This document shows positions 1 to 25,494 of a stretch of DNA of 25,494 nt, one piece after another. Origin of the DNA: a virus. The notes under the pieces are model-generated. The model was not told the origin of the DNA, did not search any database, and saw only the letters and a program-made list of their open reading frames with translations. The position numbers were made by a program, and so were the translations under genes. The stretch is taken from IMG/VR virus record IMGVR_UViG_3300008267_011834, positions 1-25,494 of that record. The stretch is one strand, 5' to 3'. Positions within the stretch are counted from its first letter, which is position 1; each line of letters begins with the position of its first letter.

Positions 1-590
1 TATTGATTTAAACGTGAACCACCTGCTTTAACATCACGCATTACTGATTCTTGATATGTAGTAAACATATCTTTTTCTCCAGATTTAAGTGTTGATTCTA
101 CTTTATCAAGTAACATCATTACGTGACCTTTAACATCTTTAGCTTCAGCAACTTGTTCTGGGCGTTCTGGGAGCATTGCAAATTTACCTTTTAAATGAGC
201 TAAAGACATTTCTAAATCCTCAGCCATTCTTCCAATACCGTCGTTTTTAACAGTAATCCATTCTTCGTTTTCATTATCCCAGATGTAACCAAAATCACCA
301 CCAACACCATCAATTTCTTCAGCGATTACCATCATAGCATCATTGAAATTATCAGGTAGTTGAATTACACCTGCTTTTTCTTTATTTTTAGCTTCCCACT
401 CTCCGGTTTCACCATCTAAAAATGAGATATATCCTACATTAGCAATTTCTTCTGCTTTAGCATCACTATCGTAAAATGTTTCTAATCCTTTACCTAAATT
501 TGAAGGATAACCATCATAGTGGTTGTATGTAGTAGTAAGTTTGGTATCACCATTTGTGTCCAAATATCCAATTAACGCTCTTGTAGCCAT
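1..590 (-). CDS. Hypothetical protein, C-terminus cut by window edge
   Basis: The reading frame is open from an ATG at 590 to the left edge, giving at least 196 residues. The protein begins MATRALIGYLDTNGDTKLTT and has an acidic, Asp/Gly/Asn-rich N-terminal half with Tyr/Gly motifs (YNHYDGYPSN near residue 22, GYISFLDGETGEW near 55). The later part (EDLEMSLAHLKGKF, then MMLLDKVESTLKSGEKD) looks helical. No signal peptide or membrane segment is visible. I do not recognise a family. The start is the only ATG close to the 30-nt gap behind the next gene and is preceded by an A-rich stretch. It is the last gene of the run in this window and its true end lies outside. Confidence 0.75.
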   Translation of the reverse strand, partial: MATRALIGYLDTNGDTKLTTTYNHYDGYPSNLGKGLETFYDSDAKAEEIANVGYISFLDGETGEWEAKNKEKAGVIQLPDNFNDAMMVIAEEIDGVGGDFGYIWDNENEEWITVKNDGIGRMAEDLEMSLAHLKGKFAMLPERPEQVAEAKDVKGHVMMLLDKVESTLKSGEKDMFTTYQESVMRDVKAGGSRLNQ

Positions 591-620
591 TTTTTGTTAT
601 TTAATTATATGTGATAAATA

Positions 621-1049
621 TTACAAAGAATACTTAGATTTAAAGGAATCGATAAATGTCTCACCAACTCCTAATTCTAAAATAATAGATGTTTCTGGAA
701 TACCTGGTAGTGATGGGGCTGTTAAAATATAATCAACATTTTCATTCCACCAAATTTTCATTTTAGTTTTAGCATTTGAACGTTCTGATGTTTTAAACAC
801 CATTACTACAGGTTGCTTATTATAAGCTTTACCTTTTTCAACTTTAACTTTTTCGTGTTTATAATCTTTAGGGTAGGTAATTTCGGTTTTATAAGGACCG
901 TTGTTGTTTTTACTTTTATCATAGTAAAAAACTGTTTTACGTCCCAACTCTGGTTTGGTTGGTACCTCATGAAAAATCATTTCCCATTTTTCTCTAGGTT
1001 CAGCATTTCCTTCTGCTGGCCTACCTCTACGTTCTGTTTTTATTTCCAT
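621..1049 (-). CDS. Hypothetical protein with AT-hook-like N-terminus
   Basis: This encodes 142 residues. The ATG at 1049 (MEIKTERRGRP) is preferred over an upstream ATG at 1139 because it follows the conserved AAGGTTATG start context and a strong promoter, and because the longer form would run deep into the HNH gene. Residues 6-11 (ERRGRP) resemble an AT-hook DNA-binding core. The middle is rich in Lys and Tyr, and the C-terminal third is hydrophobic with Pro/Gly turns (APSLPGIPETSIILELGVGE). No catalytic motif is recognised. The AT-hook reading is a suggestion from one short motif only. Confidence 0.7.
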   Translation of the reverse strand: MEIKTERRGRPAEGNAEPREKWEMIFHEVPTKPELGRKTVFYYDKSKNNNGPYKTEITYPKDYKHEKVKVEKGKAYNKQPVVMVFKTSERSNAKTKMKIWWNENVDYILTAPSLPGIPETSIILELGVGETFIDSFKSKYSL

Positions 1050-1082
1050 AACCTTTATTTCTTTATATTGTAAATATACGAA
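1046..1082 (-). repeat. 37-bp direct repeat, copy 1
   Basis: These 37 bases are identical to 1940-1976. The repeat holds the start codon context (AAGGTTATGG) of the downstream gene, an A/T-rich leader, and the -7 half of a promoter (CGTATATTTAC). The two copies enclose the HNH and SWIM genes, with a period of 894 bp. A recombination between copies would remove exactly those two genes and leave one promoter intact. Confidence 0.9.
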
Positions 1083-1479
1083 CAGGATCTGTGGTATCCA
1101 AATCTTTTCTATATTTTTTATTAATATAGTCGCCTTCATTATATGATTTTATAATGTGGCACATCTTACATAAGAGTTGATAATTTGATGGTTGCTCGCC
1201 TTCTGGTGTACCTTTAATAGCTGGATTAATATGGTCAACATCCATAGCTGTAATAATAGCTTTTAATTCAGCATTTTTATAGTGATTAACCATATCTAAA
1301 CTACAATGCTCACAAATTAAATCGTTATTTACTACTTTTTCTACTTTATACATTAACCAAGGACGTACAGGTGCATTAGCAGCATATTTTTTATACTGGA
1401 TATGTACATTACAATATTTTAAATATTGTCCATTTTTACCTTTTTTAGTTTCGTTATTACACCAAGAAACTTTACACAT
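1063..1479 (-). CDS. HNH endonuclease (likely free-standing homing type)
   Basis: This is a 138-residue protein. The HNH core is intact: C56-x2-C59, then D-V-D-H-I-N at 80-85 with the catalytic-type His83, Asn99 in NYQLLC, and C104-x2-C107-H108. A second Cys/His cluster at the N-terminus (C2, C7, C23, H26) could bind another zinc. HNH enzymes of this type make double-strand breaks or nicks in DNA, and in T4-like phages such genes often behave as mobile homing endonucleases. The start codon abuts the stop of the SWIM gene. The C-terminal residues are encoded within promoter P1, and the gene lies between the 37-bp direct repeats. Confidence 0.85.
   Translation of the reverse strand: MCKVSWCNNETKKGKNGQYLKYCNVHIQYKKYAANAPVRPWLMYKVEKVVNNDLICEHCSLDMVNHYKNAELKAIITAMDVDHINPAIKGTPEGEQPSNYQLLCKMCHIIKSYNEGDYINKKYRKDLDTTDPVRIFTI
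1070..1102 (-). promoter_or_regulatory. Bacteroidota-type promoter P1
   Basis: Read on the minus strand, TTTG at 1102-1099 is followed after exactly 20 nt by TATATTTAC at 1078-1070. The wider match to the other promoters in this window includes GGATACC at the upstream box and TTCG just before TATATT. This agrees with the known Bacteroidota layout TTTG-N19-21-TAnnTTTG apart from the last bases. It lies across the 3' end of the HNH gene and would drive the gene starting at 1049. Confidence 0.75.
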
Positions 1480-1943
1480 TATAGTCCTAATTTTTGCCTA
1501 ACTTCTTTCATGTGCTTACATTGTCTATCTTTTGCTCGATATTGACCAGCACAATTACATTTTACTTTATCACCTGTTACTCGAACAACATAAAAACTAC
1601 CAGGTTCACTTTTTGATTCAAATTTATATTCTGTTGTTGTTGGCTTTGAATCTTCTGGTTGACGTGTTTTTTTAATTTCAGGTTTAATCCATTCAATATC
1701 ATTCAATGTAGTTTCAGGTAATACTTCCATCCAAGCAGGTACAATATATGTTTTACCTGTTGTTGGTGAATGGATTATTGTTGGTGGTAATATTGGGTGT
1801 TCATAAGTGTATTTAAAACGACTTACACCAACTACTTTACCAAAACCAGGACCGTGTGAGAATGGTTTACCATCAGGCAAAGCAATAATGCGATGTCTCC
1901 AATTACCATACTTGTTTAAATTACTAAATTTCCAGAGTGCCAT
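1479..1943 (-). CDS. SWIM zinc-finger protein
   Basis: This encodes 154 residues. The C-terminus carries a SWIM-type zinc motif, C-N-C at about 134-136 and C-K-H at about 147-149 (CNCAGQYRAKDRQCKHMKEV), the pattern CxCx(n)CxH found in proteins that bind DNA or partner proteins. The N-terminal 80 residues (WKFSNLNKYGNWRHRIIALP) are Trp/Gly/Pro-rich and not recognised. The start has the AAGGTTATG context directly behind promoter P2. The single-nt overlap with the HNH gene downstream suggests the two are co-expressed. Whether it binds DNA or works with the HNH enzyme is unknown. Confidence 0.75.
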   Translation of the reverse strand: MALWKFSNLNKYGNWRHRIIALPDGKPFSHGPGFGKVVGVSRFKYTYEHPILPPTIIHSPTTGKTYIVPAWMEVLPETTLNDIEWIKPEIKKTRQPEDSKPTTTEYKFESKSEPGSFYVVRVTGDKVKCNCAGQYRAKDRQCKHMKEVRQKLGL

Positions 1944-1976
1944 AACCTTTATTTCTTTATATTGTAAATATACGAA
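1940..1976 (-). repeat. 37-bp direct repeat, copy 2
   Basis: This copy is identical to 1046-1082. Similarity continues as promoter-like sequence further upstream (TTTGGA.ACC), but the spacer between the two boxes differs, so perfect identity ends at the -7 side. It marks the upstream edge of the SWIM-HNH pair. Confidence 0.9.
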
Positions 1977-1996
1977 AGGTATTTACGGTCTCCAAA
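1964..1996 (-). promoter_or_regulatory. Bacteroidota-type promoter P2
   Basis: TTTG at 1996-1993 (minus strand), a 20-nt spacer, then TATATTTAC at 1972-1964. The upstream box overlaps the last codons of the methyltransferase gene ending at 1983. It should drive the SWIM and HNH genes. The leader from the -7 box to the ATG is about 20 nt of A/T-rich sequence. Confidence 0.75.
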
Positions 1997-2597
1997 TCCC
2001 TATGCCACCAAAGTGTTCTTTTTCTCCAAAACACGTTATTTTACCAGAAGATTTAATAGTAACTATATTAGTTTTTGAACCATATGGTATATCTTGCCAA
2101 AATCTATATACTTCACCACCAGCACCATCTCTGAATATATGTTCAGGGTCAATGTCATGAAATACTATACAACCACGTGGTGATAATAATTCTTGGTATA
2201 ATTCAAAATCACGTCGTACACCTTCATATGAATGGTCCCCATCAATAAAAATCAAATCATATTGTGGACAAAATTCTTTAACTTGGTTTTTAGTTTCTTC
2301 AGTTTGTGAATCAGCTATAAACAATTTAAAATCTTCATTATACATCATATAATGAGACCAAATTGTACGTCCATTATCCTCTAAATCAACAGCAACTTTT
2401 TTACCTGTTGAAAGTTGAGACATAATATGAAATGAGCTACCTTTAAAACCAATTTCTAAAACATTATGTGCTTGGAATCCTTTAAGCCAATAAGCAAATG
2501 TAGTTATTTCTTCATATACTTGTTGAAATAAAGTAGGGGCAACTAAAAAATCCTTAACATGATAATTAATTAAATCTTCTATATTTACGTCTTTCAT
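1983..2597 (-). CDS. Class I SAM-dependent methyltransferase
   Basis: This 204-residue protein has a Rossmann-type methyltransferase layout: NVLEIGFKGSSFHIM (about 45-59) is the motif I/glycine loop, DLIFIDGDHSYEGVRRD (about 115-131) is the post-motif strand typical of Methyltransf_24 proteins, and RGCIVFHDIDPE follows. Members methylate small molecules, sugars or antibiotics; the acceptor cannot be read from the sequence. It shares a 1-nt TAATG junction with the FkbM methyltransferase and is preceded by a sugar kinase, so a role in modifying a phage- or host-made glycan is a reasonable inference. Confidence 0.85.
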   Translation of the reverse strand: MKDVNIEDLINYHVKDFLVAPTLFQQVYEEITTFAYWLKGFQAHNVLEIGFKGSSFHIMSQLSTGKKVAVDLEDNGRTIWSHYMMYNEDFKLFIADSQTEETKNQVKEFCPQYDLIFIDGDHSYEGVRRDFELYQELLSPRGCIVFHDIDPEHIFRDGAGGEVYRFWQDIPYGSKTNIVTIKSSGKITCFGEKEHFGGIGIWRP

Positions 2598-3547
2598 TAT
2601 CTATAAAATAAAATTGTACCATTTTCACTATTTATTTCACATCCAGATTCAAATTTAAATTTAAATCCTAATGAACCCATTCTATTAATTACTTGTTCAA
2701 GTTTACCATCAGGCCAGTGATATTCTAAAAGAAATTTATCTGTAATTTCAAATACATTGTTAGGTGTACTATCTAATACTTCCCATTCACTACCTTCAAT
2801 ATCTATCTTTAGTAAATTAATATTATCCCATCCTGTTTGTTCTACTAGTTTTTCTAATGTTGTTGTAGGTACAGTTTTAGAATTTGGACTATCATAATTA
2901 CTGAATTCACTATCTTGGAAATTTAAACTATTTACTAATGGATTATCTTCTTTCCAATATAATTCCATTTCTCCTTCACTACTATAAAGTGCTTTAGGAA
3001 CAATAGTAACTTGTGGATAATATGAAAAATTACTAATTAATGCTTTAATACTTCTATCATCACATTCAACTGTAAATACTTCTTCAGCACCTTTATTAAG
3101 CATGTATTTAGTAAATAAACCAATACTTCCACCGGCATCAATTACTCGTTTACATCCTTCTAAATCAAATTCTTTATATCTATCCCAAACAAAAAATTCT
3201 CTATAGTTTACAAACACTGGATGATAAAAATCATTCATATCTTGTTTGTTTTTATACATTTCAGTGTATCTAAGACGTACAAATTGTCTGTCAAGAATTT
3301 TACCTTCATCTACTAATTCAAAACTAAACCCACCAAAGTCAGGTTGTTGGAAATCAAAAGCAAATTTTGGAATTGGAATAAAGAAAATATGTAATCCAGG
3401 TTGGACATCCCAAATTTTCATTTTGTAAATAGTAGTATCTAGATCAATATCTTTTACTACAAAAAACCCATTTTTTACTGGGTGGTTAATTCTGATGTCA
3501 AATTTTTGTTCATCAAAATTGTAACTAATTAATTCAAATTTATTCAT
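2597..3547 (-). CDS. FkbM-family methyltransferase
   Basis: This encodes 316 residues. The methyltransferase domain fills the C-terminal two thirds: RVIDAGGSIGLFTKYMLNKG (motif I), VFTVECDDRS (acidic residue for the SAM ribose), NLLKIDIEGSEWEVLDS (FkbM signature KxDxEGxE) and LLEYHWPDGKLEQVI. The N-terminal ~110 residues form a beta-rich region with no family that I recognise. FkbM enzymes usually O-methylate sugars or polyketides. The gene overlaps the kinase upstream by ATGA and the next methyltransferase downstream by one base, so the three are probably translationally coupled. Confidence 0.88.
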   Translation of the reverse strand: MNKFELISYNFDEQKFDIRINHPVKNGFFVVKDIDLDTTIYKMKIWDVQPGLHIFFIPIPKFAFDFQQPDFGGFSFELVDEGKILDRQFVRLRYTEMYKNKQDMNDFYHPVFVNYREFFVWDRYKEFDLEGCKRVIDAGGSIGLFTKYMLNKGAEEVFTVECDDRSIKALISNFSYYPQVTIVPKALYSSEGEMELYWKEDNPLVNSLNFQDSEFSNYDSPNSKTVPTTTLEKLVEQTGWDNINLLKIDIEGSEWEVLDSTPNNVFEITDKFLLEYHWPDGKLEQVINRMGSLGFKFKFESGCEINSENGTILFYR

Positions 3548-4278
3548 GGTGTTGCTACTCCTCTTTTATTTACTACATTGGATGCCATTTGGTTAGCATA
3601 ATCTATTGCCTCAACAACATTTAAACAAGAATAATAATCTAAAGCAAATGCTGCTACAAATGTATCACCTGCTCCTGAAACGTCTATTGTTTGTTGAGGA
3701 TTATTTTGTGGTATTATTTTATCTTGATATGATGCTCCTTTATCTCCTAAAGTTACAATTAAACCAGAATGATTTATACCTAAATTATTTTTATATTCTG
3801 TTTCATTTAATTTAATAAATGAAAAATCTTCAATAATTTCATTACTTAATTTGCGTTTACTATCTAAAATAGATAATTTAGATTTTTTAGATATAGCTTT
3901 AAGATGAGAATTATTCAAAAATCCTTTATTATAATCACTTACAATTACTATATCTGCTTCTGCTAATAAAACATCCATTTTTGGAGTCCATTGTAGGTCT
4001 GAGATATGTTCTTCACCTTCATCAACTCTAATAAACATGTGATTTGTTTTAATATCAACGTAACGAGTTTTTGTAATATGCTCCGGTTGATTTATAATAG
4101 AAACGATACTATCCGGTTGTAGTGATTTAATATTAGCAACAACATTCCCAGCCATTCCTGGGTTTTCTGTTGTTTTAATTGGATTTAATATGGGTATTGG
4201 GGCTTCTGGTGAAAGTCTGTTTATAGAACTATAAACAAATTTATCAACACATGTTTCCCCTATCACTACTATTTTCAT
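3544..4278 (-). CDS. PfkB-family sugar kinase, RfaE/HldE kinase-domain-like
   Basis: This 244-residue protein starts MKIVVIGETCVDKFVYSS and contains the RfaE-like run RLSPEAPIPIL (21-31), the glycine-rich substrate loop NPGMAGNVVAN (39-49), SDYNKGF (114-120) and the PfkB signature DVSGAGDTF (199-207) with catalytic-type Asp205. RfaE1/HldE kinases phosphorylate D-glycero-D-manno-heptose-7-phosphate on the way to ADP-heptose for LPS; the substrate here may be heptose-7-P or a related sugar. It is shorter than the bacterial kinase domain (about 320), so lid or dimer loops may be trimmed. The AAGGTTATG start context supports 4278; it overlaps the preceding small gene by 35 nt. Confidence 0.85.
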   Translation of the reverse strand: MKIVVIGETCVDKFVYSSINRLSPEAPIPILNPIKTTENPGMAGNVVANIKSLQPDSIVSIINQPEHITKTRYVDIKTNHMFIRVDEGEEHISDLQWTPKMDVLLAEADIVIVSDYNKGFLNNSHLKAISKKSKLSILDSKRKLSNEIIEDFSFIKLNETEYKNNLGINHSGLIVTLGDKGASYQDKIIPQNNPQQTIDVSGAGDTFVAAFALDYYSCLNVVEAIDYANQMASNVVNKRGVATP

Positions 4279-4435
4279 AACCTTCTTTTTCGATTTCTTC
4301 TTTTATTAATTGAATATCTAAAGTTAGAGCGATACAAAGTCTTTTTAATGCTCCCCAATCGTTTATAGCTATATTAACTAAAACATCATCTGGGATTGAG
4401 TCAAAAAATGATAATGCGCTCAATTTAGTCTTCAT
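4244..4435 (-). CDS. Small hypothetical protein
   Basis: This encodes 63 residues, starting at ATG 4435 (MKTKLSALSFFDSIPDD). A GTG two codons upstream would add only two residues and is less likely. The protein looks mainly helical (DVLVNIAINDWGALKRLCIALTLDIQLIKEEIEKE) and mildly acidic. It overlaps the 42-residue gene upstream by 11 nt and the sugar kinase downstream by 35 nt, an arrangement typical of phage operons. An AGGTGA stretch lies just ahead of the ATG. I do not recognise a family. Confidence 0.6.
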   Translation of the reverse strand: MKTKLSALSFFDSIPDDVLVNIAINDWGALKRLCIALTLDIQLIKEEIEKEGYENSSDRGNMC

Positions 4436-4553
4436 CTTCACCTAAAATAGACTTTAACCAAGTTGGTTGTTTTTTCTTTTTAGGTTTAATTTTACGATCA
4501 GCGATCCAAATTTTAAGAGTTTCTACTCGTTGGCGGTTGCTTGTCTTACTCAT
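4425..4553 (-). CDS. Small basic hypothetical protein (42 aa)
   Basis: This short frame reads MSKTSNRQRVETLKIWIADR, then a Lys/Pro-rich stretch, then WLKSILGEDED. It starts in the TAAGTTATG context shared by many genes here. The basic body with a short acidic tail could bind nucleic acid or a partner protein, but no family is recognised. The stop falls inside the next gene. Confidence 0.6.
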   Translation of the reverse strand: MSKTSNRQRVETLKIWIADRKIKPKKKKQPTWLKSILGEDED

Positions 4554-4574
4554 AACTTAATTTATTTTTGATTG

Positions 4575-4715
4575 TTATCCTTGTCCTACGCTAGGTTTTT
4601 TATAATTAGTTGCGTTTTTAGCTTTAGAAGTTTTTGTTTTAGCATGAACTCCTGGTCTTGTAACTTTAACTTTTTCTTTTTTAGCTACTGCGGTTTGTGT
4701 TTTAGTTTTTGCCAT
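4575..4715 (-). CDS. Small, highly basic hypothetical protein (46 aa)
   Basis: This frame begins MAKTKTQTAVAKKEKVKVTR and ends with ATNYKKPSVGQG. Nearly a third of its residues are Lys or Arg and there are almost no acidic residues. The RPGVHAKTKTSKAKNATNYKKPSVGQG type of tail resembles tiny basic proteins that I recall from marine T4-like phages, function unknown. It follows a 7-bp hairpin and an A-rich leader. Nucleic-acid binding is a guess from charge alone. Confidence 0.6.
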   Translation of the reverse strand: MAKTKTQTAVAKKEKVKVTRPGVHAKTKTSKAKNATNYKKPSVGQG

Positions 4716-4721
4716 TGAATG

Positions 4722-4743
4722 ATTGGGGTTTTTATACCCCAAT
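4722..4743 (-). promoter_or_regulatory. Intergenic hairpin upstream of the 46-aa gene
   Basis: A perfect 7-bp stem (ATTGGGG / CCCCAAT) with an 8-nt A/T loop sits between the glucosaminidase stop (4749) and the ATG at 4715. No U-tract follows on the minus strand, so it is not a classic intrinsic terminator. It could be an RNA-stability or processing hairpin, or could affect access to the start codon 6 nt downstream. Confidence 0.4.
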
Positions 4744-4748
4744 ACATA

Positions 4749-5312
4749 TCAAAACAAGTCTTTAAGTTTCTCTTTTTCAACTACATTTTTAAGTACTTGA
4801 ACATAATTTCCAGCTTCAGCATAATTTTGGCTTAAGTAGGCATAGTAATCTTCTTCAGTACTAATTCCACCTAAATACCTACACTGATAAAAAGCATAGT
4901 CATAAACTGATTGGTACCAATCATCATAATAAGCATGACCATTTTGAGTACCATTAGCTGTATTAATTCGAACTGTTGCTTGTTTCATTCCAAACAAGTT
5001 GTGGTTTTCTTTAAATACATTACTTGTCCAATGTCCAGTTTCAATAATTGATTGGGCCATTACAATGTGAGGGAATTTTACATTTAATCGTTCAAGTTCA
5101 GCAGCAAATTTTTCTTGAGTAAACTTGTTTTTTTCAGCAGCTAAATTTACTACCAACAATTCTCTTTCTCGCTCATCTAATGCTTTGATTCTAAGTAAAC
5201 GTCCAGCACTAAACGAAATAAGTGATACCACAATAACTGTTCCTAGAGCAATTTTGTGGGCCAATTTGGTTTTAACAAATTGTAGTTTGTTTGGGTCGTA
5301 TTTATAAAACAT
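4749..5312 (-). CDS. Membrane-anchored glucosaminidase (FlgJ/endo-GlcNAcase type)
   Basis: This encodes 187 residues. One hydrophobic segment (about 21-40, IALGTVIVVSLISFSAGRLL) after a basic N-terminus suggests a type II membrane anchor. A short helical linker follows, then a glucosaminidase domain (about 65-187): PHIVMAQSIIETGHW with catalytic-type Glu91, KENHNLFGMK (101-110), YDDWYQSVYDYAFY, and LSQNYAEAGNYVQVL. Such enzymes cleave glycosidic bonds in peptidoglycan. In a phage it would serve host lysis (a signal-anchor endolysin) or wall modification. It is expressed from promoter P3 with the AAAGTTATG start. No holin is recognised next to it. Confidence 0.85.
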   Translation of the reverse strand: MFYKYDPNKLQFVKTKLAHKIALGTVIVVSLISFSAGRLLRIKALDERERELLVVNLAAEKNKFTQEKFAAELERLNVKFPHIVMAQSIIETGHWTSNVFKENHNLFGMKQATVRINTANGTQNGHAYYDDWYQSVYDYAFYQCRYLGGISTEEDYYAYLSQNYAEAGNYVQVLKNVVEKEKLKDLF

Positions 5313-5327
5313 AACTTTTTTATTTGC

Positions 5328-5360
5328 GTGAATATACGAACAATAGTTCGGGTATCCAAA
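5328..5360 (-). promoter_or_regulatory. Bacteroidota-type promoter P3
   Basis: TTTG at 5360-5357 (minus strand) with GGATACC, a 20-nt spacer ending TTCG, then TATATTCAC at 5336-5328. It lies between the 101-aa gene (stop at 5362) and the glucosaminidase, giving a leader of roughly 15-20 nt (AAATAAAAAAGTT) before the ATG at 5312. Confidence 0.75.
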
Positions 5361-5361
5361 T

Positions 5362-5667
5362 TTATTTTATTACTTTTAAAGACTCTATGACTTTAGTGAT
5401 TTCAGCACATTTTTCATATAGTTCTTCTCTAACGTAGTATGGTAAATTTTCCTCTAATGTTTCAACAAAATGCTTACGTTCAACAGTAATATCATATATT
5501 TCGCCTTCTTCTAAGCAAGTAATAGATAAAACGTGTACGTGTTTTTTCTTTGAATTAACATTATCTAAAATACCTTCTACAATTGCTTGAGCAATTCTAA
5601 AGTCTTTGTTGTCTACTAACTCCTGAAATTCCTCAGTGTTATTAACTGTTATTTCTGTTGCTCTCAT
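5362..5667 (-). CDS. Hypothetical protein (101 aa)
   Basis: The protein begins MRATEITVNNTEEFQELVDN. It is acidic, with alternating helices and strands and a central His/Lys patch (KKKHVHVLSITC). No membrane segment, metal cluster or catalytic motif is evident. It follows the 62-aa gene by one base and precedes promoter P3, so it ends its transcription segment. Family not recognised. Confidence 0.65.
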   Translation of the reverse strand: MRATEITVNNTEEFQELVDNKDFRIAQAIVEGILDNVNSKKKHVHVLSITCLEEGEIYDITVERKHFVETLEENLPYYVREELYEKCAEITKVIESLKVIK

Positions 5668-5668
5668 A

Positions 5669-5857
5669 TTAAAATAAATCTAAAAATTTTGTGTTGATTT
5701 CTTTACCTTTTAATCTACTATTTTTTTCGTCTTTTTCTAACATTTTAGTAGTAAGATTTTCAAGGTGTTTGGATTTTTGGGCATCGTAGTCATTAACTAA
5801 CTTATCGTGCTTTTTGTTTTTACCCTTTTTGAGTAAAGGGATTCGTTTTGGTTTCAT
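5669..5857 (-). CDS. Small Lys-rich hypothetical protein (62 aa)
   Basis: This protein starts MKPKRIPLLKKGKNKKHDK and is very basic at the N-terminus and more balanced later, ending KFLDLF. It is likely helical from about residue 20. It overlaps the HTH/HNH-like gene by ATGA (start at 5857, upstream stop at 5854), which supports translation. No family is recognised. Confidence 0.6.
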   Translation of the reverse strand: MKPKRIPLLKKGKNKKHDKLVNDYDAQKSKHLENLTTKMLEKDEKNSRLKGKEINTKFLDLF

Positions 5858-6495
5858 ATTCTTGATATTAAATCTAACCCATCATCAACTGGTTTTGAAT
5901 CATATAAACCTAATTCTTTCAAACGTTGTTGAGTATAGTCGTCAACTTCCCAATCAACTTTTGATTCATTTTTGCTTACATGATCTTCTAGACCACCCAG
6001 CTGTTTGTCGGTAAATATATCTCCAATTTGTAGAAAATAATGATTGTAACATAACATTTCTAAATTTTCTAATCTATAATGCTGTTTATTACCATCTTTA
6101 AAATTTAAAATAAGAGGCATTTTATAATCTAATACTCGTCTTTCATGGAATCCACAAACAGAACATTCTTCTAATAAATAACCTTCTTGAATTAAGCGAT
6201 ATTTTATTTTAGCTGGATTGAATGATGATGGGTCGATTCTGCCTTCGATTAAATCTAATAATGCAAAATCCTTTCTTGGGTTACCGTTACTTAGGAATTT
6301 GGGAATCCCTTTACCACATTGGTTTTTATGTTTATCAAATAATACCTCACCGGTTTCAGCATCCTGGTAGAGTTTAGCCCATTTCTTAAAGTGAAGGTAA
6401 GAAACATTTAGGTAACGTGCTGCGGCTTTATTAGACTTTGTCTTATTCATTGCCGCCACTACCATTTCTTTAGATAGGGGTTTTGCTTTAGGCAT
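5854..6495 (-). CDS. Helix-turn-helix plus degenerate HNH-like protein
   Basis: This encodes 213 residues. Residues ~8-42 (VVAAMNKTKSNKAAARYLNV, then YLHFKKWAKLY) look like a helix-turn-helix. The C-terminal part has the HNH zinc scaffold C111-x2-C114 ... C149-x2-H152 and the usual PLxL...DGN..NYRLENLxxLCxN frame at 127-151. However, the segment normally reading L-D-H-I-D-G here reads L-N-F-K-D-G, so the catalytic His position is Phe132 and the preceding Asp is Asn. I therefore expect DNA binding but weak or no nuclease activity. It may be a regulator derived from a homing enzyme. It overlaps its neighbours by 1-4 nt. Confidence 0.7.
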   Translation of the reverse strand: MPKAKPLSKEMVVAAMNKTKSNKAAARYLNVSYLHFKKWAKLYQDAETGEVLFDKHKNQCGKGIPKFLSNGNPRKDFALLDLIEGRIDPSSFNPAKIKYRLIQEGYLLEECSVCGFHERRVLDYKMPLILNFKDGNKQHYRLENLEMLCYNHYFLQIGDIFTDKQLGGLEDHVSKNESKVDWEVDDYTQQRLKELGLYDSKPVDDGLDLISRI

Positions 6496-6806
6496 TATTC
6501 TTCTATTTTAACATCGCCTGGAGTTGGTAGATTATCATGTGAATCTTCATCTCCATTGTATTCTGCTTTAGGAGCACTAGAGGCAATTTTCCTCATTTTA
6601 TTTTCAGCGGCCATGTATTGTTGGTACTCATCGTGTTCCAAAAATATGGTTTCAACCCAAGTATGGTCACCTTCTCCTTTTAATAATGTTACTGCTCCTT
6701 TTTTCTGTACTGTTGAACACGGAACACATGTTACAGCATTTGGAATAATTTCTAATCGTTTTGGGTGGATTTGCTCACCACATCCTTTACAATATCTTAC
6801 ATTCAT
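6495..6806 (-). CDS. TraR/DksA-type C4 zinc-finger protein
   Basis: This encodes 103 residues. The N-terminus has C6-x2-C9 and C27-x2-C30 with the TraR/DksA-like text CKGCGEQIHPKRLEIIPNA followed by CVPC. The remaining ~70 residues are polar with an acidic tail (PTPGDVKIEE). DksA/TraR proteins act at the RNA polymerase secondary channel through a coiled coil, but a coiled coil is not evident here, so only the zinc finger is supported. A role in transcription or DNA binding is inferred. It starts in the AAAGTTATG context. Confidence 0.7.
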   Translation of the reverse strand: MNVRYCKGCGEQIHPKRLEIIPNAVTCVPCSTVQKKGAVTLLKGEGDHTWVETIFLEHDEYQQYMAAENKMRKIASSAPKAEYNGDEDSHDNLPTPGDVKIEE

Positions 6807-6811
6807 AACTT

Positions 6812-7183
6812 TTATTTTAATTCTATTTTTTTAATAAATTCCCACAGTTCTTCTACTGTCTCAATAAATATTTCTTCTTCGGTTTCCTTAATATGATCGT
6901 TTAGATTAATTGGAAGCACACTTCCATCCTCATCAAATCGTTCAAATAACCACCACAACATAATATCACCTTTCCATTCTCCATAGTGCATGTAAATTAA
7001 ATTTTCAATAACTATATAAAATGGTTCTTCATAATTTGATATACCTAAACCAAATTCACCTTCAATAACGTTAGAACGAACCCAACATTCATTTAATAAC
7101 CCTACAACTTCTACAAATAAATCTTTATCAGTTGGGTCTTTAGTACGTGACTTTATATTTAGGTGTTTACCAAAAGGTGTCAT
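6812..7183 (-). CDS. Hypothetical protein (123 aa)
   Basis: The protein begins MTPFGKHLNIKSRTKDPTDK. It is acidic and Trp/Tyr-rich in the middle (YMHYGEWKGDIMLWWLFERFDEDGS) with an acidic helical tail (EEEIFIETVEELWEFIKKIELK). The style resembles small conserved T4-like phage proteins of unknown function, but I cannot name a family. Its ATG overlaps the stop of the 52-aa gene upstream (ATGA). Confidence 0.65.
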   Translation of the reverse strand: MTPFGKHLNIKSRTKDPTDKDLFVEVVGLLNECWVRSNVIEGEFGLGISNYEEPFYIVIENLIYMHYGEWKGDIMLWWLFERFDEDGSVLPINLNDHIKETEEEIFIETVEELWEFIKKIELK

Positions 7184-7338
7184 ACAATCGTTATAATAGC
7201 GTATAATTTTAAAAATTCCTTAAGAGGCAACTGCTTCCGCCCAGCAAATATTTTAGCCGCTTGTAGACGTGATAATGTTACTGTGCGGTTAATTACTTCT
7301 TGATGTTTGTCGTAACGTGAATAATATCCGAATACCAT
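7180..7338 (-). CDS. Small hypothetical protein (52 aa)
   Basis: This short frame reads MVFGYYSRYDKHQEVINRTV and ends with LKLYAIITIV. The region LSRLQAAKIFAGRKQLPLKEFLKLY has the amphipathic helix-turn-helix look of small DNA-binding phage proteins, but this is only suggestive. It is supported by an ATGA overlap with the next gene and by the promoter-like P5 just upstream. Confidence 0.6.
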   Translation of the reverse strand: MVFGYYSRYDKHQEVINRTVTLSRLQAAKIFAGRKQLPLKEFLKLYAIITIV

Positions 7339-7344
7339 AATTGT

Positions 7345-7376
7345 GTAAATATAATAATAAGTATTTAAAAATCCTA
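7345..7376 (-). promoter_or_regulatory. Weak promoter-like sequence P5
   Basis: TATATTTAC at 7353-7345 on the minus strand matches the -7 box of P1 and P2. At the expected 20-nt distance there is TAGGAT (7376 downward) instead of TTTGGAT. It would separate the glycan block from the downstream small-gene block. The -7 box is good and the upstream box only partial. Confidence 0.45.
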
Positions 7377-9080
7377 GTTTATTATGAGAGAATTTTGATA
7401 TTCACTCATATGAATTATGTTTATTGTAAATATATCTAATTCAAATGTTCCTATATCTCCACTGTCTTTTATAATTTCTGAAAGTTGATATAAAATTTGA
7501 ATGTTTTGATTATTTAATTTAGATGCATCAAATGATACTAAAATATTGTTTTGCTTTTCATTATCATAAGGTTTAATACGCTCTTGAAGATCAAATTTAG
7601 TATTAGATTGTTCTTTTTGTATATAATCAGGAACAATTAACTGCATATCATCTTTAATATAAATTGTTGAACACCATGGTTCTAGTATCTCTAAATGAGG
7701 TAATCCACAATTGGATACTATAAAACCTACATCATATTTAGGAGGAATAATTGGTTTCATTAATGAATCATGTTTACAAAAATGACCCCATTTACGAATA
7801 AAATTACGAGTAGATCTTATATTTTGAGCTTCCCATTCTGAACTATTAGTTCCTGGAGTTGTTAATGTTGGGTTGAATCTAGAACCTCTACAAGTCATAT
7901 GATAAACACATCCTTCCCATGTTTGGAGAAATTTAACTCCATTTAATTGAAAACGATTAAAAATATCACTATCTTCTTTTGATTGAGGAGCATATAAAGG
8001 ATCATGACCACCAATTTCCTGGAAGTCAGATTTCATAAATGCCCAAGGAGCGAATACACCTTCTGTAGGTTGGTAATGTTTTGGTTTTAAATCATTTTTA
8101 AACCAATTTAAAAATTTATCTTCATCAAATTCTTCTGTTTCAATTCCAAAATCAGCAAGTATTTTTTCAGGTCCATCTGGGTGTAATGGTGGTTCGATTC
8201 TGGTTAATGATACAATTGTTTTTGGTGCAATGTATTTTGAAATTTCATTTAATGCGTTAGGACATAAGTACATATCAGCATGATAAATCATACAAATATC
8301 ATGTGTAGCTACTTCATTTACTAATTTATCATATAAAATAGTATGTCCTAAACGAGTTGGTCCTTCATTTCTAATTGCTTTAAAATAAGGATCTTTTTGC
8401 ATCATTTCTTGACACCATTCCCAAGTACCATCGTTACTAAAATCATCAGCTATACAAATTTCTGCTTCGTGATCCCCTTGATTTTTTCTTATAGCATTAT
8501 AAGACCATTTTAGATATTTAAGATTATTTCTAGAAGGTTGTATAAAACTAATTTTTATATTTGTACTTTTTTTATTTATTCTATCTAAAACTTCTTTTTT
8601 AGGTTTTAAAGCTACTATACTTTGACCTGATTGGACATAATCAATAACATCATACCATTTTTCAACAATAAAATATTGAGAACGTTGCCAATAATCATGA
8701 ATAAAGACAATACTATCTTCTTTTAAGTATGGTAATACTTTTTCAGCACACCATCCTCTACCACGACCATCTATTAAAACTCTATCAAATTTTTCTACTC
8801 CTAATTTATCAACAAAATCTAGGTATGTTTGTACTTGAGTTTTTTGGGTTGGGTCTGTTAGGGGTTTATCTAACTCTATTAAGTGATAATCTACATTATC
8901 CGGTGTTTCTTTTTTTACATTATCAAACCAACTTGGATCGTGTTCGATTGAATAATATTTTTTTACATATTTAGGAAATTCAGTAGTTGACCCTCCTGAA
9001 CCCCATTCTAACATAATGTGTGAAGGATCTAAATTTGATTTTATTAAATCAATTTCTTCGTTTGACATCCAAATTTGCAT
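7374..9080 (-). CDS. Fusion: class I methyltransferase-like + GT2 glycosyltransferase
   Basis: This encodes 568 residues. Residues 1-165 are methyltransferase-like: HIMLEWGSGGSTTEF (motif I), YYSIEHDPSWF (acidic ribose-binding residue), KFDRVLIDGRGRGWCAEKVL and DSIVFIHDYW. Residues ~175-400 are a family 2 glycosyltransferase: KISFIQPSRNNLKYLKWSYN, CIADDFSNDGTWEW and MIYHADMYLCP, where HAD takes the DxD-like metal position; later GGHDPLYAPQSKEDSD is typical of the acceptor side. Residues ~430-568 (YDVGFIVSNCGLPHLEILEP) are not recognised. The protein could methylate and transfer sugars on one glycan. It lies 2 nt behind another GT2 gene. Confidence 0.82.
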   Translation of the reverse strand: MQIWMSNEEIDLIKSNLDPSHIMLEWGSGGSTTEFPKYVKKYYSIEHDPSWFDNVKKETPDNVDYHLIELDKPLTDPTQKTQVQTYLDFVDKLGVEKFDRVLIDGRGRGWCAEKVLPYLKEDSIVFIHDYWQRSQYFIVEKWYDVIDYVQSGQSIVALKPKKEVLDRINKKSTNIKISFIQPSRNNLKYLKWSYNAIRKNQGDHEAEICIADDFSNDGTWEWCQEMMQKDPYFKAIRNEGPTRLGHTILYDKLVNEVATHDICMIYHADMYLCPNALNEISKYIAPKTIVSLTRIEPPLHPDGPEKILADFGIETEEFDEDKFLNWFKNDLKPKHYQPTEGVFAPWAFMKSDFQEIGGHDPLYAPQSKEDSDIFNRFQLNGVKFLQTWEGCVYHMTCRGSRFNPTLTTPGTNSSEWEAQNIRSTRNFIRKWGHFCKHDSLMKPIIPPKYDVGFIVSNCGLPHLEILEPWCSTIYIKDDMQLIVPDYIQKEQSNTKFDLQERIKPYDNEKQNNILVSFDASKLNNQNIQILYQLSEIIKDSGDIGTFELDIFTINIIHMSEYQNSLIIN

Positions 9081-9082
9081 AA

Positions 9083-9979
9083 TTATAAATCTAAATTAAA
9101 ATATTTCTTTGCGTAGTGTTTTCTTACTTCTGGGTAGAAATCTAAATCAGGGAGTTTGCGTTTCCAAATTCTACCGTCCTTAGATAACAATATTCCTTCA
9201 TTTCCTAATAATGAGGGATTACTAACAGGTTCCCATTTTAAATGATGAAATTCTACCCCAGTTAAATTATTACCTCTATCTAAACTACCACCTTCATTAT
9301 TTCTACTTCCAGCATCATCTTCTTGTCCTGTAATAGTAGATAATCCTATTACTTTGTGATTAGAATTTTCTGAGTTGCAGTAGTATGTAAAATTATCTTC
9401 TTGGTGGAATAATTCTTTTTTAGCTTCTATATAAGGTAAAATTGTATTAATATATTCTTGCGGGAATGGAATATGTTGTGCCCATGTTCCGTAAGGGGAA
9501 TAACCTAAACATTCAACTGTTCGTAAATACCAATCATCATCTTCCATACTAGGATAATAACGATATCTTTCATCCCACCAACCCATTCTTACTATTGTTT
9601 GTTTGTGAAAAACAACAGCATTCCAAGCATTTAAATGTATCTGTTCTAATTGAGGTTTTTCTTCTAAAATATTACTTAATACATCGAACCAATCTTCATC
9701 AAATAACATGTCATCACACGTCATTAACACCCAATCAGTTTCACTTTGAATAATGCCCTGATTCCATGCTTTAGTTAATCCTATATTGTCAGGACTATAA
9801 ATAAATTTTACATGAGGATGGTTTTGTTCTGCTTGTTTTACTTTTTCTAACTCTTCACCTGTTGTATTATTATCCCAAACGATAATATTAGGTACATTTT
9901 TTAAAGTATCTAAACATCTATTTAACCTAGATCCCCTATAATAACTTACAATAACAATTGTTATATCGTTTATATTCAT
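9083..9979 (-). CDS. Family 2 glycosyltransferase
   Basis: This 298-residue protein is a GT-A fold enzyme: ITIVIVSYYRGSRLNRCLDTL at the N-terminus, NIIVWDNNTTGEELEK (nucleotide-binding Asp), IYSPDNIGLTKAWNQGI and WVLMTCDDMLFDEDWFD with C-D-D as the metal-binding DxD equivalent (about residue 90). YYPSMEDDDWYLR near 165 is the usual ED motif for the catalytic base. It transfers a sugar from a nucleotide donor to an unknown acceptor. It overlaps the upstream methyltransferase by ATGA and is followed closely by the fusion gene. Confidence 0.9.
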   Translation of the reverse strand: MNINDITIVIVSYYRGSRLNRCLDTLKNVPNIIVWDNNTTGEELEKVKQAEQNHPHVKFIYSPDNIGLTKAWNQGIIQSETDWVLMTCDDMLFDEDWFDVLSNILEEKPQLEQIHLNAWNAVVFHKQTIVRMGWWDERYRYYPSMEDDDWYLRTVECLGYSPYGTWAQHIPFPQEYINTILPYIEAKKELFHQEDNFTYYCNSENSNHKVIGLSTITGQEDDAGSRNNEGGSLDRGNNLTGVEFHHLKWEPVSNPSLLGNEGILLSKDGRIWKRKLPDLDFYPEVRKHYAKKYFNLDL

Positions 9980-10536
9980 TTTTTAATAACTGATAATGAA
10001 GGGAAATTAGGATCTAGTAATTGATAGTTTGTTTGTTCCTTAATTGAATTAATAGGTGTAGCGTTATATTTAATCATCCATTCTACATTATCTCTTTCTT
10101 CGCTTCCACCTTCAAACAAAACAATACTTCCATTATTAATTTGATTAGAAAGAATTTCATATGTTTTTAAAATAGTATCTCCAGTATTAGAAATATCTAA
10201 ATGCATCATATCAAATTGTTCTGGGTTGTTTAGCCATTCATAATAATCCATTTGGATAAATTCAACATAATCTTCTACACCATATTTTTTAACATTTTCT
10301 ATAGTTTGTTGGATTGTTGAATGTTTATATTGATAATTTTCCCATAGGTCATAACATTTAAGTTTACCTTGACCTAATTCTTTTAAAGCTAATCCAATAG
10401 CTACTGTTGAATAACCATATAAACAACCAAATTCAACTATTAATTTTGGTTTATGTTCTAAAACATAGTTATAAATTGTTTTTCCAATATCATTAATTTG
10501 ATATGATGATTCTATTTGTGGGTTTGTGTAGTTCAT
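9976..10536 (-). CDS. Class I SAM-dependent methyltransferase
   Basis: This encodes 186 residues. LIVEFGCLYGYSTVAIGLAL (about 33-52) is motif I with the Methyltransf_24 style, KLKCYDLWENY gives the acidic motif II residue, EFIQMDYYEWL and FDMMHLDISNTGDTILKTYE follow, and GSIVLFEGGSEERD is the late strand. The substrate is not readable; by context it is probably a sugar or a glycan end group. ATGA overlaps on both sides place it firmly in the operon. Confidence 0.85.
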   Translation of the reverse strand: MNYTNPQIESSYQINDIGKTIYNYVLEHKPKLIVEFGCLYGYSTVAIGLALKELGQGKLKCYDLWENYQYKHSTIQQTIENVKKYGVEDYVEFIQMDYYEWLNNPEQFDMMHLDISNTGDTILKTYEILSNQINNGSIVLFEGGSEERDNVEWMIKYNATPINSIKEQTNYQLLDPNFPSLSVIKK

Positions 10537-11166
10537 AGTGTTGTATTTTCTCTAGTGTGTAAAAAATCATTATTAGATTTAAAAGGTTTTAATTTAAACC
10601 CAGCTTTTATAAAATCATTTGTAAAACTGGTTTCATAATTGTGTTCTCCTTGATATAAATCATTTGGTATTAAAATATTAGGATTATTAATTTGTTCTAT
10701 ATTAGGAGTTTGTAGATATTCTGGTATTGTTTTTATTACTTGTTTTATTGTTTTTGTTGATGTTAGTCCAATACCACCATGAGCATGAGCAGCTATATGT
10801 GAATCAGTAATATAACCATTTTCTAGTGGATATGTACCATGTCCAAATTTATGATTGTAATCTAAAGCAGCAATAAATCCGGCATCATCATCACTTTCAA
10901 AGTCATTAATTAACTTTTGAGTTACATTGTCATTTAAAACAATAATATCGTCTTCACTAAAAAACCAATAATCATATTCATCTTGAAGTAAATAAAAAGC
11001 ATATTTATAAGATCCAAAACTAAGGTCTGAACTGATTAGTGGGCGCAGGATCAACTTTACAATGGTTTTCAATTTGTTGTTTAAAAAGATCCATTGTTAT
11101 TTCTTTAGTTTTAGGATAATGTCTCCTATCTCCAAAATAAAAAGCTAATACTTTTGCTACTTTCAT
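10533..11166 (-). pseudogene. Broken glycosyltransferase-like gene (frame change near 11045)
   Basis: The ATG at 11166 overlaps the GNAT stop by ATGA and opens a frame reading MKVAKVLAFYFGDRRHYPKT, running to a stop at 11020. The rest of the gene lies in another frame (to 10533) with RPLISSDLSFGSYKYAFYLL followed by DEYDYWFFSEDDIIVLND, where SEDD is an acidic metal-site-like motif. Both parts look protein-like. The joint at about 11041-11050 has no plausible linker, and I would expect some tens of residues between NHCKVDP and RPLISSDLSFG, so an internal deletion that also shifts frame is more likely than a single-base error. The second frame has its own ATG at 11072, but that form would lack the N-terminal strand. 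Confidence 0.7.
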
Positions 11167-11585
11167 ATTTCGTTTTTTACATATTCCATTTCAATATATA
11201 ATTTTTCTCTAATATACTTAAAATTTTTTGTTTCTACAAATCCTAATTTAATATAGAGATTTTTAGCAAAATTATTATCAAAAACCCACAATTTAGCATA
11301 CTTTTTATCTTTTAAATATTCTAAAAAAGCTTGTTTTGCATAACCTTTTTTTCTAAAATTCATATGAATATCTATTCCAACATATTCATTATCTATTCTT
11401 ATATATCCAACAGGAGTATTATCTACTTCTATAATAAACCAAGGAGAATTTAAAGTTTTAAACCATTTTGTACATTGTTCAATACTAAAAACAGAATTAT
11501 TTTCTAAATTCTCCCTAGTTGATTCATGGTTTCTTACTTCAAGTAAAAAAGGTAAATCTAACTCATTTAACTCTCTTATTACCAT
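11163..11585 (-). CDS. GNAT-family N-acetyltransferase
   Basis: This encodes 140 residues. It begins MVIRELNELDLPFLLEVRNH, a typical GNAT first strand and helix; GYIRIDNEYVGIDIHMNFRKKGYAKQ carries the acetyl-CoA pyrophosphate loop (RKKGYAKQ, about 82-89), and NFAKNLYIKLGFVETK is the last conserved helix-strand. Next to a sugar aminotransferase, the likely job is N-acylation of an amino sugar, as with PseC/PseH or FdtB/FdtC pairs; the pairing is established, the substrate is inference. It overlaps the aminotransferase by 7 nt and the following gene by ATGA. Confidence 0.85.
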   Translation of the reverse strand: MVIRELNELDLPFLLEVRNHESTRENLENNSVFSIEQCTKWFKTLNSPWFIIEVDNTPVGYIRIDNEYVGIDIHMNFRKKGYAKQAFLEYLKDKKYAKLWVFDNNFAKNLYIKLGFVETKNFKYIREKLYIEMEYVKNEI

Positions 11586-12752
11586 CCTTTTTTAATACAA
11601 TTAACAATATATTCTCTTTCCTCTTCGGTTATCCACCAACCTACAGGAATAGAAACTACTTTTCCAATTGTTTTATCTAATGTTGGTAGAGCTGTTTTAA
11701 ATTCTCTAACACAAGAATGTTTATCATTACGTTCATGAACCTGAGATACTACAATATTACACTCTTTCATATGCTTCATAAATTTATCTCTATCTTCTAC
11801 TAATAGACTATAAATCCAGAATGCTGATTCTCTATCATTATGACGAGTTAATAATGTTACTCCGTTTACATCTTTAAGATGTTGATCGTAATAAGCGGCG
11901 TTTGATTGGTGCTTTTTAATAATATCATCAGCATGTTTTAAATTTTCAATACCAACAGTAGCACAAATATCATTCATATGGAATTTAAATCCCCATTCTT
12001 CAATATCAGCTTCACATCTAAAATCTTTACGGTTTGAATTTCTATCAATTCCATACCAACGAAGCAATTTAGATCTATTATATAATTCTTGGTGTGGTAA
12101 AGTTAATAATCCACCATCAATAGCAGTAATATGTTTAATTGCTTGAAGAGAATACATAACCATATTACCATGATTACCTAAATTTTTACCTTTATATTTT
12201 GAACCAAATGAATGAGCTCCATCTTCAATTACTGCTGGTTTGAAACCATGTAGTTGTTGTGCTTTTTCTTGTATTTGTTTTATACGATCTAAATCATTTG
12301 GATAACCACCCCAATGTACTAATATAATTGCTTTGGTTTTAGACGTTATTTTACGCTCTAAATCATCTAAATCCATATTAAGTGTAGTAGGATCAATATC
12401 TGTTAGCTAAAATTGGGAAGTTTGATGCTGTACATGTTAAAGCTGTAGCTAATACTTCATCTCCATCTTGAATACCAGGCCATTTTTGATCCCAATAAGC
12501 AAGCCCCTCAAAATTTTTAACAGTTTCTGATGGTCTTTTTAATAGATGTAATGCTAAATGAAGAGCAGATGTACCTGAGTTAAGTGTAATTACATGATCA
12601 AAATCTAAATAATTTTGGATTTGTTTTTCTAATTCATCTACTTTAGGACCTTGTCCTATGTAGCCACTATTTAATATTTTCCCAACTTCTTCAGCTGCTG
12701 TTGGGGCCATGTGCACTTTAAATAATTGAATTGGTTCTTTAGGTTTTTTCAT
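11579..12752 (-). pseudogene. Broken DegT/DnrJ/EryC1-type sugar aminotransferase
   Basis: Two frames carry the two parts of one protein. The first (12752-12393, 119 codons) holds LFKVHMAPTAAEEVGKILNS, SGYIGQGPKVDELE, the PLP-phosphate loop LNSGTSALHLAL and ALTCTASNFPILAN. The second (to 11579) continues DIDPTTLNMDLDDLERKIT, then VIEDGAHSFGSKYKG and the PLP lysine motif YSLQAIKHITAIDGG, ending PVGWWITEEEREYIV. The break is at about 12393-12405. In relatives some 7-8 residues ending IKWAD/V join LAN to DxDP; here only about one extra base remains, suggesting a deletion near 20 nt. Intact members transfer an amino group to a keto-sugar nucleotide. Confidence 0.85.
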
Positions 12753-12754
12753 AA

Positions 12755-13378
12755 TTATAATGTATTATAATAATTGTTTTGTTTTTCTTGTCTTTCTATT
12801 GTTTTTGGGTGATACAAGCAAAATTCTTCTTCTGCTGGTAAGTGGGTAAATATTTTAGCACCATCAATTCGCTCATGAACTTTATTTACCCAAGTTATAT
12901 TTTGAGTTTTTCTGTATAATCGAGATTGATAATCTGGAAAATTAACCCAACCATTTTCGTCTACCATCCATCTCCATTGTTTAATATGTTCTGGGGTAAT
13001 ACCTTCTACTGTGTTAATTCTAGGAATCCAATATAAATCTACATCTGGGTTTGATTCTAATATTTCGGGTAATAAAGCAATGAGTTGTTCATTTGGATAC
13101 TCATCAGCATCAATTTGAAATATAAAATCACCATCACATAGACTAGCTAAAGTATTTTTCCAATCAGCAAAATGATTATAAAATGGTTTTGCAATCCATA
13201 AAAATTCACTATTTGCTGAATGTGTTCTAAGGTATTCCTCTACTTGTTTAGAACCATTTGTCTCATCTAACAAAATAACTATTTCATCTTGAGAACGTTT
13301 ATAATTTAGTAAAAGACTTACTAAGCGTTGTATTTCGCTTAGCTCGTCTTTAACTGTTATTGCGTAACTTATCTTCAT
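12755..13378 (-). CDS. Family 2 glycosyltransferase
   Basis: This encodes 207 residues from the ATG at 13378 (MKISYAITVKDELSEI). An ATG seven codons upstream would overlap the previous gene and adds a non-typical leader. Motifs are EIVILLDETNGSKQVEEYL, LASLCDGDFIFQIDADEYPN with the DxD metal site (DADE, about residue 93-96), and a late KVHERIDG. This looks like the WaaE/KdtX-like branch of GT2 enzymes, which act in LPS-core or capsule-type sugar transfer. It is shorter than bacterial relatives (about 250). The stop lies 2 nt before the aminotransferase start. Confidence 0.85.
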   Translation of the reverse strand: MKISYAITVKDELSEIQRLVSLLLNYKRSQDEIVILLDETNGSKQVEEYLRTHSANSEFLWIAKPFYNHFADWKNTLASLCDGDFIFQIDADEYPNEQLIALLPEILESNPDVDLYWIPRINTVEGITPEHIKQWRWMVDENGWVNFPDYQSRLYRKTQNITWVNKVHERIDGAKIFTHLPAEEEFCLYHPKTIERQEKQNNYYNTL

Positions 13379-13379
13379 A

Positions 13380-13835
13380 TTACTCAGGTAATACACCAAT
13401 GTACGAAAGTGCTTCTATATAGTCACGCTTAGTAAACATTTTTAGTGTAGTCATATCCATTCTCCATTCGTAAAATTTACCTTTTTGATTTGGAATTGGA
13501 TATTTTTCTTTTTCTTCTTCATTAACAGGTACTGCTTTTACTGCTGCCCATCCCCAATCGGTTTTAGATGGACCATTAGCAAATATCATACCTTGTTGAG
13601 GTAAATTAATGGTTGAAGGCATCCAAATAATTTCATCTTCATCTTTTTCAAGCAAATCTTTATAAAGTTCAGGTAAAATTGAAATTTGTTCTTGATAAAA
13701 ATCACTACCTTCTTTCATCAGTGAGTTTGTTTGAAAACCACATCCGTAGCAAAAATAAGTACTAAGTTCTTGATTTACTTCTTCAACATAGCAAGCATCT
13801 GAGCCGCAGTGTTTACAAATTATTAAGTTATCCAT
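13380..13835 (-). CDS. Zinc-ribbon hypothetical protein
   Basis: This 151-residue protein begins MDNLIICKHCGSDACYVEEV and has two Cys pairs, C7-x2-C10 and about C29-x2-C32 (YFCYGCGF), forming a zinc ribbon. The remainder (WMPSTINLPQQGMIFANGPS, then WGWAAVKAVPV and YEWRMDMTTLKMFTKRDYIEAL) is Trp-rich and looks like a small folded domain of unknown role. It sits inside the glycosyltransferase run, overlapping the GT4-like gene by 8 nt. It could be a scaffold or regulator, but that is not shown. Confidence 0.7.
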   Translation of the reverse strand: MDNLIICKHCGSDACYVEEVNQELSTYFCYGCGFQTNSLMKEGSDFYQEQISILPELYKDLLEKDEDEIIWMPSTINLPQQGMIFANGPSKTDWGWAAVKAVPVNEEEKEKYPIPNQKGKFYEWRMDMTTLKMFTKRDYIEALSYIGVLPE

Positions 13836-15120
13836 TTGTTTTTTGTAATTTAGGTAATTCTACTTTTTTTAATTGAGGTAGTTTTAATTCTACCTGAGTC
13901 GGGAAATCTGGAATGTATTGGGTAAGTAATGTATCTGTTTTTTCTGCCATTTTATCCCAATTAAATTCTGTTTTAGATTTATACGCTTGGCGATTAGCTT
14001 TGTCAGTATAATTTTTATAATTTTCAAATACATCTTTTAAATAATGACCTATTTGACTATGATCTGGTGAAAACCATTGTGAATCAGAAAGTAAAAATTG
14101 GTTTGCAGTATTTGGATGTACATTAGTTAATTGACCTCCAATTAAATTAGTAAACTCAGGATTTAAGAAATCCATTTGTCCACTCCATCCTGTAGTAATT
14201 AATGGTTTTTTAACTACTGTAAATTCAAGTAATGGACGACCAAAACCTTCACCTTTAGTTAAGCTAACCATAGCTTTTACTTTAGAATGATTATAAATTT
14301 CATTCATTTCTTCGTCTGTAAATTCACCATGTAATAGATAAACTTTAGGGAGATTAGTTGAGTTTACTGTTTTACGAATTAACTTAATTTTCTTTAAAAT
14401 TTCTTCTCTATCAATGTACGATGAACCTACTTGAGATGTTTTTAGAATTAAAGCTGGTTTTTTGGTTTTATTTTTAAATGTTTCATAGAATGCTTTAACT
14501 AATAAACCTACGTTTTTTCTATCTTCACCCATATCACCTTGCATCCAGTGACCTACAAACAAGTAAGCAAAATCTTCTTTAATATTAATATCAAGAGAAC
14601 ATGGGGTATTAAGTACTTTGTAAATATCTGTATTAACACCTTCAAATAATACTTCGATTGGTTTTTCTAATTTAACTACTCCTTCTAAAGCATTAGTTTG
14701 TTTATTTCTTTTTTCAAATTGAGAATCTTGAAATACTTTTTTAGAATGTTCAGATGAAACAATATTTAAATCCATTCTATTACAACCTTCAATCCATTCA
14801 GCAGCACAAACTGTGCTTTCAATACCAGCTGTAAAACCAATATTATATTTTCCTACAGGTTGAAATTCATTCGGTACAGTTACCTGAGCCCAAATTTCTG
14901 GTTGTTGGTTTAATTGATTATTAGTTAATACTAAATCTAATAGGAATGCCCATTCTGGATTGCTTTTACAAAATCCAAATGGAGTAGCACCCCAACGTTG
15001 TGATAATAGTTTAACATTATATTTATCTGTTTTAATAATGGCTTTAATTAAATCCCTTGAACGAGCACCGTAGCCACTAAAGGTGTCAAATGGGGAACTT
15101 ATAATAAATGTTGGTTTCAT
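13828..15120 (-). CDS. GT-B glycosyltransferase, GT4-like
   Basis: This encodes 430 residues. The N-terminal domain starts FIISSPFDTFSGYGARSRDL with the glycine-rich loop typical of GT4 enzymes. The C-terminal donor-binding domain has FEGVNTDIY, YLFVGHWMQGDMGEDRKNVG, VYLLHGEFTDEEMNEIYNHS and KGEGFGRPLLE, giving the E-x7-E signature for nucleotide-sugar binding. A Lys/Pro-rich tail (LKLPQLKKVELPKLQKTNG) is unusual and may be an interaction peptide. Donor and acceptor are unknown. It lies one base after the preceding GT-B gene. Confidence 0.88.
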   Translation of the reverse strand: MKPTFIISSPFDTFSGYGARSRDLIKAIIKTDKYNVKLLSQRWGATPFGFCKSNPEWAFLLDLVLTNNQLNQQPEIWAQVTVPNEFQPVGKYNIGFTAGIESTVCAAEWIEGCNRMDLNIVSSEHSKKVFQDSQFEKRNKQTNALEGVVKLEKPIEVLFEGVNTDIYKVLNTPCSLDINIKEDFAYLFVGHWMQGDMGEDRKNVGLLVKAFYETFKNKTKKPALILKTSQVGSSYIDREEILKKIKLIRKTVNSTNLPKVYLLHGEFTDEEMNEIYNHSKVKAMVSLTKGEGFGRPLLEFTVVKKPLITTGWSGQMDFLNPEFTNLIGGQLTNVHPNTANQFLLSDSQWFSPDHSQIGHYLKDVFENYKNYTDKANRQAYKSKTEFNWDKMAEKTDTLLTQYIPDFPTQVELKLPQLKKVELPKLQKTNG

Positions 15121-15121
15121 C

Positions 15122-16567
15122 TTAATATAACAATTTATGATTTATAACTCTATCAGGAACTTCATTGCAATCAATTAGTTCAAATTTTTCTCTTGGTTTC
15201 CAAGTACTAAACAATGTATCAAATGCTTCAATAATTCTTTCGCCTTGTTTTTCACCTGTAAATCCGGCTTCATTTCCTGTAGCCCATTCTCTACCTTTTA
15301 AACCTCTAGCTTTACGTTCTTCTTTACCTAAATCATAAACAGCTTTAATTTGTTTAGCAGCATCTTCTGATTCACATCTATCATCATAAATGTAAGGTGT
15401 TGGAGGTGAACCTACAATTGATCTAGAGGTTGGATAAACTGGGAATGCCCATTCACCATGTTTTTTAATTGTACCTCTATGGTTTGAAGGGAAGTCAGCA
15501 TCAAAATCAATCCAAGTACCATCTTCAAATTCAAAACGCATTTGATCTTGCATACCACCTGTTACGTTAGCAATAATAGGATTCCCTACTAATAACGCTT
15601 CAGTTAAACTTAATCCCCATCCTTCATTTGATGTTAATTGAATCTGGCAATTTGTACTGTTGTACAACAAATTCATTTGGTAATTATTAAATACTTGATT
15701 TGTATAAACAACATTATATTGCTCACCATTCAATAATAATTCTTGTACTGCTGGTAGATCTGTTCCATGATCACTTACTTTTTCAGTATGAAGTAACAAA
15801 CAACATTTTTTAGCTTGTTCAATAGGTAATTGATCAATAAAATGTCTATAAGCTAACATTGTATCTGGAATTTGTTTGCGTCGAATATTTCTAGAGTTAA
15901 AGAATAAAACAAACTCATATTCTTTTCCATCAAACAATTGTTTTTTAAATTCTTGAAGTTCGCTCCATTTTTCATGTTTTTCATCAATAGGGAAAATTAA
16001 TTCACTATTTAATCCATGAGGAACATAACGGATAACTTTATTATTAGCTTTATCGTCTAATACCAGTTTATTAATGTTTACAGTTTGTTTAGAAATTCCC
16101 ATCAATAAATCACACGCTTCATAATAAGGTTTATTATATAACGGTGCTGGATAATCATCCCAAATATTTAAGTAAGCAATTGGAAGTGATTTACGAATTT
16201 CATTTTCCATAGCAAATAACCAAACAAAATAACGTGGATCAGTAATCAACATTATAGCATCTGGTTTTTCTAACTCAATAATATTTCTTAAAATATCTGG
16301 GTTTCCATAATCATTTACTGGGTACATTGTAACAGATGAATCTGTTAAACCTGTTGTTTCGTTTGTTGATTGAGATAAATCTAAACGTTTACCTTGTTCT
16401 GGGTGATTGATAGCTCCCCCAAGATTAACCCAATTAAAATGTTGAGATGTTTGGATTACTACTTCTCTTCCTACTGTTGCTACTCCTGAATGGACTCTAA
16501 TATCATCACAGATAAGTAGAATTTTTTTACGCTGCTCTGGTGGCAGATATTTAAAACTATTATTCAT
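15122..16567 (-). CDS. GT-B glycosyltransferase (GT1/GT4-like)
   Basis: This 481-residue protein begins with ILLICDDIRVHSGVATVGRE (N-terminal Rossmann domain with a Gly-containing loop). FVLFFNSRNIRRKQIPDTML starts the second domain, and SNEGWGLSLTEALLVGNPII near 315-335 gives the E-x7-E donor-binding signature, followed by GGMQDQMRFEFEDGTW. This is a retaining GT-B architecture of the GT4 kind. It is the first of the two GT-B enzymes and is separated from the ribbon-helix-helix gene by 21 nt. The product is unknown. Confidence 0.88.
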   Translation of the reverse strand: MNNSFKYLPPEQRKKILLICDDIRVHSGVATVGREVVIQTSQHFNWVNLGGAINHPEQGKRLDLSQSTNETTGLTDSSVTMYPVNDYGNPDILRNIIELEKPDAIMLITDPRYFVWLFAMENEIRKSLPIAYLNIWDDYPAPLYNKPYYEACDLLMGISKQTVNINKLVLDDKANNKVIRYVPHGLNSELIFPIDEKHEKWSELQEFKKQLFDGKEYEFVLFFNSRNIRRKQIPDTMLAYRHFIDQLPIEQAKKCCLLLHTEKVSDHGTDLPAVQELLLNGEQYNVVYTNQVFNNYQMNLLYNSTNCQIQLTSNEGWGLSLTEALLVGNPIIANVTGGMQDQMRFEFEDGTWIDFDADFPSNHRGTIKKHGEWAFPVYPTSRSIVGSPPTPYIYDDRCESEDAAKQIKAVYDLGKEERKARGLKGREWATGNEAGFTGEKQGERIIEAFDTLFSTWKPREKFELIDCNEVPDRVINHKLLY

Positions 16568-16588
16568 ATAACTAATTTGGTTGTTTTT

Positions 16589-16780
16589 TTAATTTTTAAT
16601 GTCTAAATTGTTGTGGTTGTGTACTTTTTTTCTAAAATCTTCATCAGTAAGGTACAAATGAATTGTACGATCGGCAAGTTTTTGTAGCGAAAATTTGTAT
16701 TTTACACAAGCAATTTTAAAACTGTCAAACAAGTCGCTTTTAACTTTTACGCTTGTTAACGTCATATCTTTTTTTTCCAT
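16589..16780 (-). CDS. Ribbon-helix-helix-like small protein
   Basis: This encodes 63 residues: MEKKDMTLTSVKVKSDLFDS, a short strand (TSVKVK), then two helices (LFDSFKIACVKYKF and SLQKLADRTIHLYLTDEDF). This is the Arc/MetJ-type ribbon-helix-helix layout, known for dimeric DNA-binding repressors and antitoxins. No toxin partner is seen. Sitting in front of the glycosyltransferases and behind an A/T-rich gap (16781-16830) that could hold a weak promoter, it may regulate the operon. That role is inference. Confidence 0.65.
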   Translation of the reverse strand: MEKKDMTLTSVKVKSDLFDSFKIACVKYKFSLQKLADRTIHLYLTDEDFRKKVHNHNNLDIKN

Positions 16781-16830
16781 AGCTTTTATTATTTATTTGT
16801 TATATATAAATATATAGGGATTCCTTAAAA

Positions 16831-17814
16831 TTATAATACTTCAACAAAGGAATATTTAAATATCCAATCTCTATCTTCTTCAATATTTAAATCAAGTTCT
16901 TTTAACAATTTATTGTTTATGAATATTTTTATATGTTCAATATTCTCAAAATCTAAAGGATACCAAAACCACATTTTTGGATTTAATACATTATTAATAC
17001 TGTGTTTTTTATTAACTATAACATCTACATTAATTTGATCTTTAGTATTATTAAAACAAAAAATACTTAATTTTCCATCAAAAAAATGAATATTAGTAGG
17101 GGTAGAATTAAAATCTACTCTAACTGTATTAGTTATAAATGATTGATCTAAATCATTTTCTGAGTTTAGTTTACAAACATAGTAATTTAATTTACTCCAA
17201 ACATTATCAAAAATCATTCTTTCAAATACTGGGAGTTTATTTGATCTGTAATAATTTAAATATTGGTTTTTTAATTCTTGTTGAGAAAAAAATAATGACT
17301 CATGAGATATAGTTTTTAAATTAACACTTTGAAATCCATAAACACAAGTTAAAATATCATTTTCATAAAATCTAGGAAATGAATAAAATACAGCATCTTT
17401 TTCTTTTAGAATTTCTATATTTCTATCCCACATTTCTCTATTTTTTACAATAGTATCATATTCAACCATATGAACTATTTCTTCATTTAATGATTTTAAA
17501 TAAGATAAACCCCCTAAGTACATTCTAAAAACAGGAAGCATGTGAGTTGATATAGAACTATAATCAACAAAATTAAATCGAACATTTTCTATATTATGGT
17601 GATACCAATATTTTATTTCTGGGTTATATAGAACTTCGTTTTCTTTATCATATAAAAAGTAATCACATCTATCTATTATGTCCTGTGGTGTAGATGTATG
17701 AGTAGCTAAACAAATTCTATAATCAAGATTTTTTAATGATATAATTAAATTTCTAAGATCATCTTGTCTTTGTTGATCAGGGGTATAAGCTGATATTAAT
17801 ACTATTTCTTTCAT
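16831..17814 (-). CDS. Putative glycosyltransferase-like protein
   Basis: This encodes 327 residues starting MKEIVLISAYTPDQQRQDDL. The N-terminus alternates strands and helices like a GT-A nucleotide-sugar domain (LKNLDYRICLATHTSTPQDI). A single acidic cluster, HMVEYDTIVKNREMW (about 115-129), sits where a DxD motif would be expected. The C-terminal ~80 residues are Asn/Ile/Lys-rich and beta-like. I cannot assign a CAZy family. The ATGA overlap with the nuclease gene upstream joins the replication block to the glycan block. Confidence 0.55.
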   Translation of the reverse strand: MKEIVLISAYTPDQQRQDDLRNLIISLKNLDYRICLATHTSTPQDIIDRCDYFLYDKENEVLYNPEIKYWYHHNIENVRFNFVDYSSISTHMLPVFRMYLGGLSYLKSLNEEIVHMVEYDTIVKNREMWDRNIEILKEKDAVFYSFPRFYENDILTCVYGFQSVNLKTISHESLFFSQQELKNQYLNYYRSNKLPVFERMIFDNVWSKLNYYVCKLNSENDLDQSFITNTVRVDFNSTPTNIHFFDGKLSIFCFNNTKDQINVDVIVNKKHSINNVLNPKMWFWYPLDFENIEHIKIFINNKLLKELDLNIEEDRDWIFKYSFVEVL

Positions 17815-18761
17815 AATCCTTTATCACACAATTCTTTTTTATCTTTAAAGGGGCAAAATTTACAGTTATGAGCTGAGGGGTTAGGTAAATGTATTTTAGT
17901 ATTGTGTGTTCCATTTGAATTAAATGCTATACCAACAAAATCATTAATTGCTGTATATGCTTTATTTAATTTAACCTTACCACTAGCTGGTCTAAATTCT
18001 TGGATTCTAGAGATAGGAAAATCAGATTGTTCCCAAACTTTACGTTTTACAATAAAGAATTCAATTTCAATATTATCAATAGGAACATTAAATTGTTGAG
18101 CAAAGAATTTTTTATAGAGTATAAGTTGATATTGTTTAATTTCATCTTTTTTCTCTTTATCACCCCAACCTCTAGTAGATGTTTTAATATCTAAGATTTT
18201 AAATGAATTTGTAGCTTCATGATATAATACTACGTCTAAATATCCTTTATACAAAATATTTGGATATTGAGGATTAGGGTTAACCATAAGAGGTACTTCA
18301 CATCCAATCAAGTGCCATCCTCTTTTTCCAAAATAACCGTTTCTTTTTTTCTTAAGAAATCTAATTATTTCAAGTCCATCCTCATAAAATTCATTTAATT
18401 CTTCTGGGTTGGTGAAATGAACATTTTTATTTGATTTAAGGTCTTTTCTATATATTTCACCTAATTTATCATAAAAATATTCTTCTAGGTCAATACGATC
18501 AGCTTCAGCGCCACTAACGTTGTATATAGTTGTTATATAATGCTGTAAAGTTTCATGCAATGCCGTCCCAAACGTCATATGAATCGATGATTCAGACGTG
18601 TAGTGACCATCCCTGTATTGTAAACTCCATTTACGAGGACAATGAGCAAATACCGAAAATTGACTATAAGATATTGCTTTTTCTAAAGCGTAATTTATTT
18701 CTCGTAGTGGTTGTTTTTGGATTTGTTTTACAATTTGTGGTATTTTTTTCTTTCTAGCCAA
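17811..18761 (-). CDS. PD-(D/E)XK exonuclease, Cas4/RecB-like with Fe-S cysteines
   Basis: This encodes 316 residues. YSQFSVFAHCPRKW (32-45) opens the domain with Cys41; GTALHETLQHY has the conserved His69; GYLDVV (Asp176), ILDIKTS (Asp191-x-Lys193) and QYQLILY (QxxxY, 210-216) form the nuclease core. C300, C303 and C312 at the C-terminus complete a four-Cys Fe-S cluster as in Cas4, AddB and PF12705 proteins. Such enzymes resect DNA ends in recombination or repair. Its place after the clamp-loader genes suggests a role in phage recombination-dependent replication. The basic N-terminus (MARKKK) may aid DNA binding. Confidence 0.88.
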   Translation of the reverse strand: MARKKKIPQIVKQIQKQPLREINYALEKAISYSQFSVFAHCPRKWSLQYRDGHYTSESSIHMTFGTALHETLQHYITTIYNVSGAEADRIDLEEYFYDKLGEIYRKDLKSNKNVHFTNPEELNEFYEDGLEIIRFLKKKRNGYFGKRGWHLIGCEVPLMVNPNPQYPNILYKGYLDVVLYHEATNSFKILDIKTSTRGWGDKEKKDEIKQYQLILYKKFFAQQFNVPIDNIEIEFFIVKRKVWEQSDFPISRIQEFRPASGKVKLNKAYTAINDFVGIAFNSNGTHNTKIHLPNPSAHNCKFCPFKDKKELCDKGL

Positions 18762-18764
18762 AAC

Positions 18765-19175
18765 CTATTTTTTCCACTTATTTTTCATTACTAACATAGC
18801 AATAATACCATAATTAGCAATATCTAAAAAACTATCAATCATTGCTTCACCTTCAACATAATTTTTACCATCACGTTTAATAAGATTTTTTAAACGGTTG
18901 ATTTTATCATTACAACGAAGCCAAATACCTGTAAGTGATAATTTGATATCTTCTGGATCTTCAAGATTAGTGCCTAATGAAATATTCCCTAAACCATAAT
19001 CCATCATTTTTTTAGCAAATAATTCATACTGTTCTTGTTGAGTTTCTTTCCAAGCTTCGGCTAATGTTGGATAAGTTTTTTCGAAATCAGCAACTGCTTT
19101 TTTTGTTCCTGTTGGATCTATTTCTGATGCACGGTTAAATGTTACACCACCCCATATTTCTGCGTTTTTTGTCAT
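18765..19175 (-). CDS. DUF1599 / Nmad1-like protein
   Basis: This 136-residue protein contains QYELFAKKMMDYGLGNISLG and LSLTGIWLRCNDKINRLKNL followed by a helical tail ending DIANYGIIAMLVM. This matches my memory of DUF1599, also named nucleotide-modification-associated domain 1, an all-helical MazG-like fold. Domains of this kind are predicted to act on or sense nucleotides, sometimes in phages with modified DNA bases. Activity is not proven and no base-modifying enzyme is recognised nearby. It overlaps the gp62-like gene by ATGA. Confidence 0.75.
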   Translation of the reverse strand: MTKNAEIWGGVTFNRASEIDPTGTKKAVADFEKTYPTLAEAWKETQQEQYELFAKKMMDYGLGNISLGTNLEDPEDIKLSLTGIWLRCNDKINRLKNLIKRDGKNYVEGEAMIDSFLDIANYGIIAMLVMKNKWKK

Positions 19176-19594
19176 ATAACTAGGTCTTTAATTAATTTTT
19201 TAATTTCTTTTTCTTCGATACCACATTGGAAAAGAATATGTTCAACACCTTCTCTTCGTAAAATATACGTATACTCTTCTGCTTCTCCAAGCCCACACGT
19301 AAAGTAGTCAGCAATATGAACTAGTAATGAATCAGATGTTTTTTTACGAGTAGATTTAATGTATTTTAAAAACATTTTCTTTTTTGGGATCATAGATTTG
19401 TATGTGTTATAGATGGTTTCTTTTTCAGTATAAGGGAATTTTTGTACAACATTTGTTATATCAATATATCCCTCATACATACTAAGAAATCTATGAACCA
19501 TGTAAGAATTGAACGAAGATTGTTGATCTTCGGTAAAACTCTTCCAATCTTTTTTATCGTAAGTAATCTGATTCAACCAGTCAAATATTGTCAT
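19172..19594 (-). CDS. 62: Clamp loader small subunit, T4 gp62-like
   Basis: This encodes 140 residues. The N-terminus MTIFDWLNQITYDKKDWKSF and VHRFLSMYEGYIDITN match the short gp62 proteins of marine T4-like phages as I remember them (pattern FDFLNxINxxKKD ... NRxLS). It then has IPKKKMFLKYIKS, which fits the basic run seen in that family. With gp44 it forms the 4:1 clamp loader that opens the gp45 ring. It is shorter than T4 gp62 (187). Its position two genes behind the thioesterase and near gp44 supports the call; sequence divergence is high. Confidence 0.75.
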   Translation of the reverse strand: MTIFDWLNQITYDKKDWKSFTEDQQSSFNSYMVHRFLSMYEGYIDITNVVQKFPYTEKETIYNTYKSMIPKKKMFLKYIKSTRKKTSDSLLVHIADYFTCGLGEAEEYTYILRREGVEHILFQCGIEEKEIKKLIKDLVI

Positions 19595-19595
19595 T

Positions 19596-19850
19596 TTACT
19601 CTTGTTCTGAGGCGAATTCTTCTCTTAATTCTTTAGGTAACATTTCTAGTAATACTTTACCAGTAGCAATATCATAAAACACAGGAATTGGAACTACAGC
19701 ATCTTCAGATGTACCTGTAATAAATTTAGAGATTTTACGTAAAACTACTGCTTGACCAAATAATTGGTTACCTTCAGGAGATTTAATTGCTTGAGATTTA
19801 TTCAAGTCAACATTAATGTTCATTTGTTGGGGTTGTTGTTGTTTGTTCAT
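19596..19850 (-). CDS. Small hypothetical protein (84 aa)
   Basis: The protein begins MNKQQQPQQMNINVDLNKSQ, with a Gln-rich leader, then AVVLRKISKFITGTSEDAVV and PIPVFYDIATGKVLLEMLP, and an acidic end. An internal ATG (MNINVDLNK) is an alternative start at 19823. The middle recalls a small zinc-ribbon protein family of marine T4-like phages (RKxSxxxSPTG...xPIPVF), but the cysteines of that family are absent here, so the link is weak. It lies one base before the gp62-like gene. Confidence 0.6.
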   Translation of the reverse strand: MNKQQQPQQMNINVDLNKSQAIKSPEGNQLFGQAVVLRKISKFITGTSEDAVVPIPVFYDIATGKVLLEMLPKELREEFASEQE

Positions 19851-20034
19851 TTTTATATTTTTTATAATCTAAATAAAATCCAATTGCTACAATAATATTC
19901 ATACCAAAGGACATAAGGATTTCATATATGTCTTGGTACACATTCATAGTTAAGTGAACATGTCCTACCATCCAGAACGGTATGGACAAATTACTTGATA
20001 TCCAAGTTAAAAGATAAACTATGAAATGTTTCAT
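19813..20034 (-). CDS. Small membrane protein (73 aa)
   Basis: Two hydrophobic segments are visible: about 3-23 (HFIVYLLTWISSNLSIPFWM) and about 39-55 (EILMSFGMNIIVAIGFYL), followed by a charged and Thr-rich tail (DYKKYKNEQTTTTPTNEH). It probably spans the inner membrane twice. It starts in the AAAGTTATG context and overlaps the thioesterase by 4 nt and the next gene by 38 nt. No family is recognised; being an inner membrane protein within a replication operon is unusual. Confidence 0.6.
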   Translation of the reverse strand: MKHFIVYLLTWISSNLSIPFWMVGHVHLTMNVYQDIYEILMSFGMNIIVAIGFYLDYKKYKNEQTTTTPTNEH

Positions 20035-20432
20035 AACTTTGAGTCTGGTGTTTTAAACATTCTTTTAACCTGTTCTGAGATAGGAATAGGTGTTCCTTCA
20101 TCGTCTACTCGAACAAAAGTCATATGTGTTTTTAGGATAATTTCTTCATCACCTCTAAACACATTGTATGTTCTAGCTTCAACTTCAAACGTAGCTGATG
20201 TATTGCCTATTTTAGTCATATCAGCATATATTTTTACTAATTGACCTTCTTTAGCTGCTTTTTCAAATACACATTTATCTAAGGCAATGGTAATCATATT
20301 TTTACTATGACATTTTTCCATTGCATAAGCAGCTACGGCGGCATCAATCCAACTCAATAATTTTCCACCAAATAGATTTCCATGAAATCCTAAATCGAGT
20401 TTTTTAACAGGGTGAGTTGAAATTAAGTCCAT
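20031..20432 (-). CDS. Hotdog-fold acyl-CoA thioesterase
   Basis: This encodes 133 residues. FHGNLFGGKLLSWIDAAVAA (17-36) is the classic acyl-CoA hydrolase signature (hotdog helix with Gly-Gly and the Asp of the active site, as in YciA/BFIT-type enzymes), followed by VKIYADMTKIGNTSATFEVE and MTFVRVDDEGTPIPI. Family members hydrolyse acyl-CoA to free fatty acid and CoA in the cytoplasm. The gene is complete and is joined to gp44 and the small membrane protein by 1-4 nt overlaps. Its purpose in a replication operon is not known; lipid or acyl-sugar metabolism during infection is possible. Confidence 0.88.
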   Translation of the reverse strand: MDLISTHPVKKLDLGFHGNLFGGKLLSWIDAAVAAYAMEKCHSKNMITIALDKCVFEKAAKEGQLVKIYADMTKIGNTSATFEVEARTYNVFRGDEEIILKTHMTFVRVDDEGTPIPISEQVKRMFKTPDSKL

Positions 20433-21364
20433 TATTTTATAAGTTGAGGTTTTGCTAATTCAATTAAACGACTAATTAAAGCCATACAATTGATTTCTTT
20501 ATCGATTCTAAAATTTGATTGATAGGTGTATTCATTAATGTAAATTGCAACCATACCCTCGTTACCGGAAGCATATTCGCTTGCGTTATCATACAGGTAT
20601 CTATACAGTTCTTCAAAATCATTTACATTAGCATCAGCAATAATTTGTCTGATTGTTCTCCAATTAGGTGATTTTGCTTGTAGTTCTTTTACAATTTGAA
20701 CCATATAACTGTTAGATACAAGCAATGATTTATCCATTGTAATTTTACCATCATGGTTACTTAATTGTAGTGTATTAAGTACTTTACGAAGATCAGGATA
20801 AAACTGGTTTACAACTGCTTTTAAATCATTAATATCATATTCAGCATTTTCTTTCTCTAAAATACCAGCTACGTGTTTTGCTACATCTGTTTTTGTAGGT
20901 GGAACAATTTTAAGTACCTGACAACGTGATTGAAGAGGATCAATAATACGTTCAACATAATTACAAGTTAAAATAAATCTTGTAGTACGTGAATATGTTT
21001 CAATAATATTCCTTAACGACGCCTGAGCTTGTATAGTAAGGAAATCAGCCTCGTCCAAGATGATAACTTTGAGCGGCTTAAAAGAAGCAACAGACGCGAA
21101 CCCTTGTACCTTATCTCTAATAGTTTCAATACCACGCTCATCGGAAGCATTAATATAGATATAATCGCAATCAAGATTACCAACAATGAGCTTAGCAAGA
21201 GTAGTTTTACCAGTACCAGCTGGGCCATAGAAAATAAAATTTTGAATGTCATTCTGGTTTAGGTATTGTTGAATTGTTTTTTTAATGTTTTCGTTGCCGA
21301 CATAATCTTCTAATACTTTGGAACGATAACGTTCAACCCAAAGTGTATGTTCTTTTCTACTCAT
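20432..21364 (-). CDS. 44: Clamp loader large subunit, T4 gp44/RFC-like AAA+ ATPase
   Basis: This encodes 310 residues from ATG 21364 (MSRKEHTLWVERYRS); an ATG six codons earlier is less likely. Motifs in order: WVERYRSKVLEDYVG (box II), Walker A FYGPAGTGKTTLAK (46-59 region), Walker B VIILDEADFL (100-109), sensor 1 RFILTCNY, and the arginine-finger motif SRC (146-148). The last ~100 residues match the helical collar. It hydrolyses ATP to load the gp45 clamp at primer-template junctions. It overlaps the upstream gene by 8 nt and shares one base with the thioesterase downstream. Confidence 0.93.
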   Translation of the reverse strand: MSRKEHTLWVERYRSKVLEDYVGNENIKKTIQQYLNQNDIQNFIFYGPAGTGKTTLAKLIVGNLDCDYIYINASDERGIETIRDKVQGFASVASFKPLKVIILDEADFLTIQAQASLRNIIETYSRTTRFILTCNYVERIIDPLQSRCQVLKIVPPTKTDVAKHVAGILEKENAEYDINDLKAVVNQFYPDLRKVLNTLQLSNHDGKITMDKSLLVSNSYMVQIVKELQAKSPNWRTIRQIIADANVNDFEELYRYLYDNASEYASGNEGMVAIYINEYTYQSNFRIDKEINCMALISRLIELAKPQLIK

Positions 21365-21614
21365 AGTCTCCGTATAAATCAAATTTTTTAGGTGGTTCAG
21401 GAATAATTTCTACATCCTCTGTTGTGATAATATACAAATTTCCTTTCATAGGTTCAAGTCTAAATGCTTGAGGTTTAGTAGTTGCTTGTTGATACCAAGC
21501 ATTTAAGGCTTCAGTTAATGAATCGTGAACCTTCCCACCGTTAAGAAGTTGCCATCTGTCCCCAGGAGGAACTCTGTCAGCTATTTTAATATTTTTTTCT
21601 ACTTCTTTTTTCAT
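21357..21614 (-). CDS. Small hypothetical protein (85 aa)
   Basis: The protein starts MKKEVEKNIKIADRVPPGDR, has WQLLNGGKVHDSLTEALNAW and a C-terminal strand region with a Pro/Asp-rich end (PEPPKKFDLYGDYE). It starts in the CAAGTTATG context and overlaps both neighbours by 4-8 nt. I do not recognise a family. Its place between the chaperonin and clamp-loader genes suggests only co-expression. Confidence 0.6.
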   Translation of the reverse strand: MKKEVEKNIKIADRVPPGDRWQLLNGGKVHDSLTEALNAWYQQATTKPQAFRLEPMKGNLYIITTEDVEIIPEPPKKFDLYGDYE

Positions 21615-21799
21615 AACTTGACTTGTTCCATAAGATACGGCTGTAGGTCAGCATACCTGTAATTAACACTTGATTCATCTGGATTTCTGAGTTTTACATA
21701 TAAATTATAATTCCCAGGAACATGATAAAAATCTTCAATTACACGGACGATTTCATCAATGATGATCTCTTTTCCTACTAAACCTACAGCGTCTCTCAT
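21611..21799 (-). CDS. Small hypothetical protein (62 aa)
   Basis: This protein reads MRDAVGLVGKEIIIDEIVRV, then FYHVPGNYNLYVKLRNPDES and a C-terminal helix (DLQPYLMEQVKL). It appears beta-rich and could be an SH3-like small barrel. It starts in the TAAGTTATG context three bases behind the groEL stop and overlaps the next gene by 4 nt. Family not recognised. Confidence 0.6.
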   Translation of the reverse strand: MRDAVGLVGKEIIIDEIVRVIEDFYHVPGNYNLYVKLRNPDESSVNYRYADLQPYLMEQVKL

Positions 21800-21802
21800 A
21801 AC

Positions 21803-23464
21803 TTAAAACATTCCCCCCATACCCCCGAATCCAGGAGCATCATCTTTTTTCTCTTCAGGTGTGTCAACCACAACACACTCTGTTAATAGAATTGTACCTG
21901 CTACTGAAGCTGCATTTTGAAGTGCTTCACGAGTTACTTTAGCTGGATCGATAATACCTGCTTCTTTCATATTAACAAATTCATTTGATTTAAGGTCAAA
22001 ACCTTGCCAAATAAGTTTTTTGTCATATTTTTCAGCATCACCAACTTTCATTTTATCAACAAATCCATAAATGATAGCATCATCATAACCTGCGTTTTGA
22101 AGAATTTTCTTAAATGGAGCAGCACATGCTTTGTATACAATTTGTTGACCTAATTTATGGTCAGCTGAGCATTTAGTACAAGCATCATTAATTGCTTCTC
22201 TTGAAAACAATAATGCAGATCCACCACCTGGTACAATACCTTCTTCAAGTGCTGCTTTTGTAGCATGAAGTGCATCATCAACACGGTCTTTCTTTTCACG
22301 CATTTCTGTTTCAGTGTTTCCACCTACGTGTACAATAGCTACACCACCGATGAATTTAGCTAAACGCTCTTGCAATTTTTCACGTTCGTAAGGCGATTGT
22401 GCTTTTTCGATTTGTGATTGCAATTCTTCAATACGTGCTGAAATAGCTTCTTCTGTACCTTTACCATCAACGATAGTTGTATTATCTTTGTTTACTGTTA
22501 CAACACGTGCTTCACCAAACCATTTCCAATCAAATTTATCAAGTTTCATACCTTTTTCAGTACTGAATACTTGACCACCAGTCATGATAGCGATATCTTC
22601 AAGCAACAATTTACGACGGTCTCCAAAGTCAGGGGCTTTAACAGCTACAACTTTCAAAATACCACGAGCTTTGTTTACGATCAAAGTAGCAAGCGCTTCA
22701 CCTTCTACGTCCTCAGCAATAATCAACAATGATTTATTTTGAGCAGATACTGCTTCCAAAATAGGCAACAATTCTTTTACTTGAGTAAATTTCTTATCTG
22801 CGATCAAAATCAAAGCATCTTGGATACTTGTACTCATACTATTGTTATCTGTAACGAAGTAAGGTGATTTGTAACCACGATCAAACTGCATACCTTCTAC
22901 TGTTTCAAGATATGTTTCACCTGATTTAGATTCTTCAATGAATACAACACCTTCACGACCTACTTTTTGCATTGCTGTAGCAATCAATTCACCTACTTCA
23001 GGATCATTGTTTGATGAGATCGTAGCTACTTGTTTAAGTTGCTCTTCAGATGAAATATCTTCTTTAATATTTGAACGAAGGTGATGTAATACTTGAGTAA
23101 CTGCTTTATCAATACCACGCTTAATTTCTACAGCGTTAGCACCATTATTAAGATAAGTCAAACCAGCATTTACCATTTCACGAGCCAACAAAGTTGAAGT
23201 TGTTGTTCCATCACCTGCTAAATCAGCAGTTCTAATAGCTGCTTGTTTAACCATCTGTACACCCAAATCTTCAATATTATCTTCAAGTGTAATTGATTTT
23301 GCTACTGTAACACCATCTTTGGTACTTTGAGGTACACCTTGACTGGCAATAACAACATTTCGACCATTAGGTCCAAGTGTCGATGTAACGGCATCTGCTA
23401 GTTTATCAATACCAGTTGCTAATTTTCTACGGGCCTCAGGGCCAAATTCAATAATTTTACTCAT
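21803..23464 (-). CDS. groEL: Chaperonin GroEL (60 kDa), full length
   Basis: This encodes 553 residues from ATG 23464 ([20 protein letters not shown]); a longer upstream frame overlapping groES is rejected. All core motifs are present: [19 protein letters not shown] (Asp50), [12 protein letters not shown] (84-95, nucleotide site with Asp85), [10 protein letters not shown], the apical domain, [27 protein letters not shown], and a GGMGGMF tail. It forms the folding cage with GroES. The equatorial, intermediate and apical parts are all complete, so it should be active. Parts of the coding region look less AT-rich than the neighbours, which would fit a bacterial origin. Confidence 0.97.
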
Positions 23465-23466
23465 AA

Positions 23467-23760
23467 TTAATTTTGATTTACTTTTGCTAAAACTTGATTT
23501 TCTGGTCCAATCCAATATTCATCACCTTCGAATTCTAATTTACTGAATCCCATAGTAGGTAATACAACAGTATCTCCTACACTAAGAACAGTTTTAATGT
23601 AATCCCCAGTTACTGAATAATAACCTTCCCCAACTGCCACTACTTCGGCAAGTTTGTTTTTTTCATTTCCCAGATCTGGGACAATGATTCCTCCATAAGA
23701 GGTTTCTTCTGCTTCGATCGGTTTTACGATAACTGCATTGTAGATTGCTTCTAACTTCAT
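23467..23760 (-). CDS. groES: Co-chaperonin GroES
   Basis: This encodes 97 residues, normal length. It has the N-terminal strand LEAIYNAVIVKPIEAEE, the mobile loop EETSYGGIIVPD (about 17-28) that contacts GroEL, VVAVGEGYYSVTGDYI, VGDTVVLPTMGFSKLEFEGD and the closing ENQVLAKV. It caps the GroEL ring. Unlike T4, which carries only the distant co-chaperonin gp31, this phage has a bacterial-type GroES next to its own GroEL, two bases apart, so the pair is probably made together from promoter P4. Confidence 0.95.
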   Translation of the reverse strand: MKLEAIYNAVIVKPIEAEETSYGGIIVPDLGNEKNKLAEVVAVGEGYYSVTGDYIKTVLSVGDTVVLPTMGFSKLEFEGDEYWIGPENQVLAKVNQN

Positions 23761-23762
23761 AT

Positions 23763-24063
23763 TTAAATTGTTGTGTTTATTAGTTCATTGATTAATTTTT
23801 CGATTCGTTTATACGTTTCAAGATATTCTGTAATTGAATCGTAATTTTGTTTGTCGTTTGTTTTATTACGAGCAATTACTTTTAGACAATTACCAAAGTT
23901 ACTATAATGGCCTAATGCCTTAGTATACTCTTTACCTGGTTTGTTGTCTTCAGTATAACGTACATCAGGAGTGATGGTTTCATATACTGTATAGCAATGA
24001 GAGTCCTTACCAATAAAATAAACGAATTGTGGTGATTGATGATTCTTCTTTTTCTTTTGTCAT
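23763..24063 (-). pseudogene. Small gene with frameshift upstream of groES
   Basis: An ATG at 24063 in the ATGTTATG context directly behind promoter P4 opens MTKEKEESSITTIRLFYW and then stops. The next frame is open from just after that ATG to 23763 and clearly protein-like: QSPQFVYFIGKDSHCYTVYE, then NKPGKEYTKALGHYSNFGNC and a helical end (EYLETYKRIEKLINELINTT), but it has no start codon of its own. The span of 301 nt is one over a multiple of three. A single extra base (or +1 ribosomal shift) within the A/G-rich run at 24040-24060 would join them into about 99 residues. The product recalls DUF5405-like small phage proteins, weakly. Confidence 0.7.
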
Positions 24064-24078
24064 AACATTTTTATTTCC

Positions 24079-24110
24079 GTCAATATACGAAATTTCCTTC
24101 ATGTAACCAA
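24079..24110 (-). promoter_or_regulatory. Bacteroidota-type promoter P4 (chaperonin operon)
   Basis: On the minus strand, TTG (24110-24108, in GGTTGGTTAC) is followed after 20 nt ending TTTCG by TATATTGAC (24087-24079). The leader GGAAATAAAAATGTT precedes the ATG at 24063. It fits the other promoters here except that the first T of TTTG is G. It should drive the frameshifted gene, groES and groEL. The 50 nt between 24111 and 24163 show nothing else. Confidence 0.7.
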
Positions 24111-24162
24111 CCCTAAGGTTCTATTTTTTATAACTTTATGTGTGATTATACATATATTAGTT

Positions 24163-24534
24163 TTATACTTTGTTCCACTTATTATTGGAATCTAACACAA
24201 AACTTCCAACATGTTCACATTTCCATTCATTTGGATCGATTATAGATAAGAACACATTATCATCTTTTCCGACATATAAGTGATAAGTACGTCCTATAAT
24301 TGGTTCAAAATTAAATTTAGCATTGTAAATTAATTCGTTCCATTTATATTCTTCTACTAATTTTATATACTCTTCTTTTAATTCATCAAATTTAGTTTTT
24401 AATTGATGATTTACTTTAATAGCGTTAGATACTTTCCAACTGGTAGTATCTTCAATTTTAATGGCTGGGGCTCCAACATTACTACCATAAGGTAATAATC
24501 CAGGATTATCAGCTACATTGTCTGGTCTTTTCAT
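24163..24534 (-). CDS. DUF2452 family protein
   Basis: This 123-residue protein starts MKRPDNVADNPGLLPYGSNV and has GAPAIKIEDTTSWKVSNAIK, LKTKFDELKEEYIKLVEEYK, WNELIYNAKFNFEPIIGRTY, HLYV and IDPNEWKCEHVGSFVLDSNN. This is the pattern of DUF2452, which I recall in Bacteroidota and T4-like marine phages; its function is unknown. A central coiled-coil-like helix precedes a compact beta region. It overlaps the sliding clamp by one base (TAATG), so it is probably translated with it. Confidence 0.8.
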   Translation of the reverse strand: MKRPDNVADNPGLLPYGSNVGAPAIKIEDTTSWKVSNAIKVNHQLKTKFDELKEEYIKLVEEYKWNELIYNAKFNFEPIIGRTYHLYVGKDDNVFLSIIDPNEWKCEHVGSFVLDSNNKWNKV

Positions 24535-25274
24535 TATATTTCCTTTGAAACTACATAATAAGTACTTTTAATATTTTCATTCTCAAATGCAAGTTCCATA
24601 ATACCATCTAAGTTAATCTTAATAGTACCACCGGCCATATCTTTATTACAATACATGATTTCTTTAATCATATTTGAATTGTAATGTTCTTTAAAGTCAT
24701 CTGGAATGTTATTTGATTCTGCTTGTGGGATATAGAAGGATACTTTATTAGCATGTTCTACGTTACCACCAAATTGCATTTCAATTTGAAATTCACCATC
24801 AGCGTTTTCGTGTGGTTTAATTACTACTGTTTCACTTTCAGCTAATGCTGATTTTGCTCTAACAATAGCATTAATACTTTCGTTATCTAAAGGTGCTTCA
24901 ATATTCCATTCAGTATCATCACTTAATTCACCAGCTTTAGGAATAATCATAGTATCTGCTAAAGCATAATTTACTGTAAATTGGTTATCTGCAATAATTA
25001 ATTTAGTAATAAATTTATTTATTTTTACATAACTTAATTCCAAATAACCATTTGTAATACCAATCAATTTGTTTAATTGAGTAGTGTTACTAACAGCAAT
25101 AGTTGAATCTTCAAGGGGCATACCTTTGAATACAACTTTACCAATCATGTCCTTAGTAGGAGCATTGAATTTGATTGTTAATTCTTCATCTTTAATATTC
25201 CATTTAACAGGTTCAATCATCCCATTAAGGTAATATTTTGAAATAACACTTACTAAATCTGCTTTATTTATCAT
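24534..25274 (-). CDS. 45: DNA polymerase sliding clamp, T4 gp45-like
   Basis: This encodes 246 residues (T4 gp45 has 228). The two-domain clamp is supported by KVVFKGMPLEDSTIAVSNTT, LNKLIGITNGYLELSY, SALAESETVVIKPHENADGE, KVSFYIPQAESN, HYNSNMIKEIMYCNKDMAGG and the closing YYVVSKEI. As a trimeric ring it tethers the replicative polymerase and, in T4, also activates late transcription. The start has the TAAGTTATG context three bases behind the upstream gene. The gp45-gp44-gp62 order agrees with T4 replication clusters. Confidence 0.9.
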   Translation of the reverse strand: MINKADLVSVISKYYLNGMIEPVKWNIKDEELTIKFNAPTKDMIGKVVFKGMPLEDSTIAVSNTTQLNKLIGITNGYLELSYVKINKFITKLIIADNQFTVNYALADTMIIPKAGELSDDTEWNIEAPLDNESINAIVRAKSALAESETVVIKPHENADGEFQIEMQFGGNVEHANKVSFYIPQAESNNIPDDFKEHYNSNMIKEIMYCNKDMAGGTIKINLDGIMELAFENENIKSTYYVVSKEI

Positions 25275-25277
25275 AAC

Positions 25278-25494
25278 TTATTCAAATGTAAAAAATTTAT
25301 TTATCTTTTTGTTAAACACAGGCATTCCCCATCCTAAATCTTGGTAGATACCTTCAAGTTTATTTTTTAATACTGAATCGAATAATCCATCTCTATCAAT
25401 ATATTTTTCAATAAACTCCATAATTTCAGGTGGGTCACTATGTCCATTAAATCCTATCACTTCGATACGATACGGATTCTCTTTCAGGTATCCA
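25278..25494 (-). CDS. Partial hypothetical protein, N-terminus beyond window
   Basis: The frame is open to the right edge and reads GYLKENPYRIEVIGFNGHSD, then PPEIMEFIEKYIDRDGLFDS and ends NKKINKFFTFE. A GTG at 25460 could start a 60-residue form, but the frame continues beyond it with sensible residues, so a longer gene entering the window is more likely. No family is recognised in the 71 residues visible. It lies 3 nt before the sliding clamp start. Confidence 0.6.
   Translation of the reverse strand, partial: GYLKENPYRIEVIGFNGHSDPPEIMEFIEKYIDRDGLFDSVLKNKLEGIYQDLGWGMPVFNKKINKFFTFE

Follow-up and report, generated by a model that had tools for sequence, protein, structure and literature searches.

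Candidate early promoters and overlapping hairpins in T4-related phages of Flavobacterium-type hosts

A family of two-box elements, TTTGG-N15-TTCG-TATATT[TC]AC in the clade of the window (the whole stretch of viral DNA analysed, 25,494 nt), lies upstream of mainly non-structural genes. Some of the sites also carry a hairpin that overlaps the -33 box and the spacer and stops within a few nucleotides of the -7 box. Judging from sequence, we consider it probable (about 0.75) that these sites are early (pre-late, mostly non-structural) gene promoters of T4-related phages of Flavobacterium-type hosts, that the host core RNA polymerase reads them and that strong hairpins end the upstream transcript. 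The overlap of a terminator-like hairpin with the -33 box and spacer is new here, and no description of the element turned up in search listings of open-licence papers.

The window encodes a T4 gp44-like clamp loader (20432-21382, minus strand; PHROG 168, E 1.4e-79), which identifies a T4-related phage and was used to find relatives; one related record, G005, carries homologs of T4 gp17, 18, 20, 21, 23, 25, 41, 43 and 44. The host of the window phage's nearest cultured relative is Flavobacterium sp. LMO8, and immuto, a cultured phage of this host, has a similar box family. Host assignment from groEL was uninformative (64 loci, best identity 59%, mixed phyla).

Sites in the window and the wider family

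All sites in the window are on the minus strand. Site 1 (1070-1102) combines TTTGG at 1098-1102, a 15-nt spacer, TTCG at 1079-1082 and the -7 box TATATTTAC at 1070-1078, followed by a leader (1050-1069) and a gene at 621-1049. Site 2 (1964-1996) has TTTGG at 1992-1996, TTCG at 1973-1976 and TATATTTAC at 1964-1972, with its leader at 1944-1963 and gene at 1479-1943, while site 3 (5328-5360), with TTTGG at 5356-5360, TTCG at 5337-5340, TATATTCAC at 5328-5336 and a leader at 5313-5327, precedes a glucosaminidase/endolysin gene (4749-5312; Pfam PF01832). Site 4 (24079-24111) has a variant -33 box, GTTGG (24107-24111), TTCG at 24088-24091, TATATTGAC at 24079-24087, a leader at 24064-24078 and a start codon at 24063; its gene is small, lies upstream of groES and carries a frameshift in this contig. 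The four TATATT boxes have their first T at 1078, 1972, 5336 and 24087, and at all four sites an A-rich leader of 15 or 20 nt runs to the ATG.

The four sites named by the initial annotation are thus all present, and far beyond chance: the full pattern occurs four times on the minus strand, never on the plus strand and never in 60 dinucleotide shuffles, and the looser core TTGG-N15-TTCGTA occurs four times against a shuffle mean of 0.03 (maximum 1). The proposed 20-nt spacing to TATATT, with TTCG directly before it, is exact at sites 1 to 4; for site 4 the start had to be moved to 24111 and the upstream box read as GTTGG, not TTTGG. A suggested fifth site (7345-7377, first T at 7353, gene 7180-7338) does have the -7 box TATATTTAC (7345-7353), and boxes lie near 4 of 11 orthologous genes (G005, G006, G008 and G012; CTTGG or TTTGG; loose automatic search), but it is a weak variant, reading CTAGG where the -33 box should be and TTAT where the others have TTCG. 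The loose automatic search did not detect the window's own site 5.

Boxes are present at 11 of 11 genes orthologous to that of site 2 while the spacers vary (window and near-identical records counted), at 7 of 8 for site 3 (window and immuto counted) and near 5 of 11 for site 1 by an automatic search, which missed the window's own site 1 because a longer ORF start was taken; the same site as site 4 occurs in related loci L002-L007, L009 and L010. GGATACC, put forward earlier as a conserved extension, is not one: only TTTGG is kept and the bases after it vary. The claim for TTCG as an extra conserved element is good for the window clade, but most immuto sites keep only TTC followed by any base. 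An ECF-type reading (CGT in TTCGTA) was rejected because the base after TTC varies in immuto. Across the clade and immuto the extended -7 box is TTC(G)-TATATT[TC]A[CG], 20 nt past a -33 box that is TTTGG in the window clade and mostly GTTGC, GTTGG or CTTGN in immuto, and the distance between the first T of TATATT and the start codon is mostly 20-45 nt.

Enrichment upstream of genes elsewhere, which had been proposed as a check, is strong. Scanning IMG/VR with the pattern returned at least 120 stretches against 2 for the reversed pattern, and a profile scan (at least 10 bits) of four large related records, from which the profile was itself partly derived, gave 224 coding-strand matches per Mb, whereas controls gave 2.8. 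Among the 80 loci listed, an ORF of at least 25 aa begins 8-75 nt downstream of 90 of the 103 sites, which were picked by boxes alone. Site L072 was dropped as apparently intragenic, reducing the related set from 57 to 56 sites.

Early-type and late-type boxes

The family looks early because a different, single-box signal, TATTTATA, lies upstream of many structural genes. Among those immuto genes whose 5' gap is 20 nt or longer, early-type boxes precede 26 of 62 genes before 79 kb and 2 of 35 after it (Fisher p 1.2e-4), and TATTTATA precedes 6 of 62 and 15 of 35, respectively (Fisher p 2.5e-4). The idea of a phage-specific temporal class therefore holds as far as distinctness from the late-type box is concerned, with timing taken from gene position and GGATACC discarded as its marker. 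If the early/late reading is true, immuto 5' ends should fall a few nucleotides past TATATTTA early and past TATTTATA late, and the two boxes would provide a two-class promoter map for an abundant uncultured phage group with a cultured relative. Three weaker profile matches in G005, scoring 11-22 bits, fall within or close to the structural region, which counts against the early reading. Endolysin genes carry an early-type promoter, which would be unexpected if the class were strictly early.

The T4 late promoter box is TATAAATA. The late-type box of these phages resembles it as a single AT-only octamer near structural genes without a -35 element, but TATTTATA on the coding strand is the reverse complement of the T4 box; the coding strand of G005 has 46 occurrences of TATTTATA and 7 of TATAAATA, and thus does not favour the T4 form. 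The clade encodes a sigma-like protein (L145:12417-13124). Since the late-type box lacks a -33 element, this protein suits the late class better. Its only Pfam match is sigma region 2 (E 1.3e-4, below cut-off), and, unlike what a T4 gp55 late sigma would give, no sequence similarity to gp55 was detected (hhalign probability 0.8%, with a shallow profile, Neff 1.8). The gp55 family profile phrog_234 had no match in 13 records and the late sigma profile phrog_12791 had none either, the control for each also matching nowhere; a PDB sequence search with the sigma-like alignment gave no match. The structure model is middling (pLDDT 71.9, pTM 0.44), and the 50 Foldseek matches listed include many sigma-factor chains by title, none better than E 0.24.

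Hairpins at the promoters and likeness to PeSL cassettes

Folding energies of the 36-nt segment up to the -7 box were compared with shuffles. The 41 immuto sites have a mean of -4.98 kcal/mol against -2.84 when shuffled (sd of mean 0.24), and 11 are strong hairpins (at or below -8) where 1.2 are expected and the maximum in 100 shuffles is 4. For the first related set of 56 sites the mean is -4.62 against -3.21 (sd 0.26), with 8 at or below -8 (expected 2.6, maximum 6), and for an independent set of 95 sites it is -4.65 against -3.20 (sd 0.17), with 13 at or below -8 (expected 5.9, maximum 11). The enrichment thus replicates for the segment that includes the -33 box, is strongest in immuto and leaves most sites without a strong hairpin. 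The first set also showed strong stems lying wholly within the 15-nt spacer, but these were not replicated in the independent set (1 of 95, 1.3 expected), where the mean spacer-stem score of 3.33 against 2.97 for column-permuted sequences was not above the largest within-site shuffle. Numbered from the first T of the -7 box, 7 of 12 higher-scoring spacer-centred immuto hairpins end at -3 and the others at -4 to -8; ends in the related set (54 of 56 sites, two having apparently dropped out when full records took the place of their loci) are more variable, from -1 to -16. Immuto hairpins at which upstream transcripts would end include those at 22068, 37294, 64498 and 104390. Non-promoter gene gaps of immuto also carry hairpins, with 11 of 68 at or below -8 where 2.3 are expected. 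Folding is weak at the four sites of the window itself (-3.6 to -5.4 kcal/mol), none of which has a clear T-tract, and a terminator role is therefore unsupported there.

Where strong, the hairpin would end the upstream transcript inside the promoter of the next gene, making a compact terminator-promoter unit. Such a unit would work like the PeSL (promoter early stem-loop) cassettes known from T4-type phages and, like them, may be a gene-swapping joint. PeSLs are credited with mediating gene shuffling between T4-like phages (PMC4503421). The suggested likeness lies in a stem-loop with an early-type promoter between genes and in breaks of gene order: once record pairs with more than 90% mean identity are left out, 0.245 of promoter junctions keep their gene order, compared with 0.405 of other gaps of at least 35 nt (p 0.0022), a difference that hypervariable regions and simple gene calls may confound. 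The joining of stem-loop to early promoter is partial, since hairpins are enriched in a subset only, are weak in the window and overlap the promoter rather than adjoin it. Of the 16 terminators listed for RB49, 8 have a TTGAC promoter after them, with the whole hairpin upstream of the -35 box, and we infer that these pairs are the published PeSLs; in the present family, by contrast, the hairpin overlaps the -33 box and spacer, occurs at a subset of sites and is combined with boxes of Bacteroidota layout. Fixed-spacing promoters and compact terminator-promoter units of this kind are candidate parts for use in Flavobacterium.

Alternative readings and the polymerase involved

The dyads sit between the two boxes, and regulator binding within a promoter spacer is a known arrangement, so the symmetry could belong to an operator bound by a dimeric regulator of phage or host rather than to an RNA hairpin. 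We regard this as very unlikely, given that arm sequences vary while pairing is kept, that UUCG and GAAA loops and, in immuto, A-tract/T-tract flanks occur, and that the -33 box often begins at the stop codon of the gene before (in 51 of 94 cases at -25 to +10 nt relative to it). It is scarcely credible that the sites are conserved RNA-processing or translation leader elements instead of promoters: conservation does extend to the A-rich leader ahead of the ATG, and the downstream segment is slightly more structured than expected in the independent set (4 of 95 reach -8 or lower against 1.1 expected), but in immuto and the first set the segment past the -7 box is no more structured than its shuffles, and the sites have two boxes, a fixed spacing in the known host range and occur on one strand.

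Ordinary host housekeeping promoters (TTTG / TAnnTTTG), with the extra conserved bases meaningless, are an unlikely explanation that draws on a real resemblance to sigma-ABfr promoters: two boxes, a canonical 20-nt spacing (host range 19-21), agreement at T-12, A-11, T-8 and T-7 and an A-rich leader, so that the Bacteroidota -33/-7 layout claimed at the outset stands in this respect. The F. johnsoniae -7 box, however, has a near-invariant G at -5 (PMC6847099), and the G of TAHHTTTG is present in 0 of 57 deduplicated phage sites, which have A or C there, mostly T or C at -6, a strong TTTGG box, a TTC(G) extension and fixed spacing. Reading by the unmodified host holoenzyme is therefore uncertain, and the assertion that the host polymerase should read the sites is unsupported as made: in 15 Bacteroidota pieces, the regions upstream of genes are enriched in TAHHTTTG (28 against 8.7 expected) and short of the phage form TATATT[CT]A (1 against 7.1 expected), even if no such shortage affects the broader TAHHTT[CT]A (42 against 37.2 expected). 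Furthermore, 247 genomes of the host phylum contain TTTGGN15TTCGTATATT no more often than chance would give (7 matches, and 7 for the reversed control); TAHHTTTG lies upstream of 1 of 97 immuto genes, at 85 nt, and a stricter count finds it at 0 of 67; and TTG-N19-21-TAHHTTTG shows no coding-strand excess in 13 records (22 against 28). All 23 listed TAHHTTTG matches near gene starts in related records are TAAATTTGG, which is TAA plus the -33 box itself, and host-type promoters were rejected as a further phage class. Alternatively, a phage factor (a sigma appropriation/activator pair like that of T4 middle transcription, or a virion-delivered phage sigma) may enable the host polymerase, which is possible if not what we expect. 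The consistent departure from the host -7 box alongside a strong -33 box and TTC(G) extension fits such a factor, as do the sigma-like protein of the clade and the lack of a matching class among the motifs described in text passages of an F. psychrophilum start-site study (PMC9723704); against it, no activator was found, the sigma-like protein suits the late class better, and first-needed genes precede any phage protein unless it is injected.

Our preferred reading is that host core RNA polymerase would recognize the sites, most likely via the host primary sigma factor, which, given the strong -33 box and the TTC(G) extension, would tolerate A at -5; a phage protein may assist. We are doubtful of a bolder proposal for this T4-related Flavobacterium phage clade, in which early promoters would be read poorly by unmodified host polymerase and need a phage-altered holoenzyme, with an intrinsic terminator folded into the promoter and the -33 box as the rising arm of its hairpin. 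How T4-type phages handle the unusual Bacteroidota polymerase becomes directly testable with these sites. For FCL-2 and 6H, the genes with a nearby host box number 2 of 23 (expected 0.8) and 2 of 22 (expected 0.5), counts too small to carry weight.

The early-type promoter-like family and its distribution

The four promoter-like sites described in the initial annotation proved exact (minus strand, 1070-1102, 1964-1996, 5328-5360 and 24079-24111) and beyond chance, the full pattern occurring four times on the minus strand, and never on the plus strand or in 60 dinucleotide shuffles. Shared within the family are the -33 box TTTGG, the motif TTCG and the -7 box TATATT, followed mostly by T or C, then A and then C; a milder pattern in the spacer (Y at position 10, A at 12-14) recurs in 96 deduplicated sites found by boxes alone, 95 of them distinct from our first related set of 56 sites. 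The proposed fifth site (7345-7377) is a variant; its orthologs in four records carry CTTGG or TTTGG. A small gene behind the fourth site (23764-24063, minus strand) is frameshifted here and intact in the relatives compared.

The window covers completely an IMG/VR record of 25,494 bases, has most of its long open reading frames on the minus strand, and encodes a T4 gp44-like clamp loader, a gp62-like protein, GroEL, GroES, an endolysin-like glucosaminidase and glycosyltransferases. A gene lies where the sliding clamp would be expected (24534-25274) and has no PHROG match. The nearest cultured relative found was Flavobacterium phage vB_FspM_immuto_2-6A (NC_055915; hereafter immuto), whose host is Flavobacterium sp. 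LMO8. Twenty reciprocal best hits link the window to immuto (mean identity 48%), and the major capsid protein of a related record, G005, is 62.7% identical to that of immuto over 69% of the query; a Bacteroidota host for the window phage is therefore well supported by relatedness.

The pattern TTNG-N17-19-TCGTATATTNA gave 57 matches across 12 related records, of which 10 were positive (reversed control, 1), and an IMG/VR scan for the element recovered at least 120 stretches versus two with the reversed pattern. At least one protein resembling those of the clade is encoded at 74 of the 80 listed loci, and three or more at 71. A search with TTG-N16-TTCNTATATT found 30 matches on the coding strand of immuto and 0 on the other, none in T4, FCL-2 or 6H, one each in RB49, RM378 and LR756508, and six in Microcystis phage Mel-JY01. 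We conclude that the promoter-like family is real, and the sampling places it largely within the clade. Mel-JY01 (PP395634), a relative of the clade, carries a label naming a cyanobacterium as its host, and that label may merit checking.

Gene neighbours were conserved at a proportion of 0.245 at promoter junctions (n=86), 0.405 at other gaps of at least 35 nt (n=119), 0.673 at gaps of 20-34 nt (n=48) and 0.571 at tight junctions (n=612); region effects may contribute to the difference between promoter junctions and the ≥35 nt class (p=0.0022).

Proposed temporal classes and a candidate late sigma factor

The location of the genes favours the suggestion that these boxes mark a temporal class. 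When immuto genes whose 5' gap is 20 nt or longer are divided at 79 kb, the contrast is clear: early-type boxes precede 26 of the 62 genes up to that point and 2 of the 35 beyond it, and a second box, TATTTATA, precedes 6 of 62 and 15 of 35, respectively. The boundary is our choice from the annotation, with some replication genes beyond it; 49 of the 97 have neither box by these patterns. Profile hits of at least 25 bits in G005 fall at 0-8, 105-118 and 141-144 kb, and gp17-gp23 and gp18 occupy about 49-84 kb; a further three hits, weaker at 11-22 bits, are found at 28.7, 45.9 and 95.6 kb.

TATTTATA, a late-type box, corresponds to the T4 late box reverse-complemented. It lies about 18-41 nt upstream of many immuto structural genes and favours the coding strand in G005 (46 versus 7; L145-L152) and immuto (30 versus 15; L266-L269); no -33 element was found in 48 aligned sites of this type. 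A protein of about 235 aa, common to G005 (L145:12417-13124) and immuto (gp118, L267:28174-28872, annotated as hypothetical) at 45% identity, is conserved in the clade and present in at least 599 related IMG/VR stretches. What speaks for a sigma factor is a Pfam match below threshold (sigma region 2) and weak structural similarity; a direct comparison established no link to T4 gp55, and the PHROG gp55 family gave no match. We regard it as a candidate late sigma factor, for the late class only.

Relation to host promoters

Start sites in F. johnsoniae are described as TAHHTTTG, in which T-12, A-11, T-8, T-7, T-6 and G-5 are near-invariant, together with a weak -33 (PMC6847099). In F. psychrophilum the classes are TAnnTTTG, TAnnTTGY, sigma-54 and CGT-type (PMC9723704), and B. 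thetaiotaomicron has both boxes at variable spacing (PMC7366714). No exact match exists between the phage boxes and any of these types, G-5 being present in 0 of 57 sites. The Bacteroidota layout initially proposed was half right. TTTGGN15TTCGTATATT occurred at chance level (seven matches in six genomes; reversed control, seven) in 247 genomes from the phylum of a genome with a contig labelled Chitinophagaceae. In 15 Bacteroidota pieces TAHHTTTG was enriched (28 versus 8.7), and TATATT[CT]A depleted (1 versus 7.1), with no change for the wider form TAHHTT[CT]A (42 versus 37.2). That the host enzyme reads the early-type boxes is plausible, not assured.

Predicted hairpins overlapping the promoter

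When folded from 12 nt upstream of the -33 box to the -7 box, 11 of 41 immuto sites reached -8 kcal/mol or below (1.2 expected), several with UUCG loops or A-tract/T-tract flanks. Counting from the first T of the -7 box, 7 of the 12 higher-scoring immuto hairpins centred in the spacer region end at -3, the others between -4 and -8; in the related set ends range from -1 to -16. The folding-energy shift was alike in the first and independent (95 sites) sets. In the first set, stems restricted to the 15-nt spacer were strong, with a mean score of 4.07 versus 3.11; the independent set did not replicate this (strong stems at 1 of 95 sites versus 1.3 expected; mean 3.33 versus 2.97). The window's own sites fold weakly. 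The predicted terminator-promoter unit is thus a property of only part of the family.

In RB49, 8 of the 16 terminators listed have the hairpin upstream of the -35 box, whereas in the early-type family of this clade it overlaps the promoter, a putative new variation on terminator-promoter cassettes of the PeSL (promoter early stem-loop) kind. Endolysin genes have an early-type promoter in both the window (4749-5312) and immuto (L266:22125-22685), and the immuto endolysin promoter is among the stronger hairpin-promoter overlaps.

Follow-up and report, generated by a model that had tools for sequence, protein, structure and literature searches.

Gene clusters for glycan synthesis and transfer have precedents in phages and other viruses, although the literature on phage glycan islands yielded general precedents only. 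Mycobacteriophages Che8, Corndog, and Myrna encode glycosyltransferases (GTs) with virion proteins as the proposed acceptor, and in mycobacteriophages glycosylation has been shown on capsid and tail proteins (PMC12363180). Mimivirus carries a nine-gene fibril (viosamine) cluster that brings together an aminotransferase, an acetyltransferase (L142), a methyltransferase (R132), and GTs (PMC10117803); it has its own nucleotide-sugar pathway and its fibril sugars have been determined. In T4-like pelagimyophages and cyanomyophages, GT-rich variable islands (host recognition cluster or HRC islands) with rfaE and UDP-sugar genes lie between conserved modules (PMC7029224). Those islands sit among structural and tail-fibre genes, and their GTs are mainly GT8.

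The island described here occupies 7374-17814 of the window, by which we mean the whole stretch of viral DNA analysed (25,494 nucleotides). It shares phage-encoded GTs and the proposed virion acceptor with the mycobacteriophages, and the clustering of aminotransferase, acetyltransferase, methyltransferase, and GT genes with Mimivirus. Unlike in these systems, its glycan is a predicted one; its gene set is larger than that of the mycobacteriophages, and unlike in Mimivirus, no 4,6-dehydratase is found in the window. As in HRC islands, a block is replaced between phages and several GTs occur with sugar-precursor enzymes, but the location is not structural or next to tail fibres, and the content is GT4/GT2 plus an aminosugar module. 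The island thus works like an HRC island without being classed as one.

Flavobacterium phage vB_FspM_immuto (Immutovirus) shares the constant core, with the gene order preserved, beside a PD-(D/E)XK nuclease gene (gp169-gp182), the shared synteny being nuclease, small gene, GT, GT, Zn-ribbon, GT2, and aminotransferase. The aminotransferase is about 58% and the right-arm GT 48% identical to those of the island. However, immuto has a right arm of its own (a second transaminase, a 'pilin glycosylation' protein, and an epimerase), its aminotransferase is intact, and a GNAT of the island's kind and a homologue of the HldE-type kinase are absent from the region compared. This kinship suggests that the phage probably infects Bacteroidota. 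No cultured phage matched the window by megablast.

Gene content of the island

All island genes are on the minus strand. The first-pass annotation had described coupled starts, at least five GT domains, and two or more methyltransferase domains, and all three descriptions hold. Intergenic gaps are mostly -20 to +21 nt, so that nearly all starts are coupled. Pfam places five GT domains within 7374-17814, two of GT4 type (15122-16567 and 13828-15120) and three of GT2 type (12755-13399, 9083-9979, and 7374-9080), together with two methyltransferase domains, an MT24 at 9976-10536 and a weaker match at the N-terminus of 7374-9080. Two further GTs bring the number to seven, one of them disrupted (10533-11166) and the other recognised by fold only (16831-17814). 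Homologues of the ORFs occur in order at 80 loci, which puts the ORF set far beyond chance; the glycan island is real. Its genes, in the order of transcription, are the following.

16831..17814, minus strand: predicted GT-A-fold glycosyltransferase with a C-terminal beta domain, optional gene (AlphaFold2 and Foldseek)
16589..16780, minus strand: small conserved protein, probable ribbon-helix-helix (RHH) regulator (gene conservation, weak RHH matches)
15122..16567, minus strand: GT4-type glycosyltransferase, constant core (PF00534, E 8e-6; phrog_2170)
13828..15120, minus strand: GT4-type glycosyltransferase, constant core (PF00534, E 3.5e-6)
13380..13835, minus strand: Zn-ribbon protein, constant core (weak Zn-ribbon match)
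12755..13399, minus strand: GT2 glycosyltransferase, end of constant core (PF00535, E 2.6e-9; 62 of 63 loci)
11579..12752, minus strand: DegT-type sugar C4-aminotransferase, disrupted (pieces 12393-12752 and 11579-12376, PF01041 in both)
11163..11585, minus strand: GNAT acetyltransferase (PF00583, E 4.6e-8; weak PseH similarity)
10533..11166, minus strand: glycosyltransferase, disrupted (5' piece 11023-11166, 3' piece 10533-11072; alignment with the intact 254-aa L083/L084 proteins)
9976..10536, minus strand: MT24 methyltransferase (PF13578, E 1.7e-14)
9083..9979, minus strand: GT2 glycosyltransferase (PF00535, E 2.3e-13)
7374..9080, minus strand: methyltransferase::GT2 fusion (weak PF13578 at the N-terminus; PF00535 at residues 178-286)

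The island is flanked by GroEL, clamp loader, and PD-(D/E)XK nuclease genes on one side and by HNH and endolysin genes on the other. No transmembrane segments or membrane proteins are predicted among its products, and Rfam and tRNA scans of the window gave no matches. The product of 16831-17814 matches nothing in Pfam, NCBIfam, or PHROG, but its AlphaFold2 model (pLDDT 88.5) finds GT-A and nucleotidyltransferase folds as the best matches in the PDB by Foldseek (E ~1e-6 to 1e-5), including glycogenin and the PBCV-1 capsid GT 2P6W. The gene is precisely missing from a near relative, G038. The neighbouring small gene had been called an RHH regulator, which is plausible, although the matches to RHH models are not significant (E 0.07-0.18 for single members against Pfam, E 0.12-0.5 for the profile against RHH proteins in the PDB). 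The gene itself is conserved, and 21 of 63 loci have it immediately before the first GT4.

The 13828-15120 product is 58% identical to immuto gp180. Of 63 loci with the GT4 pair, 29 also have the Zn-ribbon gene, as does immuto. The GT2 gene that follows the Zn-ribbon gene probably starts at an internal ATG near 13378. At the far end, the GT2 of 9083-9979 is 73-81% identical in L083 and L008. The GT half of the fusion (~400 aa) occurs very widely in right arms, at 75 IMG/VR loci, and elsewhere it is also free-standing or joined to a different N-terminal domain. The AlphaFold2 model (pLDDT 87) resembles in fold chondroitin and heparosan synthases and polypeptide GalNAc-transferases.

Constant core, right arm and aminotransferase

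In relatives the core order GT4-GT4-Zn-ribbon-GT2 is kept, and the right arm, about 7311-12757 in the window, varies. The first GT4 precedes the second in all 63 loci and is directly adjacent to it in 56. G038 resembles the window closely outside the arm (most flanking proteins are 80-97% identical, and the two GT4s and the Zn-ribbon protein 80-89%), but it has no counterpart of 7311-12757. Instead it has an SDR-unknown-FkbM-MT-GT2 arm, which recurs in the more distant G042. The comparison of the window with G038 and G037 shows one block replaced between near-identical flanks. Conversely, the C-terminal piece of the window aminotransferase is 84-86% identical to L003, L007, and L008, whose core proteins are only 48-72% identical to those of the window. 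These comparisons indicate that the right arm is swapped as a block between related phages.

CalS13 and AtmS13 are enzymes of antibiotic aminosugar and aminopentose pathways. The two aminotransferase fragments match PF01041 (DegT/DnrJ/EryC1/StrS) at E 2.3e-14 and 2.4e-50, and the intact protein of L008 has as its best PDB matches AtmS13 (4XAU/4ZWV, E ~1e-120) and CalS13 (4ZAS, E 7e-111), with the next best families at E 1e-35 or worse. The intact relatives align over the catalytic domain (E <= 1e-110), including the segment of the catalytic lysine, K213 of L008, which is invariant across 16 viral sequences. The phage proteins form a group of their own with an insert, and the window copy is frameshifted, unlike CalS13 and AtmS13. 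By these matches the phage aminotransferase falls into the clade of C4 sugar aminotransferases that includes CalS13 and AtmS13, with a predicted activity on a 4-keto nucleotide sugar; the substrate of this clade may be a 4-keto-pentose instead of a 6-deoxyhexose. The clade has 44 bacterial loci in 84,980 genomes, with a GT, a capsule gene, and an SDR among the neighbours, which do not fix the substrate.

A homologous GNAT lies directly downstream of the aminotransferase in 32 of 86 loci; in the window the two genes share 7 nt at the aminotransferase stop. Among 49 of the remaining loci, the next genes include another 10 GNATs, methyltransferases, 3 hexapeptide acyltransferases, and 2 formyltransferases. 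Since this is mostly amino- or hydroxyl-capping chemistry, it suggests that the relatives make a 4-amino sugar with exchangeable caps. The phage group might even have in common a locus for combinatorial glycan diversification, comparable in phages to O-antigen serotype loci, in which a constant GT core is combined with interchangeable arms, a CalS13-type aminotransferase, and interchangeable acetyl, formyl, methyl, or other acyl caps, so that near relatives display different virion glycans. We consider this broader reading possible but on the unlikely side.

Two interrupted genes in the window

The first-pass annotation had paired an aminotransferase with an acetyltransferase. Pfam identifies the latter as a GNAT, but the former is a single gene split into 12393-12752 and 11579-12376 by an exact 20-nt deletion, as seen by comparison with six relatives. 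In relatives it is intact (~90 of 93 ORFs, 380-440 aa). The GT earlier listed as 10533-11072 has its true start at ATG 11166. Compared with the intact L083 protein (254 aa), it lacks ~115 nt, a deletion that breaks the frame. The programme for building and transferring a modified sugar proposed for this DNA finds good support in gene content and conservation, but with the aminotransferase and one GT broken as assembled.

The aminotransferase halves show dN ~0.08-0.23 against dS 0.6-1.2, which indicates purifying selection until recently. Neither deletion junction recurs in another IMG/VR contig, which leaves the window assembly as the sole source for the deletions; one exact match near a junction is in L250, a different phage, whose frame is intact at the site. 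Recent mutation and assembly error both fit the two breaks and are indistinguishable here. Given two out-of-frame deletions 1.3 kb apart, with adjacent genes intact and selection persisting up to recent time, the aminotransferase and the GT may be real recent pseudogenes, leaving the island non-functional or yielding a truncated glycan. Against this stand the lack of either junction elsewhere in IMG/VR and the intactness of all the remaining island genes. The breaks may instead be artefacts and both genes intact in the phage, as suggested by the whole aminotransferase in nearly all relatives, the strong selection on it, and the concentration of two independent breaks inside 1.3 kb of otherwise undamaged sequence. 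We hold the two accounts to be equally probable, each a little short of an even chance.

Donor supply and acceptor

The explanation we prefer overall, tentatively and with slightly less than even confidence, is a modular glycan-assembly island with a cytosolic phage protein as acceptor. The island would be the glycan-assembly unit of a large tailed phage (about 160 kb class) related to immuto, in which the core GT4, GT4, Zn-ribbon, and GT2 genes are followed by an arm that recombines as a block. Gene content, module exchange, the deletions, and the aminotransferase clade come directly from the data, whereas substrate, product, acceptor and, as conjecture, the order of steps are inferred. In an arm such as that of L083, aminotransferase, N-acetyltransferase, methyltransferase, and GTs are all intact in the order of the window. 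The C4 aminotransferase would turn a host 4-keto nucleotide sugar, most likely dTDP-4-keto-6-deoxyglucose, into a 4-amino sugar, the GNAT would N-acetylate it, and GTs and methyltransferases would incorporate it into an oligosaccharide and O-methylate it. With the first step and one GT interrupted, the glycan made by the window copy would be simpler, provided that the assembly is correct. Genes for RmlA-type NTP_transferase are rare, occurring in 3 of the 37 long relatives examined, so that the host probably supplies the sugar donors, as had been proposed; SDR dehydratase/epimerases, however, are found in 25 of the 37.

If the module acts as its genes suggest, these phages would make a rare amino sugar with a type of enzyme that is elsewhere known chiefly in producers of antibiotics. 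The sugar cap would change by gene exchange, so that the surface chemistry of phages would be a trait that evolves and can be tested, for which immuto offers one cultured representative.

All island enzymes appear to be cytosolic. The likeliest acceptor is therefore a phage protein in the cytosol that later becomes part of the virion. Virion proteins are the favoured putative acceptor, although the location of the island between replication and chaperonin genes and the endolysin, outside the structural genes, counts against them. Alternatively, cytosolic GTs and tailoring enzymes could modify the lipid-linked O-unit or the LPS core of the host, with export by host machinery, so that competing phages could not adsorb (superinfection exclusion). 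The same reading has been given for the GT-rich hypervariable islands of pelagimyophages with rfaE and UDP-glucose dehydrogenase (PMC7029224). A UDPG_MGDP_dh protein in the G042 island, an rfaE-like kinase in the window with a separate rfaE_dom_II-like protein in long relatives, and the rapid module exchange expected of a surface arms race with the host are in keeping with it. However, the initiating lipid-carrier PGT (PF02397) and a Wzx-type flippase (PF01943) were detected in none of the 37 relatives, whereas the positive controls were detected; these and the other Pfam negatives apply to partial contigs. By these two families the relatives lack the marks of a Wzx/Wzy-type O-antigen cluster. 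A GmhA-type SIS protein is missing from all 18 kinase-bearing contigs, the island has no predicted membrane protein, and a lytic phage would benefit only late in infection. The host could itself provide the GTs, PGT, and flippase that a surface pathway would still need, but the absences appear to weaken this option, and we regard it as rather unlikely.

In other phages, modified bases can be substrates of GTs. Sugars placed on a modified base of the phage DNA to block nucleases would fit this precedent, the adjoining clamp loader and PD-(D/E)XK nuclease genes, and the 7-deazaguanine DNA-modification pathway of immuto (DpdA, QueC/D/E/F), but the reading is improbable: a base adduct would not call for as many as five to seven GTs plus several methyltransferases, and of 16 proteins with the thymidylate synthase (TS) fold in relatives, 14 are canonical (motif PFN-I; two are atypical, and the genome of the window phage is incomplete), so that a hydroxymethylase, and with it glucosylation based on hydroxymethylcytosine or hydroxymethyluracil, would not be general. 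The PF01702 (TGT) search missed the annotated DpdA of immuto, and that with PF12851 (Tet_JBP) detected no control, so that neither search is informative.

Near the island, a sugar kinase and two methyltransferases at 1983-4278 had been taken for a second part of the pathway.

3544..4278, minus strand: shortened HldE/RfaE-type PfkB sugar kinase, backbone gene near the island (TIGR02198 rfaE_dom_I, E 1e-37, below cutoff)
2597..3547, minus strand: FkbM methyltransferase, first of an inserted pair (PF05050)
1983..2597, minus strand: MT24 methyltransferase, second of the pair (PF13578, E 2e-14)

The three genes are present as described but are not one unit, and their role as the second half of the pathway was rejected. 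G038 lacks both methyltransferases and keeps the kinase, which makes the pair a clean insertion between 1976 and 3535 and the kinase a backbone gene. A full heptose (HldE) pathway is not supported either, the kinase being present but short and GmhA absent as above. A separate rfaE_dom_II-like protein occurs in one tested contig, and CTP_transf_like proteins occur in 6 of the 18. The kinase itself is found at 20 IMG/VR loci and has homologues in cyanophages.

Gene content of the island

The window is a complete IMG/VR record (25,494 b) with its genes on the minus strand. The first-pass annotation read 7374-17814 as a glycan programme, and Pfam bears out its glycosyltransferase and methyltransferase domains, as follows.

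Island features found by Pfam
15122-16567, minus: GT4 glycosyltransferase
13828-15120, minus: GT4 glycosyltransferase
12755-13399, minus: GT2 domain
12393-12752 + 11579-12376, minus: DegT aminotransferase in two pieces
9976-10536, minus: MT24 methyltransferase
9083-9979, minus: GT2 domain
Within 7374-9080, minus: GT2 domain
N-terminus of 7374-9080, minus: MT24 methyltransferase, weak match
Within the island, minus: GNAT acetyltransferase

The coupled starts also hold, consecutive genes being spaced mostly -20 to +21 nt. Both domains of the proposed aminotransferase/acetyltransferase pair are present, but the aminotransferase gene is broken in the window; the ribbon-helix-helix regulator is plausible, but its match is not significant. 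The 327-aa protein at 16831-17814, without a match in Pfam, NCBIfam or PHROGs, has a model (pLDDT 88.5) similar to GT-A and related nucleotide-sugar folds, including glycogenin and a PBCV-1 capsid glycosyltransferase, at modest TM-scores (0.3-0.5). The predicted fold of the fused glycosyltransferase (7374-9080) is similar to polysaccharide synthases as well as to polypeptide GalNAc-transferases, and so does not tell acceptor types apart. The Zn-ribbon protein at 13380-13835 is conserved and of no known function; in 29 of 63 GT4-pair loci it separates the GT4 genes of the core from the GT2 gene. In four related loci (L095, L117, L133, L041), an unannotated N-terminal domain of ~270 aa replaces the methyltransferase of the right-arm glycosyltransferase (~675 aa).

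Exchange of the right arm

At least four island genes occur in 80 sequences (IMG/VR plus the cultured Flavobacterium phage vB_FspM_immuto), and the GT4 pair keeps its order in 63/63 loci, adjacent in 56. The nearest relatives found, contigs G036-G038, encode a kinase 95% identical to that of the window, and match it at 92% nucleotide identity over 3535-7311, where the match ends. In G038 homology restarts at 12757 and runs through the glycosyltransferase core at 84%; in place of 7311-12757 stand an SDR epimerase, an unknown protein, an FkbM methyltransferase, an MT24 protein and a GT2. The distant contig G042 has an alternative arm of the same kind. In another relative, L083, the core proteins are only 35-47% identical to those of the window, yet the window's arm is present with its gene order kept (aminotransferase, GNAT, GT, MT, GT, MT::GT), every frame intact. 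Between the window and L003, L007 and L008, aminotransferases share 84-86% identity and core proteins only 48-72%. The simplest reading of these comparisons is that the right arm has been horizontally exchanged between phages.

Other differences from G038 are single-step presence or absence: the GT-A gene, a thioesterase (20031-20432), 24163-24534 and a methyltransferase pair (1983-3547). The thioesterase, of hotdog type, is shared with L011 and cleanly missing from G038; a hydrolase/thioesterase gene occurs in immuto too. The methyltransferase pair and the adjacent sugar kinase had been taken for a second part of the programme, a view not sustained, since G038 lacks the pair but keeps the kinase. 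The kinase (3544-4278), a shortened relative of the HldE kinase domain, may activate a sugar 1-phosphate; only proximity ties it to the island. It is found in 20 contigs, some with a different island, and in cyanophages; L019 has a relative within the island itself. Of 18 kinase-bearing contigs, 6 also encode a small CTP_transf_like protein that stands alone; that of G038, the one tested, is most like RfaE domain II. None of the 18 encodes a GmhA-type SIS protein. In L246 (9343-9765), a stand-alone RfaE domain-II-like nucleotidyltransferase with the kinase domain as a separate gene constitutes a split HldE without GmhA.

The aminotransferase, its caps and the sugar

The two aminotransferase pieces are one gene lacking exactly 20 nt compared with six relatives, with loss of frame; the missing nucleotides encode part of GLKIKWV. 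The homologous ORFs of relatives measure 380-440 aa in about 90 of 93 cases. The glycosyltransferase listed at 10533-11072 truly starts at ATG 11166, and it lacks ~115 nt, out of frame, compared with intact L083. Both breaks may be either recent mutations or assembly errors; neither junction was found elsewhere in IMG/VR, in a search from which the window's own record was possibly excluded. Any loss of the aminotransferase would be recent, because dN is ~0.08-0.23 against dS of 0.6-1.2 over both halves.

In vitro, the product of CalS13 is a 4-amino-4,6-dideoxyglucose nucleotide; AtmS13 is an enzyme of an antibiotic aminopentose pathway. Intact phage aminotransferases match these two at E 1e-120 to 1e-111, and other families at 1e-35 or worse. 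The clade is rare in cellular genomes, with 44 loci among 84,980, many of these loci in actinomycetes; some others, in short MAG contigs, may be viral. Three aminotransferase relatives in short contigs binned as archaea (L160, L161, L162; 59-68% identical to the phage proteins) are probably misbinned viral contigs.

The gene after the aminotransferase is a homologous GNAT in 32 of 86 relatives. Among 49 of the remaining relatives scanned with Pfam there are 10 more GNAT, 5 DUF1919, 3 hexapeptide acyltransferases, 2 formyltransferases and one ketoacyl synthase III; methyltransferases from various families also occur, and 2 sulfotransferase matches are weak. Caps that vary beside an unchanging aminotransferase are as predicted for a putative N-substituted 4-amino sugar. 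The host pool is the probable source of its donors, as had been suggested, because RmlA-type nucleotidyltransferases occur in only 3/37 long relatives although dehydratase/epimerase SDRs are common (25/37). An HAD phosphatase::NTP-transferase domain fusion (L028, 7074-8456) belongs to a cluster found near the aminotransferase in 19 islands.

Acceptor, known systems and host

Island proteins have no predicted membrane segments, the 37 relatives encode no lipid-carrier phosphoglycosyltransferase or flippase families (the controls were detected), and 14 of 16 thymidylate synthase-fold proteins of relatives are canonical. This favours cytosolic proteins bound for the virion as candidate acceptors over surface polysaccharide or DNA. 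A surface polysaccharide pathway could be completed by host enzymes, and GT-rich hypervariable islands with rfaE in pelagimyophages have been interpreted as host O-chain modifiers (PMC7029224). Virion glycosylation by phage glycosyltransferases has been shown in mycobacteriophages (cited in PMC12363180), and in mimivirus a cluster with aminotransferase, acetyltransferase, methyltransferase and GT genes serves the fibrils (PMC10117803). The present island is of this general kind but differs in where it lies, in its CalS13-type module whose caps are interchangeable, and in showing clear exchange of a block. The two atypical thymidylate synthase-fold proteins L214 and L219 (motifs KPYND and TPTDV; relatives G030 and G004) are possible base-modifying enzymes.

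Megablast of the window matched no cultured phage. By protein, immuto (160 kb, Baltic Sea) keeps the core order (PDDEXK, small protein, GT, GT, Zn-ribbon, GT2, aminotransferase), with a right-arm glycosyltransferase at the far end; Microcystis phage Mel-JY01 shares a GT4. Kinship with immuto, a GC content of 24-36% and the absence of clear Shine-Dalgarno sites in the window suggest a Bacteroidota host. A GroES/GroEL pair adjoins the clamp loader (21803-23760), and immuto likewise has GroES/GroEL. Near its glycan cluster, immuto also carries genes for 7-deazaguanine modification of DNA (annotated DpdA, QueC/D/E/F, FolE; L158, 3467-4261 and neighbours).

Follow-up and report, generated by a model that had tools for sequence, protein, structure and literature searches.

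The window, which is the whole 25,494-nt stretch of the virus record IMGVR_UViG_3300008267_011834, belongs to a T4-like phage of Bacteroidota. On its minus strand lies a complete open reading frame (ORF) with an ATG start and no internal stop (20031-20432(-), 133 aa), which Pfam, PHROG and PDB matches and an AlphaFold2 model mark as a putative acyl-CoA thioesterase of the hotdog (4HBT) superfamily, YciA/ACOT type. The ORF sits in an insertion site whose ancestral left border is a gp44-type clamp loader subunit (20432-21382(-); phrog_168, 1e-79) and whose ancestral right border is a small hydrophobic protein of 73 aa (19813-20034(-)). An 84-aa ORF that is conserved in relatives (19596-19850(-)) follows, and then a gp62-type clamp loader subunit (19172-19594(-); phrog_225, 8e-15), the third ORF downstream of the thioesterase. 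The first-pass annotation had reported a complete hotdog thioesterase between gp44 and gp62, and the intact ORF, its 4HBT match and its flanks bear this out. It had also called the gene "fused" into the operon by overlaps of 1-4 nt. The overlaps are exactly 1 nt upstream (gp44 stop TAA and thioesterase ATG, TAATG) and 4 nt downstream (thioesterase stop and start of the 73-aa ORF, ATGA), an arrangement suggestive of translational coupling, but the ORFs are separate and "fused" is a loose word for them. The "two-helix membrane protein" named in the same annotation does have two stretches of moderate hydrophobicity (Kyte-Doolittle peaks 1.4 and 1.6), but its identity as a membrane protein is only plausible.

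Other features of the window were recorded alongside. GroEL and GroES are encoded together just upstream of gp44 (21803-23760(-)), an arrangement conserved in relatives, and a 136-aa ORF matching DUF1599, "nucleotide modification associated domain 1" (18765-19175(-)), is kept after gp62. A long block at 1983-16567(-) contains glycosyltransferases, methyltransferases, a GNAT acetyltransferase, a DegT aminotransferase and a PfkB-type kinase which by eye is like the heptose kinase domain of HldE. The block reads as a cassette of surface-sugar genes carried by a T4-like phage. Its DegT-type sugar aminotransferase is split over two frames of 119 and 265 aa (11579-12752(-); profile positions 7-60 and 100-359), which may reflect a frameshift, a small deletion or an assembly error.

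The thioesterase matches Pfam 4HBT (PF03061) with E=2e-15 and 57 bits against a cut-off of 20.6, and phrog_18230 with E=2e-22. All of its aligned phage homologues (35/35) match 4HBT as well. The closest solved structures in a PDB profile search are acyl-CoA hydrolases, and a PDB search using a cellular relative as the query found no nearer one. The AlphaFold2 model, at a mean pLDDT of 90.9, is confident and hotdog-like: residues 23-41 form a long central helix and the strand order is that of a hotdog, so that the predicted topology agrees with the 4HBT superfamily. The NCBIfam YciA equivalog (PRK10694) scored 33.2 bits, far under its curated cut-off of 162. Pairwise dN/dS has a median of 0.127 (0.05-0.26 for pairs with the window copy). 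The gene is under strong purifying selection and, because dN/dS is low, the protein is taken to be maintained by selection.

A scan of bacterial genome contigs with the single thioesterase sequence detected no relatives, but an alignment-based scan of bacterial genomes detected 99. The best 80 of these (L141-L220) were kept, and almost all have records titled Bacteroidota; one carries the title Azovibrio, which is probably due to misbinning. L141, which has a B12-type ribonucleotide reductase next to it, has the appearance of a phage contig that ended up in a metagenome-assembled genome through binning. The cellular relatives have unrelated and varied genomic neighbours. They are the nearest known kin of the window protein (40-57% identity) and share its altered motif D-[IL]-G-x-H-x-N-x-[FY]-GG, differing from it in their cellular loci and varied neighbours. 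In a tree limited by few columns and long branches, the 35 window-type phage sequences formed one group (support 95/95), and the copy of Flavobacterium phage vB_FspM_immuto_2-6A (immuto) paired with L142, a cellular copy from marine Bacteroidetes (96/92). That pairing suggests more than one exchange between hosts and phages. The phage gene thus appears to be host-derived, drawn from this Bacteroidota cellular subfamily.

With YciA/HI0827-type thioesterases (TE6; also ACOT7 and ACOT12) the window protein has in common the 4HBT hotdog, its length, the GG-x6-D motif region, the catalytic Asp and Gly, and the PDB profile matches; it differs from them in having Gly for the partner Asn, in its low identity and in the equivalog score. 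D30, G22 and G23 are invariant across 40 aligned phage sequences. D30 aligns with the catalytic Asp of the PDB homologues, the acid that corresponds to D44 in HI0827 and D213 in ACOT7 (PMC2698920), and its distance of 8 from G22 equals the Gly-acid spacing of characterised hotdog thioesterases (PMC13114782). In several hotdog thioesterases an Asn or Gln also takes part, placed 15 residues ahead of the acid (ACOT7 N24, hTHEM2 N50/D65, SaPaaI Q32/E47). ACOT7 N24 works with the Asp of the other domain, and SaPaaI Q32 is essential, as the Q32A mutant is inactive (PMC2698920, PMC13114782). At this position, whose equivalence to ACOT7 N24 was read off PDB sequence alignments, glycine (G15) replaces the partner Asn of TE6 enzymes in 35/35 window-type phage copies, accompanied by invariant H17 and N19. 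Among the best 80 of the 99 cellular relatives, G15 is found in 80/80 (79 by direct count; L164 also reads DLG after correction of a one-residue offset).

Since G15 is common to the cellular subfamily, it is an inherited trait and not decay. Phage-specific decay of the active site was rejected on the same ground and on the low dN/dS. The first-pass annotation had proposed that loss of active-site residues in close homologues would count against its reading; at the family level the Asp and Gly stand, but the partner Asn is absent, an absence inherited from the cellular subfamily. With the partner Asn/Gln replaced by G15, activity and substrate cannot be assumed. The uniform G15 and the H17 and N19 that go with it in the phage clade would fit a catalytically altered hotdog CoA-binding protein, one that cleaves another thioester or has no role beyond binding or sequestering CoA or acyl-CoA. 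We consider this unlikely, but a serious alternative: D30 (acid) and G22 (oxyanion) do not vary, and the active-site residues listed for the hotdog enzymes 1Q4U and 2FS2 are only a Gly plus an acid (PMC13114782).

Annotated thioesterases also occur in described phages. The "hydrolase/thioesterase" of immuto is likewise a phage hotdog protein (60% identity), found at another genomic position. The "acyl-CoA thioesterase" of Xanthomonas phage XacN1 (40% identity) and the thioesterase of Stenotrophomonas phage RAS14 (35% identity) also lie at other positions, and these more distant phages retain Asn at position 15. A phage-borne thioesterase is therefore already a known kind of gene. What is notable here is the record of mobility together with one departure in the active site (G15).

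The first-pass annotation had recommended a survey of the 44-62 interval in related phages. Across 80 gp44 loci in viral contigs, the conserved gene order is groES-groEL-p62-p85-gp44-(73-aa hydrophobic ORF)-(84-aa ORF)-gp62. The same insertion, a thioesterase between gp44 and the hydrophobic ORF, is present at 12/80 of these loci but absent from 68/80; 11 of the 12 are on contigs that also belong to the set collected by thioesterase similarity, and the two sets are not independent. Where the thioesterase is absent, gp44 and the hydrophobic ORF mostly overlap by ATGA. The site is empty in L062-L067, which have a gp44 95% identical to that of the window; there TAA and ATG are just three bases apart. 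Elsewhere the gap is filled by other genes: a 213-aa ORF and then a CorA-like protein in L088, a 218-aa ORF in L132 (by eye related to that of L088), an FkbM methyltransferase in L135 and a 61-63-aa ORF in L101 and L107. From these gene orders the gp44 junction appears to behave as a permissive, insertion-prone cargo site.

The proposal that the thioesterase is coupled to the clamp loader and assists replication draws on its position and the overlapping ORFs only. Against it are the 68 gp44 loci without the gene, its presence at other sites and the unrelated ORFs that fill the same junction in other phages. It was rejected as extremely improbable, largely refuted by the empty sites together with relocation, and the first-pass annotation's reading of the gene as part of the clamp-loader operon goes with it. 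A link to the membrane protein fares no better: most relatives without a thioesterase still have the hydrophobic ORF after gp44, and a partnership was rejected since this ORF is ancestral and independent.

Sequence identities at the junction are discordant. The gp44 proteins of L004 and L081 are 97.7% identical and their thioesterases at that junction 65.4%; between the window and contig 3300035670_009774 the values are 77.3% for gp44 and 87.4% for the thioesterase. Over eleven contigs the two identities are barely correlated (r = 0.14). The thioesterase therefore seems to have been swapped and moved independently of its neighbours. Differing cargo ORFs (methyltransferases, CorA-like, short ORFs) were observed on both flanks of gp44 in L088, L101, L132, L135, L136 and L118.

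A relative of the thioesterase was found in 54 viral contigs. It lies at gp44 in 11 of them, and L081, found via gp44, adds one. In the remaining contigs it lies beside queE plus thioredoxin, a phosphoribosyltransferase (PRT) or folE, beside a radical-SAM-like gene, beside thyA, or elsewhere. The role in glycan change or lysis suggested in the first-pass annotation is not supported. In contigs which show both sites (these are genome fragments), the gene is never at gp44 and queE together: it is at gp44 in G002, G003 and G007, after queE in G009, G018 and G019, and at neither in G004 and G006. Likewise, in L008 and L011 it is found at gp44 but is missing after queE, and the reverse holds for L012, L013, L015 and G009. 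The 268-kb viral contig IMGVR_UViG_3300032296_003307 (G021) contains a second thioesterase copy (182506-182874(-), 50% identical).

A specialised enzyme of a phage nucleotide or 7-deazaguanine pathway would explain why queE lies directly upstream in 14/54 viral contigs, with queE, PRT or folE nearby in several more, and why the immuto copy is near queD/queE and thyA. This reading is improbable, as the gene also occurs at gp44 and in other surroundings that lack these genes, the cellular relatives adjoin unrelated genes, and G004 and G006 have queE with no detectable thioesterase anywhere on the sequenced contig. The pattern points instead to cargo that Bacteroidota phages carry as a one-gene cassette, for which gp44 would be just one of many insertion points. 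The gene shows the features of host-derived cargo, or an auxiliary metabolic gene: homologues in cells, a patchy distribution, purifying selection and empty sites.

The reading we favour, and consider likely, is that T4-like Bacteroidota phages carry this gene as host-derived cargo and that it encodes a working thioesterase of the YciA/ACOT (TE6) type, whose putative substrate is a cytosolic acyl-CoA. The product would be a small soluble protein, most likely a dimer or hexamer, in which D30, aided by the G22 backbone, would activate water and cleave acyl-CoA to free acid and CoA. Insertion would have taken place exactly between gp44 and the next ORF, preserving overlapping start/stop junctions, and the gene is probably co-transcribed with whichever operon received it. 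The probable benefit is that the infected cell's acyl-CoA/CoA or fatty-acid pools are adjusted. A search of the open-access literature turned up no characterisation of a phage acyl-CoA thioesterase and no enzyme assay for this subfamily. A bolder idea, to which we give a rather low probability, is a Bacteroidota-specific hotdog subfamily with a rebuilt site (G15/H17/N19/D30), acting on something other than ordinary acyl-CoA and used repeatedly as a phage takeover enzyme. If true, the target of that enzyme would be new.

The locus illustrates clearly how one metabolic gene appears to travel as a cassette, inserted with precision at ORF junctions that tolerate it, among T4-like phages from the environment. 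It cautions that operon position in these phages is a poor guide to function. Acyl-CoA/CoA metabolism may be a recurrent and little-studied target of Bacteroidota phages.
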